DNA of 64,000 nt from Cerasicoccus frondis (GTDB lineage Bacteria; Verrucomicrobiota; Verrucomicrobiia; Opitutales; Cerasicoccaceae): assembly GCA_031296915.1 (NCBI GenBank), contig JAVDPC010000006.1, forward strand, positions 176,246 through 240,245. The letters are read 5' to 3'. A model generated the notes under the pieces. The model ran no database searches. It was not told the origin of the DNA and worked only from the letters and a program-made list of their open reading frames with translations. The translations under genes and the position numbers were made by a program. Every line of letters begins with the position of its first letter. Position 1 is the first letter of the stretch. This document shows positions 1-64,000 of the stretch, in pieces.

Positions 1-776
1 GCGCAGTAAACCATGATGCCCGTTGGCAAGTGAGTCAGCTGCACGGCGGACTCCGTCTTGTTCACGTGCTGACCGCCAGCGCCACTCGCGCGGCACGTCG
101 TGATGTCCAAGTCTTCGGGGCGGATTTCCACGTCGACTTCTTCAGCTTCCGGCAGAACCGCCACCGTGGCCGTCGAGGTGTGGATGCGACCTTGCGATTC
201 CGTCTCCGGCACGCGTTGCACACGGTGAACCCCGCTCTCATACTTCAGCTTCTTGTAGACATCTTCACCGGTAATGAGGAAGGCGACTTCGCGGAATCCA
301 CCCACGTCGGACTCATTCATCCCCATCGCCTCAATACGCCACCCCATGCGATCAGCGTAGCGCGTGTACATGCGGTAAAGATCGCCGGCGAAAATGTTGG
401 CTTCATCTCCCCCTGCGCCACCGCGAATTTCGACGATGGTGTTGCGCGAGTCGGTCGGATCTGGCGGCAGCATGGCCACCAGGAGCTCCTGCTTGTAGGG
501 CTCGTGATTCTGCTCAGACGCGGCAATTTCCTCCCTGGCCATCTCTCTGAGTTCTTCATCGAGAGAGTCGTCATCCGCCATGGCCTGATTCTCCTCAAGC
601 TCGCGTTCAAGCTTGGCGAGGCGGTCATAAAGCCGGATCAAATTACTGATGTGGGTGTGCTCGCGGGAGATATCAGTCGCCCGTCGCTGGTCCGAGAAAA
701 AGTCAGGCTGCGCCATGAGCTCGTCGAGTTCGGCGCGCCTTTTGCGAAATGGTTCAATGTCGGGGATGCCTTCCAT
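1..776 (-). CDS. prfA: Peptide chain release factor 1 (partial, C-terminus beyond window)
   Basis: Class I release factor that recognises UAA and UAG in the ribosomal A site and triggers peptidyl-tRNA hydrolysis. The first 258 codons are present and the gene runs off the left edge. The GGQ catalytic motif lies at residues 234-236, within [15 protein letters not shown], almost the same position as in E. coli RF1. The tripeptide anticodon region reads [13 protein letters not shown]; the P-x-T form marks RF1 rather than RF2. The ATG at 776 is preceded by AAGGA nine bases upstream, which supports this start. It lies 73 bp downstream of the YihY-like gene on the same strand and may be co-transcribed. 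Identification is very secure. Confidence 0.97.
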
Positions 777-785
777 AGTCGTATG

Positions 786-790
786 TCCTT
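786..790 (-). promoter_or_regulatory. Shine-Dalgarno sequence of prfA
   Basis: On the minus strand the sequence is AAGGA, ending nine bases before the ATG at 776. It is one of the few clear ribosome binding sites in this window and fixes the prfA start. Confidence 0.7.
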
Positions 791-849
791 GCCTTGGGCA
801 AAGCGGGAGAAACAAGCGCATTGCACTTCAATTAGCAAGATATTCCGCA

Positions 850-1692
850 TCAGCTTTCACTGGGCGATTCGCCAACCTCTCCATCGACCTCGCCCGCGAT
901 CGCCACCCCCAGGAACAGCATCTGCGTTGAATAATAGATCCAGAGCAGAAAGATCACCAAGGTGTTCGCCGCCCCGTATGCAGAGGCAATTTCACTGCGG
1001 CTCAGGTAGACATTAACCAGCAAACGGCCGATCTCGAAGGCGAGCAAAACGAACAAGCTGCCAATCCAAACCGCCTTCCAACTCGGTGAATGCACCGGCA
1101 ACAACCGCATAATGGCGGCCACTGCGAAGAACACCAATCCCGCATTGATGGCGCTGATTACGTAGTCCGCCCAATGCGCATTCTCCGGCAATAATATGGA
1201 GATAAATTTCGGCGCCATCGCCGTCACCATAATCCCCGCAACCAACACCAGGCCGGCAGCCAACGTGAAAACAAAGGCGTTGAGGCGCCCCAGCAAGCTG
1301 CGTCTGACCGCTTGGCGCATGTCCTTGCTCTTAATGTGCAACAGCCGGTTAACGCTGATCCGCAGCCGAACGAAAATCAATGTAGCCGCCCAGAATAACG
1401 TCACCCCGGAAACCACCGCCAAAAACCAGCCCTGTTTCTCGAAGGCGTCTGGTTTCACCAATTTAATAAGCGAGGCCGCTTCGTCCTGCGACATAAAGCT
1501 CTGCATCCAACTCGTGGCAGCCTCACGCGCGCCAGCCTCTCCCAAAAATTCCCCGGCAATCATCAAGGCAAAGACAATCAGCGGGGCTGAAGAAAAAAGC
1601 ATATAAAACGACAAAGACGCCGACAGCCCAAAACCGTCTGCGTTCATCCAACGCGACACGACCTTAAGCAGGAACTTTCCCCAGGTTTTCAC
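850..1692 (-). CDS. YihY/virulence factor BrkB family membrane protein
   Basis: A 280-residue inner-membrane protein of the YihY/BrkB (formerly RNase BN-like) family; its biochemical role is not established. The family N-terminus is clear: DGFGLSASLSFYMLFSSAPL (residues about 20-40) is the first membrane segment, with further hydrophobic segments near residues 90-110, 140-160, 175-195, 210-225 and 240-265. The start is GTG at 1692, followed by MKTWGKFLL-type sequence. The gene is slightly short for the family but the core is complete. It precedes prfA on the same strand. A run of 12 G bases lies about 70 bp upstream of its start. Confidence 0.88.
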   Translation of the reverse strand: MKTWGKFLLKVVSRWMNADGFGLSASLSFYMLFSSAPLIVFALMIAGEFLGEAGAREAATSWMQSFMSQDEAASLIKLVKPDAFEKQGWFLAVVSGVTLFWAATLIFVRLRISVNRLLHIKSKDMRQAVRRSLLGRLNAFVFTLAAGLVLVAGIMVTAMAPKFISILLPENAHWADYVISAINAGLVFFAVAAIMRLLPVHSPSWKAVWIGSLFVLLAFEIGRLLVNVYLSRSEIASAYGAANTLVIFLLWIYYSTQMLFLGVAIAGEVDGEVGESPSES

Positions 1693-1763
1693 TGCCGACT
1701 AACGTGCGCGATTCACAAGCGGGAGCAAGCTCCGATCACGAGGGCAAAGCGCCTGCCGAGGCC

Positions 1764-1775
1764 GGGGGGGGGGGG
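1764..1775. repeat. Poly-G homopolymer, 12 bases
   Basis: Twelve consecutive G bases on the plus strand, 72 bp upstream of the GTG start of the YihY-like gene. Tracts of this length are prone to slippage both in vivo and in sequencing. Confidence 0.9.
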
Positions 1776-2222
1776 AAACCGCCGTAATTGTTTATCAAAG
1801 AACATTGCCCTACCCGCCCGCTCGCCGGGACGAGGCGCAGGTGGGGCGCAGGCGGCTCAGGGGCTGCCTACCGGAGCGGCGGATAACTCCGTCGCTCACA
1901 CGTCGACGCGGCGCTGACCAGGCTGGCATAGGGCGTCGTGCAAAGAGTGGATCGGACAAAGCCTAGGCGTCGCGAAGCTGGTTGCTGTCACCAAGCCAGT
2001 CCGCGAATGAGCCCGTCTGCCCGTCACGCAATGCACGCGGCCCGAATGGCCTCGCATGGCGTCGACTGGGATACCTCAGCCAACGTGCCGTTGGATCCTG
2101 AGTTTGCCGCAATGCAGCAAAGGCGAAATTGATGGGAGTGTGGTGCATGGTAAAGTTAGTTAGAAAGAGTTAGTAATGTGGGGAAGGTGAGTAATGTGAG
2201 TAAGGTTTTTGGGAGGTGCGTT

Positions 2223-2301
2223 GGCCGTAGCATAGGCGTCCCGCCTGTGCCCTGACTCCATCTAACCGAAACAACACAGGCGGAACGCCTGTGCTACGGC
2301 C
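2223..2301. repeat. Intergenic palindromic repeat (REP-like), with degenerate copies to about 2345
   Basis: Two 27-base arms, 2223-2249 and 2275-2301, are reverse complements with two mismatches and enclose a 25-base spacer. The arm core reads GGCGTCCCGCCTGTG. Degenerate partial copies of the right arm (GCGGGACGCCTGCGCTACGG and GCGGGACGCTTGTG) follow up to about 2342. The layout resembles short palindromic elements scattered between bacterial genes; whether it recurs elsewhere in this genome cannot be seen here. Confidence 0.75.
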
Positions 2302-2889
2302 AATGCGGGACGCCTGCGCTACGGCGATGCGGGACGCTTGTGCGACTGAGGCACGGCGCTTGGATCGGTGATCAATAACACACTAATCAAAAGACGCAGT
2401 GCGCCAAACAAAAAGTGAACGCACGAGCATTTTATTAGTGAGTAGCTTTCCCTAATAATCCGCGCTGGGCATCAACGACTTATGCACGCAAGAATGGGCG
2501 TTCCAATCAACTGCTGCTCATGCAACCAGCGCGTGTTCACACATTCTGTTCCCTGGCCCAAGCGCGCGCTAAAACCTCCGAGGTGAGCTCCCAAGTCAGG
2601 CATTGAGTTTTTAGACGCGTTGCAGGGCGCTTTAAAGGTGAACTGATGGACGACGCCAACATAGGCGTGAGCCATTCACCCGCGCCAAAAACCTGAGGAA
2701 ATACCCTCTCCTACGGGAAAACGCGTCTGCGTCATTAAACGCAAGAAAACCAAATAAAAAAGCATATAAAAAGATGCAAACATTCGGGAAACCTGCCATA
2801 ATTGAGAAAGAATCTCAGTATCGACAGGGTGGGTCTACTACTTAAGCAACTGCCCATCCGTTGGTTAGGGAATACCGACACAAAGCAGT

Positions 2890-2905
2890 TGGCGCATTAG
2901 CGCCA
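2890..2905 (+). promoter_or_regulatory. Small hairpin in the leader of the pseudopilin gene
   Basis: TGGCGC-ATTA-GCGCCA forms a perfect six-pair stem with a four-base loop, ending 13 bases before the ATG at 2919. It sits where a ribosome binding site would be, so it could affect translation; function is not known. Confidence 0.4.
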
Positions 2906-2918
2906 TTAAGAAAAATTC

Positions 2919-3809
2919 ATGATAAACGAAACTACTCGCTACACTTCCGATGCGAATCGCAACCGCGCCTGGCGTCGAAAGGCCTTCACACTGACTGAAC
3001 TATTAGTTGTCATAGCCATCATCGGCGTCCTGGCGTCGATTGTCGTTCCAGTTGTTGGCAATGTGCGCCAAAATGCTTACCAGACCAAAGAAGTCTCGGC
3101 AGCGCGTTTTCTCATGCAGGCCTACATGATGGCCTCTAACGAAGCGAACCATGGAATCCTCATTCCTGGTCGCGCCAAGTACAATGAGCATACTGGAGAA
3201 GGGGTAGTTACTGGATATGATGAAGCAGGCAATCCACTGAGTCCCTATCAGGCCAGCATTTGGTCTCACCGTGTCCGTCCCTACTTGGGCGACCGATTCC
3301 TCGAAACGCTATTCATCAATAAACAGGAAGAATACTGGGAGCGTATTTCCAAGAGTGGAAACTACGATGTGCTTGCCCGGTACAATACAACGTTTGGTCA
3401 TAACGAGCGCTACATCGGCGGCGGCACATATTATGAATTCGAGCAGGATCGCCCAATCAATGTGCTAAGCCAGGCGATTGACCCGACGAGCCTCATCGTA
3501 TTTGTCAGCGCAACCAACCACTCCCCCGCCCCTTCCATCTACGACAATGCAGGCTTCTGGCGGGTCGATGCGCCGGAAGGTGGCAACTGGGTTAACGCCG
3601 GAAGTCTCAGCGGACCAAAAGACGATGAAGAAGCCCTCGATCCGCGCTATGGCTTCATTGCCTACCGCTATAACCTGAAGGCAGTCGTCGCTTTTCTGGA
3701 TGGTCACGTGGAGTTAATGGGCTTCAACGATCTCAGGGATATGCGCCTTTGGTCCAACGAAGCGCGAAAGCAAAACAACCAGAATTACAGCCCGGGCTAT
3801 ATGGAATGA
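2919..3809 (+). CDS. Type II secretion pseudopilin-like protein (prepilin N-terminus, DGHVE C-terminus)
   Basis: A 296-residue protein with a class III (type IV pilin-like) signal. A basic leader ending RRKA is followed by FTLTELLVVIAIIGVLASI, so the prepilin peptidase would cut after Ala22, giving Phe+1 and Glu+5. The hydrophobic helix spans residues 25-45. Near the C-terminus VVAFLDGHVELM matches the DG-H-V-E end of the prepilin-type processing-associated (H-X9-DG) family that is greatly expanded in Planctomycetes and Verrucomicrobia. These proteins usually occur singly and their role is unknown; extracellular or pseudopilus display is the usual inference. It heads the block of secreted proteins that follows. 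Ala rather than Gly at -1 is less common but accepted. Confidence 0.88.
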   Translation: MINETTRYTSDANRNRAWRRKAFTLTELLVVIAIIGVLASIVVPVVGNVRQNAYQTKEVSAARFLMQAYMMASNEANHGILIPGRAKYNEHTGEGVVTGYDEAGNPLSPYQASIWSHRVRPYLGDRFLETLFINKQEEYWERISKSGNYDVLARYNTTFGHNERYIGGGTYYEFEQDRPINVLSQAIDPTSLIVFVSATNHSPAPSIYDNAGFWRVDAPEGGNWVNAGSLSGPKDDEEALDPRYGFIAYRYNLKAVVAFLDGHVELMGFNDLRDMRLWSNEARKQNNQNYSPGYME

Positions 3810-3869
3810 TTTTCAAGCCGCTGCTTCGCTGAAGCTCAAGCAATCACCCATTCCTAGCTTTCTCACTTC

Positions 3870-5474
3870 ATGACCTATAAACCCTTCGCCTATCTCTCAC
3901 TATGTCTTGTCGTACTGACGGCATGCATGAACGCACACGCCCAAGCGCCAGCCAACTTTGTCTTGGAGCGCCTCGCCCCCTGGGACGAGGCTGATGACGT
4001 TCCCACAAGAATGGATGGCGAACACTATTTTATCCGATGGAGCAACATCAGCAAATTCAACTCCAGCAAGTTCGCGCATTCGCAAAGCACATTATTGCCA
4101 CGGCCTGACGGATTTCCCGTGCCGCTTCCATCATTGGGCCATTACTCCCTGGAGCCAATTTCTCCGGGCTATCGGGCGACTGAAGGCTTCTATGCGCTAA
4201 CCAGTGATTTTGGCTTGGTCGCAAGCATCGAGCCAACGGAAATGATCGATGAGGACTACGCCATCAAGTCCCTCGTTTTTCAAACCTGCAGCATCTTGAA
4301 TTGGCCCGCTGGATGGAGCACCGAGGATTACTTCTTCTACAACCATGCTGATCACTTCAACGAAAACAGCGCCGCAACCGGCGGCATGGACGACTACAAC
4401 GTCAATCAAAACCTGATTGAGCTCGCCGCAACCATCCTGGATGACGGCGGTCAATATGTCGGAGGGCCAGTCCTGAAATACACCACCGACGAAGGCCTGA
4501 CCGGCTATCGCCACGCATCAACCTATGCCCTGCTCAATAACGGACTGCGACTTGAAGATCTGGGCGAAACGGGTGAGTGGTCCGGCACTTACTATTCTTT
4601 CTCCTGGCAATGGGACCTCACCGATATCCCGGGCAAGATAATCAGCGTGGAAATCTCAACACCGCTGATTGTGCATTCTTCAACGATTGGCGTGCAGATT
4701 GACGTGAGTGATGTCTACAACGACGTGCTTTCGACCTTTCCTCCCCCACCCCCAAATCTGTTTACCGCCACGCCAGGCGATGGTATGGTGCTGCTGAATT
4801 GGAATCAGCGCAGTGGCGCCACCGGCTACGAGATTAAGCGCTCAAGCGCCGACGGCGGTCCCTACAGTGTAGTGGGCGTTGTGGCTGGCGGATCGATCAC
4901 CAGTTTCGTCGATGATGAGTTAACAAACGGAGAAACCTACTACTATGTGCTCGCCGCCACGAACGACAGCGGCGCAGGCGTCGAATCGATTCAACGAAGC
5001 GCCACTCCTCAAGCCGTGGCCGACAGCCAGCTTGGCCAATGGCGCATGTCTTACTTTGGCCAAACCGCTAACGATGGGATCAGCGCAAATGATGCGGACC
5101 CAGACAACGACGGCTTGGCCAACCTGCTGGAGTACGCCTTACGAAAAGACCCTCTCGTCGAAGACAGTCTGGCAGCCGTTACCATGGGCCAAACGGAAAC
5201 CGGAACCAAGCGCTCAACCCTTACCTTCAATCGTCGCGCTGATCCTAACTTAATCTACACCGTGGAAGCCTCGGATGATTTGGACTCCTGGGAGGCCATC
5301 TTTTTCAGCACAGGTTTGGCGGACCCAGACAATGACGGCTACGCAGAAGGAACCTCTGGCGTGAGTTCCATCGTAGGCAACGATGACGACACCTATGAGG
5401 CCTGGGATAATGTCGTCTCAGGCGCACGTCAGCGACGCTTCCTGCGTCTACAAGTTTCAGCCGCAGGCAATTAA
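3870..5474 (+). CDS. Secreted protein with FN3 domain and C-terminal DxDxDG module
   Basis: A 534-residue exported protein. A signal peptide covers residues 1-25 (hydrophobic LSLCLVVLTACMNAHA, cleavage near AHA-QA). Residues about 30-285 form an unnamed domain ending in a YSFSWQWDL motif (about 241-249) and a beta-rich tail; the same arrangement recurs in the products at 7251 and 9207. A fibronectin type III domain lies at about 295-380 (YEIKRSSADGGPY, TYYYVLAATNDSG). Residues 400-430 contain DADPDNDGLANLLEYAL, a calcium-binding-like repeat of a C-terminal module frequent in Verrucomicrobia. No enzymatic motif was recognised. A role in surface polysaccharide binding is inference only. No PEP-CTERM tail is present. 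Confidence 0.8.
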   Translation: MTYKPFAYLSLCLVVLTACMNAHAQAPANFVLERLAPWDEADDVPTRMDGEHYFIRWSNISKFNSSKFAHSQSTLLPRPDGFPVPLPSLGHYSLEPISPGYRATEGFYALTSDFGLVASIEPTEMIDEDYAIKSLVFQTCSILNWPAGWSTEDYFFYNHADHFNENSAATGGMDDYNVNQNLIELAATILDDGGQYVGGPVLKYTTDEGLTGYRHASTYALLNNGLRLEDLGETGEWSGTYYSFSWQWDLTDIPGKIISVEISTPLIVHSSTIGVQIDVSDVYNDVLSTFPPPPPNLFTATPGDGMVLLNWNQRSGATGYEIKRSSADGGPYSVVGVVAGGSITSFVDDELTNGETYYYVLAATNDSGAGVESIQRSATPQAVADSQLGQWRMSYFGQTANDGISANDADPDNDGLANLLEYALRKDPLVEDSLAAVTMGQTETGTKRSTLTFNRRADPNLIYTVEASDDLDSWEAIFFSTGLADPDNDGYAEGTSGVSSIVGNDDDTYEAWDNVVSGARQRRFLRLQVSAAGN

Positions 5475-5524
5475 AACCAGATGATCAAACTTTGCAACGC
5501 AAAGTAATTTTCACCGAGAATCAA

Positions 5525-6355
5525 ATGACTAACCTACTGATGCAGAAAGTCGCTCGAACGTCTGTCTTTACAGGCATCCTAACGCTTTCTGCTTTTCCTC
5601 TGGCAGTAGCCGCAAACCTGAACTTGTTCGAGAACGGCAGCTTTGAAACGACCACGCCTTACTTGGATTATTTGCTCGAAAGCAGCGACTCTGTAGAAAT
5701 CCCAGTGAGCGATCCCTATGACCCGGGCACCTACTATCTACCGGGATGGGGCAACCGAGATAAGACTTACCTATCGGAGTCGGCCTACTCAAACATAACT
5801 CCGGTCGCCGCCAACGATGGCAATTACTTCCTGTTGCTAGGCGCGGGCATCAATGAAATCGGCGTTGCGATTGCGGGAGGCATACAGCAAAGCGTCACGC
5901 TGAGCGCCGGCGTCACCTACCAATTCTCCTTCGATCAATATGTCCTCGAAGAGCCCTTAATTGCCCCTTACCCGAATCAGCAGCGTTTCATCTTTGGCTT
6001 CGAGTCAGAAGACTTTTATTGGACGCAAAGCTTACAGACCACCACGGGGGTTGTTAAGCAAACCTATGGTAGCAGCGACATCGATGACGCCACCGAAACC
6101 TTCTACGAAGAAATTGCCGAAGCGGGAGCTTGGGTTGAGCGCATCGTGCAATTCACCCCCACTGTAGATGGCGACTACGACTTCTTCTTCGAGCTTCTGT
6201 CCACTGGCTCGAATCCAACCGTAAGCAGCCAAAAAATCTTCGTCGACAACTTCTCACTCGTCGCCGTGCCCGAGCCCGAAACCTACGCAACGCTACTGGG
6301 CGTTGGCGCGTTGGCCGCTGTGGCGTGGAGGCGTAAGCGGCGCTTCACTGCGTAA
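5525..6355 (+). CDS. PEP-CTERM sorting-domain protein, paralogue A
   Basis: An exported protein of 276 residues from the ATG at 5525; an in-frame TTG at 5492 would add 11 residues but places non-signal sequence before the signal peptide. The signal peptide is followed by ANLNLFENGSFETTTPYLD, a NGSFE start typical of DUF642-like jelly-roll carbohydrate-binding domains. The C-terminus VPEPETYATLLGVGALAAVAWRRK is a complete PEP-CTERM signal: PEP motif, transmembrane helix, basic tail. Exosortase is expected to process it at the inner membrane for surface display, often with exopolysaccharide. The neighbour at 6373 is a tandem paralogue with the same start, domain and tail. Its specific function is not known. 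Confidence 0.88.
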   Translation: MTNLLMQKVARTSVFTGILTLSAFPLAVAANLNLFENGSFETTTPYLDYLLESSDSVEIPVSDPYDPGTYYLPGWGNRDKTYLSESAYSNITPVAANDGNYFLLLGAGINEIGVAIAGGIQQSVTLSAGVTYQFSFDQYVLEEPLIAPYPNQQRFIFGFESEDFYWTQSLQTTTGVVKQTYGSSDIDDATETFYEEIAEAGAWVERIVQFTPTVDGDYDFFFELLSTGSNPTVSSQKIFVDNFSLVAVPEPETYATLLGVGALAAVAWRRKRRFTA

Positions 6356-6372
6356 ATGGCGACACACAATTC

Positions 6373-7188
6373 ATGTTGATTTTGAATACAATGAAACGAT
6401 ACCATTCACCCACCCTCCTAATCGCGCTAGCCACGACGGCGTCGGTTGCCTCGGCGAACCTGAACCTATTCGAGAACGGCAGCTTTGAGACGACCACGCC
6501 CTATGTGGATTATCTGCTGGACGAAAACTATGGACGCGCCGAAGTGCCCATTACCGATCCCACCGATCTCGGCACTGCTTACATGCCGGGGTGGATCGTG
6601 AAACGCAATTCCGTTGTCGTCAATAACGACGGCTTCGGCGCCGCCGATGGAAACAACTACATTGAGCTGCTATGGGGCTTTGATGACTTTGGCAACCGCA
6701 CATCGGGCGGTTTTGCGGTCTACTTATCTCTGGAGGCAGGCGTCACCTATCAATACTCTTTCGACTACTGCACCAGCATCGGTTCATCACTTACCGGCAA
6801 CAGCCTTGGTTTGGGGATCGCCCAAAGTAATATCACCACCGGCGAGCTCACCTGGGGTATGGATGTCAGTTTACTTGCGTCCGACTCCACCTCCTTCATC
6901 CGGGAGACTGTTGGCCCGGCGGGTGATGCCACGGACACCCGGACGGAATATCCCATCTCCGTAGCCGAGGATGAGTGGAACCACTACAGTTTCGAATTCA
7001 CCCCACTCGTCAGCGATGAGTTTTACTTCAACATCTTTGTCGGGGGAGACAGTTCATTGAGGGGCCGTGACTCCATCATGCTCGACAACTTCTCACTCGT
7101 CGCCGTGCCTGAGCCCGAAACCTACGCAACGCTACTGGGCGTTGGCGCCTTGGCCGCTGTGGCGTGGAGACGTAAGCAAACACGCTGA
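6373..7188 (+). CDS. PEP-CTERM sorting-domain protein, paralogue B
   Basis: A 271-residue tandem paralogue of the preceding gene, 17 bp downstream and probably in the same transcript. It starts with ATG at 6373 (a second in-frame ATG at 6391, MKRYHSPTLLIAL, gives a better signal peptide). The mature N-terminus ANLNLFENGSFETTTPYVD matches paralogue A nearly residue for residue; the middle has diverged; the tail VPEPETYATLLGVGALAAVAWRRK is identical. The last 93 bp of coding sequence before the variable end differ from paralogue A at only about three positions. It is expected to be exosortase-processed and surface-associated. Function unknown; a NGSFE jelly-roll suggests glycan binding. Confidence 0.87.
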   Translation: MLILNTMKRYHSPTLLIALATTASVASANLNLFENGSFETTTPYVDYLLDENYGRAEVPITDPTDLGTAYMPGWIVKRNSVVVNNDGFGAADGNNYIELLWGFDDFGNRTSGGFAVYLSLEAGVTYQYSFDYCTSIGSSLTGNSLGLGIAQSNITTGELTWGMDVSLLASDSTSFIRETVGPAGDATDTRTEYPISVAEDEWNHYSFEFTPLVSDEFYFNIFVGGDSSLRGRDSIMLDNFSLVAVPEPETYATLLGVGALAAVAWRRKQTR

Positions 7189-7203
7189 GTTCAGCTCTAC
7201 TTT

Positions 7204-7221
7204 TGGCGGGCGTTTCCGCCA
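7204..7221 (+). terminator. Weak hairpin after the PEP-CTERM pair
   Basis: TGGCGG and CCGCCA form a six-pair stem with a six-base loop 15 bp after the stop at 7188. No T-run follows, so it may act as an attenuating or stabilising hairpin and not as a full terminator. Confidence 0.35.
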
Positions 7222-7250
7222 GATATCCAAACCAAACATAACCTCGATCT

Positions 7251-9035
7251 ATGAAGAAACATACATCATCACACGCCGGGCGGGCATTGATCGCCGCTGC
7301 GGCATCCTTCGTGTTGTGCGCGGGTTTATCGGCTTCGCCGATTTACGAACCCGTCATCAGCACACCGCACGACTTGCTCAATAAGTTTGAAGTCACCGGC
7401 GCTTCAACCACGACCTGGACCGAGCTGACCTACACGAATCCGGAGCGCGCAAGCTATGGTAGTCTATCCGCCTGGCGATCAGCCGGCGCGCTGATGGAAG
7501 ATGATTCTGGCAGCACCACAGATCTGTCCGTGATGAATCCCGGTTACCCGGCCACTTATGGCCTGTATTCCTGGACTGGCGATTACGGCGTGATTCTCGC
7601 GGCCTCAGGCAGTAACATCAAAACCGTCATTGTGCAGTCGGGTAAGATCGGCCAGCCCGATTTCTACGATCCGGAAAACTCCGTTGGCACGCCCGACGAT
7701 GTACTCTACTGGAATGATCCACTCGCGACTTACCCGTCCGGTCATTCGCATAACTCGACGATTGCCGCCACAACGAAGTTTGGTGACACCTTCACCTACA
7801 CCGGTGGTCCCATTGCTCGTTATTCGGTGAACAATGGCAGCTCGTGGACGGTCATCCAGGCCCGGCCAACCATTGGCATACTCGCGGGAGCAGGCGTCTA
7901 TGACACCAACTACTACGGCTCCTACTTCAGCTTCACGTATCAGTGGGACCTCTCAGCCTACTCTGGCATCACGGATGTGGAAGTAGCCATCCCGAACATC
8001 GTGCATGAGTCGCAAATCGGTGCATCCATTACCACTGGCACGGCTTACGCCCCCGTCATTCCCAAAACTGCCAGCACTACGCAGGTTTGGAACGGCGGCA
8101 CGGCCAACTGGAACACTGCCAACTGGGATAGCTCGGCCTCGTGGAGCGCTGGCAACAACGCCAGCTTCTCGGCAGCCGACACGGTGACCGTGGATGCAGC
8201 CGTAACCGTTGCTGATCTGCTCTTCACTGCCAATGCTACGCTCTCCGGCAGCAGCACCATTACGCTGAAGGGCTATGTAGATGTGGATTCCGGCGACACG
8301 GCGACCATCTCTGCGCCGATTGCCGGAACCAGCGGTCTGCACAAGACAGGCGAAGGCACGGCGGTGATCAGCGGAACCAACACCTTTAGCAACGGCGTTT
8401 ACGTTTACGAAGGCGTGCTGAAAATCGGATCCACCAATGCAATCCCGAGTGGCAACCGCGTCAAGCTCGGCAAGGACACCGAACTCGACCTGAACGGGTA
8501 TGACATCACCATCGACGGTTTCCAAGCCGATCCGGGAAGTGACATCATCCTCGCCACCGGCGACACCCTCCAGATTGACGCCAGTGACGCCTTTGCGTTC
8601 ATGCGTGGTCAAATCACGGGCGCTGGACAGCTCGAGATCATTGACGGAGACGTCTACTTCTACGAGGAAACCCCGAGCTTCACCGGCGAATTGCTGATTA
8701 CTGAAGGAGCAGTTGCAATCGAGTCCACGGTTGGCAATGGCTTGGAAGTCAATGTCGGCGCCGATGGCATCGTATTCGGTCGCGGCACGATTGACGGTGA
8801 TCTGGACTTCGTGTCCGGAGGCGTCCTCTATCATGATAATGCAGCCGGCAACCTCACCGTCGATGGCGACGTAGACCTGAGCAACGCACTCATCGTATTC
8901 GAAACGGCGCCAGGCGTTGGCAGCCACACCGTGCTCTCTGTGACGGGCTCCGTTACCTTGGGCAGCGTTTCCGCCGACCCGCTTCCAGACTCCATCACGG
9001 TTAGCAGCGGCGACGTGATTGTCACCTACTACTAA
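7251..9035 (+). CDS. Secreted autotransporter-associated beta-strand repeat protein
   Basis: A 594-residue exported protein with a signal peptide (MKKHTSSHAG...FVLCAGLSASP, cleavage near residue 27). Residues about 30-270 resemble the N-terminal domain of the 3870 product, including YFSFTYQWDLSAYSG (about 224-238) followed by a V-E-V/I-x-I-P...I-V-H...QIGASI strand pair. From about 280 the sequence switches to a passenger-like beta-helix: WNGGTANWNTANWDSSASW opens the repeat, and GLHKTGEGTAVISGTNTF...VYEGVLKIGS is the signature of autotransporter-associated beta-strand repeats (TIGR02601-like). No outer-membrane autotransporter barrel and no PEP-CTERM tail follow, so anchoring is unclear. Function unknown; surface adhesion or glycan contact is inference. 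Confidence 0.82.
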   Translation: MKKHTSSHAGRALIAAAASFVLCAGLSASPIYEPVISTPHDLLNKFEVTGASTTTWTELTYTNPERASYGSLSAWRSAGALMEDDSGSTTDLSVMNPGYPATYGLYSWTGDYGVILAASGSNIKTVIVQSGKIGQPDFYDPENSVGTPDDVLYWNDPLATYPSGHSHNSTIAATTKFGDTFTYTGGPIARYSVNNGSSWTVIQARPTIGILAGAGVYDTNYYGSYFSFTYQWDLSAYSGITDVEVAIPNIVHESQIGASITTGTAYAPVIPKTASTTQVWNGGTANWNTANWDSSASWSAGNNASFSAADTVTVDAAVTVADLLFTANATLSGSSTITLKGYVDVDSGDTATISAPIAGTSGLHKTGEGTAVISGTNTFSNGVYVYEGVLKIGSTNAIPSGNRVKLGKDTELDLNGYDITIDGFQADPGSDIILATGDTLQIDASDAFAFMRGQITGAGQLEIIDGDVYFYEETPSFTGELLITEGAVAIESTVGNGLEVNVGADGIVFGRGTIDGDLDFVSGGVLYHDNAAGNLTVDGDVDLSNALIVFETAPGVGSHTVLSVTGSVTLGSVSADPLPDSITVSSGDVIVTYY

Positions 9036-9047
9036 TGTTATGCAAGC

Positions 9048-9078
9048 GGACCGGAGAACGTTGCAGCGCTCCCCGGCC
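9048..9078 (+). terminator. Imperfect GC-rich hairpin after the beta-strand repeat gene
   Basis: GGACCGGAG pairs imperfectly with CTCCCCGGCC just after the stop at 9035. No T-run is present. It could mark the 3' end of the preceding transcript. Confidence 0.3.
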
Positions 9079-9102
9079 CCAAGAATACCGCCACTGAATA
9101 GT

Positions 9103-9113
9103 TAAACGGTTAA
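9103..9113. promoter_or_regulatory. Putative LacI-type operator TAAACGGTTAA
   Basis: Perfect match to the palindrome TWAACNGTTWA that recurs in front of the glucan genes further right. It lies 94 bp upstream of the ATG at 9207, suggesting that this PEP-CTERM gene belongs to the same regulon. Confidence 0.5.
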
Positions 9114-9206
9114 GAATAAGTAAAACACCTGATCGTGTTTGTTCAAGTCTCAAATGTATGGGCGACGGAGTCCGATTCTCCGTCGCCCTCAATCAACCAA
9201 GTAAAA

Positions 9207-9983
9207 ATGTATAACAAGCTACATCAACATGTGCTGCTCCTTGCAGGGGTAAGCATCCTTACCACCTCGGCGCATGCAGTCCTCAATCCGATAAGCCTAC
9301 CAGGCGTGAATGAAAGCTACAGTTGGTCATTCACTAAAGCGAACTACAGCTCAGCTGACTATGGTTCGGCTGACGACTGGTCTGCGCTTTCCACCAGCAG
9401 CTCGGGCGACAGCAGCGTATTCATCGAGCCTTCCGCAGTTGGCAGCAATTATATGCCATCATCCGGAGCGCCGCTAAACGGATTGCTCGGCTATGGCGGT
9501 TCACTGATCCTTTCGGACACAAGCCCACTAACTGGATTGGAAACAATTGTTTTCCAGTTAGACTACGCAATGATCGGCGACGGCTTTGCCCCTGGCTCCT
9601 CAGCTTTAAATCCGGTGCTGAAAATTGGCGGCGTCCTCTTCGGCGTTGATGGCCAGGCTGACTATTCCTCAGCGGAAGATGTCAGTGATGCGCCCCACCC
9701 TCACGCCACTTTTGCTGACTTTGGCTATACCGCCAACGCTGGAACTTACGCATGGCAGTGGGATTTGAGCGATCTTGCCGGATACGACATCAGTTCCGGC
9801 TTCACCATTGAATGGAGCAGCCCCGGCGCTTTGGGAGGCATTAGCGATAATGCGCTCTTGAGCGGCGTCCAGTTGGACCAGGGCAATCAGTTTTCCCAGG
9901 TGGTCGTGCCCGAGCCATCCACCTACGCAACGCTGCTGGGCGCAGGCATCCTTGGCTTCGCCATATGGCGGCGTCGTAAGTAA
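9207..9983 (+). CDS. PEP-CTERM sorting-domain protein
   Basis: An exported 258-residue protein from the ATG at 9207; a GTG at 9135 is in frame but adds 24 residues ahead of an otherwise good signal peptide (MYNKLHQHVLLLAGVSILTTSAHA). The C-terminus VVPEPSTYATLLGAGILGFAIWRRRK is a textbook PEP-CTERM signal for exosortase. The central domain contains TYAWQWDLSDLAGYD (about 180-194), related to the WQWDL motif region of the 3870 and 7251 products. No enzyme motif was recognised. An operator-like palindrome lies upstream and a strong terminator follows. Its role is likely structural or glycan-associated at the cell surface. Confidence 0.85.
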   Translation: MYNKLHQHVLLLAGVSILTTSAHAVLNPISLPGVNESYSWSFTKANYSSADYGSADDWSALSTSSSGDSSVFIEPSAVGSNYMPSSGAPLNGLLGYGGSLILSDTSPLTGLETIVFQLDYAMIGDGFAPGSSALNPVLKIGGVLFGVDGQADYSSAEDVSDAPHPHATFADFGYTANAGTYAWQWDLSDLAGYDISSGFTIEWSSPGALGGISDNALLSGVQLDQGNQFSQVVVPEPSTYATLLGAGILGFAIWRRRK

Positions 9984-10008
9984 ACTGTAATTAACATCAA
10001 TATTTTCA

Positions 10009-10042
10009 CCCTCTTGTCCCCAAATTTGGGCAAGGGGGTTTT
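10009..10042 (+). terminator. Rho-independent terminator of the 9207 gene
   Basis: CCCTCTTG-TC-CCCAAA pairs with TTTGGG-CAAGGGGG (one G-U pair and an internal TC bulge) and is followed by TTTT. It closes the plus-strand secreted-protein block just before the AraC gene. Confidence 0.8.
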
Positions 10043-10052
10043 CCCATTAACC

Positions 10053-10958
10053 ATGCCGCAATTGACTAAAAACATGAATACTACCGAAGCTGCGGGACAA
10101 GATCGCGCCACCCGCTGGAGCACATTAAATGGTGGACAGTATCCAGAGAGACAACAAGTCATCGAAGGCTGGTTATATGCCCAAGAAGCAACACTGCCCA
10201 AAGAATTAACACAGCAGCATGCATCCTTGTATTTCATCACCGTTCTGAAAGGTGAGGTTATTTGGGTTCAGCGTAACGTAGAGACCAAGATTCAAGCGAA
10301 CCACATTTTAGGAGCGCGTGATGTCTCAAACATTAAAATCAAGCGCGGAGGAGACCGAGGCGCCCACATCATCGTTTGGCGCATACAACAAGGGGCGCTC
10401 GCGGAAGGCATGCAAGCATTGAACTTACCCTCGACTGACGATGCGCTAAGCTGGCCTTTTCCACCCCGTCCATTAACACCTCAAATGATGTCACTCTTTC
10501 TTGAGTTGCGCGCCACTCGGCTCAATGGCCCAGCACGCATTTGGTGGTACTATGCCAAGCTACTGGAGCTAACCGCCCTACTCTACCCTGAGGCATCCCC
10601 GCACCACTCTGGGCAAACAAACTCACTGATGAGAGCGGAAGTGCGGAAGGCAATGGCCTACCTGCAGGAAGCTTATCCCTGGCATGTGTCACTGGACGAT
10701 GTTGCTCGCGATGTAGGCATGAGTTCATCCCACCTCAGCCGGATTTTCCATAAAGAAGTCGGCATGTCCCTCAGTCATTATTTACGTTCTCTGCGAATGG
10801 AGAAAGCTGCCCAACTTCTGCGCACCGGAGAAAGCAATGTCACCGATGCGGCAATGGCAGTCGGCTACACCAGCATCAGTCAATTTAGCGGAGCGTTTCG
10901 CTCCTACTTTGGCGTTTCACCTCGAAACTTTATGCCCGGAAACAATGCAGCAACTTGA
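10053..10958 (+). CDS. AraC family transcriptional regulator
   Basis: A DNA-binding regulator of about 301 residues. The C-terminal 100 residues carry the two AraC helix-turn-helix motifs: VSLDDVARDVGMSSSHLSRI followed by VTDAAMAVGYTSISQFSGAF and the family end FGVSPRNF. The N-terminal 190 residues look like a cupin-type sensor (ALYFITVLKGEVIWVQRN region), but the ligand cannot be deduced. The ATG at 10053 is chosen; a TTG at 10014 lies inside the preceding terminator and an ATG at 10074 is also possible. It faces a two-component system encoded convergently and follows the PEP-CTERM block, which may be its target, though nothing in the sequence proves that. Confidence 0.88.
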   Translation: MPQLTKNMNTTEAAGQDRATRWSTLNGGQYPERQQVIEGWLYAQEATLPKELTQQHASLYFITVLKGEVIWVQRNVETKIQANHILGARDVSNIKIKRGGDRGAHIIVWRIQQGALAEGMQALNLPSTDDALSWPFPPRPLTPQMMSLFLELRATRLNGPARIWWYYAKLLELTALLYPEASPHHSGQTNSLMRAEVRKAMAYLQEAYPWHVSLDDVARDVGMSSSHLSRIFHKEVGMSLSHYLRSLRMEKAAQLLRTGESNVTDAAMAVGYTSISQFSGAFRSYFGVSPRNFMPGNNAAT

Positions 10959-11044
10959 CCTCCGATGACAAGGCTCGACGGCTTGCAGGCAAAAAGCCAA
11001 CAACGCGAATTCAGTCAAAACAAAAAACCAATCCTAATCAATTA

Positions 11045-12163
11045 TTACTTAAAAGTAATTTGAAATCGGGCACTTTCATTTGGCTCACTAACCAATTGAA
11101 TATCCCCACCCTGCGCCAACATAAGGTCTTTGACGATGGACAAGCCAAGTCCGAATGACGACTCTCCTCCCGTTGGATGGGCGGACAGGCGTTGATATCG
11201 ACCGAATAGCTTATCATAGTCCTCCTCCCGGAAGCCTGGCCCTTCGTCACTTACAAGGAGTGTCGGCTGTCCATCTGCGCCAAGTGTCGCGGCAACTTTA
11301 ACCGTTTTGCCTTGAGGCGAGTATTTCACGGCATTGCTCACCAGGTTATCCAAAACCTCAGCCATTAGGAATGGATCTGCCTTGGCCATTGGGCAATCAC
11401 CGGAGTCAAACTCCAGGGTGATATGCTTCCGCATTGCCTGACCAGCATTCCTAAGCCTTACATCCTCAAAAATATTGGGCAGTGGAAACTCTTCTATCTG
11501 CGGTTCAATCTCACCACTGTGAGAGAACTTCGCGTTGAGCAATTCGTTAAGGGTATAGAGCGTCCGATCTGCGCCGCCGATAATTGCCAACATTAACTCA
11601 TTGTAGACGTCAGCATCTTTCTCTTCCGGCGAGCGTGGATACTCGCTCATGACGATTTCAACCAAGCTGCGTATTGAAGATATTGGACCACGAACATCAT
11701 GCGCAATAATCCCAATCAAGTCGCTTTTCTGTCTGATATGCGTCTCCAATTCTTTTCGCTGAGCCTGGAGTTTCAGGTGCGTGTTGATTCGGGCAATCAG
11801 CTCAGCGGATTTGAAAGGCTTGGTAACGTAATCGACCGCGCCGGCAAGGAAACCAGCTTGAATATCCTCAGCTTCAACGCGAGCGGTGAGAAAGATAATT
11901 GGCGTGTCCAAGAACTCATTCTGAGTCTTGATCTGACGACAGCAGGCAAGGCCATCCATACCCGGCATAGACACATCCAGAAGAATAAGGTCTGGTCGGT
12001 TCTCCTTGAGCCATTCCAAGGCCTGCTCACCATTCAGGGCAAAGGCAAGAGACACATTCTCCTTCGCTAAGGAATTCCCCAGGAGTCTAAGATTTTCCGG
12101 CTGATCATCGACCGCGAGGATCAATGGCTTTGCCGTCGGTTTTTCTGGTTCGATGAGCTTCAT
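11045..12163 (-). CDS. Response regulator-histidine kinase hybrid (REC-HisKA-HATPase)
   Basis: A 372-residue soluble signalling protein. The REC domain occupies residues 14-130: acidic pair D19/D20, phosphoacceptor D63 in LILLDVSMPGMDG, and K115 in VTKPFK. The HisKA helix has H155 in IIAHDVRGPISSI. The ATPase shows an N-box (LDNLVSNAVKYSP), G1 (DEGPGF) and G2 (FGLGLSIVKDL). It has no membrane segment, so it must receive phosphate or a signal from a partner. Its start lies one base after the stop of the large sensor kinase gene, indicating translational coupling and a shared phosphorelay. The final output (DNA binding or otherwise) is not encoded in either protein. Confidence 0.9.
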   Translation of the reverse strand: MKLIEPEKPTAKPLILAVDDQPENLRLLGNSLAKENVSLAFALNGEQALEWLKENRPDLILLDVSMPGMDGLACCRQIKTQNEFLDTPIIFLTARVEAEDIQAGFLAGAVDYVTKPFKSAELIARINTHLKLQAQRKELETHIRQKSDLIGIIAHDVRGPISSIRSLVEIVMSEYPRSPEEKDADVYNELMLAIIGGADRTLYTLNELLNAKFSHSGEIEPQIEEFPLPNIFEDVRLRNAGQAMRKHITLEFDSGDCPMAKADPFLMAEVLDNLVSNAVKYSPQGKTVKVAATLGADGQPTLLVSDEGPGFREEDYDKLFGRYQRLSAHPTGGESSFGLGLSIVKDLMLAQGGDIQLVSEPNESARFQITFK

Positions 12164-12164
12164 G

Positions 12165-15100
12165 TCATGCGATTTTTATGGATATTAAATAATTATTCAG
12201 ACCAGCCAAGGCCTGCTTGACGCCAGCAACATCAAAGGTTTCGGCTGCTAGCTTCAGTTTCATGCCCAGATCATGCAAATAGGTTGCTGAATGTTCTTGG
12301 GCGATTGTTTCAATTCGTTCCGCGAGTTGCTTGAGCTCGTCTATTTTAAATCCGTTCTGATGACGCTTTAACTCCACAAGGAGCTCATTCAATTCATCAT
12401 CTGAGATAGATGGATGCTCATCCTCGCTTGATGAACCTAAAGGCTTAAATGGCGCAGGCGTTCTTGCTTCGACACTCCCATGCAACCACCGATGACATGT
12501 CTTGAGCAATATGTGCGGTGGGATAGGCTTAAAAAGGCATTCATCAAAACCGAACTCCAACAAAATATCAGTGGTCCGTTGCATGCTGGCAGTTACCGCC
12601 ACGATAGGCGTCTGGGAGAAATCAGCCATTTGCCTCAACCGCTGACAGACCTCACGGCCATCCATATCGGGCATCGAAATATCCAAGAGAATCATATCCG
12701 GGCGATGCTCAACTGCCAACTCCAGCCCCATGCGCCCCCCAGTGGCCTCGATAATCTGGACGTTAGGCACATCCTCGAAGACCGCTCGCATGAGCTCCAT
12801 GTTCGCGGGAATATCTTCAATAATGAGTATCTTGGCCCGGGGGAAGACAAGGCGATGATGTTTATCGTCGTCCATTTCGGTGGGATCAACCGAGGGCGTC
12901 ACTAACGGGATTCCAGGCAGCGTAAAAAAGAACGTCGTGCCTTCTAGCACCTTGCTTTTAAAATCAATCTCCCCGCCCATTAATTTAACGAGCTTCGAGC
13001 TAATCGCGAGCCCCAGACCGGTTCCGCCATGAGCGGAGTCACCAACCTGCTCAAACTTATTAAAAGCTCGCTCCCTGAATGACTCCGGAATGCCGCAGCC
13101 AGTGTCTGTCACTGAAAACTTCACGTCATATGCGCCAGCATTCTCCACGTAGGATAATTCCAGAGACACCGAGCCCTTATCGGTAAACTTGACTGCATTG
13201 GAAAGGAGATTGAGCAGCACTTGCTGCAAGCGGAAATCATCCATCACCAAATACTCGGGGAGCCCCTCCTGGATGGTAAACGCGAGCTTAATTCCCTTGA
13301 CGTCCGCCTGTAGTTGAAACACATCCTGCAATTCTCTGAAGTGTCGGCGGAGGCTAATCGGCTTAGGGGCTAACTCGATCTTCCCGGCCTCGATCTTCGC
13401 CAAATCAAGCAAGTCGTTGATCAGCCCGAGCAGTGTTTTCCCGCTGGATTGAATGGAGCGAATAAATTGCGACTGTCGAGGATCGCTGATTTCATTGGAG
13501 AGTAATTCAGCAAATCCTAGTATTGAGTTCATCGGGGTGCGGATTTCATGGCTCATATTGGCCAGGAAATTGGTTTTAGCGTGATTAGCCGCCTCGGCTT
13601 TTTCACGCATCGCCTCTAGCTCCTCTTCGCGGAGGACATCCTTCGTGATATCCGCAGTGAACATCATAATGCCGCCAATAGTGTCATTGATATCGCTCCA
13701 AGGCCGAATTTCCCAGCGTAAGTATTGATCGTGTTCCCAGCCATCGGGTCGCCACTGGTCTTTTTCCTTGAAAGCAATTTCACCAGCCATGCCACGGCGA
13801 TGTATGGCTTTCCATTCCTCACTGATTTTGGGAAACACATCATAGTGACAGCGCCCGATCAATTTCTCATTCTCCAGATTATAATCCCGTTTCCATTGGT
13901 CACTCACCGCCAGGTAACGCATTCTCCGGTCGAACATGGCGACGGCTGCAGGCGCGTTGGTGACATAGGCCTCCAATCGGTTTTTCTGCTTGGTCAGCGC
14001 CAACTGCACAATCTCCAGTTCCTTATACCGCTGCCGGTTCAGGTAGATTAAATGCACCAAGGAAGCCAGGATTGCAGCGATCGCCAGGCCACCAATCAAA
14101 AACAACACTTCGATGCGACGGTCCACATGCACAGTCCGGGGATCAATCGTCACCACCATACGCACATCTGCGCTCAAGTTGGTGAAAGCGACTCCATCCA
14201 CATGTGGCGTTGCTTTGGATAAATTGTAAGCTTCTTCACGGACCGAGTACTCGATGGGCACACCAAGGTTTTCCAGCACGGATTGAGTGGCGTCGGCCAC
14301 AAAGCGATCATGGTCGACGACCGCTACCAGTAAGACTTCGGCGGGACCTTCCTCCATTGCTTCCGTCTCAAAAACCCAATAGCAGAATTTGTCTTTAGTC
14401 ACGTCTTCAGGGAGGATACTCACGCTGATCGTCCCCCCCTCCTGAAATCCAGGAGCCGTGTCGTGTAACCAGTCATGGAATGTGCTGGTTAGATCTTCAG
14501 GATAAAACCAATCAAATCCCAGTGCAGGATAGATAATATGCAGATAATCCAATGACCTGAAATCACTGGTGTAGTGCTTGGCGTCGTTGAACCATTGGTT
14601 CTGTTGCATTTCTTCCAGTGATGCAACCCGGCCCGCCATTCGAGATAAGGCCAATTTCAATTGCTCATCATGGGCTTCCAGCAAACTCGCTAAAAAGGTC
14701 GCTCTTAGGTTAGCCAAATTAATTCGGCTTTGCTCGGCCTGAGAATGAAAACCGAGAAACACTGAGCCCACGGCAAACGCCGTTCCAAAAAACACCGGAG
14801 CCCACATCCAACGAAACGCCTCTTGATAGAGAGCTCGGCCGCAACGAAAACGCTGCATAATCAGGCCGATAGACAGCAGAAAAAAGCCTATCGCGGTATG
14901 GACCGCCATTTCCGAAAAACGAGCGCCCAACCAAACGATTCTGGGGAGATCAACTGCGTAGCAAAAGAACGCTGACCCGGAAATCCCCCCTAGAAGACAG
15001 GCCAGCGATACAATAACCACTTCAATCTTTGGACTCCTGGTGGGCAAAATGGATATGACCAAAGCAACGCCTCCGATTAGGAAACAAAGGCTGGTCAGCA

Positions 15101-15509
15101 GCGACATCCTTCCAGGGGCTGGCGAATTGTCAGTCAGGAATGGTTCGCCGAATAATTTATCGATGCCAGCATCTACGCCCAGGGCATGCTGTATGACATT
15201 GATTAATCCCCATATGAAAAGGGCGTAAGCGAACCACCGATCCATCCGCCAGCGATTCCACCTCGGAGGAGCAGATAAAAAGAACAAACATCCGGCAAAG
15301 AAAAGGAAGCCTATGGCCGTTGTTACCTGCATAGGCGCAAGGTTCGGCGATACTTGAACGATCGATCTGCTTTCGACGAGCCAACCAACAATCACCACCA
15401 CAGACATGCACGCCAATATGAATGCAATACCCGTGGACACCGGGCATGGCTTTTTTTCACTATCCACCGCAAGTTTTGTAGGCATTGCTAAAGTATTGTT
15501 AATGAACAA
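12165..15509 (-). CDS. Membrane hybrid sensor histidine kinase (7TM-like, CHASE, PAS, HisKA, HATPase, REC)
   Basis: An 1114-residue inner-membrane sensor. About seven hydrophobic segments fill residues 25-250. A periplasmic CHASE-type domain follows (about 270-470, with SLDYLHIIYPALGFDWFYP), then a membrane helix near 475-495. A PAS domain (about 515-635) precedes HisKA with H654 in FLANMSHEIRTPMNSILGFA, an HATPase (VLLNLLSNAVKFT, TGCGIP, GTGLGLAIS) and a REC domain with D943 in MILLDISMPDMDG. The C-terminal helical 80 residues lack an Hpt histidine. The track start is TTG at 15509; an ATG eight codons later (15485) is equally plausible. It is coupled to the downstream REC-kinase. CHASE domains sense small extracellular molecules; here the ligand is unknown, although the location between surface-protein and glucan genes is suggestive. 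Confidence 0.9.
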   Translation of the reverse strand: MFINNTLAMPTKLAVDSEKKPCPVSTGIAFILACMSVVVIVGWLVESRSIVQVSPNLAPMQVTTAIGFLFFAGCLFFLSAPPRWNRWRMDRWFAYALFIWGLINVIQHALGVDAGIDKLFGEPFLTDNSPAPGRMSLLTSLCFLIGGVALVISILPTRSPKIEVVIVSLACLLGGISGSAFFCYAVDLPRIVWLGARFSEMAVHTAIGFFLLSIGLIMQRFRCGRALYQEAFRWMWAPVFFGTAFAVGSVFLGFHSQAEQSRINLANLRATFLASLLEAHDEQLKLALSRMAGRVASLEEMQQNQWFNDAKHYTSDFRSLDYLHIIYPALGFDWFYPEDLTSTFHDWLHDTAPGFQEGGTISVSILPEDVTKDKFCYWVFETEAMEEGPAEVLLVAVVDHDRFVADATQSVLENLGVPIEYSVREEAYNLSKATPHVDGVAFTNLSADVRMVVTIDPRTVHVDRRIEVLFLIGGLAIAAILASLVHLIYLNRQRYKELEIVQLALTKQKNRLEAYVTNAPAAVAMFDRRMRYLAVSDQWKRDYNLENEKLIGRCHYDVFPKISEEWKAIHRRGMAGEIAFKEKDQWRPDGWEHDQYLRWEIRPWSDINDTIGGIMMFTADITKDVLREEELEAMREKAEAANHAKTNFLANMSHEIRTPMNSILGFAELLSNEISDPRQSQFIRSIQSSGKTLLGLINDLLDLAKIEAGKIELAPKPISLRRHFRELQDVFQLQADVKGIKLAFTIQEGLPEYLVMDDFRLQQVLLNLLSNAVKFTDKGSVSLELSYVENAGAYDVKFSVTDTGCGIPESFRERAFNKFEQVGDSAHGGTGLGLAISSKLVKLMGGEIDFKSKVLEGTTFFFTLPGIPLVTPSVDPTEMDDDKHHRLVFPRAKILIIEDIPANMELMRAVFEDVPNVQIIEATGGRMGLELAVEHRPDMILLDISMPDMDGREVCQRLRQMADFSQTPIVAVTASMQRTTDILLEFGFDECLFKPIPPHILLKTCHRWLHGSVEARTPAPFKPLGSSSEDEHPSISDDELNELLVELKRHQNGFKIDELKQLAERIETIAQEHSATYLHDLGMKLKLAAETFDVAGVKQALAGLNNYLISIKIA

Positions 15510-15591
15510 CCTCTAACATGCGAATTATTTTACCTGAAATACGGTGATAATCGTGTCGGAATAAGCAATTAAGCCTACATGCAATACCTTC

Positions 15592-15612
15592 GTTTACGTA
15601 ATTGAAGTAAAC
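15592..15612. repeat. Small inverted repeat upstream of the sensor kinase
   Basis: GTTTAC and GTAAAC flank a nine-base spacer about 80-105 bp upstream of the kinase start. It may be a regulator site; support is weak. Confidence 0.25.
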
Positions 15613-15727
15613 ATGCATCTGGATAGTCAGCAATACTCAACCGACCCAACAGGGCCGAATGACTCATCAAAGATACCACGAACCCATTACCCCTTACCGC
15701 ATCCAACTAACGTACACCCTCCAAGGA

Positions 15728-15755
15728 GGCAGGGAATGATCAAGTCCTCCCTGCC
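15728..15755. terminator. Hairpin after the MalK-type gene
   Basis: GGCAGGGA and TCCCTGCC pair across a 12-base loop, starting 13 bp beyond the stop codon at 15768 on the minus strand. There is no clear T-run, so termination strength is uncertain. Confidence 0.4.
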
Positions 15756-15767
15756 CAGAAGCCCCGA

Positions 15768-16913
15768 TCAAACCAGCTCAGATCCGCCAAGCTGTAGTGC
15801 TTGTTCCGTCTCCTGATCGAATAGCGCGATGCGCTCCGAGTCGAAACTCAGGTGGACGGAGCCGCCAACGCTAAATGCATGGTCAGCTTCTACTCGCGCA
15901 ATGAAAGCATGCGCGGCGGGTGTGTTTAAATACAGGTAGGTTTCCGCCCCCATCGGTTCGGATACGTCGATCACGGCCATGATGCTGCCGACACTCGATT
16001 CGCTGGTGACTTGGATGTGTTCAGGTCGAATGCCGAGCACCGTTGCACGGGTGGATTGCTTGGCTGCGGCGTTTCGCAAACTGTCGTGCAGTTTTAATCG
16101 AAAGCCCGGCGCGCCGTTCACCGAATTTTCCACAAAGAACGCGCCGCCGTTTTCGATGACACAGTGACCGTTAAAAAAATTCATGGGCGGGCTGCCAATG
16201 AAGCCAGCGACGAATAAATTCTGCGGATGGTTATACAACGCCAGCGGCTCGTCGACTTGCATGATGTGGCCGTCTTTCATTACGCAGATGCGGTCGCCCA
16301 TCGTCATCGCTTCCACTTGGTCATGGGTCACGTAGATCATCGTAGCGTTGAGCCGCGTATGCAGACGCGAAATCTCCGTGCGCATCTGCACGCGCATCTT
16401 CGCGTCGAGATTCGACAGCGGCTCATCGAATAAAAAAACGTCCGGTTGCCGGACGATGGCGCGGCCGACCGCCACCCGTTGCCGTTGGCCTCCGGACAAC
16501 GCCTTCGGCTTGCGCTCCAACATCGTGGACAGGCCAAGAATGTCCGCCGCCTCGTCCACACGTTGGCGTATTTGCTCGCGCGGCGTTTTCAATAACTTGA
16601 GCCCGAATGCCATGTTGTCGAACACGCTCATGTGCGGATAGAGCGCGTAGTTTTGAAAGACCATCGCGATGCCGCGACTCTTCGGCTCCACGTCGTTGAC
16701 GACGCGTTCGCCAATGCGGAGATGACCGCCGGTGATATCTTCCAAACCGGCGATCATCCGCAGCGTGGTTGACTTACCACAGCCGGATGGACCAACGAAC
16801 ACCATGAACTCCTTATCGCGGATTTCCAGGTCGATTCCTTTGACGGCGTGAAAGGAATCCCGCTTGCCGGAGTTGTAGCGTTTCTCAAGGTTGTTCAGGG
16901 TAACCGTTGCCAT
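15768..16913 (-). CDS. MalK/UgpC/MsmK-type sugar ABC transporter ATP-binding protein
   Basis: The 381-residue ATPase of a CUT1-type sugar importer. Walker [10 protein letters not shown] is at 41-49, Q-loop [10 protein letters not shown] at 86-95, signature [14 protein letters not shown] at 139-152, Walker B VFLFDE at 159-164 and the H-loop [15 protein letters not shown] near 193-207. A C-terminal TOBE/regulatory region (about 240-381, [11 protein letters not shown]) is present. It lies 25 bp downstream of the alpha-amylase gene on the same strand, so the two likely form an operon. No permease is adjacent; the matching binding protein and permeases are probably those at 35809-38914, and such ATPases often serve several importers. 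The substrate is inferred to be malto-oligosaccharides. Confidence 0.93.
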
Positions 16914-16938
16914 GCGACTCGTGGTGGATCGGTTTCAA

Positions 16939-19833
16939 TTAAGGTTTCAGGTAAGTCCCATCGGCGCCGATCTTGCCCGGTCCGTTTAGCACATAGACCT
17001 TCAGGTTGCCCTTGCCGTTAACGCTGGCGGTCAGGCTACCGTTACCCACGTTCTGCACATCGCCGGTGATGGCGTCGACATAGGTTCCATTCGGGATACC
17101 GCTAAACGTCGCGCCGCCGCTCACGGCGACCAAGGCAAAGCTGTCGACATTGGCGTCGGTGAAGCGTCGCTTAAAGGCCATGCCGCCGCTAACGCCGCTC
17201 GTGGAATACTGCCCCTTTTGCAATGCGGGCACGGCGCGACGAATTTGGTTCAATCGCCGAATGTGCTGCGCAAGGGGGTGGCTAAGGGTAGTCGCCATCG
17301 CGCCAGTCGCGTTGGAATACTCGCCAAAGTCCGATACGGACACGCTGCCTTCGATATGGTCGCCGAAATAGGCGCGGCCCGTTTGCGATAGCGGTGCGTT
17401 CGGGCCGACGTCGATCACCAAGCCCTTCTGGAATTCGATTTCGCTGCCGTAGTAAACACAGGGAATGCCGCGGAAGGTAAACATGAGGCTCAGGTTCTCT
17501 GCCCACACATCCTGAGGTTGGGCGAAGCGCTGGTTCTCCGGCGCGCCGTCGGGAGCGTAGTCGTGGGAGTCCACGTAAGTAACGTTGTAGGTGGCGTCGT
17601 TGTACCAGAGGTCACCACCGAGCGCGACGTTGAAGGCGTCGTAAGCATTCTGGAAATTCCAATGCATGGGGAAGTCGATCACCGCCATGCCCGAGTTCAG
17701 CGAGTGATCTGGCGCATGGTAGTCGTTGCCCACGAGCAGGTGGTTGTTGCTGGTCGGCTCGTTATCGACAGTGTCATTGTCCTGCCAATGCTGGAAGGTC
17801 GAGGCTTCGTTTTGCACACGCGTCCCCCACGGATATGCTTGCGTTTCCGCCCAGGTGTAAAACGGTGTGGAGATCGCCGGGATGTTGCTGTTCCAAACCT
17901 GACGATAGCGCGTGGCCACTTCGCCGAAGATAAAGAAATCATTGCCGCCGCGCGCCTTGAAGGCCGGGACAAAGGTATTGTTAAACGTGAGCCGAGAAAT
18001 GTGCTTCACCGTGTCGACCCGGAAGGCGTCCACGCCCATATCGATGTATTGGTTGTAGGCGTCGATCAGGTATTGCGCGGTCGTTGGGTTCTCGGTATTG
18101 AGGTCCACCGTGTCGCCCGCAATCTGCGCGGTCTGGACCGTGTAGCCTTCCCACTGGAGCGACTTCTCGTGGTGGTAGATGAAGTCAACGTCGTTGTAGT
18201 CTTCCTTCATCGCATCGATGCGCGCACCGTATTGAGCATTGGGCGTGAGCGTCAGGTAATTGGCGGGCAGGACGTTGTTCGGATCCGTAATGGTGACAGC
18301 GCTATCCGCGTCTTCGTTGAAGTCGATCACTTCAGCGCGATCAAACAACGGGTAGAGATTTTCCTCGCCGTAGTTGCAGGAGTGGTTGAGCACGATGTCC
18401 TGGATAACCTTGATGCCGCGAGCGTGAGCTTCGTCGATCAAAGTCTGGTAGGTCACGCCGGGCGACTCGTAGCGGAAGTCGACTTCGGAGTGATCGATGG
18501 CGTGGTAGCCGTGGTAGTCATAACCGCTGGCATTCTTCACGACCGGTGTGATCCAGATCGCGGAAAAGCCGAGCGCTTTAATGTAATCGAGCTTTTCAAT
18601 GAGGCCCTTGAAGTCGCCGCGCCAGGCAGGGTCGGAAGCCGGGTTCAGCGATCCATCCCAGCACTTCATGTTGTTCGACGAATCACCATCGAAGAAACGC
18701 GTGGTCATCAGGAAGTAAATTGTCTCCTCGCGAAAGTCGCCGCTCGTCATGCCCAGCTCGTTGACTTCGATGTTCTTCGTGACGACGTCAAAGACGATGC
18801 GGTAAGTCTTGTTGTCAGCGACTTGGTAATCTTGCGCCGGATAGCGCTCGGAGAAATCGCCATAGCGATCAATCAGGAAACGGGCGGGCGATTCCTCCCC
18901 ATTGAAGGTTGCCACGTATTCATAAAAGCCGTTGCCAATGTGGGTCATCGCAGCGGTGTTCCAGCCATTGGGCGTGCCGCGGAAATACCAAGGCTCGATG
19001 ACGCCGAGTTCTTCGGTGGTAATCTGCTTGGTGTCGCTGTTAAACGTGATGCGGTAAATGCGGTCGTCGGTCACCGCGTAATCGTTCTGTGCCGGATAGC
19101 GCTCCGAAAAATCGCCATGATGATCAATCAGGAATCGTGCGGGCGTTTCCTCACCATTGAAGGTCGCAATGTATTCGTAGGTGTTGGCGGATAGGCGCGT
19201 CATCGCGGCGGTATTCCAGCCGTTGGACGTGCCGCGAAAATACCACTGGTCGGCTGGCCAAACTTCCTCGACCGCGATGTCCTTCGTGGCTTGGTTAAAG
19301 GTAATGCGGTAGGTCTTGTTGTCCGTCACTTGATAATCCTGCGCCGGGTAGCGCTCTGAAAAATCTCCGTAATGATCGATGAGGAAACGCGCGGGCGATT
19401 CTTCGCCATTAAAGGTCGCGGTGTATTCAAACATGTCCCCGCCAAGGTGAGTCATCTGCGCGGTGTTCCAGCTATTGGACGTGCCGCGAAAATACCACAC
19501 GGCCGGATACTCGGTGACGGTGATGGCCTGCGTGCTGGTGTCGAAGCTGATCTTGTATGTCTTAAAATCGGTAACGACGTAGTCCTGGGCGGGATAACTT
19601 TCCGTCCAGTCATCGTAGCGGTCGATTTTAAAGCGAGCCGTTGTGTCCTCGCCGTTGAAGGTCTGAATCGTTTCGTAAGTCGTCGCGTCGACTTGTGTCA
19701 TCTGCGTGCTATCCCAGCCATTGGGAGTCCCACGGAAAAACCATTCTGCATGCGCGGACGGAATGATCGATAATACGCCAACGAGGCTAAGGAGCGTCGT
19801 GGCAAATTTCTTGAAGGCGGTTATGGGTATCAT
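16939..19833 (-). CDS. Secreted GH13 alpha-amylase with four N-terminal starch-binding-like repeats
   Basis: A 964-residue exported enzyme (signal peptide 1-29, cleavage after SAHA). Four tandem modules of about 80 residues occupy 31-110, 113-190, 197-276 and 282-360, each opening with W(F/Y)FRGT(P/S)NxW and containing ARFxIDxxxDxxExYPAQ; they resemble X25-type modules of amylases and pullulanases. The GH13 barrel begins near 368. Catalytic residues are visible: nucleophile D607 (FRVDTVKH), acid/base E638 (FIFGEV) and D758 (YVDSHD). DIVLNHSCNYG is conserved region I. Expected action is endo-hydrolysis of alpha-1,4 glucan outside the cell. It is followed by the MalK-type gene. Operator-like palindromes lie directly upstream. 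Confidence 0.93.
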   Translation of the reverse strand: MIPITAFKKFATTLLSLVGVLSIIPSAHAEWFFRGTPNGWDSTQMTQVDATTYETIQTFNGEDTTARFKIDRYDDWTESYPAQDYVVTDFKTYKISFDTSTQAITVTEYPAVWYFRGTSNSWNTAQMTHLGGDMFEYTATFNGEESPARFLIDHYGDFSERYPAQDYQVTDNKTYRITFNQATKDIAVEEVWPADQWYFRGTSNGWNTAAMTRLSANTYEYIATFNGEETPARFLIDHHGDFSERYPAQNDYAVTDDRIYRITFNSDTKQITTEELGVIEPWYFRGTPNGWNTAAMTHIGNGFYEYVATFNGEESPARFLIDRYGDFSERYPAQDYQVADNKTYRIVFDVVTKNIEVNELGMTSGDFREETIYFLMTTRFFDGDSSNNMKCWDGSLNPASDPAWRGDFKGLIEKLDYIKALGFSAIWITPVVKNASGYDYHGYHAIDHSEVDFRYESPGVTYQTLIDEAHARGIKVIQDIVLNHSCNYGEENLYPLFDRAEVIDFNEDADSAVTITDPNNVLPANYLTLTPNAQYGARIDAMKEDYNDVDFIYHHEKSLQWEGYTVQTAQIAGDTVDLNTENPTTAQYLIDAYNQYIDMGVDAFRVDTVKHISRLTFNNTFVPAFKARGGNDFFIFGEVATRYRQVWNSNIPAISTPFYTWAETQAYPWGTRVQNEASTFQHWQDNDTVDNEPTSNNHLLVGNDYHAPDHSLNSGMAVIDFPMHWNFQNAYDAFNVALGGDLWYNDATYNVTYVDSHDYAPDGAPENQRFAQPQDVWAENLSLMFTFRGIPCVYYGSEIEFQKGLVIDVGPNAPLSQTGRAYFGDHIEGSVSVSDFGEYSNATGAMATTLSHPLAQHIRRLNQIRRAVPALQKGQYSTSGVSGGMAFKRRFTDANVDSFALVAVSGGATFSGIPNGTYVDAITGDVQNVGNGSLTASVNGKGNLKVYVLNGPGKIGADGTYLKP

Positions 19834-19851
19834 GAGTTTACGAGGACAGGG

Positions 19852-19862
19852 TTAACCGTTGG
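19852..19862. promoter_or_regulatory. Degenerate operator-like site TTAACCGTTGG
   Basis: Two mismatches to TWAACNGTTWA, 19 bp upstream of the amylase start. It overlaps the longer palindrome at 19857-19877. Confidence 0.3.
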
Positions 19863-19877
19863 AAAACGCTTCCAACG
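19857..19877. promoter_or_regulatory. 21-bp palindrome upstream of the amylase gene
   Basis: CGTTGGAA-AACGC-TTCCAACG is a perfect inverted repeat with 8-bp arms and a central CG, the general form of LacI-family operators. It ends 24 bp upstream of the amylase ATG at 19833, where a bound repressor would block transcription. Confidence 0.55.
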
Positions 19878-19923
19878 CAATCGACTATACGCATTGTACC
19901 GCGTGTGAGTAGCGCTGCTGTGT

Positions 19924-19934
19924 TTTACAGTTTA
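19924..19934. promoter_or_regulatory. Putative LacI-type operator TTTACAGTTTA
   Basis: One mismatch to TWAACNGTTWA. It lies 91 bp upstream of the amylase start and between that gene and the terminator of the GH31 gene. Confidence 0.45.
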
Positions 19935-19950
19935 ACGCGCGACATTTTGA

Positions 19951-19984
19951 TAAAAAAAGCGCGCAGCTAATTCGCTGCGCGCTT
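19951..19984 (-). terminator. Rho-independent terminator of the GH31 gene
   Basis: On the minus strand AAGCGCGCAGC pairs with GCTGCGCGCTT around a six-base loop and is followed by seven T bases. It starts about 20 bp after the stop at 20006. Confidence 0.9.
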
Positions 19985-20005
19985 GAAAGAAACCGGTAAT
20001 AAATC

Positions 20006-23000
20006 CTACGGAGCGCCGGTGGACACGGTGCCGTTTTCTACGGTGTAAATGCCCTTGCCGGTGATGTTGTAGTTGTTGCCGCCGTTGCTATCCCACGTGC
20101 CGTTGTTATCGTTGAAGACGAATTCGACATTGGTCGCATCGATCGTCACGACCTTGTAGCCCGAGACCGAGCTATTGCTCATCGCGACACCCGGTGAGGT
20201 TGTCCATCCGCTGCTATCTGCGTTGTAGTGGATGTTGGCGTTGGTCCACGGCGTCGAGTAGTAGATCGTCACCGCCGGATAGCCGGAGGTCACGCTGTTC
20301 GTCGACGAGTCGATGCTGTAAACACCGGGGTTTGCGATGGTGTAGTTGCTACCGCCGTTGTTGTCCCAGTTGGTGCCGTCATCGGTAAAGGCTACCTCGA
20401 TGGATGTGCCTTCGATGATGATGTGCTCATAGCCGGGGAACGCCGGGTCTTCGTCCATCAGGTCGCCGGGGATCGTGGTCCAGCCGAGGCCATCCACATT
20501 GTAGTGCATGTGCGTTTGCGGGCTGAAGGCGGAGTCATAGTAGATCTCGATCCGGATGGGATTGTAATTGGGCAACAGATTGCCACCGAAGCCGACCGTG
20601 TAGAGACCAGGCTGGGTGATGCTGTAGTTGCTGCCGTTGTTGCTATCCCATGTGCCAGCTCCATCGTTGAAGGCGAACTCCAGCGTATCGGCGTCGATCT
20701 CAATGTATTTGAAGTTCGACATCGCGGTGGCCTGCATTTGATCGCCGGGCGCAGTTGTCCAACCACTGCTGTCCGCGTTGTAGTGGACATAGGCGCTGGT
20801 CCAGGTGGTTTCATAGAACAGCTGGATGCCCCCGGGAGGACCGCTGACGACGGAGTTATCCGTCGAGTCGATGGTATACGTGCCAGGCGTCGTGATGGTG
20901 TAGTTGCTACCGCCATTGTTCTCCCAGTTTGTGCCGTCGTCGGTGAACGCGATCTGCGTCAACTCGTTGCCATATACGGTCAGTTCGAAGTAGTCGGTGT
21001 CGGCCGAGCTAACGCCCATGCTGGCGCCGGGGAATGCCGTCCAGTCGCCGCCGTTGGCGCTGTAGTGCATGAGAGCCGAAGTCCAGCCCACGGGTGGCAG
21101 GTAATGGATGGTGAACTCCTGCGGCGTGCCGCTAACGATCGTTCCCGAAACCGGATCGACGGTGTAAGTTCCGGCAGCGTTGATGGTGTAGTTGCCGCCG
21201 CCGTTGTTGTCCCAGTTCGTGCCATCGTCGGTGAAGGCAAACTCCGCGCTGGTGTCGTTGATCGTGAAGGACTTCACGCCGGGATAGATGCTGCTGATGA
21301 GCGCCTCGCCCGGGAAGGTTGTCCACGACCCGTCGATACCGGCATCGTAATGAATCAGGTTCGCGAAGTCGGTGATATAATACAGCGTAATCTGGTTAGC
21401 CGAGTTATCACCTGCGGTAATCGTGACCGCTTGGCTGGTCTCGTCGGTGCGGACGTAGAGGCAGCGTTCGTTGCTATCATAGAAGTAGCCCGAAGACGCA
21501 GCCTGCAAGGCGCCAAGGCTTCCAAACGATGACGCGGCAACGCTGTTAATTTCCACCGAGGTCGGCGCATCGATTGCGTGGCGCACCACCATGTAATAAT
21601 CGTGGCCGTGGTCATAACTGCCCTGCTTTGCGCCGATCGTGAAGGTCCACAAACCGCTCGTGGTTTGGTTGGTCAACTCGGTCAATGCATACTCGCCGCT
21701 CTCGTAGTCGAAGCTTTCGCCATCGTCATCATAGAGCGTGAACGTGGTTTGGTCTTCGCTGGGCCAGGCATGGAGAGTCAGCTCCGTCGGCTGGTATTCA
21801 TTGGCATATTGCAGCACCGGACGCATGGGGATGATGCCGCCCTCGGCGACATACATCGGCATAACGCTGATCGGCGTAGACTTCGTCACCGACGAACCGC
21901 CGCTGTGGAAGGAATCATCGTGCCAGTAATACCAGTTTGTGCCGCTGGGCAGATAGGTGCTGCGCTGCGTGGCTCCGGTTTGCGTAACGGGTGACGCCAG
22001 CAAATACGGGCCGACCATGAAGTCGTAATCACTGCTCGCCTGGTGCGTTTGCGCATCATTCGGGAAGGAGAAGAACAGCGGATTGTTCAACGGCAAGCCC
22101 GTGGTCGATGCGCGGTAAGCCAGTGAGTAGAAATACGGCATGATCGCGGAACGCAGTTCCAGCGCTGCCTTGATTTCTGCAGAGTTGGCATAGAGCCAGG
22201 GTTCCCGCAGTTGGTCCCACTTACCGGAGTGGTTGCGGAAGAACGGCATGAGGCTGCACCACTGCGCCCAACGGGTCATCGACTCGCTGGAGACATTCCC
22301 CAGGAAGCCGCCAAGATCGTGGCCGAAGTAAACCTGACCGGAGATCATCGTGCTCAAGCCAACGCGCAAGCTCGGGCCTTGGCCGTAGGCGCCGCCAGCG
22401 CTTTCGTTGACGTTGTCACCGCTCCAGTTGAAGGCGTAACGCTGAATCCCTGGCCAGCCGGCGCGGGACAGAACGAAGGGCCGCGTGTTCGGGTATTGCT
22501 CAGCCAACGTGTCGTAGGTGTTGCTCGCCTGATAAACGTTGTAGGTGTTTTTCAGGTAGATCTGCTGGCGACGGTAATCGCTCGTGCTGGAGCCGTAGCG
22601 GCCATCGGCGTCATAGAGGCCATCGAGCGGAATAGGCTGAGATTGCGCAACCGTATCGCGTTCGTCGGCTTGCTCGTTCAGGTCGTTCCAGATTCCATCG
22701 AAGGCGTAAGTGCTCAGATAATTCTTCTGCTTGGTCTTCCACCAACTTTGCGCTGCAGAGCTAGTGAAGTCCAGGTAGGAGACATCGCCGAAGAAGAGCC
22801 AGTTGATCGATGTGCTGCCGTTGTTGTTGGAGATCAGATGCGAGTTGTTGTTCGCTTCGGTCCACAGTGGATCCGCCGTGGCGAACCAGGCTTCAATCAG
22901 CGGCACGGCCTTAACGTTGTTCGTGTGCAGATAGCTGATCAAGCTAACGCCATCCTTGAACCAGTAGTTGGAGTTATTGGGATCGTCCTGAAAGGTAAGC

Positions 23001-24175
23001 TGTCGCATGTCGTTGTTGCCGCGGTATTCGTCATCCTGAAAAGTACCACCGGGCGGAACGATGTGCGGATCGCTGTCCATGTAATCGATGTCGAAGTAGA
23101 TGGCATCAAGCGGGTAACCCTGGGAGCGGGCAGTCGCCACGATGTTGCGCATCTGGTCCTCGGTATAGGTCCAGCGAGATAGGTGGTGGCCAAGGCCCCA
23201 GCGAGGAGGCAGCGCGGGCATACCCGTCAACTCCGAGTAACGGCTGAGCACATCGGCCGGTGTGTGGTCATCACCACCGCCAAAGAAGAAGTAGTCAATG
23301 TAGCCTTCCGTTGCTTCAAACGAGAACTGATCATTGACCGTGGTCAATTGGTTACGCTGGGCGCCGCCGTAGGGGCGCTCGCGCTGGAACATAAAGTTGG
23401 GCCGGGCCGGGTTATTCCAGAAAACGCCATAGGTAAAGCCCGGGTGGCTGCCGTTGGGCGTCTGCACGCCATACATGAACGGCATCGTCATGTACATCGG
23501 GTTCTTCTGATCGTTCCAATAGAAGGAGTCCGAGTTCCAACCCTGCACGACTTGGCCGCGACGGTTCAACTGGAAGGGCACTTCGCCGAGACCGAAGTAA
23601 GACTCGTTGGTCGGGCTTTCCTTGACCACGCGCACCCGATACCAGGCAGCGATGTCGTTGCTGTTTTTCAGGAGTTGGAAGGTGGTGTCGCCGTACGGAT
23701 TGTAGCCCGTGTCGTATTCCATGCGCTTATCGCGGAGGAGGTATTGTCCACTCTGCGTCTTGTCGACAAAGTCGATTTTGATGTTCGGGCTCTTGGTCAC
23801 TTCCACGATCAGCTCGTCAGTCTCGATCGTATAGATCGACCCATCGGTGAAGGTCGCGGTAAAGGCAGGCCAGTCACCAAGGGGCTTCGCAATGGCGACA
23901 TCTTCATGCGACTCAATGCCGCCCCAATCGAACTTAACGCGGATCACGTCTGGCGCATAAGGAATGATTTCACAAACGCCGCCAGTGCTCAGTCCGAAGA
24001 CCGCTTTCTGTTTACCGGCTTCCGTTTGTGTGGTGGCGGACGTCACCGATCCGGCGGTCGTTGTCTGACCCAATAGAGACGTGCTCCATCCGGCAAAAAG
24101 GAGGAGCAGCAGCGCGCTCAATCTCCCGAAGTTAAAGCCCAGGCAATGCCTTAGGCGGGTTGTGTGTGGTTTCAT
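20006..24175 (-). CDS. Secreted GH31 alpha-glucosidase with five C-terminal CBM25/26-like repeats
   Basis: A 1389-residue exported enzyme (signal peptide about 1-36). The GH31 N-terminal sandwich and barrel extend to about residue 720: nucleophile D498 in DGIWNDLNEQ and acid/base D587 in FNWSGDN. The C-terminal part after about 920 is five tandem modules of 90-95 residues (starts near 926, 1018, 1113, 1204, 1299), each with HYxxD..WTTxPG, F(T/N)D..(T/W)..NxGxNY and a GxYTV end, matching starch-binding families CBM25/26. Repeats 1, 2 and 4 carry FTDDGTNW; 3 and 5 carry FND..GTW, hinting at two alternating subtypes. It should release glucose or transfer glucosyl units from alpha-glucans or isomalto-products while bound to starch. 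It is transcribed divergently from the pullulanase. Confidence 0.93.
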   Translation of the reverse strand: MKPHTTRLRHCLGFNFGRLSALLLLLFAGWSTSLLGQTTTAGSVTSATTQTEAGKQKAVFGLSTGGVCEIIPYAPDVIRVKFDWGGIESHEDVAIAKPLGDWPAFTATFTDGSIYTIETDELIVEVTKSPNIKIDFVDKTQSGQYLLRDKRMEYDTGYNPYGDTTFQLLKNSNDIAAWYRVRVVKESPTNESYFGLGEVPFQLNRRGQVVQGWNSDSFYWNDQKNPMYMTMPFMYGVQTPNGSHPGFTYGVFWNNPARPNFMFQRERPYGGAQRNQLTTVNDQFSFEATEGYIDYFFFGGGDDHTPADVLSRYSELTGMPALPPRWGLGHHLSRWTYTEDQMRNIVATARSQGYPLDAIYFDIDYMDSDPHIVPPGGTFQDDEYRGNNDMRQLTFQDDPNNSNYWFKDGVSLISYLHTNNVKAVPLIEAWFATADPLWTEANNNSHLISNNNGSTSINWLFFGDVSYLDFTSSAAQSWWKTKQKNYLSTYAFDGIWNDLNEQADERDTVAQSQPIPLDGLYDADGRYGSSTSDYRRQQIYLKNTYNVYQASNTYDTLAEQYPNTRPFVLSRAGWPGIQRYAFNWSGDNVNESAGGAYGQGPSLRVGLSTMISGQVYFGHDLGGFLGNVSSESMTRWAQWCSLMPFFRNHSGKWDQLREPWLYANSAEIKAALELRSAIMPYFYSLAYRASTTGLPLNNPLFFSFPNDAQTHQASSDYDFMVGPYLLASPVTQTGATQRSTYLPSGTNWYYWHDDSFHSGGSSVTKSTPISVMPMYVAEGGIIPMRPVLQYANEYQPTELTLHAWPSEDQTTFTLYDDDGESFDYESGEYALTELTNQTTSGLWTFTIGAKQGSYDHGHDYYMVVRHAIDAPTSVEINSVAASSFGSLGALQAASSGYFYDSNERCLYVRTDETSQAVTITAGDNSANQITLYYITDFANLIHYDAGIDGSWTTFPGEALISSIYPGVKSFTINDTSAEFAFTDDGTNWDNNGGGNYTINAAGTYTVDPVSGTIVSGTPQEFTIHYLPPVGWTSALMHYSANGGDWTAFPGASMGVSSADTDYFELTVYGNELTQIAFTDDGTNWENNGGSNYTITTPGTYTIDSTDNSVVSGPPGGIQLFYETTWTSAYVHYNADSSGWTTAPGDQMQATAMSNFKYIEIDADTLEFAFNDGAGTWDSNNGSNYSITQPGLYTVGFGGNLLPNYNPIRIEIYYDSAFSPQTHMHYNVDGLGWTTIPGDLMDEDPAFPGYEHIIIEGTSIEVAFTDDGTNWDNNGGSNYTIANPGVYSIDSSTNSVTSGYPAVTIYYSTPWTNANIHYNADSSGWTTSPGVAMSNSSVSGYKVVTIDATNVEFVFNDNNGTWDSNGGNNYNITGKGIYTVENGTVSTGAP

Positions 24176-24553
24176 GGCGATACTTTTTGTGCGGTTTCGT
24201 TGATAAGAAGTTAATGGTTAGTTCTCAGACACGCGCACGAATCCAGCCTGGGGATACTCTGGCTATCACAGTTAGAAGGGGCATCGTTGGGGCGGGATTC
24301 GGGGAATAAGGATGAAGCATTTTCAAGCTTCGGCAGAAAACATACACGCTTGCACAGGGACATAAAGCGGTAAGCAGTTGGACAGTTTAACGGCTTCCCC
24401 AAACCGCACCGGTGGGCGCATGCATTCAACTGTCCAAAACAAAAGGCATTACCAAACGCGACTGCCCGCGCTATGCCCTTGAGCAGCCACGCGCGTATTT
24501 TCTCGGCCGTGGCTGACACCAAACCGCATCAATCCTCAACCCCGTTTATTCCC
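24176..24553. promoter_or_regulatory. Divergent promoter region of GH31 and pullulanase genes, with long-range inverted repeat
   Basis: This stretch separates two divergent secreted-enzyme genes. TTGGACAGTT at 24378-24387 is repeated as its exact reverse complement AACTGTCCAA at 24428-24437, forty bases apart. The first arm extends into TGGACAGTTTA (24379-24389), two mismatches from the TWAACNGTTWA operator. A repressor bound to both could control both promoters. No other element was recognised. Confidence 0.45.
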
Positions 24554-27439
24554 GTGAAACACTCCACCGTAGTCTATTCAACGCTCCTGCTGGGCCTACT
24601 CGGCCCCGGCAGCCTGGCCTTCGGACAAGCCAGTAATTTTAACCAACTGCATTTCCGCGGCACCCCCAATGCCTGGGGCACGCAGCCAATGACGCTCATT
24701 GCGGATAACCTGTGGCTAACCGATGCAACCTTCAACGGACTTGGTGACGCCAATGGACCCGACCGCTTCAAGTTCGACAGCTCATTTGACTTCTCCGGCA
24801 ACTATGGCGACGACGAGCTGGACGGCATTGCCGACGCCGATGGCTTGGACATCCCAACGCCGCTCGGCGCCGGCGACTACCGCATCACCTTCAACGACGA
24901 CACGCTGCAATACGCGATCACCAAGCGCAACTACACCGAAGTTTTCTTCCGCGGAACACCGAACTCTTTTGATCTCAGCGAATCGATGCAGCTCGTGGAT
25001 CATCACGTTTGGATGGCCGAAGTTACCTTCTCCGGAGACCCCTCGGATCGCTTTGTTTTTGACTACTCACGCAACTGGTCTGGCAAGCTCGGCGACACCG
25101 CCCTGGATGGCGTCAGTGAGGCCAACGGCGGCGATATTCCCGTCACTGAAGCGGGAGATTACATCATCCTGCTCAACGACGACACCCTTGCCTACAGCGT
25201 CATCAACATGAGCGCGAAGAACTTCGACCAGGTTTACTTTCGCGGCACGATCAATGGCTGGGGTAACGCGGCGATGACCTTCGTGGGCAACCATACTTGG
25301 GAAATCGAAGCCAACTTTGTTGGGCAAGCTTCGGACCGCTTCAAGTTCGACCGCTACGGCGACTGGTCCGAATACTATGGCGACAACCAGCCTGATGGCG
25401 TCTCCGAGCAAGGCGGCAACGACATTACGATAGCGCCCGGCCGTTACCTGATCTCGTTTAACGACGACACCCTCGCCTACTCCGTGCAGTCGCTTGGCGC
25501 CGCAGAGCAGATTCAGCTCGGGCATCACTACAGCCCGGAAGTAACCGCCTTTGCCATTTGGTCACCAGACACGAGTAACGTAAAGGTCTCCGTCGATGGC
25601 GATGTTTACAGCCTGCTTCAGCAACCCGACGGCAACGGCTACACCGATGTTTACGCCATCCAAGTTTACGGCGATCACCTGCTGTCGGAGTATCACTTTC
25701 TCATTGATGACGTGCAAGTCCGCGACCCCTATGGCCGCATGGTCATTCCAGGAACGGAGACCAACATCGTCATTGATTTGGCCTTAACGGATCCCATAGG
25801 TGGACGCGTGGCTCCGCCAGCGCTCAACGAGCGCGAAGACGCTGTGATCTACGAAGTCCACGTGCGCGATTTCACGATCCATAGTTCATCGGGGGTGGAC
25901 GTCAACAAGCGCGGAAAATTCCTCGGCATGGTCCAGCCCAACACCAGTCACAACGGAGTAAGCACCGGGCTTCAGCACTTGAAAGATCTGGGCGTCACGC
26001 ACGTGCAGCTGTTACCCATGTATGACTACGGCACTTGCTCGGCTAAAGACCCGGAAGACGCGCCAGGCTGCTACAACTGGGGCTACGATCCGGAGAATTT
26101 CAATGTCCCCGAAGAACGCTACGCAATCGACCCCAACGACTATCTGGGTCGCATCGAGGAATTAAAAATCATGATCGACGAGCTGCACGCCAACGGCATT
26201 CGCGTGATCATGGATGTCGTCTACAACCACACTTGGGTCATCGAAACGCAAGATGGCAATGGTAACATTCAGTTCTCTCATCCGGAAGGCGAGCGGATGT
26301 TTTCAGACATCACGATGGACTATTTCAATGTCAATGCGCCCGGCACTTACGGCTTGGCTGGCACTGGCAATTCCGTTAACCCGCGTCAGGCGATGGTAAG
26401 CCGAATGATTCGCGATTCGCTCGAATACTGGGTTGGCGAAATCGGCGTGGATGGTTTCCGCTTCGACCTGATCGGCATCTTTGATTACGAGGATGTCGCC
26501 GATTGGGCCGACTACCTCAATGCCCAATTCCCCGACCGAGACTTGCTCATCTACGGCGAGCCATGGAACGGCTACGCCACCGATCCTGACGAGGCCGACC
26601 GCGTGCGCCTTGGCACGATTGGGCTTATCGCGGACTCCCATGTCGGTTGCTTCAACCCAAACTACCGACAGGCTATCAAAGGGAATAACGACGACGGAGC
26701 CGGCGGCGGCTTTGCCTTTAATCAAGTTGGCAACCTATGGGAGATTCAAGTCGGCAGCCGTGGCGGCATTCGCTTTGCCTACAATCCAAACGTGGCCGTG
26801 AATACCTGGGACTCCATGTTCGCCAACGATCCCGAGCAATGCATTAACTACGTTTCCGCGCACGACAATTTATGCCTCTGGGACAAGATTGAAGACTGGG
26901 CGGACCTCAACGGAAACAGCGGCAACACAACCTACAAGCGCCGCATCTCGACCTTTGCCAACGGCATGGTCCTCACCTCGCAAGGCATTCCATTCCTGCA
27001 TGGCGGCGAGGAGTTTCTCCGCACCAAACAGGGCGAGAAGAATAGCTACAAATCGCCCGACAGCATCAACCAATTCGATTGGCAACACAAGGTTGAGAAC
27101 CTCGACATTTTTGAGTATTACCAAGATGTCATTGGCTACCGGCTCGATCACCCGGGCTTTCGCATGAACACCTGGCAGGAGATCGATAACAACATCAACA
27201 CCTACAGCCCGGCAACCGGCGTCATGGTCAACCACATTCATGGTGCGGACAACAATGGAGATTCGTGGAGCGAAATTTTCGTCATCTACAACTCCGGTCC
27301 GAACACCGCAGTTACCCTACCGGCGGGCGACTGGCATGTAGCCATTGAAAAAGCGGACCCGTCGGAAGGAAACGACCGCATCGTCAACGGCAGCATTACG
27401 GCCGAGGGCACCGCAGTTACGGTGCTCTATAAGGACTAG
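24554..27439 (+). CDS. pulA: Secreted type I pullulanase (GH13) with three N-terminal FRGT repeats
   Basis: A debranching enzyme hydrolysing alpha-1,6 bonds in pullulan and branched starch. The GTG at 24554 is preferred because VKHSTVVYSTLLLGLLGPGSLAFGQA is then a signal peptide; an ATG at 24473 is in frame and would give 988 residues instead of 961. Three modules starting near 32, 130 and 227 (HFRGTPNAW, FFRGTPNSF, YFRGTINGW) are related to the amylase repeats. A CBM48-like domain (about 320-410, AFAIWSPDTSNVKV) precedes the catalytic barrel. The type I pullulanase signature YNWGYDP is present, with catalytic D638 (GFRFD), E669 (YGEPW) and D771 (SAHDN). It is divergent from the GH31 gene and followed by a shared terminator. 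Confidence 0.93.
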   Translation: MKHSTVVYSTLLLGLLGPGSLAFGQASNFNQLHFRGTPNAWGTQPMTLIADNLWLTDATFNGLGDANGPDRFKFDSSFDFSGNYGDDELDGIADADGLDIPTPLGAGDYRITFNDDTLQYAITKRNYTEVFFRGTPNSFDLSESMQLVDHHVWMAEVTFSGDPSDRFVFDYSRNWSGKLGDTALDGVSEANGGDIPVTEAGDYIILLNDDTLAYSVINMSAKNFDQVYFRGTINGWGNAAMTFVGNHTWEIEANFVGQASDRFKFDRYGDWSEYYGDNQPDGVSEQGGNDITIAPGRYLISFNDDTLAYSVQSLGAAEQIQLGHHYSPEVTAFAIWSPDTSNVKVSVDGDVYSLLQQPDGNGYTDVYAIQVYGDHLLSEYHFLIDDVQVRDPYGRMVIPGTETNIVIDLALTDPIGGRVAPPALNEREDAVIYEVHVRDFTIHSSSGVDVNKRGKFLGMVQPNTSHNGVSTGLQHLKDLGVTHVQLLPMYDYGTCSAKDPEDAPGCYNWGYDPENFNVPEERYAIDPNDYLGRIEELKIMIDELHANGIRVIMDVVYNHTWVIETQDGNGNIQFSHPEGERMFSDITMDYFNVNAPGTYGLAGTGNSVNPRQAMVSRMIRDSLEYWVGEIGVDGFRFDLIGIFDYEDVADWADYLNAQFPDRDLLIYGEPWNGYATDPDEADRVRLGTIGLIADSHVGCFNPNYRQAIKGNNDDGAGGGFAFNQVGNLWEIQVGSRGGIRFAYNPNVAVNTWDSMFANDPEQCINYVSAHDNLCLWDKIEDWADLNGNSGNTTYKRRISTFANGMVLTSQGIPFLHGGEEFLRTKQGEKNSYKSPDSINQFDWQHKVENLDIFEYYQDVIGYRLDHPGFRMNTWQEIDNNINTYSPATGVMVNHIHGADNNGDSWSEIFVIYNSGPNTAVTLPAGDWHVAIEKADPSEGNDRIVNGSITAEGTAVTVLYKD

Positions 27440-27483
27440 CTATTTTTCGACCATGTGAAAGTCCGGGGGCGGTCGACATAAAG

Positions 27484-27514
27484 AAACCTCCAGCCGAAAT
27501 CCGGCTGGAGGTTT
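27484..27514. terminator. Bidirectional Rho-independent terminator
   Basis: AAACCTCCAGCCG and CGGCTGGAGGTTT form a perfect stem of about 13 pairs around a five-base loop, with A and T tracts on either side. It serves the convergent pullulanase and 27535 genes. Confidence 0.92.
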
Positions 27515-27534
27515 TTCGTGGCAATGTAGCGAGA

Positions 27535-28299
27535 CTAGCGGCGTCGCAGAAATGCTAACCCCAGCATACTCACACCGAACAGCAGAGCGTATTGTCCTGG
27601 CTCAGGAACCGTTGCGAGGTTATTGATAAAGAGCGCATCTTCATTTGAGCCACCGGCATTCGCGTAGAGCTTAAAGCTTGTGGCGATGCCCGTGTAGGTT
27701 CCGCTGTCGAAATCAGTAACTCCGCCACTGCGAGCAATCGACCAATTGCCACCGCTGCCAGAAGTTTGCTCAAAGGTCAGGGTGAACAAAGTATCGTCAC
27801 TGTAGGCATTACCGATGCTGCCATTGCCAGTCGCCGCACCATTCACCGTGTAGTCGTCTCCACCGATGTTAAAGTTGAAAATCGTCGCTTCGCCAACGCC
27901 GCGCATGTCGATGCCTTTGTTGCCGCCACGAAAGTTTACGGCCAGATCGATTGAAAAGCTCTGCCCAACGCTCAGGCCGGCCGGGTCAATAAAGCGAAAT
28001 GCGGTGGCCTCAGCGCCATTGCCAAGCATTCGGAATGACACGCCGCCTGTGTCGAGGTTGGGAGGATTACCACTCAGGCTGCTCACGGAAGCCACTTCGT
28101 GAGTAATATCGGCGCCAGGATTCAGGAACCAAATGCCATAGGCGCCAGGCCCAGTGATGGAGCCATCAGTTCCATCCAGCCAACCACCGCTATAGGCAGT
28201 AGCACTGGCGTTATCGGTGCCGACAACGGCGGCGGATAAGGAGGAAGCAAAAGCAACGCTGCTGATGGCGGACATTGCGAGGTAGTGTATTTTTTTCAT
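27535..28299 (-). CDS. PEP-CTERM sorting-domain protein, glucan-locus paralogue
   Basis: A 254-residue exported protein (signal peptide about 1-23, SSLSAA). A single beta-rich domain contains AYSGGWLDGTDGSITGPGAYGIW near the N-terminus and FRFIDPAGLSVGQSFSIDL and GIDMRGVGEATIFNFN in the middle. The C-terminus VPEPGQYALLFGVSMLGLAFLRRR is a PEP-CTERM signal. The next gene upstream (28344-29039) encodes the same domain without the sorting tail. I do not recognise a named family; the jelly-roll-like pattern and position between pullulanase and GH66-like genes suggest alpha-glucan binding at the surface. Confidence 0.83.
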   Translation of the reverse strand: MKKIHYLAMSAISSVAFASSLSAAVVGTDNASATAYSGGWLDGTDGSITGPGAYGIWFLNPGADITHEVASVSSLSGNPPNLDTGGVSFRMLGNGAEATAFRFIDPAGLSVGQSFSIDLAVNFRGGNKGIDMRGVGEATIFNFNIGGDDYTVNGAATGNGSIGNAYSDDTLFTLTFEQTSGSGGNWSIARSGGVTDFDSGTYTGIATSFKLYANAGGSNEDALFINNLATVPEPGQYALLFGVSMLGLAFLRRR

Positions 28300-28343
28300 A
28301 TCGTTATCTTGGGATTAAGATGCTTATGGATCAGAGAAAATCG

Positions 28344-29039
28344 TCACTTGATTACCAGGCGGTTAAAGAAAAGCGCATTCGCGATGGCGCTGCCTTGATC
28401 TCCGGCATAGAGCCGGATACTGCGTGCACGGCCTTGATATTGACCACGGGCCAACACTTTGCGCCCCCCTGCTTCGGAGATTTGCCATTCACCGCCATCG
28501 CTCTGCTGCTTAAAGCTTAGCTTAAACAGAACCCGCGTCTTGGTATTCATTTCCAATGCGCCGTCGCCAGACTTTGCCTTGCTGACGGTATAGGGCTCTA
28601 CGCCGCCGTTAAAATTGAAAATCGTTTGGTCATGCTCATTGCGCATGTCCAAACCTTGATACCCGGCTTCGCCATTCACGATCAGTTCGATGGAAAACGT
28701 ATCGCCGGGGTTCAAACCAGCCGGATCAAAAAAGCGGTAAAGCTCCACAAACTGGCCATTGCGATCATGGAGCATAAACGCGAACCCGTCGGTATCAATA
28801 TTGTCTCCGCCCTTTCTCAGAGCAGATGTCTCGATGCCAATGTTCTCGCCAAATCGAACGGTCGACTCATCAAACACCCAGCCACCCAAACCGTCTTCCT
28901 CAGTGGAGCCATCTTCCAGGTTTTCCCAACCATCAGCATAGGCGGGCTGCGAAGCGTCATCGTAGTCCGCGCCAAGCAACGCAAGCGGCGCCAGCGTTAG
29001 CCATCCATACGGGATCACATGCATGCCAAATAGCTTCAT
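28344..29039 (-). CDS. Secreted paralogue of the 27535 protein lacking a PEP-CTERM tail
   Basis: About 231 residues from the ATG at 29039 (MKLFGMHVIPYGWLTLAPLALLGA is a signal-like N-terminus). An in-frame start at 29123 would overlap the upstream stop and prepend a non-signal segment, so it is rejected. The domain aligns along its length with the 27535 product: YADGWENLEDGSTEEDGLGG, YRFFDPAGLNPGDTFSIEL, GLDMRNEHDQTIFNFNGG and the final LFFNRLVIK. It ends where the paralogue's PEP-CTERM begins, so it is probably free or periplasmic. A perfect operator palindrome lies 67 bp upstream. Function unknown; duplicated glucan-binding domain is the favoured inference. Confidence 0.75.
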   Translation of the reverse strand: MKLFGMHVIPYGWLTLAPLALLGADYDDASQPAYADGWENLEDGSTEEDGLGGWVFDESTVRFGENIGIETSALRKGGDNIDTDGFAFMLHDRNGQFVELYRFFDPAGLNPGDTFSIELIVNGEAGYQGLDMRNEHDQTIFNFNGGVEPYTVSKAKSGDGALEMNTKTRVLFKLSFKQQSDGGEWQISEAGGRKVLARGQYQGRARSIRLYAGDQGSAIANALFFNRLVIK

Positions 29040-29105
29040 GGGTGGGGGAAATTTATAATAAATATAGTCTGTATAAGGTAGCGCGTTAGACCAGCACCAG
29101 CGCAT

Positions 29106-29116
29106 TAAACAGTTAA
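29106..29116. promoter_or_regulatory. Putative LacI-type operator TAAACAGTTAA
   Basis: Perfect match to TWAACNGTTWA, three bases beyond the stop of the GH66-like gene and 67 bp upstream of the 29039 start. It suggests a regulated internal promoter for the paralogue pair. Confidence 0.6.
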
Positions 29117-29119
29117 CGC

Positions 29120-31309
29120 TCATTCGCTGTAGTTAATGATGATTGTGCCGTGAACCACCAGTTCGGGCACCGTGACCGTGATGACCTGATCCTTGAGCTC
29201 GAAGTTTATTGGCTGAGGCAACTCATACTCCTGGCGATCCGGACTGGCGAAAAATACCGCCTTTGGCGATATGCTTTCCGGTAACGGAACGTTAACGACA
29301 ACATCCCGACGCAGCCCGACCGTAGCCGGTGCATCGTCCCACTCCGGCTGACCGCTAAAGTTGAGCAACTGCACACAAATGGCATTGCGATCCGGCGCAT
29401 GGAAGCTGCGGGTGATGCCGTCGGCTAGCGCAACGCGCAGATCAAGATTGGAGACATTGCCTCCGTGCGTGTATTCGTAGAGCATGGCGTCGTGCGCATA
29501 GTAGCGCTTGAGCAGCTCGGCATGATCCTCGGGAAGCACTTGGTGGTCGGGGTAGTAAAGAGAGTTCAGGGCGTGCATTTCGTCAGCCGCTTCATCCGGC
29601 TCGCCTGCAACCATGAGCGATCCACCACCCGTCATCGTAGCGCCAAGGACGCGCGCCAAAGTCCACTTCGGCCAAGATGAATGCGCGGGCTCCATGTCCG
29701 CCGGATAGAGCTTCAGAATGACGCGCTGCCCACTCGCGCCATGGTGAAAATAGCAGATGTCCACGAGATCGCTCAAGCGCTTGGCCTGCCAGCGCCAGAT
29801 CTCCAGAAAAAGAAAATCCGTCACCTCATACATATTCTGCACGCCAAACTCATTCACGCTGTTGAACGACACCAATCCATGTGGTTTCACTGAGTGTGTC
29901 ATCGTGGCAACGTCCGCGACAAAGCCCTGCAGTACCTCGGCCAGCGAGGCCCCGTCATGCGGGCTGCCATCGGCGTAGAAACGCGCATCAGCCGGATCGC
30001 CATAGGTATCGATTTCAAAGCCATCAAAGGCGACTAGATCGCCCGGATTATCTTCCAGCGTTTGCCGCAGCTCCTCCATAATGTAGGAGCGCCACTGAGA
30101 ACCTTCCGAAACATTCATGAGCCAAAACCACTTGGGCTTTCCACGGTTTTCTGCCTCCGCCTCGGTCATGATCTCGCCATTAAATACTTTGGGCTTACCT
30201 TCAATGTCGGTCATAGGATCAGTGATCTGGTCGTACACGCTTTTTGAAGCAGCATAGGCCGATATGTAAGCCAGCGCGAGAATGCCGCGCTCCTGACAAG
30301 CCTCGATCTTCGCCTTCACATCCAACCCATTGATCGCCACGCCAAATGGCTCAAAGCTATAGCGCGCCTCGCTCGGAGCATAGTCGCCGTGCGCCGGAAA
30401 ATAGTCATAGAATTCAACGGCGTTTACATAGAGATCAGCCAGCATCGCGGCTTTCGCAGCATAGTCTTGCTGCCCCTCAGGATACGTGGCAAAGAAGCCA
30501 TAACGCAGGTCATCGGCAGGACTATCCGTAACCGATAAAATGATCGTATCTGTAGCAAGCACTTCACCTGAACGTTTCAACTCAACGTTCACCACATAAC
30601 CGCCGGTCCAGGAAACTTCGGGAAGATTAATCACATTGCGTCCGTGCCGAGCGCTACGGCTATCGCTAAAAAGTGAGCGACCAAGTGGCGTCGAAATCTG
30701 AAACGCGAGTTCCAAGCCAGGCTCTGCTGAATCGACATCGACGTATAAACGATTGCTGACCGATGGCTCGACCCACGCCCGCTCCAGTGCCAGCGACAAG
30801 GACGCCTCGTTCACTGTTTGCACCAATGCTTGATTGCTCTTCATCGGCTTCAACTCACTTAGAAGCAACGCAGAGTTGTCCCCTGCCCGCTCCTCAACAT
30901 GCGGGTCATTTGCCCAAAGCATTTGTCCATTGGTTGTCTCGACCACGTAGCGGTATTGGAAGTTTGGTTCCGGACGATCAATGAAAGCATACCAAACGCC
31001 CGATGGGTGACTTTGCATCGCAAAGCGTGGGTTATTCACGACTCCGTTATCGTTGTTTGCCCAGTTATTGAATGAGCCAGCGAGGTAAATATTTTTCACC
31101 TCAAGGTCAGCGGCCGGCTCGAAGCGAAAGAGCACGCCTGACTCCTCATACAGCGGCGGCCCGGCTTGCTCGAGTGCTTTATCAAGATCCGGATTAACAA
31201 CCGATAAATCCTCGCCACTTGCAGATATGCAGGTAGCCAGCAGGAACACGGTGTTTAGGACGAGACGGGTTAACATGAGAGGGCAACGAACAATAAATGC
31301 TAGTAACAT
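29120..31309 (-). CDS. Secreted GH66-like dextranase/cyclodextran-type enzyme with N-terminal CBM48-like domain
   Basis: A 729-residue exported protein; the ATG at 31309 and the ATG at 31276 (MLTRLVLNTVFLLATCISASG) are both possible, the second giving a cleaner signal peptide. Residues about 45-145 form a glycogen-binding E-set domain (IYLAGSFNNWANNDNG, FQYRYVVET). The remainder resembles GH66: D429 in FDGFEIDTYGD fits the nucleophile and E503 in DFLFLEIWRW the acid/base, with a spacing similar to characterised dextranases. GH66 enzymes act on alpha-1,6-glucans, so dextran or isomalto-oligosaccharide cleavage or cyclisation is expected. It lies 20 bp after the (alpha/alpha)6 enzyme gene in one operon. 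The exact activity is not certain. Confidence 0.8.
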   Translation of the reverse strand: MLLAFIVRCPLMLTRLVLNTVFLLATCISASGEDLSVVNPDLDKALEQAGPPLYEESGVLFRFEPAADLEVKNIYLAGSFNNWANNDNGVVNNPRFAMQSHPSGVWYAFIDRPEPNFQYRYVVETTNGQMLWANDPHVEERAGDNSALLLSELKPMKSNQALVQTVNEASLSLALERAWVEPSVSNRLYVDVDSAEPGLELAFQISTPLGRSLFSDSRSARHGRNVINLPEVSWTGGYVVNVELKRSGEVLATDTIILSVTDSPADDLRYGFFATYPEGQQDYAAKAAMLADLYVNAVEFYDYFPAHGDYAPSEARYSFEPFGVAINGLDVKAKIEACQERGILALAYISAYAASKSVYDQITDPMTDIEGKPKVFNGEIMTEAEAENRGKPKWFWLMNVSEGSQWRSYIMEELRQTLEDNPGDLVAFDGFEIDTYGDPADARFYADGSPHDGASLAEVLQGFVADVATMTHSVKPHGLVSFNSVNEFGVQNMYEVTDFLFLEIWRWQAKRLSDLVDICYFHHGASGQRVILKLYPADMEPAHSSWPKWTLARVLGATMTGGGSLMVAGEPDEAADEMHALNSLYYPDHQVLPEDHAELLKRYYAHDAMLYEYTHGGNVSNLDLRVALADGITRSFHAPDRNAICVQLLNFSGQPEWDDAPATVGLRRDVVVNVPLPESISPKAVFFASPDRQEYELPQPINFELKDQVITVTVPELVVHGTIIINYSE

Positions 31310-31329
31310 GTGCTTAGGGCAAAATCAAT

Positions 31330-33828
31330 TTATAAAGAGGCAATATAGCCAAGGCGCAGCTCGGCGATGTTCACGAAATTGTAGCGATCGCCACCACCAC
31401 CAGCCCGGGCGGTATAGGCCGCATTACTGGCGAGATAACTCATATTACGACAGTAGGCATCCTCACTGATACGAATCGCATATCGTCTCCCTGCCTCAAG
31501 CGATGCGACGATTCGGTTTGAAAGCAGGAACCGCTTCCAGTCACTCGTTTGCGGCATGATGAAGTAGCCTGCTCCGCAGCATACGTTCAGGTCAGAGAGA
31601 ACTTCTCCCCGCTTGACCGCGCAGGTAATGCCGGTGTTGATCGGCCCGGAACCGTTGGCGTAATTCACTTGAACCGCATATCTCCCGGACTGGCAAACAG
31701 TGACATCGCGTGCGACAAGCTCATGGGAACTCAACCCCCAATTTTCAAAGTGACCATCAACCAAGTGCCCACCAACGCATGACATCTCATCGGCGGGGAT
31801 AGACTGCACTTGCCATGGCTCCTGGCACTGTTGGCCACGCGTCGGGTGCGAGGTCAAACCATGCTGCCGACAGCGCGCAACCAAGTGATAGACGTAGCGT
31901 TGATGCGGGTAGTTTCCGGACCGCAAGTCGAGCCAAGCATTCGCATCCTTAACCGTCGCGTGAAGCGCACCGTTTCGGTAAATATCGACCAAGACCGAAT
32001 CGGAATCGGGATGCAGAAAAGACAGTTGTAAAAGCCCGCCTTGCAAGCTCACGCCACCCGATTCCTCATCCCACTCCGGCGGTTTTGGCGCGTAGATAGC
32101 CTCCTTACATTGCACGTCAACGAGCGGCAAAGCACTGCATGTTTGCGTTGACTCAGCTGCTTCCAAATACACGTCCCATTCATTGCGGGGCTGAAGCGCA
32201 TCTTGGCTCACGACTTGCCCGGATACTTCGTCACCATTCAGCAAGACACGCTTAACGGTCGCCGTTTCCGACAAAAAGCAATCGATTTCTGGCAAATGCA
32301 ATGTGACCGAATGAGTCGCGTTTAAAAACGAGAAATTCAGCAGGCGTAGGCACTTCACATCGGCGAATAAGTTAACTCTCATCCACCGTGTAACAAACGG
32401 TTCGACACGCATGCCAAAATCCATCGCATGCAGCCCAAACAGCACATTCTGAACTAAAGAAATGTAACCCGCAACGGACCACAGCTGCCGGCGGGAATTA
32501 ATCGTCGGTCCCTCTTGCGTGTCGGTCTTGATAAACGCCTGGCCCGAGACGAAGTCGAAATTTTCCATATTGGAAAGGTTTGCAGCGGAGAGCTTCATCA
32601 GCGATTGCAGGCCAGCGTCAACCACCGGCGCATGCTCGACCTTTACCGCTGCCTTGATCCAGTATGCAGTCACGAATGGCCAGATGCCTTGGTTGTGGTA
32701 AATCGGTGTTTGGCGCTCCTGCGGCCAAACGACAGGTGGTCCGTGCAGTCCTGTTGGGTAGCGATTCAGAATGTCGCGCGCCTGTTCTTCAGTTGCGATG
32801 TCGAACAGAATGGCCAAGCAGTTTCCCAGCAAATCATAGCGCGGCAGCGAGAGGTCTACATCCCCGAACTCCGACAGCAAATACGTGCGAAAAAGACCCG
32901 CCTCCGCGTCATAGAAATGATGCTGAATAGCCTTGCGTAAATCTTTCGCCCAGGACCCATAGCGCTCGCTTTCGGCAGTGTGCCCCAGGGAGTCTGCGAA
33001 GTTTGCCGCGAGCTCCAGCAGGAATACATTCAGCGCATTCACGGACAACGCCTTGGACATCGCAATCGCCAAGGTATCGTTCTCCGTCCACTGCGGATAC
33101 GTCTGTTCTCGCCAATCAAGAAACGACTGCTCGCCCCGATACAGACCGGTAACGGCATCGAAAACCAACACGCGATCCTGCTCGATGGTATCTCGCAAAT
33201 ACGGGTAAACCTCTGCCACGAAATCTGCTCGCTGAGAAGACGTCAGATGCTTCATCACTTCATCGGCCCCGAGCGCCCAAACCACGCGATCCGTCGAAAC
33301 CGGATAACTTCCGCCAGAGCCAGTATCCTGAACAATCTGCCTACTAAAACCATCACGAACGCTTTCCTTGAGTGCTGAAATTTTGAACTTCAGCGAACGC
33401 AATGCGCGATCTGTATTCAGCGGAGCGAGTCCCAAATGCAAGGCGTAGGCCAAGTCACGCGTCCAAACATAATTCCACTTTTCACCCGTTTTGTAGACAC
33501 TGGTTTCTATCGGCTGACCGTGGGCATAGTCCGCATCTTCGATACTGGATACGGCGTTCAAACGTGCCTCCTCAATAGCTAGCGCATACAGGCTATCGAA
33601 GAGCGTGTTGCCAGAACGGCAACGTGCTTGGCCACTCTGCTCAGCGACTTCCAAACGCCCCCCGGGCGGCAGATCATCGCGCAGGTCGATGTCGGTCTCG
33701 AACTCATAGACACGGGCACCGTCAGCTGCCTCGGAGACGATCGTGACCTGTTGGTATCGATCATTATTCGCCTTAGAATTTGCGCTTTGCTTTGAGCGGC
33801 TAAGCGGGATGAACGAAGGGGATTCCAC
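31330..33828 (-). CDS. Cytoplasmic (alpha/alpha)6-barrel glucosidase (GH15/amylo-alpha-1,6-glucosidase-like)
   Basis: An 832-residue protein without a signal peptide, hence probably cytoplasmic. Residues about 75-500 look like an (alpha/alpha)6 toroid of the GH15/GH63/GH133 type: WNYVWTRDLAYALHLGLAP (118-136) is the characteristic Trp-Thr-Arg-Asp substrate loop, followed by GSGGSYPVSTDR, YPQWTENDTLAIAMSKAL and IYHNQGIWPFVTAYW. The C-terminal 300 residues are beta-rich with a CBM-like segment (about 690-830). It is expected to cleave short alpha-glucans after import. The gene is divergent from lacI, with two operator-like palindromes between. The precise family needs a profile search to settle. 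Confidence 0.72.
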   Translation of the reverse strand: MESPSFIPLSRSKQSANSKANNDRYQQVTIVSEAADGARVYEFETDIDLRDDLPPGGRLEVAEQSGQARCRSGNTLFDSLYALAIEEARLNAVSSIEDADYAHGQPIETSVYKTGEKWNYVWTRDLAYALHLGLAPLNTDRALRSLKFKISALKESVRDGFSRQIVQDTGSGGSYPVSTDRVVWALGADEVMKHLTSSQRADFVAEVYPYLRDTIEQDRVLVFDAVTGLYRGEQSFLDWREQTYPQWTENDTLAIAMSKALSVNALNVFLLELAANFADSLGHTAESERYGSWAKDLRKAIQHHFYDAEAGLFRTYLLSEFGDVDLSLPRYDLLGNCLAILFDIATEEQARDILNRYPTGLHGPPVVWPQERQTPIYHNQGIWPFVTAYWIKAAVKVEHAPVVDAGLQSLMKLSAANLSNMENFDFVSGQAFIKTDTQEGPTINSRRQLWSVAGYISLVQNVLFGLHAMDFGMRVEPFVTRWMRVNLFADVKCLRLLNFSFLNATHSVTLHLPEIDCFLSETATVKRVLLNGDEVSGQVVSQDALQPRNEWDVYLEAAESTQTCSALPLVDVQCKEAIYAPKPPEWDEESGGVSLQGGLLQLSFLHPDSDSVLVDIYRNGALHATVKDANAWLDLRSGNYPHQRYVYHLVARCRQHGLTSHPTRGQQCQEPWQVQSIPADEMSCVGGHLVDGHFENWGLSSHELVARDVTVCQSGRYAVQVNYANGSGPINTGITCAVKRGEVLSDLNVCCGAGYFIMPQTSDWKRFLLSNRIVASLEAGRRYAIRISEDAYCRNMSYLASNAAYTARAGGGGDRYNFVNIAELRLGYIASL

Positions 33829-33893
33829 AGAATTTTAGGGGTGTGTTAAGCGTTGTTAATGACTGGTTTTCAGTTCCGCCAAAACACGCTAAA

Positions 33894-33904
33894 TGAACTG
33901 TTAA
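33894..33904. promoter_or_regulatory. Putative LacI-type operator TGAACTGTTAA
   Basis: One mismatch to TWAACNGTTWA, 66 bp upstream of the 33828 start. It pairs with the perfect site at 33922; centres are 28 bp apart. Confidence 0.5.
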
Positions 33905-33921
33905 ATCAAAACGTGAGCCCT

Positions 33922-33932
33922 TAAACAGTTAA
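33922..33932. promoter_or_regulatory. Putative LacI-type operator TAAACAGTTAA, autoregulatory
   Basis: Perfect match to TWAACNGTTWA, 45 bp upstream of the lacI-type ATG at 33977. A TTGACA hexamer, possibly a -35 element, follows at 33940-33945, but no convincing -10 box was found at normal spacing. Confidence 0.6.
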
Positions 33933-33976
33933 CTTGCGGTTGACATTTTGGCGTGCTTCCAAACAAAATATAAGGC

Positions 33977-34999
33977 ATGACCCCAACGATTCGTAGTGTA
34001 GCAAAGCTCGCTGGCGTGTCGCCCGCCACCGTCTCCCTCGCCTTGAGAAACGACCCCCGGATCAGCTCCCAGGTGCGCGAGCGGGTGCAAGGCATTGCCG
34101 CCAAAGAAGGCTACCGCCCCAACCCCATTGTCTCGCGGCTAATAGCCCAAGTGCGGGCGAGCAAGACCACCAATTTCAAAAGCACGCTGGCGCTGGTGAA
34201 TACCGCCGAGCATTTGAAAGATGTCGAGGAGCGCACCGTTCGCTGCTGGATCGATGCCAGCGTTGAGCGCGCCACTGAGCAAGGCTACAGCGTGGATCGT
34301 TTTGTATTGGCCAAGGAGCCACTGCGCCCGGAGCGCTTAATGAAAGTGCTCGATTCGCGCGGCATAGAGGGGCTCATCATCACCGGACCTTTTCAGGACA
34401 ACACCATCGATGCCAAATACGATTTGCTCTGGCAGAGATATGCAGCGGTTGTGCTTGGCGAACGGCCGTTTCAACCCTCGCTCTCGTGCGTGATCAACGA
34501 TCAATTCAACACCGTTCGCCAAGCAATGATTCAAGTCCGAAGGCTCGGCTACAGCAAGCCAGCCTTGTGCGTCCACCCGTATGTCGACCGCATTCTTGAG
34601 CAGCGCCTGAGTGGCGGTTTTCTTGTCGAGCAGCGTCAGTTGCCCAAGCGCAATTGGATTGCGCCCTACGACTATGATGAGGCGGGCCAAGAACCGTTTC
34701 TAAAATGGTATCAGAAGCATCAACCGGATGTCATCATCACACTGCATCCTGAAATAAAAGGCTGGCTAGAATCCATCAATGTCAGCGCGCCGGATCACAT
34801 CGGACTGGTGCATCTGGACCACGAGCCATCTCTCAAAGACTGGGCCGGCATGAACCAAAATCACGAACACGTTGGCAAGGCCGCGGTCGACATGCTCATT
34901 GGCAAATTGAATCGCAATGAGCTGCAACTCCCGCCATTCCCAAAGTGCGTGACCATCATGAGTGAATGGACGCCGGGGCCCAGTGTTCGTAAACAATAG
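33977..34999 (+). CDS. LacI family transcriptional regulator
   Basis: A 340-residue repressor. The N-terminal helix-turn-helix and hinge are classic: TIRSVAKLAGVSPATVSLAL at residues 3-22, then VRERVQGIAAKEGYRPNP ahead of the hinge helix. Residues 60-335 form the periplasmic-binding-protein-like effector domain. The gene is divergent from the glucosidase and is surrounded by alpha-glucan enzymes and an ABC importer. Two palindromes matching a motif found before other locus genes sit in its promoter, so it most likely controls the locus and itself. The inducer is inferred to be a malto- or isomalto-oligosaccharide. It lies 17 bp tail-to-tail with the pseudopilin gene. Confidence 0.93.
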   Translation: MTPTIRSVAKLAGVSPATVSLALRNDPRISSQVRERVQGIAAKEGYRPNPIVSRLIAQVRASKTTNFKSTLALVNTAEHLKDVEERTVRCWIDASVERATEQGYSVDRFVLAKEPLRPERLMKVLDSRGIEGLIITGPFQDNTIDAKYDLLWQRYAAVVLGERPFQPSLSCVINDQFNTVRQAMIQVRRLGYSKPALCVHPYVDRILEQRLSGGFLVEQRQLPKRNWIAPYDYDEAGQEPFLKWYQKHQPDVIITLHPEIKGWLESINVSAPDHIGLVHLDHEPSLKDWAGMNQNHEHVGKAAVDMLIGKLNRNELQLPPFPKCVTIMSEWTPGPSVRKQ

Positions 35000-35016
35000 C
35001 CGCGCGCGAAATCCGC

Positions 35017-35742
35017 TCAATACTGGCGATTCGGCGGCACCAGGTCACCCAAGTCGCCGTTGCCGTAGATATCCTCGTTGGCCAATAGCTCCACGTGCGC
35101 ATCGACAAAGCCAATGTGGGATTCCCCGTTATACCGTGTCGTTGGCCGGTCAATAAACCACACGCAGAATGAATCATTGGGCGTGTCTTCTTCATAAACT
35201 AAAGCCTTGGACTCCGGGCTTTCGATGTAATTCATCTGTACAGTTCCCAGCGCCTTTTCAAAGCCGCTCGGTGAAGAAGCTCCGGGCGCAAGCTCACCTT
35301 TATTAATCAAGAAGTTGAAAGAGTAGCTAAAATTCCGCCCGGCCTCACCAGCCTCCGTCAAGCCGTCATCGCTGGGCGCCAGGATAATTTGCTCCGCTGC
35401 GGCTGCGCTCTCCATATAGCGGGCCAGAACGGTGTTCTCCAATTCCGCCACGCCGTTGCGCGTGACAAAAAAGTAATCAGAAGGATCGTCCAGCCCCACG
35501 TTGTCCGCCGCCACTTTCGGCAAATGCCCCTGGTTGTCATTAGCATACAGTTGAGCCGCCAAACATATCTGGCGAATCTGGGTGCCCGACTTCGTGGTAT
35601 TCGCACGATCCATGGCCTTGCCGACTGCCACAAATATCAGCGCCCCCAGTATCGCAATGACGGAGATTACCGTCAACAGTTCAACAAGGGTGAATCCAGC
35701 TCTGGGGTATGGGGGGGTGTCGCGATTCATTTTGAATGACAA
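35017..35742 (-). CDS. Type II secretion pseudopilin-like protein
   Basis: A 241-residue protein with a class III signal: leader ending PYPRAG, then FTLVELLTVISVIAILGALI, so cleavage after Gly16 gives Phe+1 and Glu+5. The C-terminal part carries IGFVDAHVELLAN, the degenerate end of the H-X9-DG prepilin family. An alternative start is ATG at 35730. It lies 66 bp downstream of the permease gene with a perfect operator palindrome in between, so it belongs to the importer and LacI region genetically. A connection between such pseudopilin-like proteins and polysaccharide use in Verrucomicrobia is plausible but unproven. Confidence 0.87.
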   Translation of the reverse strand: MSFKMNRDTPPYPRAGFTLVELLTVISVIAILGALIFVAVGKAMDRANTTKSGTQIRQICLAAQLYANDNQGHLPKVAADNVGLDDPSDYFFVTRNGVAELENTVLARYMESAAAAEQIILAPSDDGLTEAGEAGRNFSYSFNFLINKGELAPGASSPSGFEKALGTVQMNYIESPESKALVYEEDTPNDSFCVWFIDRPTTRYNGESHIGFVDAHVELLANEDIYGNGDLGDLVPPNRQY

Positions 35743-35782
35743 TGTTGTATGATTTTTAGTTAAAAGTCGAGTAAATCAGAGC

Positions 35783-35793
35783 TAAACAGTTAA
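35783..35793. promoter_or_regulatory. Putative LacI-type operator TAAACAGTTAA
   Basis: Perfect match to TWAACNGTTWA, 40 bp upstream of the pseudopilin start and 15 bp past the permease stop. It points to a regulated promoter dedicated to the pseudopilin gene. Confidence 0.6.
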
Positions 35794-35808
35794 CCGCAGG
35801 AAGTGCCC

Positions 35809-36651
35809 TTAGCCCTTACCGCCGGTGGTCGCGATGCCTTCCACAAAGTATCGCTGCGTGAAGAAGAACAGCACTACCACCGGCAGCACCACCAGCGTCG
35901 ATGCCGCCATGAGGTAATGCCAATCCGTGCCGCCGCCCTTGCTCTGGTAAGCTTGCAGCCCAAGGGCCAGCGTGAAGTCGGCTTGATCGGTTAAGTAGAT
36001 CAGCGGCCCGAGAAAGTCATTCCAGGTCGCCATAAATTGAAACAGCGCCACGACGATCAAGGCCGACTTGGCCAGTGGCAGAATCACCAGCCAGAACACT
36101 TGCAGCTCGCTGGCGCCGTCGATCTTCGCCGCCTCCTCCAAGTCCTTGGGCAAGGTCAGGAAAAACTGACGAAGCAAAAACACATTGAACGCACCTGCAA
36201 GAAAACTCGGAAACCAAAGGGGCTTGTAGGTGCCGATCCAACCAAACTCACGAAACAGCGTGTAGAGCGGCACCATGATTACCGGAAACGGAATCATCAT
36301 CGTCGCCAACACGAGGACGAATATTTTATCGCGACCCCGCCATTCGATTCGCGAAAAACCATAGGCGGCCAATGAGCTGCTCAGTACCGTGCCGATTACC
36401 GTCATGACACAAAGAAAAGTCGTGTTCGCCGTGTAGCGCCAAAACATCTTCATCTCATCAATGGCCTGCGGGTAGTTCTCCCACTGCACCGTCGACGGCA
36501 ACCATCGCGGCGGCATACTCAGTGTTTCGTTCAGCGGCTTCAGCGAGGTCGAAACCATCCAGGCAAACGGCGCAATAAAAACGAACGCCCCGATCAACAA
36601 GATCACGTAAATGCAAATGCGCTGAACCAAACTAGCGGATTGAGAAGTCAT
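35809..36651 (-). CDS. MalG-type sugar ABC transporter permease
   Basis: An inner-membrane permease of 280 residues with six predicted membrane segments. The EAA loop EEAAKIDGASELQVFWLVILP is the docking site for the MalK-type ATPase. The ATG at 36651 overlaps the stop of the upstream permease as ATGA; an in-frame upstream start at 36744 would add 31 charged residues inside the neighbouring gene and is rejected. It completes the importer with the 36648 and 37562 genes. CUT1-family importers take up oligosaccharides, here probably malto- or isomalto-oligosaccharides. Confidence 0.92.
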   Translation of the reverse strand: MTSQSASLVQRICIYVILLIGAFVFIAPFAWMVSTSLKPLNETLSMPPRWLPSTVQWENYPQAIDEMKMFWRYTANTTFLCVMTVIGTVLSSSLAAYGFSRIEWRGRDKIFVLVLATMMIPFPVIMVPLYTLFREFGWIGTYKPLWFPSFLAGAFNVFLLRQFFLTLPKDLEEAAKIDGASELQVFWLVILPLAKSALIVVALFQFMATWNDFLGPLIYLTDQADFTLALGLQAYQSKGGGTDWHYLMAASTLVVLPVVVLFFFTQRYFVEGIATTGGKG

Positions 36652-37565
36652 TTGGCGGCGTAGTGAACATGGCGCTCGAAGACGTGCGTCGCGAGCAACG
36701 TGAGCGCCAGAATGATGATAAACAGGATTAGCGCGACGGCGCATGCATAGCCCATGCTCCAGGCCTGAAAGCCTTTATTGAAGACATAGGTGGCAGCAAA
36801 CAGCAGCGAACGCCCGGGGCCTTCACCACCATTGGTCATCACGTAAGGCACCGCGAATACTTGAAAGGAACCAATCAGCGACATGATGCCGTTAAAGTAA
36901 ATCACCGGCGATATGATTGGCAGCGTCACATGGAACGTTTTCTGCCAAAAGCCGCAGCCATCCAGCTCCGCCGCCTCGTAGAGTGAGCGCGGCACATCCT
37001 GCAAACCGGCGAGGAATATCACCACGGCGTTGCCCACACCCCACATGCTCGCCAACACGAGTCCCAGCTTCGCGTAGGCCGGATTCACGAGCCAATTGGG
37101 TGGTTGCAGCGAGGTTCCCAACACATAGTTAATCGCGTCGCACACCGGGGCCAGTGCTTGGTTTATCAGACCGATTTCGCCATTGAGCATCCACTGCCAG
37201 AGCACGCCTAAACACACCATGGGCACCAGCGACGGCAGGAAATAAATGGTCCGAAAAATCTTTTTCCCCGGCAGATCGAAATTCAACAGCACGGCGAGAA
37301 ACAAAGCCGAAACGAGGTTAATCGGGATCGATAATGCGGCGAAATAGAAGGTGTTCCAAATCGACTTCCAGAAAAGTTCGTCCACCGCTAATCGCTCATA
37401 GTTGTCGAAGCCGATGAACACCGGCTCAGCCAGCACGGAGTAATCGGTAAGCGACAGATAAGCCGAGCTGACTAGCGGATAGAGCGTCAGCAGGATGAAG
37501 CCGGCAATCCAGGGACTGATAAAACACAGCCCGACGATCATGTTGCGCTTTTCAGTTTTCGTCAT
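36648..37565 (-). CDS. MalF-type sugar ABC transporter permease
   Basis: A permease of 305 residues from the ATG at 37565, which overlaps the upstream stop as ATGA; the ATG four codons earlier (37577) is less likely. Six hydrophobic segments start at residues about 10, 70, 105, 155, 200 and 260. The EAA-type loop YEAAELDGCGFWQKTFHVTLP is present. It pairs with the MalG-type permease in the membrane channel. Stop/start overlaps on both sides show a tightly coupled operon in the order binding protein, MalF, MalG. Confidence 0.92.
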   Translation of the reverse strand: MTKTEKRNMIVGLCFISPWIAGFILLTLYPLVSSAYLSLTDYSVLAEPVFIGFDNYERLAVDELFWKSIWNTFYFAALSIPINLVSALFLAVLLNFDLPGKKIFRTIYFLPSLVPMVCLGVLWQWMLNGEIGLINQALAPVCDAINYVLGTSLQPPNWLVNPAYAKLGLVLASMWGVGNAVVIFLAGLQDVPRSLYEAAELDGCGFWQKTFHVTLPIISPVIYFNGIMSLIGSFQVFAVPYVMTNGGEGPGRSLLFAATYVFNKGFQAWSMGYACAVALILFIIILALTLLATHVFERHVHYAAK

Positions 37566-38914
37566 CGCGCATCCCATTCTTTTAGCCGCGCCTCGCGCAC
37601 CTTGAGCCAGCTTTCATGTTTGCGCGCAAAGAGATCTTGCTGCCGCCGCTGCACTTCCTCGGCGGCCTGCATTGCGGTCTTTTCGTCGCGCATGATTTCA
37701 TCAATCGCGTTGACCATATCATTGCTGAATTCGTTAAAGGTCACCATCTGCGGGCGCATGCGGGCGTGCTCATTCTCCGCCAACTCACGATAAGTATGGA
37801 TGTGTGGATTTGGATGCCGCTCATAGAATTCGTCACTCACTTCCCGTAGTGGGCTGAACTTCAGCTGCGCCAAGCTCAGCGCCTCCAACTGCTCCGGCTT
37901 CTGCAGCCACTGCATGAACGCAAAAGCTTCCGCAGGATGCGCCGCGCCTTGCGGGATTACCAGGCAATCACTCTCCACCAGGCTTGCGCCATAGTCTTCC
38001 TCTCGCCAAGTGGGAAACGGCGCCACGCCCCATTCGAAATCATCCGGGGCAAAATTATTAATGAAGTTAAACATCCAAGGCCCCTGCAACACCATCGCAA
38101 TGCGCTCGCGAAAGAATGGATTTTCCGGCGAGGCAAAGACACCGCTCAGTTGACGAAACGCCATCAGCGATTCCGAGCCATAACGCTCCGGATAGCTCTC
38201 GATCCATTCCAGCGCAGCCATGTTCGCCTCGCTATCGGCGGTCACTTCATCTTCGCCATTCCAGATATCGCCGCCAAACCAGATGCTCCAATTGGCGCTC
38301 CACCACCCCGGCTCAATCGGCATGTGCCCCATCACTTGAATGCGCCCGGCGTCGCTGTAGCGCGTCAACTGATCATTATAAGCCTCCAGTTCTGCCATGG
38401 TGCGCGGCGGGCGCTCGGGGTCCAAGCCAACTTCGCGGAAAAGACGTTTATTCCAGTGCAGGGCAATCGTTCCCGGCGTTGTCGGCAGCCCCCACACGCG
38501 ATCATACACAACGACCTGTTGCCAAATCGAGGGCAGGTAATCATCGGCATTCAGTGAAGACCCGGCCAACATATTATCGAGCGGCATCAAGGCGCCGTTG
38601 GATGCAAACACGGGTAGATTCGCCGTCCACAAGCCGGCAAGGTCCGGCGGATTGCCACCCGCGGTGGCCAACATCAGCTTGCGGTCGATATTGCTGACCG
38701 AGAGGAACTTTACGAAGACTTCGTCCTGCGAGGCATTATACTCGTTAACGAGTTTCGCCATCGCATCGCGCTCGAAGCCGGTCCACTTCTCCCAGTACTC
38801 AATCTCGATGCGCCCATCCGCACGCTCCACCTCTCGCTGGTTACCGGCAAACAGCAAGTAACCCACAAGACAGACAGAAAGGAGCGAAATGATCAGAAAC
38901 TTAGGAGATAACAT
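37562..38914 (-). CDS. Sugar ABC transporter substrate-binding protein
   Basis: A 450-residue extracytoplasmic binding protein. The N-terminus (MLSPKFLIISLLSVCLVGYLL) is a hydrophobic signal or anchor without an obvious lipobox. The fold is family 1 solute-binding: IEIEYWEKWTGFERDAMAKL, then PPDLAGLWTANLPVFASNGAL and the WNKRLFREVGLDPERPP signature. Ligand specificity cannot be read directly; its location among alpha-glucan enzymes and a LacI regulator suggests gluco-oligosaccharides. It is the first gene of the importer operon, with an operator-like site 74 bp upstream. Confidence 0.9.
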   Translation of the reverse strand: MLSPKFLIISLLSVCLVGYLLFAGNQREVERADGRIEIEYWEKWTGFERDAMAKLVNEYNASQDEVFVKFLSVSNIDRKLMLATAGGNPPDLAGLWTANLPVFASNGALMPLDNMLAGSSLNADDYLPSIWQQVVVYDRVWGLPTTPGTIALHWNKRLFREVGLDPERPPRTMAELEAYNDQLTRYSDAGRIQVMGHMPIEPGWWSANWSIWFGGDIWNGEDEVTADSEANMAALEWIESYPERYGSESLMAFRQLSGVFASPENPFFRERIAMVLQGPWMFNFINNFAPDDFEWGVAPFPTWREEDYGASLVESDCLVIPQGAAHPAEAFAFMQWLQKPEQLEALSLAQLKFSPLREVSDEFYERHPNPHIHTYRELAENEHARMRPQMVTFNEFSNDMVNAIDEIMRDEKTAMQAAEEVQRRQQDLFARKHESWLKVREARLKEWDAR

Positions 38915-38987
38915 TAGCTAAGGAGGGGTTGAAGCACGTGACCTTATCTAAGCCTCAGCAACTATCTCGGAGCGATGCGTCTCTGGT

Positions 38988-38998
38988 TAATCAGTTAA
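38988..38998. promoter_or_regulatory. Putative LacI-type operator TAATCAGTTAA
   Basis: One mismatch to TWAACNGTTWA, 74 bp upstream of the importer operon start. The rest of the 299-bp gap up to 39213 shows no other recognised element. Confidence 0.45.
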
Positions 38999-39213
38999 AC
39001 AAGATCATAAATAGTCGGCCGACCATGCTCAGAAACAGCATCGCGGTGATCAAACTTAGCTAGCATTTGTCAGTCTCACTGATCAGCGCACCGCTCCGAA
39101 TCTGCATGCCAACGACAGCGCCCAAACCAACGATAATACAGCCAAGACCCGACCATCATTTATTTCAAAAAAACTTGAAACCAAAAGCATCGAACTCCAA
39201 TATTAAGCGTTAA

Positions 39214-39708
39214 ATGAGTGATAATCCGACAGTTAGCACACTGACCGAGCTGGAGGCTGAGACGGTCTCATTGTTCGTTCGCTTGGTGCAGGTGCTTGGG
39301 TTGCCAAAGTCGATCGGGCAAATTTACGGGCTGATTTACATCTCCCCTCACCCAGTGTCCATGGAGGAAATCACGTCCAAGCTCGGCATCAGCCTGGGCT
39401 CAGCCAGCCAAGGCTTGCGCCAGCTACGGTCGTTGAAAGCAATCCGCGTCACCTTTATTCCGGGACAACGGAAAGATCACTACCTGCCCGAAACAGAATT
39501 CCGTAAATTGATCTCCAATTTCATCGAAGACCAGGTGCGCCCGCATATCGAAGTCGGCCAGGAAGCCATCAACCATATGGAAAAGTTGGTACACGAGGCG
39601 CCCGAAGGTCATGCGGCTCATTACCGCGCCCGGATTGACAAGCTGCGCCGACTTCACAGCATTGCTGGCAGCGTCACGCCGGCCCTCGCCAAGTTTATAA
39701 ATTTCTAG
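39214..39708 (+). CDS. GbsR/MarR-like transcriptional regulator at the head of the polysaccharide operon
   Basis: A 164-residue protein with a winged helix: HPVSMEEITSKLGISLGSAS is the helix-turn-helix (about 49-68), followed by the wing (IRVTFIPGQRKDHYLP). The C-terminal half is helical. It resembles GbsR-type members of the MarR superfamily, which sense small molecules. Its stop is two bases before the start of the RfaH-like gene, so the two are coupled. It probably regulates the operon that follows; the signal is unknown. Confidence 0.82.
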   Translation: MSDNPTVSTLTELEAETVSLFVRLVQVLGLPKSIGQIYGLIYISPHPVSMEEITSKLGISLGSASQGLRQLRSLKAIRVTFIPGQRKDHYLPETEFRKLISNFIEDQVRPHIEVGQEAINHMEKLVHEAPEGHAAHYRARIDKLRRLHSIAGSVTPALAKFINF

Positions 39709-39710
39709 TA

Positions 39711-40259
39711 ATGCCGTTAATTCCTCCCAGTTGCGAAACGCCCTTTTGGTTTTGCGTGAAGACCCAGCCCAAGCGTGAGCGACAGGCCCTGAAAACATTG
39801 CAAACCTTGCCATGGGTGCAGCCTTTCCTACCGCTGGCCCGCTACCCCAAACAAACCACCAAGGGCAAGCGCATGACCAGCGAAGCCATATTCCCCGGCT
39901 ACCTGTTTTGCCGGTTTGCTCCGGTGAACTCGACTCGCGCCGTTCAATACACGCAAGGGGTGGCTTACATCATCAAGCGTGGAGACAATTTGGTGTCGCT
40001 CCCTGATGAGATAATCGACGAAATCCACCTGCTAGCGCCCGAAGGGGTCTTTGAATTAACACCGAAGCCGCTGATGCCCGGAGAACGCGTTCGCCTGATT
40101 CAGGGTATTTTCTCTGGTACCGAAGCTGAGGTCGTCGGGCTGCTCCCCTCCGCAGAACGCGTCAAGGTGCTGCTCGAAATCCTAGGCCGCGAGCAAGAAG
40201 TATCTCTGCCATTGGAAGAGATCGAACGCATTTTCGAAAACCCTTTTACCGACCAATAA
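39711..40259 (+). CDS. RfaH/NusG-like transcription antitermination protein
   Basis: A 182-residue NusG paralogue. The N-terminal NGN domain begins WFCVKTQPKRERQAL and contains IFPGYLFCRF, the family signature; a KOW-type C-terminal domain follows (LMPGERVRLIQGIFSGTEAEV at about 122-142). Specialised NusG paralogues of this kind (RfaH, UpxY, LoaP) ride with RNA polymerase and prevent premature termination in long surface-polysaccharide operons. It sits at the start of exactly such an operon. An ops-like sequence lies 94 bp downstream of the stop. Confidence 0.9.
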   Translation: MPLIPPSCETPFWFCVKTQPKRERQALKTLQTLPWVQPFLPLARYPKQTTKGKRMTSEAIFPGYLFCRFAPVNSTRAVQYTQGVAYIIKRGDNLVSLPDEIIDEIHLLAPEGVFELTPKPLMPGERVRLIQGIFSGTEAEVVGLLPSAERVKVLLEILGREQEVSLPLEEIERIFENPFTDQ

Positions 40260-40352
40260 CATTTACGCCGCAACCGGCGCCCGCCCGCATGGGCAAACCA
40301 AACAGTCCCGCAATGCACCGATTGGCTTTGCGTTCAAGCGCATCTTGCCAAG

Positions 40353-40364
40353 GGCGGCAGCTTG
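40353..40364 (+). promoter_or_regulatory. ops-like element GGCGGCAGCTTG
   Basis: The E. coli ops core is GGCGGTAGCNT; this site differs at one fixed base (C for T). It lies between the RfaH-like gene and the first transferase gene, 26 bp before the ATG at 40390, and can form a small GGCA/TGCC hairpin. Chance occurrence in GC-rich sequence is possible. Confidence 0.4.
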
Positions 40365-40389
40365 CCCGACTCTGGCCTTGTTCTGCAAT

Positions 40390-41127
40390 ATGACGCGCGT
40401 ACTCGGCATTAATTTCTTTCAAGGTTCGCCCGAAGAAGCGGCTGAACAGGCTTTGCGCGGCGGCTTAACCGTAGCCCCATCCGGCCCCAACCTTGCCGAC
40501 ATGGACAGCATGCCAGCCTACTGGCGAGCTGTACAAGCCGCAGACCTCGCCATACTCGACAGTGGATTTCTCGTGCTTTGCTGGCGATTCTTTCACGGCA
40601 AAAAACTAAGCCGACTTTCCGGGCTGCGGTTGCTGGAAACCATCCTCGCCAGGCAGAATACACTCGCCGACATGCCTCAGCTCTGGGTCATGCCCACTCA
40701 GGATTCGGCCCAACGCACCCGCGAATTCTTAAGCAGGTGCGGTCTGGCATTAACCGAAGAAGACTTTTACATAGCCCCGCAGTATGCAGTAGGCGAAATT
40801 CAGGATGAAGCTTTGCGAAACAAAGTTGAGACGCTGCGCCCCGCATTGATCATGATCAACGTGGCTGGCAGCAAACAAGAAGTGCTCGGCCATTGGCTCA
40901 TGACAGCATTGAACTACCGCCCCTCTATTATCTGCACGGGCGCCGCCATCGCATTTAAGACCGGAGAGCAAGCCAACATCCCCCGCTGGGGCGACCGCTT
41001 GTTTCTCGGTTGGCTGCTGCGCATTATCTACAAACCACGCCGTTACTTCGGCCGCTATTGGAGGGCAAGGAGACTTTGGAGACTCGTGCGAAAATATGGT
41101 GACCAACCGCCCGAACTAAGAGCCTGA
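40390..41127 (+). CDS. WecG/TagA/CpsF family glycosyltransferase
   Basis: A 245-residue transferase of the family that adds a UDP-activated N-acetylmannosamine(uronic acid)-type or related sugar to a lipid-linked precursor early in polysaccharide synthesis. The ATG at 40390 (MTRVLGINFFQGSPEEAAEQ) fits the family start; an upstream start at 40345 would add a segment inside the ops-like region. Family features: AADLAILDSGFLVL holds the conserved Asp, though the usual DG becomes DSG; INVAGSKQEVLGHWL corresponds to the GxPKQE loop; the C-terminus is basic and helical (LLRIIYKPRRYFGRYWRARR), as needed for membrane contact. It is somewhat divergent. One base separates its stop from the next start. 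Confidence 0.85.
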   Translation: MTRVLGINFFQGSPEEAAEQALRGGLTVAPSGPNLADMDSMPAYWRAVQAADLAILDSGFLVLCWRFFHGKKLSRLSGLRLLETILARQNTLADMPQLWVMPTQDSAQRTREFLSRCGLALTEEDFYIAPQYAVGEIQDEALRNKVETLRPALIMINVAGSKQEVLGHWLMTALNYRPSIICTGAAIAFKTGEQANIPRWGDRLFLGWLLRIIYKPRRYFGRYWRARRLWRLVRKYGDQPPELRA

Positions 41128-41128
41128 G

Positions 41129-42523
41129 ATGTCCCTGATTAAAAACAGGCAACACGCCAAGGCGCATAAATTGCAGATTGCTACGGACCACGAGCCTAAA
41201 GCAACTGAGCTTCCTTCCAGGCAGACAAACCGGTCACTCAGAACGCAGATAAAATACCTGATCTGGCTCTATGTCTTTCTATTAATATTTGATGGTGCCT
41301 TTCGCAAATGGCTCCTCCCATCTTTGTCAGACGTGCTGTTAGTCTCGCGCATACCCGTCATTACACTCATCTACCTGCTGGCCATTCCAGCCCGAGCATT
41401 CGTCACGAATGGCTTTGTCGCAACGGCAGGCGTCATGACTTTGATTACTCTCCCATTAGCGCTGGCTGGCCATGGTAGCATGGCAACAGCGATTTATGGC
41501 GTAATCACCAATTTTTATGCAATACCCTTAATCTTTGTCATACCGAAAATTTTAGATTATGATGACACCGTTCAGATTGGACATTGGTTGTTATACCTAG
41601 TCATTCCAATGACCGTCCTCATCAGCCTTCAATTCTACGCGCCACAAAGTGCATGGGTTAATCGCAGTGTGGGCGGCGTTGAAGGCGCAGGATTCTCAGG
41701 GGCGCTTGGTCGTTACCGGCCACCGGGCACGTTTAGCTTCATCTCTGGAGTGGCGCAGTATTATACGCTGGCCTTCGCCTTTTTCATGGCTGAGTACATT
41801 AACCGCAGGTCGCTGCCCCAATGGTTTCTAATTCCTACCGGGGCCGCCTTTATGATGGCTATTTACGGATCCATCAGCCGACTGCTCGCCCTCTCCATCG
41901 TCATGGTGTTTGTCTTTGGCGTATTGGGCCTATTGATCAATGGCCGCAAGTTGCACAACTCGATTAAGGTCTTATTTTCACTGTTGGTATTTTTCGCGAT
42001 CGCCTCTCAATTCACCTATTTTTCTGACGGCATGGAGACCTTTATGGCGCGATGGGAATTGGCTAAAGGTGGTGAAGATGGCTCCGCAAAAGAAGCCGTC
42101 GTTGACCGAACGTTAAACAACTTATTTTCGCCCTTCCTGTCTTATCGCTACGACAACCTAATCGGCGAAGGGATCGGTCTCGGAACAAATGTTGGCGCAA
42201 AGTTTTTATCAGGCGACCGACAGTTCCTTGCTGGTGAGAGTGAATGGGAGCGTATCCTGGTGGAGCTGGGCCCCATCTTTGGCATTGGCTACATTCTCCT
42301 CAGAACCTGCCTCACGGCTCTACTTGCCCTTCGTTCCTTTTGGTCACTGAACACGGGTAACCTGCTCCCCTGGCTGTTATTTGCCTCGTGTCTGTTTTTG
42401 ATGCTCAACGGACAGTGGGGCCAGCAAACCACTTTGGGCTTCGCAATCCTAAGCGGCGGACTGGTCCTGTCCGCTCAAAATATAGCCCCAGCGCCAGCAC
42501 CCAAGCGAACCGTCGCGAAATGA
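41129..42523 (+). CDS. O-antigen ligase/polymerase-like membrane protein
   Basis: A 464-residue integral membrane protein with about ten to twelve hydrophobic segments and a large hydrophilic loop (about residues 300-380) containing RYRPPGTFSF upstream and the Glu/Gly-rich loop after. The topology and the SRLLALSIVMVF region resemble Wzy/WaaL-type polymerases and ligases, which vary too much for motif identification. It is coupled to the WecG-like gene and overlaps the ABC permease gene by ATGA. Because the operon also encodes a Wzm/Wzt exporter, a ligase role is as likely as a polymerase role. Confidence 0.75.
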   Translation: MSLIKNRQHAKAHKLQIATDHEPKATELPSRQTNRSLRTQIKYLIWLYVFLLIFDGAFRKWLLPSLSDVLLVSRIPVITLIYLLAIPARAFVTNGFVATAGVMTLITLPLALAGHGSMATAIYGVITNFYAIPLIFVIPKILDYDDTVQIGHWLLYLVIPMTVLISLQFYAPQSAWVNRSVGGVEGAGFSGALGRYRPPGTFSFISGVAQYYTLAFAFFMAEYINRRSLPQWFLIPTGAAFMMAIYGSISRLLALSIVMVFVFGVLGLLINGRKLHNSIKVLFSLLVFFAIASQFTYFSDGMETFMARWELAKGGEDGSAKEAVVDRTLNNLFSPFLSYRYDNLIGEGIGLGTNVGAKFLSGDRQFLAGESEWERILVELGPIFGIGYILLRTCLTALLALRSFWSLNTGNLLPWLLFASCLFLMLNGQWGQQTTLGFAILSGGLVLSAQNIAPAPAPKRTVAK

Positions 42524-43365
42524 AAGATCACACAGAAACCATTATCAAACCATCCAATGATTTTGCGATCATCGGGTGGAAGGAGCTCCTGACTTATCGG
42601 GACCTATTGTTTTTGCTGATAAGGAGAGATTTTGTCGCTCGCTATAAGCAAACCATTCTTGGACCGCTTTGGGCAATTGTTCAGCCGGTCATGACTTCGG
42701 TCGTTTTCACTGTGGTCTTTGGCAAAATAGCAAAGGTATCGACCGATGGCGCCCCCCCTTTTCTGTTTTACCTGACTGGCATGCTATTTTGGCAGCTATT
42801 TTCTGGATCCGTAAGCTCCGCAGGCAATTCTCTACAAAGCAACGCCCCGTTATTCACCAAAGTATATTTTCCACGAATCATCCCTTCGCTAGCCACGGTT
42901 TTATCTCAGCTCATACCGTTCGCCATACAGTTCGGAATTTTCACGGGTTTCTACTTGTGGTTTATCTTCAGTGGAGACGGAGAGCATCTTCATCCCTTGC
43001 GCTTGTGCTGGATTCCTTTGCTAATTGTCCTGGTCCTGGCGCTCAGTTTGGGAGTCAGTTTGGTATGCTCAACACTCACCGCCAAATACCGTGACCTAAA
43101 GCACGCACTTGGATTCTTCATCCAACTTGGCTTGTACATAACGCCTGTCATTTACCCCGTATCGCAAGTGAGCGAGAGCTGGCGCTGGCTCGTATGGCTC
43201 AACCCCATGGCGGCGCCAATTACCGCAACAAAGTGGATGTTTCTCGACGCAGGAGAGCTCCCAATCCTCGCGCTTGGATACTCCATGGTCGTGAGTATAG
43301 TTATTTTATTCGTTGCCTTAATCAGCTTCCAGCGCGTTCAACGCACCTTCATCGACACAGTGTAA
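42520..43365 (+). CDS. ABC-2 type polysaccharide exporter permease (Wzm-like)
   Basis: A 281-residue membrane permease. The ATG at 42520 overlaps the preceding stop (ATGA); an upstream in-frame ATG at 42388 lies deep in the neighbouring gene and is rejected. The family N-terminus is clear: LLFLLIRRDFVARYKQTILG followed by PLWAIVQPVMTSVVFTVVFG, with six membrane segments. With the ATPase at 43370 it forms a Wzm/Wzt exporter moving lipid-linked glycan across the inner membrane. Confidence 0.92.
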   Translation: MKDHTETIIKPSNDFAIIGWKELLTYRDLLFLLIRRDFVARYKQTILGPLWAIVQPVMTSVVFTVVFGKIAKVSTDGAPPFLFYLTGMLFWQLFSGSVSSAGNSLQSNAPLFTKVYFPRIIPSLATVLSQLIPFAIQFGIFTGFYLWFIFSGDGEHLHPLRLCWIPLLIVLVLALSLGVSLVCSTLTAKYRDLKHALGFFIQLGLYITPVIYPVSQVSESWRWLVWLNPMAAPITATKWMFLDAGELPILALGYSMVVSIVILFVALISFQRVQRTFIDTV

Positions 43366-43369
43366 GCCC

Positions 43370-44602
43370 ATGGACCAGCCAATAATAGAGGTTAACAACT
43401 TATCCAAACGCTACCGCTTGGGAAGTATTGGCGCCAGCTCTCTGCGCGATGAAATCACCGCTACCTGGCATAAACTAACAGGCAAGGCTGAGACTGAAAA
43501 GTCCAACGACTTCTATGCGTTGAACGATATCAGCTTTGACGTTACGCCAGGCGAAATACTCGGTGTTATCGGGCGCAACGGCGCGGGTAAATCGACACTG
43601 CTTAAAATACTTTCACGCATCACAGAGCCGACCAGTGGACAGGCGCGCCTTCGCGGCCGTGTCGCCTCGCTCCTCGAAGTTGGCACTGGATTTCATCCGG
43701 AGCTGACTGGCCGAGACAACATTTACCTGAGTGGCGCCGTGCTGGGGATGAGTCGCGAAGAAACGAAACGTAAATTCGACGACATCGTTGGGTTTTCTGG
43801 CATCGAGAAATTCATAGATTCACCGATTAAGCGTTACTCATCCGGCATGGCGATTCGGCTTGGTTTTGCTGTGGCGGCACACCTGGACTCAGATATATTA
43901 ATCATTGATGAGGTCCTCGCCGTTGGCGATATCAACTTCCAGGAAAAGTGCATGAATAAGATGAATGAAATTCGCAATAGCGGACGCACCATTCTCTTTG
44001 TCAGCCACAACCCGATTTCCATCGAGATGCTCTGTCATCGCTGCATTCTACTGGAACAGGGAAAGCTGATTTATTCTGGAACGCCTCGCAACGCACTGGA
44101 GCAATATAAAATGCTCTGGAAAAAACGGGATGACGAAAACGGCAAAGGCTCTCCACTTCAATCATCACTGGAAGTTGAAATTCTTCAGGATGAAAAGCTA
44201 ACCACACAGCCGGAAATTCATAGCGGACTGACCATTCGCATGCGTTTTGAGCTGCCTGGAAACAAACCCGACTGCCACCCCAACATACAACTGCGGACAG
44301 CAAGTCAGGAAGTGGTGTTTTCATCAATATCAAAGCTTGCATGCGTGAGTCCGCAAGCGACAGAGGACGAGCCGACGAGCTACGTCGCCGAATGCGAGAT
44401 TCCCGCGAACTTCCTCAATGCAACGGAATACAGCATCGCGGCTTACCTGCTAAGTCCGGGCGGAAAAATTGTAGACCACTGCATTCATACAAAAGAATTC
44501 ACCGCCATCGAAGACCCAAAGCTTCGCCCAATTGATTTCCGAGGCATCATGGTCGGTAGCGTTCGTCCTGATTTAAAATGGCAAATATCACGCGCGGATT
44601 AA
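43370..44602 (+). CDS. ABC polysaccharide exporter ATPase (Wzt-like) with C-terminal glycan-binding domain
   Basis: A 410-residue ATPase. Walker A GRNGAGKST is at 68-76, the family-typical HPELTGRDNIYLSGAVLGM follows, the signature is KRYSSGMAIRLGFAVA and Walker B is DILIIDEVLAVGD. Beyond about residue 255 lies an extra beta-rich domain of about 150 residues, as in Wzt proteins that recognise the non-reducing end of the finished glycan. Its presence suggests that chain length or capping is checked before export. The stop is immediately followed by the GTG of the next gene. Confidence 0.93.
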   Translation: MDQPIIEVNNLSKRYRLGSIGASSLRDEITATWHKLTGKAETEKSNDFYALNDISFDVTPGEILGVIGRNGAGKSTLLKILSRITEPTSGQARLRGRVASLLEVGTGFHPELTGRDNIYLSGAVLGMSREETKRKFDDIVGFSGIEKFIDSPIKRYSSGMAIRLGFAVAAHLDSDILIIDEVLAVGDINFQEKCMNKMNEIRNSGRTILFVSHNPISIEMLCHRCILLEQGKLIYSGTPRNALEQYKMLWKKRDDENGKGSPLQSSLEVEILQDEKLTTQPEIHSGLTIRMRFELPGNKPDCHPNIQLRTASQEVVFSSISKLACVSPQATEDEPTSYVAECEIPANFLNATEYSIAAYLLSPGGKIVDHCIHTKEFTAIEDPKLRPIDFRGIMVGSVRPDLKWQISRAD

Positions 44603-45820
44603 GTGGATACGCTGCATCAGAATAAGGATAGTTCAACCTTGGTCGAAACCGAAAACAGTCAGCCCAAGAAGTCACTGTCGATACTTGCAGCGATACCATC
44701 CGTAGCGTACGGCGGAGCAGAGAAAATGTCACTGCTGACCATTGAGCAGTTGATTAGCCGAGGGCACCAAGTGCAAGCTGTCGCCCCCATCACCAAAAGT
44801 AATCACCATCTTGAAAGAGACATCAAAGAATTGGGGATAACTTGCCACCGATGGCCATGCACTCCCAACCCACCACTCCATCGCCGTCTGCTCCTCGCTG
44901 CATGTACACTAAAGTGGATACGGTTTTTGCGTCAGCACCCTGCCGATGTCATTCACATCACTACGCCGTGGCCGCGTATTTCGCTCGATTTGCTGCTGGC
45001 TGTAGGCATCCTGAAACGCCCTACCCTTTTATTGCACCAACTCGTTCATCCTGATGTTCATTTTGGGAGTAACACCAAACCGCTGTACCAGTGGTGTCTG
45101 CAACGTGGTTTGCGTTTAGCCACAGTCAGCAACAGTAATGCAGCCATTCTATCAAAAGCCTTAGGCGTTGCCCAGAACACCATTGAAGTAATTGAAAATG
45201 CATCGCCGAGCATTCGAACAATACAGAGCCAGAAGCACGACCAAGCTGCGGCACTTAAGGCGCAATATGGCTTACCCAGTCATGCGAAAATAGTTCTTTG
45301 CATTGGTCGCATCTCGGATCAAAAAGGCGCTGACATAATCGCACCAGGCGCTTATCACATTACCAAGGAATATCCTGAAGTTTACTTCGTTTGGCTTGGC
45401 GATGGGCCGCAAAGGGCGGCGTTGGAGGAGCAAATTAAAACCTACAATTTACAGCAACGCTTCATCATCACCGGTTGGCAAGACAGCGCGGCAACTGCTC
45501 TGAAAGCATCTGACCTTTTGCTTTTTCCTACCCGCTGCGAAGGCTTTCCGTTGACGCTGGTCGAAGCAATGTACGCAGAGTTGCCAATTGTAGCCTCTCG
45601 GGCGCCAGGCGTTGTTGACCTGTGCCAAGATCACGAAAATTGCCGTTTATTCCGCCCTGAAGATCCGTGTGACCTGATGGAAACGGTTCGCTGGGCGCTC
45701 AATAACCCGCAGGACATGAAACAGTTTGCGCAGCAAGCAAAGCGCGACGTCTTACAATTCAACATCGACGCCATGGTCGATAAAACTGAAAATTCGTTGT
45801 ATAAACTGTGCCAGACATGA
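44603..45820 (+). CDS. Glycosyltransferase family 4 protein
   Basis: A 405-residue GT-B fold transferase. The start is a GTG directly abutting the preceding TAA. The N-terminal acceptor domain shows SVAYGGAEKMSLLTIEQL; the nucleotide-sugar domain shows VLCIGRISDQKGADI and the E-x7-E motif FPTRCEGFPLTLVEAMYAEL. It adds one sugar to the growing lipid-linked glycan at the cytoplasmic face; donor and linkage cannot be read from sequence. Confidence 0.88.
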   Translation: MDTLHQNKDSSTLVETENSQPKKSLSILAAIPSVAYGGAEKMSLLTIEQLISRGHQVQAVAPITKSNHHLERDIKELGITCHRWPCTPNPPLHRRLLLAACTLKWIRFLRQHPADVIHITTPWPRISLDLLLAVGILKRPTLLLHQLVHPDVHFGSNTKPLYQWCLQRGLRLATVSNSNAAILSKALGVAQNTIEVIENASPSIRTIQSQKHDQAAALKAQYGLPSHAKIVLCIGRISDQKGADIIAPGAYHITKEYPEVYFVWLGDGPQRAALEEQIKTYNLQQRFIITGWQDSAATALKASDLLLFPTRCEGFPLTLVEAMYAELPIVASRAPGVVDLCQDHENCRLFRPEDPCDLMETVRWALNNPQDMKQFAQQAKRDVLQFNIDAMVDKTENSLYKLCQT

Positions 45821-46746
45821 GTAAAACAAACGCCATATTTTGCCTGGCGCATGGCATGAATATCACTGCGACCAAGCGCTTCGTTCAAAGCCTTGAGCAA
45901 TGCCAATTCAGTGGTGAGCTCGTGCTCTTTTTGGACACATCCAGCAGTGTAAAGTTTAAACGGGAAATCCCGACCAAGCTGAAGGTTAGAATACTCCCCT
46001 CGGCTCCGAGCCTGGAGCAGTGGCCATCAAAATGGGATCATCGTCGAATTTCGCTATGGAAGCGTGTGCGTCATTACCAATCCCTCTTCTCGAAACTACC
46101 AGATTGCCTCACATGGCCTCTGCGTAATCGCTTCGCTCAGCTCTTCTTGGCGCCACACTGCTTCCGGTATTTTCGCTATCTCGACTACCTTCGGAATTGT
46201 CGCGACCGCTATGGAAAAATCCTTCACTGCGACATACGTGACGTAATCTTGCAGGATGATCCATTTTCATGGGTTAATTCAAACGAGCTTCTGATCGCCA
46301 TGGAACCTGCCTCACCAACGATTCGCTCCAGTCAGCTAAACAGCGATTGGATACGGGCCGCCTTTGGTGATGAGGCTTTGGCGCAAGTAGCGGAATCGGC
46401 GATATCCTGCTCCGGCACGACCATTGGCGACGCCTCAGCAATGTATGAGTACTTAGTGACCATGACCAGTGCGATGAGCCAAGCAAATGCGCGACTCTGG
46501 AACGGTCTTGGAGTCGATCAAGGTGTGCACAACTTCTTGCTCTACACGAATCGGCTAAAGCACGTAACCCCGCGCCACAACGGAGCAGGACCCTTCCTTA
46601 CTTTAAGCGGCGCCGATGGAATAAAATGGGAACTCGACGGAGCCAATGAAATTCGTGACGAGCAGGGACGCTTGATTCCCATCATCCATCAGTTTGATCG
46701 TTTCCCGGATCTCGAAGCCCAGATTAATAAAAAATACCTACCGTGA
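45817..46746 (+). CDS. Putative GT-A-like glycosyltransferase, uncharacterised family
   Basis: A 309-residue protein starting at an ATGA overlap. I recognise no well-known family, but the layout is GT-A-like: an N-terminal strand (NAIFCLAHGMNITATKRFV), and KILHCDIRDVILQDDPF with a D-x-x-D cluster suited to metal and nucleotide-sugar binding. ISCSGTTIGDASAMYEYL and GVDQGVHNFLLYTN resemble the acceptor-side motifs of proteins annotated as nucleotide-diphospho-sugar transferases. A sugar transferase in the same glycan pathway is the best inference. Confidence 0.6.
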   Translation: MSKTNAIFCLAHGMNITATKRFVQSLEQCQFSGELVLFLDTSSSVKFKREIPTKLKVRILPSAPSLEQWPSKWDHRRISLWKRVRHYQSLFSKLPDCLTWPLRNRFAQLFLAPHCFRYFRYLDYLRNCRDRYGKILHCDIRDVILQDDPFSWVNSNELLIAMEPASPTIRSSQLNSDWIRAAFGDEALAQVAESAISCSGTTIGDASAMYEYLVTMTSAMSQANARLWNGLGVDQGVHNFLLYTNRLKHVTPRHNGAGPFLTLSGADGIKWELDGANEIRDEQGRLIPIIHQFDRFPDLEAQINKKYLP

Positions 46747-47852
46747 AACTACCAAGTATACACATCATGTGCGCCGGCCTGCAAGTGACGCCCTATGCTT
46801 GGATCGCCGCTCGAAGCGCATGGCTCTCATGCCCGGAAGAATTACGAGATCAGCTTGATATTCGAATCCACTTTTTCGGAGTTAAGCGAGCTGAAGGCCG
46901 CCAATTGGAACAGGCTTTCAGCAATCAACCCTATGTTAACTTCGAGCATAATACGATTTTAATTGATGAACAAAAAGGACTCGGTGGTGAGCATTTCTAC
47001 CAATGGACAAGCCCGAAGGCGCGAAAATTCATTGCTAAAATTGCGAGGCGCATTCCTCCTTTACGATCATCCGCCAAGTTGTGGCTCGGGCGTCTTCGAC
47101 TCGGGCTTTATCATCAGGAATGGATTAATCAAGTCTGCACTGATAATGCCGAAGCCAACGCCATCGTTGTGCTCGATTCTGATTTATTTCTAGCTGACCA
47201 ACGCTTCTATGCCCCAGAGCAGATGAGCTTGGATTCGCAAACTTATGGAGGTGGATGGGTTTGGCGAAACAACAATGAAATCCGCTATCAAGGCCAGTCA
47301 TTGTATCCGCTTGGCACGGAATTGTTCATTATCAATCCGGCCAAGCACATTCAAATCAACCAGCAATTCAGTAATCGCGATAAAAGTCTTTTTGAGCGCC
47401 TGCAAATTGACCACCCTGGTGTAGACATCCAAGACGCTACGTTTTTCGACACGCTTTTTTATGCATCTTGGGAGGCGCAGCTTCGCGGCTATAAGGCAGA
47501 TATACGCTTCCATGACCTTGCGGTTTGCCATCCAGGTGGGGTCGGTCATCTCAGACCCGAATACTTGACGCAGCCGATGCCAAATCTATCGCCTGAAGAA
47601 CGTATTAGTAGACTGCGCGTTACGATCGGTCGTGTAAGACTGCATCATCGAGTGCTCGATTTCATACGAGAGCTTGGCATGGCGGACTTACTCAATCCAC
47701 AACTTCTGAATCGCTTGAAGCAGTTGCGCGAGCTGATCCAATCGAACCCAGAACTGATCCAAATCTGGGAAGATGAAACTCATAAAATCGAAGGGGAGGA
47801 CCACTTCGAAGAAGTAATGAAATTGATCACGAAGACGCCGACAGCCCGATGA
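46743..47852 (+). CDS. Putative GT-A-like glycosyltransferase, uncharacterised
   Basis: A 369-residue protein from a GTG that overlaps the preceding stop (GTGA). It is soluble, with AIVVLDSDLFLADQRFY giving a D-S-D motif typical of GT-A metal sites, then YGGGWVWRNNNEIRYQGQSL and LGTELFIINPAKH. No named family was recognised, and it is not a clear paralogue of its neighbour at 45817. Context strongly suggests a glycosyltransferase of the operon. Confidence 0.55.
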   Translation: MKLPSIHIMCAGLQVTPYAWIAARSAWLSCPEELRDQLDIRIHFFGVKRAEGRQLEQAFSNQPYVNFEHNTILIDEQKGLGGEHFYQWTSPKARKFIAKIARRIPPLRSSAKLWLGRLRLGLYHQEWINQVCTDNAEANAIVVLDSDLFLADQRFYAPEQMSLDSQTYGGGWVWRNNNEIRYQGQSLYPLGTELFIINPAKHIQINQQFSNRDKSLFERLQIDHPGVDIQDATFFDTLFYASWEAQLRGYKADIRFHDLAVCHPGGVGHLRPEYLTQPMPNLSPEERISRLRVTIGRVRLHHRVLDFIRELGMADLLNPQLLNRLKQLRELIQSNPELIQIWEDETHKIEGEDHFEEVMKLITKTPTAR

Positions 47853-48913
47853 AACACCTCCCCAAAATCGATGGCCTTCGCGCCATTGCGGTTGTGGGCG
47901 TCCTCGTCTCCCATTATTTGCCCAAAGACCACGGCATTCAACTGCTGCCGTGGGGAATTCTCGGCGTTCAGTTGTTCTTTGTAATCAGCGGATTCCTGAT
48001 TACGGGCATTCTCTTGGATGCGCGGGATAAAGCTTCAGATTCCACCGTATTGAAGGCATTCTATGCACGCCGTTTCCTCCGGATCATTCCTCCCTACTAC
48101 TTGCTCCTAGGTCTATACTTACTCGCTGGCTTGAAATTCGAACCAGGCACGCTAACGGCCTCATTTCTCTACTACTTAAACATTTTCCAAGCGGTCAATC
48201 CGGGATCGTATCTCTACCTGGGACATTTTTGGACGCTTTGCATAGAAGAGCAATTCTACTTGATCTGGCCGTGGGTCATCATTTTTTTGCCGAGATCCAA
48301 GCTGGTTGGATTCACCATTCTTGCGATTATCTTCGCCCCAATCTCACGCATGCTCCTTGACCTCACGGGCTTTTCTTACGTTGCCGTGCGAAATCTGCCC
48401 ACCAGCGCTCTGGATTCATTAGCGGGCGGAGCCTTGCTAGCCTTAATGCATCATGGGCATGCACCGCGACTATTTGCTTGGTGGCGTCGCAATTATGGAT
48501 GGGTGATGCTCGCTGGCATTTTCCTCTATGCGTGGACCCGCTTCCTGCCCAACTATAGCCCAGAACATTTATGGGTTGGCTTGCTCGGCACTTCTCTCTC
48601 AGGCATGGCGGCGGTCCACTATGCCACTCTCAATTACAATACCTTCGCGGATCGCGTGCTGAATAACTCATTTCTCCGCTATATTGGCAAAATAAGTTAC
48701 GGCATATACCTTTATCAATTTCTGACCCTCTACCCGCTTTACAAAATCATTTCGATGCTGGGTCACCCTCCTTTGCTCAGCAATGTCTATATCTTTGCCA
48801 TCGTATGGACTGTCCTGACGGTAATCACTGCTTCGCTTTCATGGTACTGTTTTGAGAAACCTCTTTTGAGCCTAAAACGTCGCTTTAACTACAACCCTCA
48901 CTCTACCCGCTGA
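47849..48913 (+). CDS. Acyltransferase 3 family protein (OafA/YrhL-like)
   Basis: A 354-residue membrane enzyme with about ten transmembrane segments. The N-terminus is diagnostic: KIDGLRAIAVVGVLVSHYLP contains the catalytic-type His, followed by GVQLFFVISGFLITGILL and FYARRFLRIIPPYYLLL. FWTLCIEEQFYLIWPW is also typical. It most likely O-acetylates sugars of the polysaccharide. It lacks the extra SGNH domain seen in some relatives. The ATGA overlap with the upstream gene shows coupling. Confidence 0.93.
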   Translation: MKHLPKIDGLRAIAVVGVLVSHYLPKDHGIQLLPWGILGVQLFFVISGFLITGILLDARDKASDSTVLKAFYARRFLRIIPPYYLLLGLYLLAGLKFEPGTLTASFLYYLNIFQAVNPGSYLYLGHFWTLCIEEQFYLIWPWVIIFLPRSKLVGFTILAIIFAPISRMLLDLTGFSYVAVRNLPTSALDSLAGGALLALMHHGHAPRLFAWWRRNYGWVMLAGIFLYAWTRFLPNYSPEHLWVGLLGTSLSGMAAVHYATLNYNTFADRVLNNSFLRYIGKISYGIYLYQFLTLYPLYKIISMLGHPPLLSNVYIFAIVWTVLTVITASLSWYCFEKPLLSLKRRFNYNPHSTR

Positions 48914-48915
48914 CG

Positions 48916-50091
48916 ATGCGAATTCTCGTCATCAGTCCGACGCCAACACATCCAACGCTCGCTGGAAATTGTATACGAATTTTAAACCTGTTAGAGACGC
49001 TTCAGCAACTCAGCCATGAAGTCCATTTCCTTCATGTATCCTATAGCCCAGGTGACACCGAAGCGATGCAGCGGCATTGGGGTAAATGCTTTCATGCTTA
49101 CAACTACAAGAAACCGTGGCGGAAATATCGCTTTCACGGAATACCGATTCCAGATCGCGTTTCACGCAAAATAGTTCAACATGGCTGGCTCACGCAGACC
49201 ATAGACCAATTTTACGACGAGCAACTCAATCAGTTACTACGAGATCTTCATGGCGCTTTCCAGTTCGATGTCGTCATGGTAGAGTACGTATTTTTCTCGG
49301 CTGCCCTCGACGTATTCCCTAACTCAGTACATAAACTAATCGACACCCACGATATCTACACTGACCGGCATACGATGCTTAAGCGTAACGGAATGCAGGT
49401 GGATTGGTTTTTCACCAATCAAGCGGAAGAACAAAAGGGACTGCAAAGGGCGGACATGGTGATTGCGATCCAGGATCACGAGCAGGCTATGCTAACTCAA
49501 ATACTACAGGGATCACGCCCAGTCGTAACCGTAGGCCATTTCTTACAACCTAATCCGCAAGCGACACCCCATAGATTGCAAACCATGCTGCTTGTTGGAT
49601 CTAACAATGCCATTAACACTCAGTATTTTCAGCAATTCATCAATGAGTGCTGGTGTAATCTACATGCTCAATACCCCACACTACGCCTGAAAATCGTTGG
49701 GGGAGTATGCTCACAGTTAAAGCCAGCGCCAGGCATTGAGCTGCTCGGTTTCGTCGACGACTTGTCGCAGGCATATGCTGCTGCTGACCTCGTGATAAAC
49801 CCACTTCTCAGTGGAACGGGACTGAAAATAAAGAGCTTGGAAGCCCTTTCATTTGGCCGGGCGCTTGTCACAACGCCAGCTGGAATCGAAGGGCTTGAAC
49901 CAGCTTCCGGCCAAGCGGCTGTGATTGTAGAAAACTTTACGGCAATGAGAGACGCCATCGAAGAGTTAATCAATGACGTCCCTCGTTTAATTGAAATGAG
50001 CCATGCTGCCAACGAGTTGACCGAGCAGTATATTAACAAACAGCTGGCTTCGCTTGAACTCGCCATTACTCCCCCCAATCACGCGGCATGA
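48916..50091 (+). CDS. Glycosyltransferase (GT4-like, GT-B fold)
   Basis: A 391-residue protein starting two bases after the preceding stop. The N-terminal domain begins ILVISPTPTHPTLAGNCIRI; KLIDTHDIYTDRH lies at the domain junction. The C-terminal domain carries LRLKIVGGVC and NPLLSGTGLKIKSLEALSFG, a variant of the E-x7-E region common in transferases of hypervariable surface-glycan clusters. It likely adds one sugar; donor unknown. Confidence 0.85.
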   Translation: MRILVISPTPTHPTLAGNCIRILNLLETLQQLSHEVHFLHVSYSPGDTEAMQRHWGKCFHAYNYKKPWRKYRFHGIPIPDRVSRKIVQHGWLTQTIDQFYDEQLNQLLRDLHGAFQFDVVMVEYVFFSAALDVFPNSVHKLIDTHDIYTDRHTMLKRNGMQVDWFFTNQAEEQKGLQRADMVIAIQDHEQAMLTQILQGSRPVVTVGHFLQPNPQATPHRLQTMLLVGSNNAINTQYFQQFINECWCNLHAQYPTLRLKIVGGVCSQLKPAPGIELLGFVDDLSQAYAAADLVINPLLSGTGLKIKSLEALSFGRALVTTPAGIEGLEPASGQAAVIVENFTAMRDAIEELINDVPRLIEMSHAANELTEQYINKQLASLELAITPPNHAA

Positions 50092-51233
50092 ACGCAACTT
50101 CACCCACAGTCATCTTTGGTGTCGATGCGGCTGCAGTTTCCGGCGTCGACACCCTGCATTGCGCACTGGCTGAAGGATTACTTACCAAAGGTTTTAAGGT
50201 AAAAATATTGCGGTTTGGCGCACAGCCTCAGAGTACGCTGACCATCCCTCAGGGCAGTGAGTGCATCGATATTTCTGGACCAGCCGCATGGCGACGTATT
50301 TTTTATCCCCGCCGACGAAGTTGGACTCCTTACTATCGGCGCGTAGTCACCAAAGTCGCGCACTCTCACATCAAAAATGCTCTGCCCGCAACGCTCATTG
50401 CAGGTCACTTAGGTGGATTGTGGATGCCAAACACGCCAGGGCTTTTTCAATTGGGTGTGATTCACGCCGCAGATGACGGCAATGCAAGCTCCATGCTCAA
50501 ATATCATGCCCATTGGGACGCCTGTGTCGCAGTTAGCCAGGGAGCGCTGGACATGGTATATGCAAAATGCCCAGATTTATCGCCTCGCACCGAACTCATT
50601 CTGAATGGTGTTCGCATCCCCCTCAGCATCCGGGATCGTAAGCCTGGACCACTTCGCATTCTACTGGCTGGACGCATCGTTCAACAGCAGAAGCGCATGC
50701 TCGACCTGCCAGAAATACTGGCCCTACTAAAACAGGAAAAAAATGTTGATGTAACGGTGGCAGGCGTCGGAAGCGAACTAGAGAACTTACGCACTCAGAT
50801 TGCTCAGAAAGCGCCAAGAGTTCGTGTAAACTTTACCGGAAAACTAAGCCAAAGCGCTTTGCTGCAGCAGATGGAACAGATGGATGCGATGCTGCTCCTC
50901 TCTGACTATGAGGGCACTCCCATGGCACTAATGGAGGCCATGGCGCGCGGCTGCATTCCAATCTCATCGAGAGGCTGCGGTGGGTTACTCCCTCTTTTAG
51001 AGCACTGGTTTCCAGAGCATCTATTTACGCCTGGAGACACCCACACTGCTGCTGCGCTAATTGATCGGCTTGCGGAGTCTGAGAACAAATCTACTTTGCA
51101 TTACAAAGCATATGAAGCAATAAAATCCAGTCCGCATACCCTCGCTGCGATGGTCGATAGCTACGAGAAAATCCTGCTAAAGGCCCATGAAGCATGTCTG
51201 AATTCTTACGCGAATGCGGATTCTCTTCATTAA
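50088..51233 (+). CDS. Glycosyltransferase family 4 protein
   Basis: A 381-residue GT-B transferase, coupled by ATGA. Visible motifs are SGVDTLHCALAEGLLTKGF in the acceptor domain, LRILLAGRIVQQQKRMLDLP at the start of the donor domain, and LLLSDYEGTPMALMEAMARG with the E-x7-E pair. Its 3' end overlaps the next gene by 20 bp. Confidence 0.87.
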   Translation: MNATSPTVIFGVDAAAVSGVDTLHCALAEGLLTKGFKVKILRFGAQPQSTLTIPQGSECIDISGPAAWRRIFYPRRRSWTPYYRRVVTKVAHSHIKNALPATLIAGHLGGLWMPNTPGLFQLGVIHAADDGNASSMLKYHAHWDACVAVSQGALDMVYAKCPDLSPRTELILNGVRIPLSIRDRKPGPLRILLAGRIVQQQKRMLDLPEILALLKQEKNVDVTVAGVGSELENLRTQIAQKAPRVRVNFTGKLSQSALLQQMEQMDAMLLLSDYEGTPMALMEAMARGCIPISSRGCGGLLPLLEHWFPEHLFTPGDTHTAAALIDRLAESENKSTLHYKAYEAIKSSPHTLAAMVDSYEKILLKAHEACLNSYANADSLH

Positions 51234-52455
51234 CTTCACTCGCAGTAGCGGAGGTGGCGCAACCATAGCCGCAGAACGACTGGCAGACGGTTTACGTAAA
51301 GCCAATCACCAAGTAAGCTGGCTAGTCAAAACCGCACATAAGACAGATTGCCAAGGCGACTACTCAATTCTCCCTCAACGTCAGCTTGATCGTCTGCTCG
51401 AATGGCCATTCAGACACTCATTAACGATCAGTCCTACGAAAACACAGACCTTTTCACTGGCGAGTCATCCTTCTCTACAGGCAGTCGACATCATACATTG
51501 CCACAACCTGCATCCATCGTATTTTAACCTGCTGGCGCTGCCGCGACTGACACGCTGCAAACCAGTGATATGGACCTTGCACGACATGTGGTCAATCACC
51601 GGGCATTGCGCGTTTAGTCAAGACTGTGATCGCTGGCAAGGCGGATGCGGACGTTGCCCTCATCTTGAGACATATCCCGGCGTGAAACACGATTTTACGG
51701 CGCTTGAATGGCAATTGAAGCGCCGCGTCTACGACAAGGCTTCGTTGCACTTCATCACACCAAGTAGGTGGTTGGCAGATTGCGTCAAGGTCAGTATGGC
51801 TGGCCAGCAACCATTATCTGTGCTGCCTTATGGATTGGACACCAAAAGCTATTATCCCGGAGATCGATCAGCCGATGCCGCCGAGCTTGGACTTTCGCCC
51901 AATCGCGTAACGCTCCTCCTCGCCAGCGCAAGCCTCGACGATCCAAGAAAACCTCAAGGCATACTTTGCGAAGCGATAAACAGGGCAGCTCAAAAGCATC
52001 CAGATATGCTGCAAGTGCTAACCTTTGGCAGTGGAGATATCACACATCGCATTGATAAGCAAATACCCGTCACTGCCCTAGGCAAACTCACCACAGACCA
52101 CGAGAAACGACGTGCATACAATGCTGCTGACTTGCTTTTATTTGCATCTCGTGGAGATAACCTCCCCCTGATCATACAAGAAAGCATGGCATGTGGAACG
52201 CCTGTCGTTGCAAACGATATCGGCGGCATCGGTGAAATGGTCAAGACCGGCCAAACCGGGATTACTACAAGCAGGCTAGACTCCGATGAATTCCGGCAAG
52301 CCATCAGCCAATTCCTACTCCTTCAGGATCATGAGAAAGAAGCAATGCGGCGTGCTGCGCGCTCACTTGCAAAAGCACAATTCGAATTAACTACCCATGT
52401 CGAACACACCTTAGATGTCTATGCATCTCAAAAAATGAGACACAATGCCAACTAA
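51214..52455 (+). CDS. Glycosyltransferase family 4 protein, WcaC-like
   Basis: A 413-residue GT-B transferase. It contains WTLHDMWSITGHCAFSQDCD and a cysteine-rich GGCGRCPHLE segment, the hallmark of colanic-acid WcaC-type enzymes. The donor domain has LLLFASRGDNLPLIIQESMA and an E-x7-E region. The ATG at 51214 lies inside the preceding gene (20-bp overlap), and RILFINFTRSSGGGATIAA is a good family start. In colanic acid synthesis WcaC is a galactosyltransferase; the sugar here is not known. Confidence 0.9.
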   Translation: MRILFINFTRSSGGGATIAAERLADGLRKANHQVSWLVKTAHKTDCQGDYSILPQRQLDRLLEWPFRHSLTISPTKTQTFSLASHPSLQAVDIIHCHNLHPSYFNLLALPRLTRCKPVIWTLHDMWSITGHCAFSQDCDRWQGGCGRCPHLETYPGVKHDFTALEWQLKRRVYDKASLHFITPSRWLADCVKVSMAGQQPLSVLPYGLDTKSYYPGDRSADAAELGLSPNRVTLLLASASLDDPRKPQGILCEAINRAAQKHPDMLQVLTFGSGDITHRIDKQIPVTALGKLTTDHEKRRAYNAADLLLFASRGDNLPLIIQESMACGTPVVANDIGGIGEMVKTGQTGITTSRLDSDEFRQAISQFLLLQDHEKEAMRRAARSLAKAQFELTTHVEHTLDVYASQKMRHNAN

Positions 52456-53335
52456 CATACCAGTTCGACGACAACGCGGCGCCTGGCCATTTAAACGCTC
52501 GGTTAATACACATGCGACACCACCAGACACACCACTCGTATCCGTTATTATTCCGAGCTATAACCAAGGCGATTATCTTGAGGCCGCCATACGTTCGGTG
52601 CTTTGCCAAGACTACCCTGCAGTCGAATGCCTGGTCCTCGATGCTGGCAGCCAAGATGACTCCGCTCAGATCATTGAGCACTATCAGGATGCGCTGAGCT
52701 ACTCGCGATCTCACCGTGACAACGGTCAGTCAGCAGCCGTCAATGAAGGCGCCAGACACGCCAAGGGGAAGTATATGTCATTCTTGAATAGCGACGACAT
52801 GCTTGCTCCCGGCACCATCAGCCACGTGATGAATTGTTTTGCACGAAATCCAGATGCTATGCTTGTCTACGGACAGCGCATCCTAATTGACACGGACGAT
52901 CGAGTGTCAGGGTGGAGCTCCGCCAAACCGTTCGACCACCACACCTGCCGGTTTACAATCAACTCCGAAACCGCGTTCTGGAAACGAGAAGTTTTTGAAG
53001 AGTTAGGTGGTTTCAATGAAAGCCTTCGCTTTGCTCTTGATCTGGATTTTTTCTGCCGCATTTACAAAAGGCACCCAATTTTACAGGTAAATAAATTCCT
53101 CGGGCTTTACCGTTTCCACCACCAGTCTAAGTCTGAAACCTTGCAGGATGTCTGCGCAATTGAAACGAGTGAATGCTGGAAGCGCATTTTCAATTCACCT
53201 TGGCAACCTCCAGCGCCGGCACCGATGAGCATGAGGAAACGGCTGAATCATTGGAGGATGGCGGTTCGCAATCCGCAGTTGGTCCTAATGCCTTATCTGC
53301 AGCATAAACTCGGCCGTTTAGCCAAACCGCAATGA
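52445..53335 (+). CDS. Glycosyltransferase family 2 protein
   Basis: A 296-residue GT-A transferase: VSVIIPSYNQGDYLEAAIRS at residues 31-50, VLDAGSQDDSAQII, the DxD-type site SFLNSDDML and TAFWKREVFEELGGFNESL. It overlaps the preceding gene by 11 bp. It is an inverting sugar transferase of the pathway with unknown donor. Confidence 0.92.
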   Translation: MPTNIPVRRQRGAWPFKRSVNTHATPPDTPLVSVIIPSYNQGDYLEAAIRSVLCQDYPAVECLVLDAGSQDDSAQIIEHYQDALSYSRSHRDNGQSAAVNEGARHAKGKYMSFLNSDDMLAPGTISHVMNCFARNPDAMLVYGQRILIDTDDRVSGWSSAKPFDHHTCRFTINSETAFWKREVFEELGGFNESLRFALDLDFFCRIYKRHPILQVNKFLGLYRFHHQSKSETLQDVCAIETSECWKRIFNSPWQPPAPAPMSMRKRLNHWRMAVRNPQLVLMPYLQHKLGRLAKPQ

Positions 53336-54459
53336 GTGACTTTGCACGCATCGTGTTCATTTGCGGCTCGCTTGAGCCAGGCCAAGATGGCGTAGGCGAT
53401 TATACCAGATTACTTGCCTCTCAATTTAGGAAAACGGGACACACCGCCAGCATGGTCTCGCTCGCAGACAAGCAGGTAGACAACGTAGAGACAGAGTTAC
53501 AACTTGACGTAAAAGCGCTACGCATAAGCCAGAAACTCCCAGTCAATACTCGACTGGAACGCCTTGCTGAATTCATCCGAGCACAGAGCCCGCAATACAT
53601 TGTTCTTCAGTATGTCCCGTTTGCCTATCATTCCAAAGGTCTTCCTCAAACCTTACTTGCGGCGTTCAACGCACGTTTCCATAAAATTCCTACCCACTGG
53701 ATGTGCCATGAGCTTTGGTGCGGCATCAGTCACAAGAGCGGCTTGAAAGAGAGGCTATTGGGAGCACTTCAAAAGCAGCTACTCAAGCGCCTACTGACCA
53801 AGGCAACCAGCATTAGCACTAGCAACCCCAACTACCGTGAGCGGCTTCAGTCGATTACTACCAAACCCGTAAACTTACTCCCACTCTTCAGCAACATTCC
53901 CCTCGAACCACCAACTGACTCCGTACCGTTAAAACAGGAGACAGAGCAGACCAAGCTTCGCATTATCATTTTTGGCCGCATAGCAGCTGACTTCCCAACA
54001 AAAAGTTTCTTCAGTCAACTCGAGTATAAACTAACTCAAGCGCAGAGAACGGCAGAGATAATTTCAATTGGCCGTCTTGATCGTGGCGAGGACGCTTGGG
54101 CAGCCTTTCAGTCAAGCACGCTTCAGCGCTTATCGTTCCAGCGACTAGGAGAGCTATCGACTACCGAAATAAATGCACACATCTTCGATGCGCATTTTGG
54201 CCTGGCGACTACCCCCTTAGAAGGCATTGGGAAAAGTGGCTCGGCCCTGGCGCTCCTTGAGCGTGGAAAACCAGTCATTGGGCATTTTCAATCGAAACGA
54301 TCCATCGGTATCTGTCCGGGCCAATTTCCTGACGGACAATTGATCGCCATTGATGATCTAGCCCAAAGCACACTCGAAAGACCGCCGACATTCATTATCT
54401 CCGCTCAATTACCCAAAGTCGCCAAGATGCAATTAGAGTTACTGCTGCATCCGAGTTGA
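53332..54459 (+). CDS. Glycosyltransferase-like protein (GT-B, divergent)
   Basis: A 375-residue protein coupled by ATGA. The N-terminus FICGSLEPGQDGVGDYTRLL is a typical GT-B acceptor start. The donor domain is divergent: FGLATTPLEGIGKSGSALALLERG replaces the normal E-x7-E segment, although the preceding Ile-Ile-Ile-Phe-Gly-Arg strand is intact. It is probably a sugar transferase; the altered donor site leaves the activity less certain. Confidence 0.72.
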   Translation: MSDFARIVFICGSLEPGQDGVGDYTRLLASQFRKTGHTASMVSLADKQVDNVETELQLDVKALRISQKLPVNTRLERLAEFIRAQSPQYIVLQYVPFAYHSKGLPQTLLAAFNARFHKIPTHWMCHELWCGISHKSGLKERLLGALQKQLLKRLLTKATSISTSNPNYRERLQSITTKPVNLLPLFSNIPLEPPTDSVPLKQETEQTKLRIIIFGRIAADFPTKSFFSQLEYKLTQAQRTAEIISIGRLDRGEDAWAAFQSSTLQRLSFQRLGELSTTEINAHIFDAHFGLATTPLEGIGKSGSALALLERGKPVIGHFQSKRSIGICPGQFPDGQLIAIDDLAQSTLERPPTFIISAQLPKVAKMQLELLLHPS

Positions 54460-54464
54460 AGCAC

Positions 54465-55502
54465 ATGTTAAAGGTTTTAATAGTCTCGCCAACCATGGGT
54501 AGCTACGGCGGCATAGAAGCATTCGTGCTAGAGCTAGGCCGTTACTTAAACACGTTGCCAGAAGTAAGTGTCGAGCTTTGCTTCAAGCTTGTTGGCCAAA
54601 GTCGCATCGATGAACGCTTAAACGAAATTCTCCAAGCATGCGGTCTCCGGCATTCCATTGTTTCAAAATTTTCCCGCGAACTACTGCGCTCAATTGCAAG
54701 GGCAGACATCGTGCATACACAAAATGCCTCTCCTGACGTTTCCGTTTTCTCAAGACTTTGCGGTGCAAAGTTAGTTCAAACAATACACAATCATCTCTAT
54801 AATCGGCCAGCCCTCCGCACACTGTCTTGGAAGCTGGGAGCACGCTTGGCGCATATTCGATTATACAATTCAGAATTTGTTCAAAAATCATGGCGCATGC
54901 CGACTGGCGACGCAGATCGAGTTGTTCCCACCGTATCTTCATTAACCTATGACTTTGCTCCGTTAGCACCGCGTCAGGGCTTCGTGTTTGTCTCCAGACT
55001 TATTGAAAACAAAGGCGCTGAGACGCTCCTTGAAGCCTATGCCAAAGCAGGAATCCCGCATCTCGACTGGCCATTGCATATCGTGGGAGACGGGCCTTTA
55101 CGCAATAAGATCAAATCACTGGCAGCCACTTCGCCCGGCAACATCAGCCTTCACGGCTTCGTCGAAGAAAATCGAAAGCGTGAACTTATTCGCGGCTCCC
55201 GATGGCTAATTGCCCCTCCTCACACGATGGAGGATATGGGCCTAACGCCACTCGAAGCCAGAGCGAACGGCATTCCGGTCATCGCGACTCGCGATGGTGG
55301 ACTTCCCGAGTCCGCAGGTAGTCATGCACTTCTCTGCAAACCAGGAGACGTCAATGATTTGGCTACGGCAATCGAAACAGCAGTCAACATGAATGAAGCC
55401 GAATATGAGCATCGATCGGAGGAAGGCTTTGCGTCCTTAAAACGTCATTTATTTCCGCTCGATTTTTACCCAGAGCTCTATCGCCAGTTATCGGTAAAAT
55501 GA
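54465..55502 (+). CDS. Glycosyltransferase family 4 protein
   Basis: A 345-residue GT-B transferase from the ATG at 54465; a TTG at 54456 would overlap the preceding stop. Motifs: SPTMGSYGGIEAFVLELGRY, FVSRLIENKGAETLLEAYAK, LHIVGDGPL and PPHTMEDMGLTPLEARANGI, with the E-x7-E-like pair. The function is one sugar addition in the pathway. Confidence 0.88.
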   Translation: MLKVLIVSPTMGSYGGIEAFVLELGRYLNTLPEVSVELCFKLVGQSRIDERLNEILQACGLRHSIVSKFSRELLRSIARADIVHTQNASPDVSVFSRLCGAKLVQTIHNHLYNRPALRTLSWKLGARLAHIRLYNSEFVQKSWRMPTGDADRVVPTVSSLTYDFAPLAPRQGFVFVSRLIENKGAETLLEAYAKAGIPHLDWPLHIVGDGPLRNKIKSLAATSPGNISLHGFVEENRKRELIRGSRWLIAPPHTMEDMGLTPLEARANGIPVIATRDGGLPESAGSHALLCKPGDVNDLATAIETAVNMNEAEYEHRSEEGFASLKRHLFPLDFYPELYRQLSVK

Positions 55503-56719
55503 AGACTCTCCTGGCTCATCCCACTGGAAATAACTTTGTGCGTGAAGCAGCTATCGCGTTGCAGGAAAATGCATTATTGGGCGAGTTGCACCTTAGCATT
55601 GCCTCATGCCACCGCAATTGCTTTCAACGCTTATCCCTGTTGCCAGGATTCCGAGACATTGCGCGTCGTTCGTATCCAGACAGTCTCTTCAACTACCTAC
55701 GGCTGCATCCTCAACGAGAACTGGTTCGCCTACTCGCGCAGCGTCTAAATTGGCAAAGCCTACTGCGTCATGAAACTGGCTGGGCCAGTGTGGACGCCTG
55801 CTATCGCAGCTTTGACGCCAAGGTGGCTCAATCAATGAGCAGCGTGAGCAACCTGGACCGTGTCTACGCTTATGAAGATGGCGCACTGAGCATTTTCCAA
55901 CGTGCAAATGAATTAGGCTGGAAATGCATTTACGATCTACCCATTGCACACTGGAAAACAGGACGCCAGATATTAGAAGAAGAAGCGGAACGACTGCCAG
56001 AGTGGCGAGCAACTTTAAAGACCGTAATCGATTCGAAAGAAAAAACAGATCGCAAAGATCTAGAGCTAGAGCTTGCAGATATCATTATCTGCCCTAGCCA
56101 ATTCGTCGCTGATTCTATTCCAGAGAATATCAGACGCAGTAAGCAACTGCATATCATTCCATTCGGCTCACCAGCAATTTCCCGGTTCGATAAGACAGCG
56201 AATAAAAAGCTGAAGGTTCTTTTTGCCGGGACGCTAACGCAGCGTAAAGGTCTTGCGGATCTCATGTCTGCCATGCAGTTGCTTAATCCAGAGCAATTCG
56301 AACTACACCTAATGGGCAGTCTTGCGGCTCCTTTGGATTTCTATAAATCTCAATGCCATAATTTCACTTACCACAGCACAAGGCCACATGCAGAAGTGTT
56401 AGAGCTCATGCAATCCTGCGATGTCTTCGTATTGCCTTCGTTGGTGGAAGGACGCGCGCTTGTGCAGCAAGAAGCCTTGGCCTGCGGGCTGCCTATCATC
56501 GTCACCGCTAATGCTGGCGCTGCGGACTTAGTGGCTGATGAAAAAGCCGGATTTTTGGTTCCAATCCGCTCGCCTGAATCAATTGCCGAAAAGCTGCAGT
56601 TATTGCAAACAAATCGAGCGCTGCTTCAAACCATGCAGCAAGCAGCGCCAATAGTCGCCCAAGAAATCACTTGGCAACGTTATCGCGAGCAAATTTCATC
56701 CGCAGTAGCCAACGCGTGA
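55499..56719 (+). CDS. Glycosyltransferase family 4 protein
   Basis: A 406-residue GT-B transferase, ATGA-coupled. The acceptor half is long and variable (YAYEDGALSIFQRANELGWK). The donor half is clear: KVLFAGTLTQRKGLADLMSA and LPSLVEGRALVQQEALACGL, followed by VTANAGAADLV. Donor and linkage unknown. Confidence 0.87.
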   Translation: MKTLLAHPTGNNFVREAAIALQENALLGELHLSIASCHRNCFQRLSLLPGFRDIARRSYPDSLFNYLRLHPQRELVRLLAQRLNWQSLLRHETGWASVDACYRSFDAKVAQSMSSVSNLDRVYAYEDGALSIFQRANELGWKCIYDLPIAHWKTGRQILEEEAERLPEWRATLKTVIDSKEKTDRKDLELELADIIICPSQFVADSIPENIRRSKQLHIIPFGSPAISRFDKTANKKLKVLFAGTLTQRKGLADLMSAMQLLNPEQFELHLMGSLAAPLDFYKSQCHNFTYHSTRPHAEVLELMQSCDVFVLPSLVEGRALVQQEALACGLPIIVTANAGAADLVADEKAGFLVPIRSPESIAEKLQLLQTNRALLQTMQQAAPIVAQEITWQRYREQISSAVANA

Positions 56720-57861
56720 AAATACTCCTACTCGGCAACTACTCGCAAGATCGCCAATTCAGCATGCTTGGCTTTTGCACGCTGATGTCCGAGGGCTTGC
56801 TTGAAGCAGGACACACCGTCGATGTGTTTCAACCATCGGTGCGCCACGGACGCAATCAGAACACGCATCGAGGGATCGGCAAATGGCGGGGCTACATGGA
56901 TAAATACGTCTACGGGCCTTTGGAGTTAAAAAGACAGCTACGAGAAGCCCGCCCTGAGCTGGTTCATATCTGCGACCATGCAAATGCAGTTTACCTACCC
57001 TATCTGAATGATGTAGCCACCGTCGTGACTTGTCATGATATGTTTGCGATCAAAACCTGGTTGGGCCAAATCCCCGGCCAACAGAAATCCAAGATCGGCG
57101 GACTTCAACAGCGTTGGATTTTCAAGCATTTGCAAAATGCGAAAGCCATTGCCTGCGTCTCGCAAGCAACACTGGATGACCTAACACAGCTCGCTGCTCA
57201 AACCAGAGAACATGCGCAGGTGATACCCTCCGCACTTCCCTTTCGCTATGCGCCCTTGCCTCGAGCAGACGCAGAGCACTTCCTAAAGTCTGCAAATCTG
57301 AAGACACTCGCTGGCAATCCGCTGCCGGATCAGTTCCTACTGCATGTAGGCAACAACAGCTGGTATAAAAACCGTGACGGCGTCATCGAAATCTCGATAA
57401 AGATTTTGGCAAAAACACCGATGCTGGGCCTGGTGCTGGCAGGCGCAGCACTAAGCGATCAACAACGCCTTGCCCTCGAGGGATACGAAAACCGAGTAGC
57501 CTTAGCCGTTCGGCCGGCAAACGAAACGCTACAAGCTTTGTATTCCAAAGCAACTTTGTTTCTATTTCCCTCTTTGGCCGAGGGCCTCGGCTGGCCACCT
57601 CTGGAAGCACAAGCCTGTGGATGCGCAGTAGCCGTATCCGACATCGAACCCTTGCGCTCAAACTGTAGCTCTGCCCTTCTCATCGATCCTAATGACTCAG
57701 ACACTGCAGCACAGCAAATCATAGAGCTCCTGAATGATCCACAACGATTGAGCGTCCTAAGAGCTGACGGGTTAATCAATGCACAACGCTTCCAAGCAGA
57801 CGCCATGATCCAAGCCTACATCGATTTCTATCGGCATGCCATTGCAGAGCATACAGCATGA
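56716..57861 (+). CDS. Glycosyltransferase family 4 protein
   Basis: A 381-residue GT-B transferase from the GTG at 56716 (GTGA overlap, followed by KILLLGNYSQDRQFSM). An ATG at 56671 would add 15 residues from within the previous gene and is less likely. Motifs: VVTCHDMFAIKTWLG, LLHVGNNSWYKNRDGVIEI and FPSLAEGLGWPPLEAQACGC, then VAVSDIEPLR. Confidence 0.88.
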   Translation: MKILLLGNYSQDRQFSMLGFCTLMSEGLLEAGHTVDVFQPSVRHGRNQNTHRGIGKWRGYMDKYVYGPLELKRQLREARPELVHICDHANAVYLPYLNDVATVVTCHDMFAIKTWLGQIPGQQKSKIGGLQQRWIFKHLQNAKAIACVSQATLDDLTQLAAQTREHAQVIPSALPFRYAPLPRADAEHFLKSANLKTLAGNPLPDQFLLHVGNNSWYKNRDGVIEISIKILAKTPMLGLVLAGAALSDQQRLALEGYENRVALAVRPANETLQALYSKATLFLFPSLAEGLGWPPLEAQACGCAVAVSDIEPLRSNCSSALLIDPNDSDTAAQQIIELLNDPQRLSVLRADGLINAQRFQADAMIQAYIDFYRHAIAEHTA

Positions 57862-59009
57862 AAATTTTGCGCATCATCCATTCGGCTAACCCAAAGATTG
57901 GCGGCCCAATCAACGGGATAATCAACTCATCGAAATTTATCTCACGAGATGGCCACAAGGTGACGCATATTAGTTTGGATGCACCTGCCGATGTCAGTGG
58001 AATCGATCTTCCAGGAGAATTCATTGCCCTTGGTCCAAGCAAAAGCGGTTACGGATTTTGTCCCAACCTGGACCAATGGCTCACCAAAAACTTACCGCGA
58101 TTCGATGCGGTACTGGTGCACGGCATCTGGCAATACCATGGCTTTGCAGTCTGGCGCCATTGCCGACGTCTGGGGAAAACAGCGCCGCCGTATTATGTAT
58201 ACACCCACGGCATGCTGGACCCTTGGTTCAAGCGAACTTATCCACTCAAGCACCTGAAGAAATGGCTCTATTGGCCTTGGGGAGAATATCGGATTCTTCG
58301 CGATGCGAAGGCCGTACTGTTCACTTCTGAGAAGGAAAAAATCCTCGCACGGAAATCCTTCTGGCTATACCGCGCGCATGAGAGAGTGATCGGCTACGGC
58401 ACACAGCGACCAGAGTTCTCACAGGAACAATATCAGGCAGAATGGAGTAAACTTTGTCCTGCAAAGCAAGGTGCGCGTTACTGGCTTTACCTGGGACGCT
58501 TACACGAAAAGAAAGGCGCGGACCTATTGATTAATGCCTATCGGGCGCTCAAATCTATTCGAAAATCTTTGCCGGACCTGATCTTGGCAGGTCCGGAACA
58601 GGACACTCGATTCACCGATCAGCTAAAGCAAATGGCGGCTGACGACCCGCAAATTCATTTCGTTGGCATGCTGAGTGGCGCCGCAAAGTGGGGCGCGCTG
58701 GCGAATGCCGACGCGATGGTACTGCCATCACATCAAGAAAATTTCGGCATTGTAGTAGCCGAAGCAATGGCGATGTCCACTCCGGTCCTCATTAGCAATA
58801 AAGTGAATATCTGGCGTGAAATCGAACAAGCGAAGGCTGGCATCGTCGCTAATGATGATCTCTCAGGCACTCAGGAATTGCTGAGCCAGTTTTTAGAATT
58901 AGACCAAGGGCAGCGATCCGAGATGAGCAGGGCTGCTCAGAAATGCTACGAAGACCATTTTTCAATGGAACGCGCGACTCACGACTTAATTCAATTCCTA
59001 CAAGCATGA
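57858..59009 (+). CDS. Glycosyltransferase family 4 protein
   Basis: A 383-residue GT-B transferase, ATGA-coupled. Motifs: SANPKIGGPINGIINSSKFI, YYVYTHGMLDPWFKR (a conserved segment of transferases from surface-glycan loci), WLYLGRLHEKKGADLLINAY and VLPSHQENFGIVVAEAMAMS with the E-x7-E pair. Confidence 0.9.
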   Translation: MKILRIIHSANPKIGGPINGIINSSKFISRDGHKVTHISLDAPADVSGIDLPGEFIALGPSKSGYGFCPNLDQWLTKNLPRFDAVLVHGIWQYHGFAVWRHCRRLGKTAPPYYVYTHGMLDPWFKRTYPLKHLKKWLYWPWGEYRILRDAKAVLFTSEKEKILARKSFWLYRAHERVIGYGTQRPEFSQEQYQAEWSKLCPAKQGARYWLYLGRLHEKKGADLLINAYRALKSIRKSLPDLILAGPEQDTRFTDQLKQMAADDPQIHFVGMLSGAAKWGALANADAMVLPSHQENFGIVVAEAMAMSTPVLISNKVNIWREIEQAKAGIVANDDLSGTQELLSQFLELDQGQRSEMSRAAQKCYEDHFSMERATHDLIQFLQA

Positions 59010-59839
59010 GCCCACTTGACCTGACAGTCGTGCTGCCAGTGCGCAATGAAGAGCGCAATCTGGGCGAAGCATTAAAGGCGCTGGGTAATAACTTTGCGAT
59101 GCAAAGCATTGTGGTGGATTCAAGCAGCACCGACCGCACCATTTCGATTGCGGAAGAGCATCGCGCCAAGGTCATCAATTTCGAGTGGGATGGCAAATTT
59201 CCGAAGAAGCGCAATTGGCTGCTCCGTAACCACCCTCCGACTACCAAATGGGTCCTCTTCCTTGATGCCGACGAATGGCTGACCGAAGACTTTAAAGCCG
59301 AAGTCCGCGCAGCACTTGCGACTACTGAGCACGTCGGCTTCTGGCTCAACTACACCATCTATTTTGAAGGCAAACCACTCAAGGGAGGCTACCCGCTGAA
59401 GAAGCTCGCGCTGTTTCGAGTGGGCGTCGGCGAGTATGAACGTATCGACGAAAATCGTTGGAGCCAACTCGATATGGAAATCCACGAGCACCCAGTACTC
59501 GACGGGACCACAGGTGAAATCCATGCGAAGATCGACCATCGCGATCTGCGCGGCCTCGACCATTGGAAAAAGAAACATGCCGATTACGCCGCTTGGGAAG
59601 CCCATCGCTACCTGGCAATCAAGGATAACTCTGCGTTGCAAAGTAAGTGGAGCACCTTCCAGAAAATCAAATACCGCCTGATGGGCACTCCCCTACTGGG
59701 CCCGGTATTTTTCTTCGGTTGCCTGTTCGGCATGGGCGGCTGGCGTGACGGCAAACGCGGCGTGCAATGGGCATTGCTCAAAGCTGGCTATTTCAATGAG
59801 ATCAGCCGCTTGGTTTGGGCTGAGCGTAAACAAAAGTAG
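59006..59839 (+). CDS. Glycosyltransferase family 2 protein, WaaE/KdtX-like
   Basis: A 277-residue GT-A transferase from the ATGA overlap at 59006; an upstream in-frame start at 58943 lies within the preceding gene. LTVVLPVRNEERNLGEALKA starts the fold; WVLFLDADEWLTEDFKAEV is the DxD site. The sequence KFPKKRNWLL and the C-terminal hydrophobic segment (PVFFFGCLFGMGG) are typical of the WaaE-like group that glucosylates lipopolysaccharide core. It is the last gene of the operon and is followed by a terminator. Confidence 0.88.
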   Translation: MSPLDLTVVLPVRNEERNLGEALKALGNNFAMQSIVVDSSSTDRTISIAEEHRAKVINFEWDGKFPKKRNWLLRNHPPTTKWVLFLDADEWLTEDFKAEVRAALATTEHVGFWLNYTIYFEGKPLKGGYPLKKLALFRVGVGEYERIDENRWSQLDMEIHEHPVLDGTTGEIHAKIDHRDLRGLDHWKKKHADYAAWEAHRYLAIKDNSALQSKWSTFQKIKYRLMGTPLLGPVFFFGCLFGMGGWRDGKRGVQWALLKAGYFNEISRLVWAERKQK

Positions 59840-59896
59840 TTCTCCCACTCCTACGCTTCGGCTTGTCAGGAGACTGCGCCCGACCTTTTCACCCAA

Positions 59897-59931
59897 ACAG
59901 CCCGTTCACATCGAACGGGCTGCTTCGTTTT
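59897..59931. terminator. Terminator of the polysaccharide operon
   Basis: AGCCCGTTC pairs with GAACGGGCT around a five-base loop and is followed by a T-rich run (CTTCGTTTT). On the reverse strand a T-rich stretch is weaker, so it acts mainly on the plus strand but may also affect convergent cysI. Confidence 0.8.
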
Positions 59932-59981
59932 AAAAGCTCATTTGCGCACTGCGCAAATCTACCAGTGCAGCGGGACGCTGC

Positions 59982-61691
59982 CTAGTTTTCGATCCAGAAC
60001 TCGGTCTTGGAATCGTTGACTGCTTTCACATAGCCTGCGCGGATGGTGAAGTCGCCGAACTTCTCGCCTTCATTGCGCTCCTTGGCGTAACGAAGGATGA
60101 TTGGCTTGAGCTCGTCGAGCACCTGCTGGTGGGTGATGCTGTCGCGGTAAAGCTTGTTCACACGGTTGCCGGTGAAGCTGGCGCCAAGGTAGAGGTTATA
60201 CTTACCGGGGCTGCGACCAACGAAACCGATTTCCGCGAGGAACGGACGAGCGCAACCATTCGGGCAACCCGTCATGCGGATGACGATTTCGTCTTCGCGC
60301 AGGCCAGCTTCATCGAGAATGTTTTCGATGTCGGTGATCAGGTCCGGCAGGTAGCGCTCGGACTCGGCCAAGGCGAGACCGCAAGTCGGCAAAGCCACGC
60401 AGGCCATCGAGTTGAGACGCAGTCCGCTGGTGTTCAGGCGGTCCATGATGCCAGCATCCTTCAAAATCTTTTCAATCGCGGGCTTCGACTTTTCCGAGAT
60501 CGCGCCGATGACGAGGTTTTGATTCGCGCTCAGGCGGAAGTCGCCGGTGTGAATCTTCGCCACTTCACGCAAAGCGGTCTTCATCGGGAAATCAGCGGTG
60601 TCGAGCACGCGACCGTTCTGGATGAACAGCGTCAGGTGCCACTTGTCGTCAATACCCTTCACCCAGCCATAACGGTCGCCGGTGTGTTCGAAGGTAAAGT
60701 CGCGGGCTTCCTCAATCGTCACGCCGGAACGCTTGGCAACTTCAGCGCGGAAGGCATCGAGGCCCATGTCTTCCACAGTGTATTTCAGACGGGCGTGCTT
60801 GCGGTCGCTACGGTCGCCGTTGTCGCGCTGTGTGGTCACCACGGCTTCGGCAATCTTGATCGCGTCTTCGGTCTTGATGAAGCCGAGCATCTGCGCAACA
60901 CGCGGATAAGTCGCCTTGTTGTTGTGCGTCATACCCATGCCGCCACCGACGGTCACATTGTAGCCGACAAGCTTGTCGTCTTCCACGATCGCGATGTAGC
61001 CGAGGTCGTGCGCGTAGATGTCCACATCGTTGCTCGGCGGCACGGCGATGACAGTCTTAAACTTGCGCGGCAGGTAAGTCTTGCCGTAGATGGGCTCGAC
61101 GTCCTCTTCGCTGGACTCCAGCTTCTCGCCGTCGAGCCAGATCTCGTGGTAAGCGCGGGTGGCGGGGGTCAAGTGCGTGTTGATGTCCTCAGCCAGCTTT
61201 TGCACCTCTGCATGGACGGCGCTTTGGTAAGGATTCGGGTTGCACATGACGTTGCGGTTCACGTCGCCGCAGGCCGCAATGGTGTCGAGGCACGCGTCGT
61301 TGATCTCCTTGATCGAGCGCTTCAGGTTGCTCTTGATGATGCCGTGAAACTGAAAGGCCTGGCGCGTGGTGAGCTTCAGCGTGCCGTTGGCGAACTCATC
61401 AGAAATCCGGTCCATCTCGAGCCATTGATGCGGGGTGCAAACGCCGCCCGGCACACGCACGCGCGCCATAAAGCTGAACGCCTTGTCCAGCTTTTGCTTG
61501 CGACGCTCGTTACGCACATCGCGGTCGTCCTGCTGGTAGATGCCGTGAAACTTCGTCAGCTGACCATCATCGTCGGACAAGGCTCCATTGCTGACATCGG
61601 CCAATCCTTCCAGGATCGTGCCCCGGAGAAAGTTACTGTTCTCCTTAATCGTTTCGTTCTTCGACAACTTCTTCACGTTAGTTTCGGCCAT
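59982..61691 (-). CDS. cysI: Sulfite reductase hemoprotein (CysI-type)
   Basis: A 569-residue siroheme/[4Fe-4S] enzyme reducing sulfite to sulfide for cysteine synthesis. Length and motif positions match E. coli CysI: C431 and C437 in [11 protein letters not shown] and C476 and C480 in [10 protein letters not shown] bind the cluster. The siroheme-binding Arg/Lys regions around RQAFQFHGI and [17 protein letters not shown] are intact. No flavoprotein subunit gene is nearby, so the electron donor is encoded elsewhere or is ferredoxin. The start at 61691 ([13 protein letters not shown]) fits the family. A weak promoter (TTGACT, TAATTT) may lie upstream. Confidence 0.95.
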
Positions 61692-61783
61692 AATCTCTAT
61701 AATAGTTGGAAGAGTTTTGCCTTCCTGACAACAAAATTAAGTATCTTAGGTAGAATAGTCAAGTTAATGCGCAGTACTAACAG

Positions 61784-62821
61784 CTAGGCTAATGCCAAGG
61801 GCACAGATGGATCAAAAGTCATACTGCCGATAGGTTGCTCCAGCGACTCCGGGTCTAGCCAGCCAGCAAACGCGATCATCGCAGCGTTGTCGCCGGTGTG
61901 CTTGCGCTGGGCCAAGAGCACTGGCAGGCGCTTTTTGTAGGCCAGCGTCTCCATCTCCTCGCGCAGCAGCGTGTTGTTGGCGACCCCGCCCGAGAGCCCG
62001 ATGCTGGCGACCTTCGTCTTGGCCAGCACGTGGCGCGTTTTGTTGACGAGCTGGCGGACGATGGCCACCTGGTAGTCCGCGCAAATGTCGGGCAACGCGC
62101 CGGCGAGCTCGTCATCGGTCATCGCTTCGAGCTGATAGCGCAGGCTAGTCTTTAGCCCCGAAAAGCTAAAACGGAAATCCGTGCTTTTGGCGATGCCGGT
62201 GGGAAACTCAAAGCGGCCGGTCTTGCCTTTGGCGGCGGTCTTTTCGATCTGAATGCCGCCCGGGTAAGGCATGCCGAGCAGCTTGGCACCCTTGTCGATG
62301 GCTTCACCAGCGGCGTCATCGACCGTCTGAGCGAGTAGGCGGATGCAGCGCTTTTCGTCGATTAAAAACAACACCGTGTTCCCGCCCGAGACCAGCAAGC
62401 CAAGATGCGGCAGCAGCTTTTGAAAGTTCGCTTCGAAGTCCTGGGGGGCCTCCGCGTGCAGCGCAATGAACGGCGAAAACGCGTGCCCGCGCAAGTGGTT
62501 GACGGACACCAGCGGCGCGCCCCAGGCCGTCGAGAGCGACTTGGCCACCGCGATCCCGACTGCTAGGCAGCCAGCGAGTCCAGGGCCCGTCGTCACCGCG
62601 ATCTTATCCACCGGCTCCAGCGCGACGTCGGCCTGCGCCTTGGCCAGCAGCGGCCCGAAATTGTGGACGTGCTCGCGGCTCGCTAGGTCGGGCACCACGC
62701 CGCCGTATTCGCCATGCAGCGCGATCTGCGAGTGCACCCACTCGCCCAGCATCCCCGCCTCGCTGTCAAACAACGCCAGGGCCGACTCGTCACACGAACT
62801 TTCAATCGCCAGGTATCTCAT
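61784..62821 (-). CDS. tsaD: tRNA N6-adenosine threonylcarbamoyltransferase TsaD
   Basis: A 345-residue enzyme that transfers the threonylcarbamoyl group to A37 of ANN-decoding tRNAs, working with TsaB, TsaC and TsaE. The ATG at 62821 (MRYLAIESSCDESALALF) is the family start; a longer frame from 62902 would overlap the divergent gene. Metal-binding H109 and H113 appear in VNHLRGHAFSPF, then LLVSGGNTVLF, GLSGGVANNTLL and the Asp of KHTGDNAAMIAFAG. All key residues are present. Confidence 0.96.
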   Translation of the reverse strand: MRYLAIESSCDESALALFDSEAGMLGEWVHSQIALHGEYGGVVPDLASREHVHNFGPLLAKAQADVALEPVDKIAVTTGPGLAGCLAVGIAVAKSLSTAWGAPLVSVNHLRGHAFSPFIALHAEAPQDFEANFQKLLPHLGLLVSGGNTVLFLIDEKRCIRLLAQTVDDAAGEAIDKGAKLLGMPYPGGIQIEKTAAKGKTGRFEFPTGIAKSTDFRFSFSGLKTSLRYQLEAMTDDELAGALPDICADYQVAIVRQLVNKTRHVLAKTKVASIGLSGGVANNTLLREEMETLAYKKRLPVLLAQRKHTGDNAAMIAFAGWLDPESLEQPIGSMTFDPSVPLALA

Positions 62822-62882
62822 CGTAAAAAAACTTCCGCGCCAATGCTTGCGCGAGCCTCCATGAGGAACAATCTTTGGCGCC

Positions 62883-63866
62883 GTGGCAACCCGCGAAACC
62901 ATTCCCGCCCCACTCCTTTCCGCCTTCCGCGACGCGGCCGACGCCGGGGGGCGCCTGAGCTACGCCGACTTCTCGCGCCTCGCGCTCTACCACGAGGCCG
63001 AGGGCTACTACCGGCGCGACCGCCAACGCGTGGGCAAGGCGCAGGGCACGGACTTCTACACCTCCGTCTCCGTGGGCAACGTCTTTGGCCGCGTGATCGC
63101 CGAAGCCGCGCGTCAGCTCATTGCACCGCAAGATTCGGCAGAGTTTACCTTGGCCGAGATCGGCGCCGAGCCCGAGGGGGGGATGTTTGCGGGCGTCGAA
63201 ACCGGCTTTGGCGCGGTAAAAACTTTCCCGCTCGGCCATGAATTCCAGCCCGACCCGCATACCGTGCTCGTGGCCAACGAAATCCTCGACGCCCAGCCCT
63301 TCCACCGCCTCGAGTTCCACGAAGGAGCGTGGCGCGAATGGGGCGTGGCGGTCGATGGCGATACACTGCGCGAAGTCCCGCTGGATAAATTCAGCGAGCC
63401 CGCTCAAACTCTGCTCGCAGACGCCCTGCCCGCGGAATCGCTCCCCGGCTACCGGCTCGACATCGCGCTGGAGGCCGAAACGCTCGTCCAACAATGGGCC
63501 GCGGGAAACTGGTCTGGCGCGATTATCCTGATCGACTACGGCAAGGGCTGGCCCGAGCTGACCACCGTCACCCCGCAAGGCACGGCGCGCGCGTATTTTC
63601 AGCATCAGCAGCATAACGAGCTCCTCGCCCTGCCCGGCCAACAGGACCTCACGACCCACGTTTGCTGGGACCGCATCGAGGCGGCGCTCAAAGCGTCGGG
63701 CTTCGCGCCCCTGCCCTACGAGCGGCAGGAAGCGTTTTTGGTCAAGCGTGGCTGGACCGAAATCGAACGCCTCAGCACGGACCCCGAAAACCGCCGCCAG
63801 CTGCAATCACTGATCCACCCCAGCGGCTTCGGCTCGAAGTTCCAGGTGTTGGCGGCCACGCGGTGA
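62883..63866 (+). CDS. MidA/NDUFAF7-like SAM-dependent methyltransferase
   Basis: A 327-residue protein of the COG1565 family (relatives of mitochondrial NDUFAF7, an arginine methyltransferase). Family features: LYHEAEGYYRRDRQRVGKA, GTDFYTSVSVGNVFGRVIA, the SAM-site region AEIGAEPEGGMFAGV (looser than the usual glycine-rich loop), VANEILDAQPFHRLEF and IILIDYGKGW. The start is GTG at 62883, divergent from tsaD with 61 bp between. The target in bacteria is not known. The gene ends 134 bp before the window edge. Confidence 0.88.
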   Translation: MATRETIPAPLLSAFRDAADAGGRLSYADFSRLALYHEAEGYYRRDRQRVGKAQGTDFYTSVSVGNVFGRVIAEAARQLIAPQDSAEFTLAEIGAEPEGGMFAGVETGFGAVKTFPLGHEFQPDPHTVLVANEILDAQPFHRLEFHEGAWREWGVAVDGDTLREVPLDKFSEPAQTLLADALPAESLPGYRLDIALEAETLVQQWAAGNWSGAIILIDYGKGWPELTTVTPQGTARAYFQHQQHNELLALPGQQDLTTHVCWDRIEAALKASGFAPLPYERQEAFLVKRGWTEIERLSTDPENRRQLQSLIHPSGFGSKFQVLAATR

Positions 63867-63980
63867 GTGCTTCAATTGAAAGGCAAGGTGGAGCCGGCTG
63901 TCCCTAGAGCACTTTTCATCTAGATTTGCCGAGTCAGGTGGGGTAGAGATTGGATGCAGCGCAAGGCGGCTTTGATTGAG

Positions 63981-63995
63981 CGGGCTGGAAGCCCG
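63981..63995. repeat. Short hairpin CGGGCT-GGA-AGCCCG at the right edge
   Basis: Six-pair perfect stem with a three-base loop in the intergenic tail after the methyltransferase gene. No T-run follows within the window. The rest of 63867-64000 holds nothing recognised. Confidence 0.4.
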
Positions 63996-64000
63996 TGATT

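What the first reader, a model, noticed from the sequence alone, without database searches (positions are those of the whole stretch)
9103..38998. Candidate LacI regulon defined by a new palindrome TWAACNGTTWA
Seen directly: TAAAC(A/G)GTTAA occurs at 9103, 29106, 33922 and 35783, with one-mismatch versions at 19924, 33894 and 38988 and two-mismatch versions at 19852 and 24379. All lie in intergenic regions, nearly all 40-95 bp upstream of alpha-glucan genes, and two flank the lacI-type promoter. LacI proteins bind palindromes of this kind, and paired sites at their own promoter indicate autoregulation. The inference is that the regulator at 33977 controls amylase-malK, GH31/pullulanase, the secreted paralogue pair, the glucosidase-GH66 operon, the importer, a pseudopilin and a distant PEP-CTERM gene.
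Basis: partly seen in the sequence, partly recalled or inferred. Interest (0 to 1): 0.75.

Follow-up and report, generated by a model that had tools for sequence, protein, structure and literature searches.

The report
Local LacI-type regulon for alpha-glucan use
A sugar-type regulator in a Cerasicoccus-like bacterium very probably binds a short mirror-image DNA word in front of its own gene and of the neighbouring genes for using starch-like glucans, and the word's fixed place relative to the promoters suggests that it may switch several of them on rather than off.

Summary
In detail: four exact TWAACNGTTWA sites in the window against 0.04 expected. Orthologues of the LacI-type protein (33977-34999) occur in 8 of 273 genomes of the order; all 8 have the site upstream of lacI (G008 with one mismatch), including a genome of another family with different alpha-glucan targets. 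A matrix built only from lacI promoters finds sites in 24 of 30 other cluster promoters (malK and GH31 left out), but in 2 of 240 upstream regions outside the cluster, one being 9103. The regulon looks local: of 10 exact sites elsewhere in the genome, 8 lie in ORFs. The PEP-CTERM gene (9103) and the 19852 site lack support from conservation. New: in four target promoter types the site lies at one distance (centre 18 bp before an inferred weak -35) and orientation; the distance recurs at two promoters in G089 and two in an unlinked C. arenae locus. That resembles LacI-family activation (CcpA, AraQ/MalR1). A new member of a known kind, with an uncommon odd-length operator; binding and activation are inferred, not shown.

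The parts
33977..34999 (+). LacI-family regulator (340 aa; HTH plus divergent periplasmic-binding-like effector domain)
   Evidence: Pfam LacI E 4.3e-14; profile of 8 orthologues matches LacI-family structures, among them CcpA, PurR and LacI; orthologues in 8 of 273 order genomes, itself included
33922..33932 (.). Main operator TAAACAGTTAA shared by the divergent lacI and glucosidase-like promoters
   Evidence: Present upstream of lacI in 8 of 8 orthologue genomes, one of them (G008) with one mismatch
33940..33945 (+). lacI -35 box TTGACA, 13 bp after the operator centre
   Evidence: Read: TTGACA at +13 in W, G002, G001, G006, G009, TTGACT in G004; TTGACA at +23 in G008; not identifiable in G089
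33904..33909 (-). -35-like TTGATT of the glucosidase-GH66 operon, 18 bp after the operator centre
   Evidence: TNG at +18 conserved; the -35 role is inferred
33894..33904 (.). Second site TGAACTGTTAA, 28 bp from the main one; its core touches the -35 and covers part of the spacer of the glucosidase-like promoter
   Evidence: One mismatch in W and G002, two in G001; no second site within two mismatches in G006, G008, G009; G004 has two others farther upstream
31330..33828 (-). Target: GDE_C/MGH1-like glucosidase, first gene before GH66
29120..31309 (-). Target: GH66 (dextranase-like)
   Evidence: Pfam GH66 E 4.4e-38; NCBIfam endo-dextranase match below its cut-off
29106..29116 (.). Operator TTAACTGTTTA (minus strand) of the secreted paralogue pair
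   Evidence: Site in 7 of 7 family genomes with the regulator, 72-246 bp before the pair or, where only the PEP-CTERM paralogue was found (G006, G009, G008, G004), before that gene
29088..29093 (-). -35-like TGGTCT of the secreted pair
27535..29039 (-). Target: secreted paralogue pair (28344-29039 and PEP-CTERM 27535-28299), 39% identical
35783..35793 (.). Operator TTAACTGTTTA (minus strand) of the pseudopilin gene
   Evidence: Found in 6 of 7 genomes, absent in G008
35765..35770 (-). -35-like TCGACT of the pseudopilin gene
35017..35742 (-). Target: pseudopilin (N-methylation motif)
38988..38998 (.). Operator TTAACTGATTA (minus strand) of malE
   Evidence: TTAACTGATTA in 5 of the 6 genomes in which malE was found, TTAACTGATAA in G008
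38970..38975 (-). -35-like TCGCTC of malE
35809..38914 (-). Target: ABC importer (binding protein and two permeases)
19924..19934 (.). Weaker operator of the GH13 amylase gene (followed by malK)
   Evidence: Same place (95-102 bp) in 5 of 5 genomes with this gene in the stretches examined, scores 9.7-13.9; does not follow the TNG rule
16939..19833 (-). Target: GH13 amylase; malK-like ATPase 15768-16913 follows
24379..24389 (.). Weaker operator in the divergent pullulanase/GH31 gap
   Evidence: Sites in 5 of 5 genomes with pulA in the stretches examined, score 10.0-15.0, place variable; does not follow the TNG rule
24426..24436 (.). Possible second pulA site TCAACTGTCCA (three mismatches)
   Evidence: Read; second sites scoring 10.0-11.4 in the same gap of G001, G006, G009
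9103..9113 (.). Exact site before a PEP-CTERM gene; membership unproven
   Evidence: no conservation

Best explanation
The LacI-type protein at 33977 is a local regulator of alpha-glucan breakdown and uptake. It binds, as a dimer, the odd palindrome TWAACNGTTWA (C and G around one central base) at its own promoter, at the glucosidase-GH66 operon, the secreted pair, the pseudopilin, malEFG, and more weakly at the amylase and pullulanase/GH31 promoters. At the four strong target promoters it sits upstream of, and does not overlap, an inferred weak sigma-70-like promoter: operator centre 18 bp before the -35 hexamer (about -53), in one orientation. The most likely mechanism is that it helps RNA polymerase onto these promoters (activation), under control of an alpha-gluco-oligosaccharide, while its own promoter, with a near-consensus -35 only 13 bp away (half a turn off), is probably repressed or set by it. 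Shown by sequence: conserved site, LacI-site co-occurrence, site-promoter spacing. Inferred: binding, direction of regulation, effector. The confidence given is for the regulon; activation, given the regulon, I put at about 0.6.
For: Exact site count. lacI-promoter site in 8 of 8 orthologue genomes, one with a mismatch, down to 53% protein identity and another family, where the other genes next to the sites are a CBM53/CBM25 starch-binding protein followed by a pseudopilin, and a GH13 amylase. Matrix trained on lacI promoters only: 26 of 40 other cluster promoters at score 13 or more, 36 of 40 at 9.5 or more (the pulA/GH31 gap counts twice there and two malK hits look like terminators); without malK and GH31, 24 of 30 and 29 of 30. 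999 permuted matrices average 0.69 of 40 at score 13; the only one to reach 26 differs just by exchanging A and T at the W position. Controls: 2 of 240 upstream regions outside the cluster; 36 sites in 135 kb of cluster, 29 without the lacI training sites, against 6 in 329 kb outside. Spacing: T at +18 in 18 of 18 and G at +20 in 17 of 18 target promoters; mean -10 score (my weights) highest at the predicted place of 37 shifts, 2.75, with 2.73 one base before; TNG at +18 at both G089 targets and at both divergent promoters of an unlinked C. arenae glucan locus. Composite element in 7 of 8 genomes with the orthologue, 26 of 265 without. Published precedent: LacI-family activation from upstream of -35 (PMC3463425, PMC6882875, PMC2329647, passages).
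Against: No binding or expression data. Counts over whole genomes mostly do not exceed reversed-pattern controls (20 against 32, G000: 41 against 119; 16 against 11; 36 against 36), so the case rests on location and conservation. The promoters and genomes are related, so column counts are not independent; the genomes with the orthologue are larger than many without it, which one search does not correct. The C. arenae amylase site has A in the centre, so by that mark its orientation is the opposite; two other one-mismatch sites in that 30-kb stretch do not follow the rule. The second site (33894) overlaps the glucosidase-like promoter, where binding should repress. The amylase and pullulanase sites of the window do not follow the TNG rule; G008 lacks the pseudopilin site; malK has no credible site. 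Several target -10 boxes are poor.
Confidence: 0.85

Rival explanations
1. Same regulon, but the protein is an ordinary LacI-type repressor that is released by an alpha-gluco-oligosaccharide; from -53 it blocks polymerase contacts or an unknown activator, as GalR does at gal (recalled).
For: Repression is the usual mode of the family (passages of PMC3463425 and PMC2329647); the lev operon is a case of CcpA repressing from upstream of a promoter (passage); the second site 33894 overlaps the glucosidase-like promoter.
Against: The main sites do not overlap the inferred core promoters of the targets, spacing and orientation are fixed, and the target -35 boxes are poor (TNG only) while lacI's is near consensus.
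Confidence: 0.3
2. The conserved site is bound by a different transcription factor, and the LacI gene is merely one of its targets.
For: Nothing here shows binding; the genome has 20 LacI-type matches to this protein at E 1e-30 or better, itself included, and an AraC-type gene lies in the window.
Against: In another family (G089) the site goes with the LacI orthologue although the other targets differ, and among the seven proteins of that 11.6-kb contig that I scanned only LacI is a recognised regulator, one having no family; site and orthologue co-occur; 72% of LacI regulators in PMC4052901 are autoregulated (passage).
Confidence: 0.08
3. Chance similarity of AT-rich intergenic words.
For: At two mismatches the count is near chance, and genome totals do not exceed the controls.
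Against: Exact sites 4 against 0.04; sites in the same promoters at 50-98% protein identity.
Confidence: 0.02

Closest known systems
LacI-family local sugar regulons as reconstructed in RegPrecise (PMC4052901)
   Same: One regulator next to its targets, own promoter included, palindromic sites mostly 30-140 bp upstream of start codons, sugar uptake and breakdown genes (outline, abstract, passages and section 9 seen).
   Different: 1251 of 1303 regulators there have even palindromes, mostly with central CG; here the palindrome is odd (C-N-G) and its conserved core is about 11-13 bp. The word beginning Verrucomicrob does not occur in that paper's text.
EbgR-like LacI regulators with odd operators (PMC2329647)
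   Same: Odd palindrome with a single central base.
   Different: Those lack the hinge leucine and have a single central C or G (passages); here the leucine is kept (L55, invariant in 8 of 8) and the central base is mostly A/T, between C and G.
CcpA and AraQ/MalR1 as activators (PMC3463425, PMC6882875)
   Same: LacI-family protein with its site upstream of the -35 box; AraQ/MalR1 also act on maltodextrin uptake and amylopullulanase genes (passages).
   Different: CcpA is global and works with HPr-Ser-P; AraQ/MalR1 sites are not at one fixed distance (15-16 or 33-35 bp from -35); here one distance and one orientation in four promoter types of a local regulon.

Membership tests
LacI/GalR transcription factor family | N-terminal LacI helix-turn-helix | tested here: met
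   Pfam PF00356 above cut-off in P0001 and matched in 8 of 8 orthologues
LacI/GalR transcription factor family | Periplasmic-binding-protein-like effector domain | tested here: met
   Weak but consistent: Peripla_BP_3 in 7 of 8 members, best E 2.5e-05, at a permissive limit of 1, below Pfam's cut-off in the one shown; profile aligns to PurR and other chains over most of their length
LacI/GalR transcription factor family | Palindromic site at the own promoter | tested here: met
   8 of 8 orthologues; binding itself not tested
LacI/GalR transcription factor family | Sugar effector changes DNA binding | not testable with these tools
   Needs protein and ligands
Canonical CG-centred (CcpA-like) operator class | Even palindrome with central CG | tested here: not met
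   C-N-G in 8 of 8 lacI promoters and in 36 of 36 collected sites, which were picked by matching the motif
EbgR-like odd-operator subclass | Hinge leucine missing | tested here: not met
   L55 invariant in 8 of 8; its equivalence to the hinge leucine is my hand alignment from memory of LacI and CcpA
LacI-type activator (CcpA/AraQ-like mode) | Site upstream of -35 at a helix-phased distance | tested here: met
   Centre 18 bp before the inferred -35 in four promoter types; not in the amylase and pullulanase promoters; no start site is mapped
LacI-type activator (CcpA/AraQ-like mode) | Expression needs the regulator | not testable with these tools
   Needs a deletion strain or in vitro transcription

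The most novel reading that the evidence does not exclude
A dedicated LacI-family activator: a local alpha-glucan regulator of this bacterial order that switches on uptake, surface and hydrolase genes from one fixed place (about -53) and orientation on weak promoters, reads an odd C-N-G operator although it keeps the hinge leucine, and uses the same operator half a turn out of phase to hold down its own strong promoter.
Probability: 0.45. Interest if true: 0.6.

Novelty: new member of a known kind. Interest (0 to 1): 0.42.

Why it matters
It gives an operator word, a target list and a promoter geometry for a transcription factor in a bacterial group where I saw no described LacI operator (capped listings of searches; RegPrecise itself could not be searched). 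The ten family genomes hold 7 to 36 LacI-type matches each, so one solved case is a start for the others. If activation is right, it is a natural series for asking how a LacI-type dimer touches RNA polymerase. The pseudopilin in the regulon, with a comparable gene arrangement in another family, points to a possible surface role in glucan use.

Tried and rejected
Class-wide rule for odd C-N-G operators: upstream regions of 83 other LacI genes of the family show no excess of perfect odd C-N-G palindromes (8 against 5.7 expected, p 0.24) or of the seven other centre types. Not supported by that test, which would miss imperfect sites.

malK as a direct target: the two hits (G006, G009) lie in what looks like a terminator hairpin followed by T's (by eye); W, G002 and G008 have none. 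Dropped, though the two are inside the 36 of 40 and the 36 sites.

9103/PEP-CTERM: homologues in other family genomes are only 33-40% identical and none of the five upstream regions has a site within one mismatch. Left as possible. G004 beta-galactosidase site (1102284): no TNG, taken as background. Off-locus composite hits in G004 and G008: one overlaps the end of a dnaK-like gene (by eye), the other lies between genes without an evident glucan role; taken as background. C. arenae sites at L107 2449 and 8240 lack the TNG and were not pursued.

Viral collection search for the regulator: no relative.

Controls that went wrong: the 283 control regions still held lacI/glucosidase promoters (11 of them with the exact site; 13 of 283 reached score 13); one search repeats the control without the cluster. 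In one search, 1 of 999 permuted matrices reached the observed value; one search shows that it differs only by exchanging A and T at the W position.

Rows left out: G002 and G009 in the column counts (near duplicates of W and G006), G002 in the training set of the matrix; amylase, pullulanase and malK promoters were not part of the +18/+20 count. Reversed-control counts were read only for the eight genomes with the orthologue (4 against 17).

Orthology was judged by identity and, in the family, synteny; no tree was made. No structure was predicted.

Full report
WHAT WAS CHECKED. Four exact TWAACNGTTWA sites stand against 0.04 expected in shuffles and nine at up to one mismatch against 2.55. 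At two mismatches the count (56 against 43.6) is close to chance. In the whole 5.8-Mb genome TAAACNGTTWA has 14 distinct places, four of them in the window; the strand count (20) is below that of the reversed pattern (32). Of the ten places outside the window, eight are inside ORFs (simple ORF calls), one looks by eye like a tRNA gene, one is intergenic. The motif is thus not a genome-wide signal; if real it is local.

THE REGULATOR AND ITS RELATIVES. The protein at 33977-34999 is a LacI-family regulator. Orthologues other than itself are 53-98% identical; with it they number 7 of 10 genomes of the family and 8 of 273 of the order. Site centre to probable lacI start is 49-59 bp in the family and about 72 bp in G089. 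Seven of the eight match TWAACNGTTWA exactly, G008 with one mismatch.

THE CLUSTER. Synteny is clear: malEFG, pseudopilin, lacI, glucosidase-like gene, GH66, secreted pair or one paralogue, pullulanase, GH31 with CBM25 domains, GH13 amylase and malK in the larger clusters (malK not found in the stretch of G001); G008 and G004 hold parts of it in the stretches examined. A matrix trained only on lacI-promoter sites was scanned over 40 other cluster promoters: 26 have a site at score 13 or more and 36 at 9.5 or more; permuted matrices average 0.69 and 2.0. The four without are malK in W, G002 and G008, and the pseudopilin of G008. Pullulanase and GH31 share one gap and are counted twice there; without GH31 and malK the figures are 24 of 30 and 29 of 30, and 19 of 20 for the secreted pair, pseudopilin and malE. 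Outside the cluster 2 of 240 upstream regions reach 13, one of them 9103. There are 36 sites at 13 or more in 135,210 bp of cluster (29 without the training sites) against 6 in 328,720 bp outside. An earlier rough count gave 32 in 47 kb called non-coding against 12 in 428 kb called coding; several of those 12 lie in ORF calls that overlie the conserved promoters.

A SECOND FAMILY. The contig of G089 (another family, lacI 53% identical) has two exact sites in 11.6 kb: between lacI and a GH13 amylase with CBM48, and before a protein with CBM53/CBM25 starch-binding modules that is followed by a pseudopilin. The hydrolase and binding-protein targets are not the window's genes, but serve the same kind of purpose. 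Of seven proteins scanned on the contig only LacI is a recognised regulator; one has no family. This is the strongest single argument that site and LacI belong together.

PROMOTER GEOMETRY. Aligned on the operator, the promoters of the glucosidase-like gene, secreted pair, pseudopilin and malE carry the site as TTAACTG....A on the coding strand in 17 of 18 sequences (TCAACTG in the G008 glucosidase-like promoter), with T at +18 in 18 of 18 and G at +20 in 17 of 18 from the centre. Taking +18 as the start of a -35 hexamer, the mean -10 score of 20 promoters (these and two of G089; my weights, spacers 16-18 bp) is highest at that position among 37 shifts (2.75; 2.73 one base before). The operator centre is then about 53 bp before the start of transcription, outside the core promoter, and the -35 is poor. 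lacI in contrast has TTGACA (TTGACT in G004) at +13 in six genomes and at +23 in G008, half a turn off the targets. Two further checks agree: both G089 targets have TCG at +18, and in C. arenae an unlinked locus with a second glucosidase-like gene (51% identical) and a secreted amylase has two one-mismatch sites, each followed on its gene's strand by TTG or TGG at +18; the amylase one has A in the centre, unlike the rest, and two other one-mismatch sites in that stretch do not fit. The amylase and pullulanase sites of the main cluster do not follow the rule. Composite pattern with TNG: 17 hits in 7 of 8 genomes with the orthologue (reversed control 4), 16 of them at the locus; 28 hits in 26 of 265 genomes without it (not corrected for genome size). 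With a wider word the eight genomes gave 16 hits against 11 for the control, 14 at the locus; with one mismatch 36 against 36, 22 at the locus. The location is what is special.

HOW IT PROBABLY WORKS. LacI-family proteins can activate when their site lies upstream of -35: CcpA at ackA, pta and ilvB (passages of PMC3463425), CcpA of L. lactis at centres -21 and -31 from the -35 sequence (passage of PMC2329647), and, as proposed there, AraQ/MalR1 15-16 or 33-35 bp before it (passages of PMC6882875). A centre 18 bp before the first base of the -35 (20.5 before its middle) is close to the -21 class. Hence my preferred reading: activator of the glucan genes, with autoregulation of lacI. Against pure activation: the second site at 33894 overlaps the glucosidase-like promoter, and repression from upstream is also known in the family. 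I put activation at about 0.6 given that the regulon is real.

COMPARISON. 1251 of 1303 LacI regulators in PMC4052901 have even palindromes (section read); here it is odd, as in EbgR-like proteins, which however lack the hinge leucine (passages) that is kept here (L55; equivalence by hand). A class-wide rule for odd sites was not found. Papers: of PMC4052901 outline, abstract, passages and one section; of the other three passages only. In the capped listings of searches I saw nothing on a Verrucomicrobia LacI operator.

Noticed in passing
19859-19875: Inverted repeat TTGGAA-AACGC-TTCCAA upstream of the amylase gene, partly kept in C. arenae; could be the site of another regulator.
   Followed up: no
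35017-35742; L106 4697-5413: A pseudopilin gene belongs to the regulon, and in another family a DUF1559 pseudopilin follows a starch-binding protein that has the same kind of site; a surface role in glucan use is possible.
   Followed up: partly
9160-9188: GC-rich inverted repeat GGGCGACGGAG/CTCCGTCGCCC between the 9103 site and the likely start of the PEP-CTERM gene.
   Followed up: no
39214-42523: A NusG-like gene and a WecG/TagA-type glycosyltransferase gene lie in a run of same-strand genes next to the glucan cluster, perhaps a polysaccharide-making locus.
   Followed up: no
L107 8626-14311 (G001:C8): C. arenae has a second, unlinked alpha-glucan locus (glucosidase-like gene 51% identical, secreted amylase, PEP-CTERM paralogue) with two composite sites.
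   Followed up: yes
G006 C12, C34, C52, C63: Four near-identical copies of TTAACTATTTAGCCATTCGGTYTTTG, perhaps part of a repeated element.
   Followed up: no
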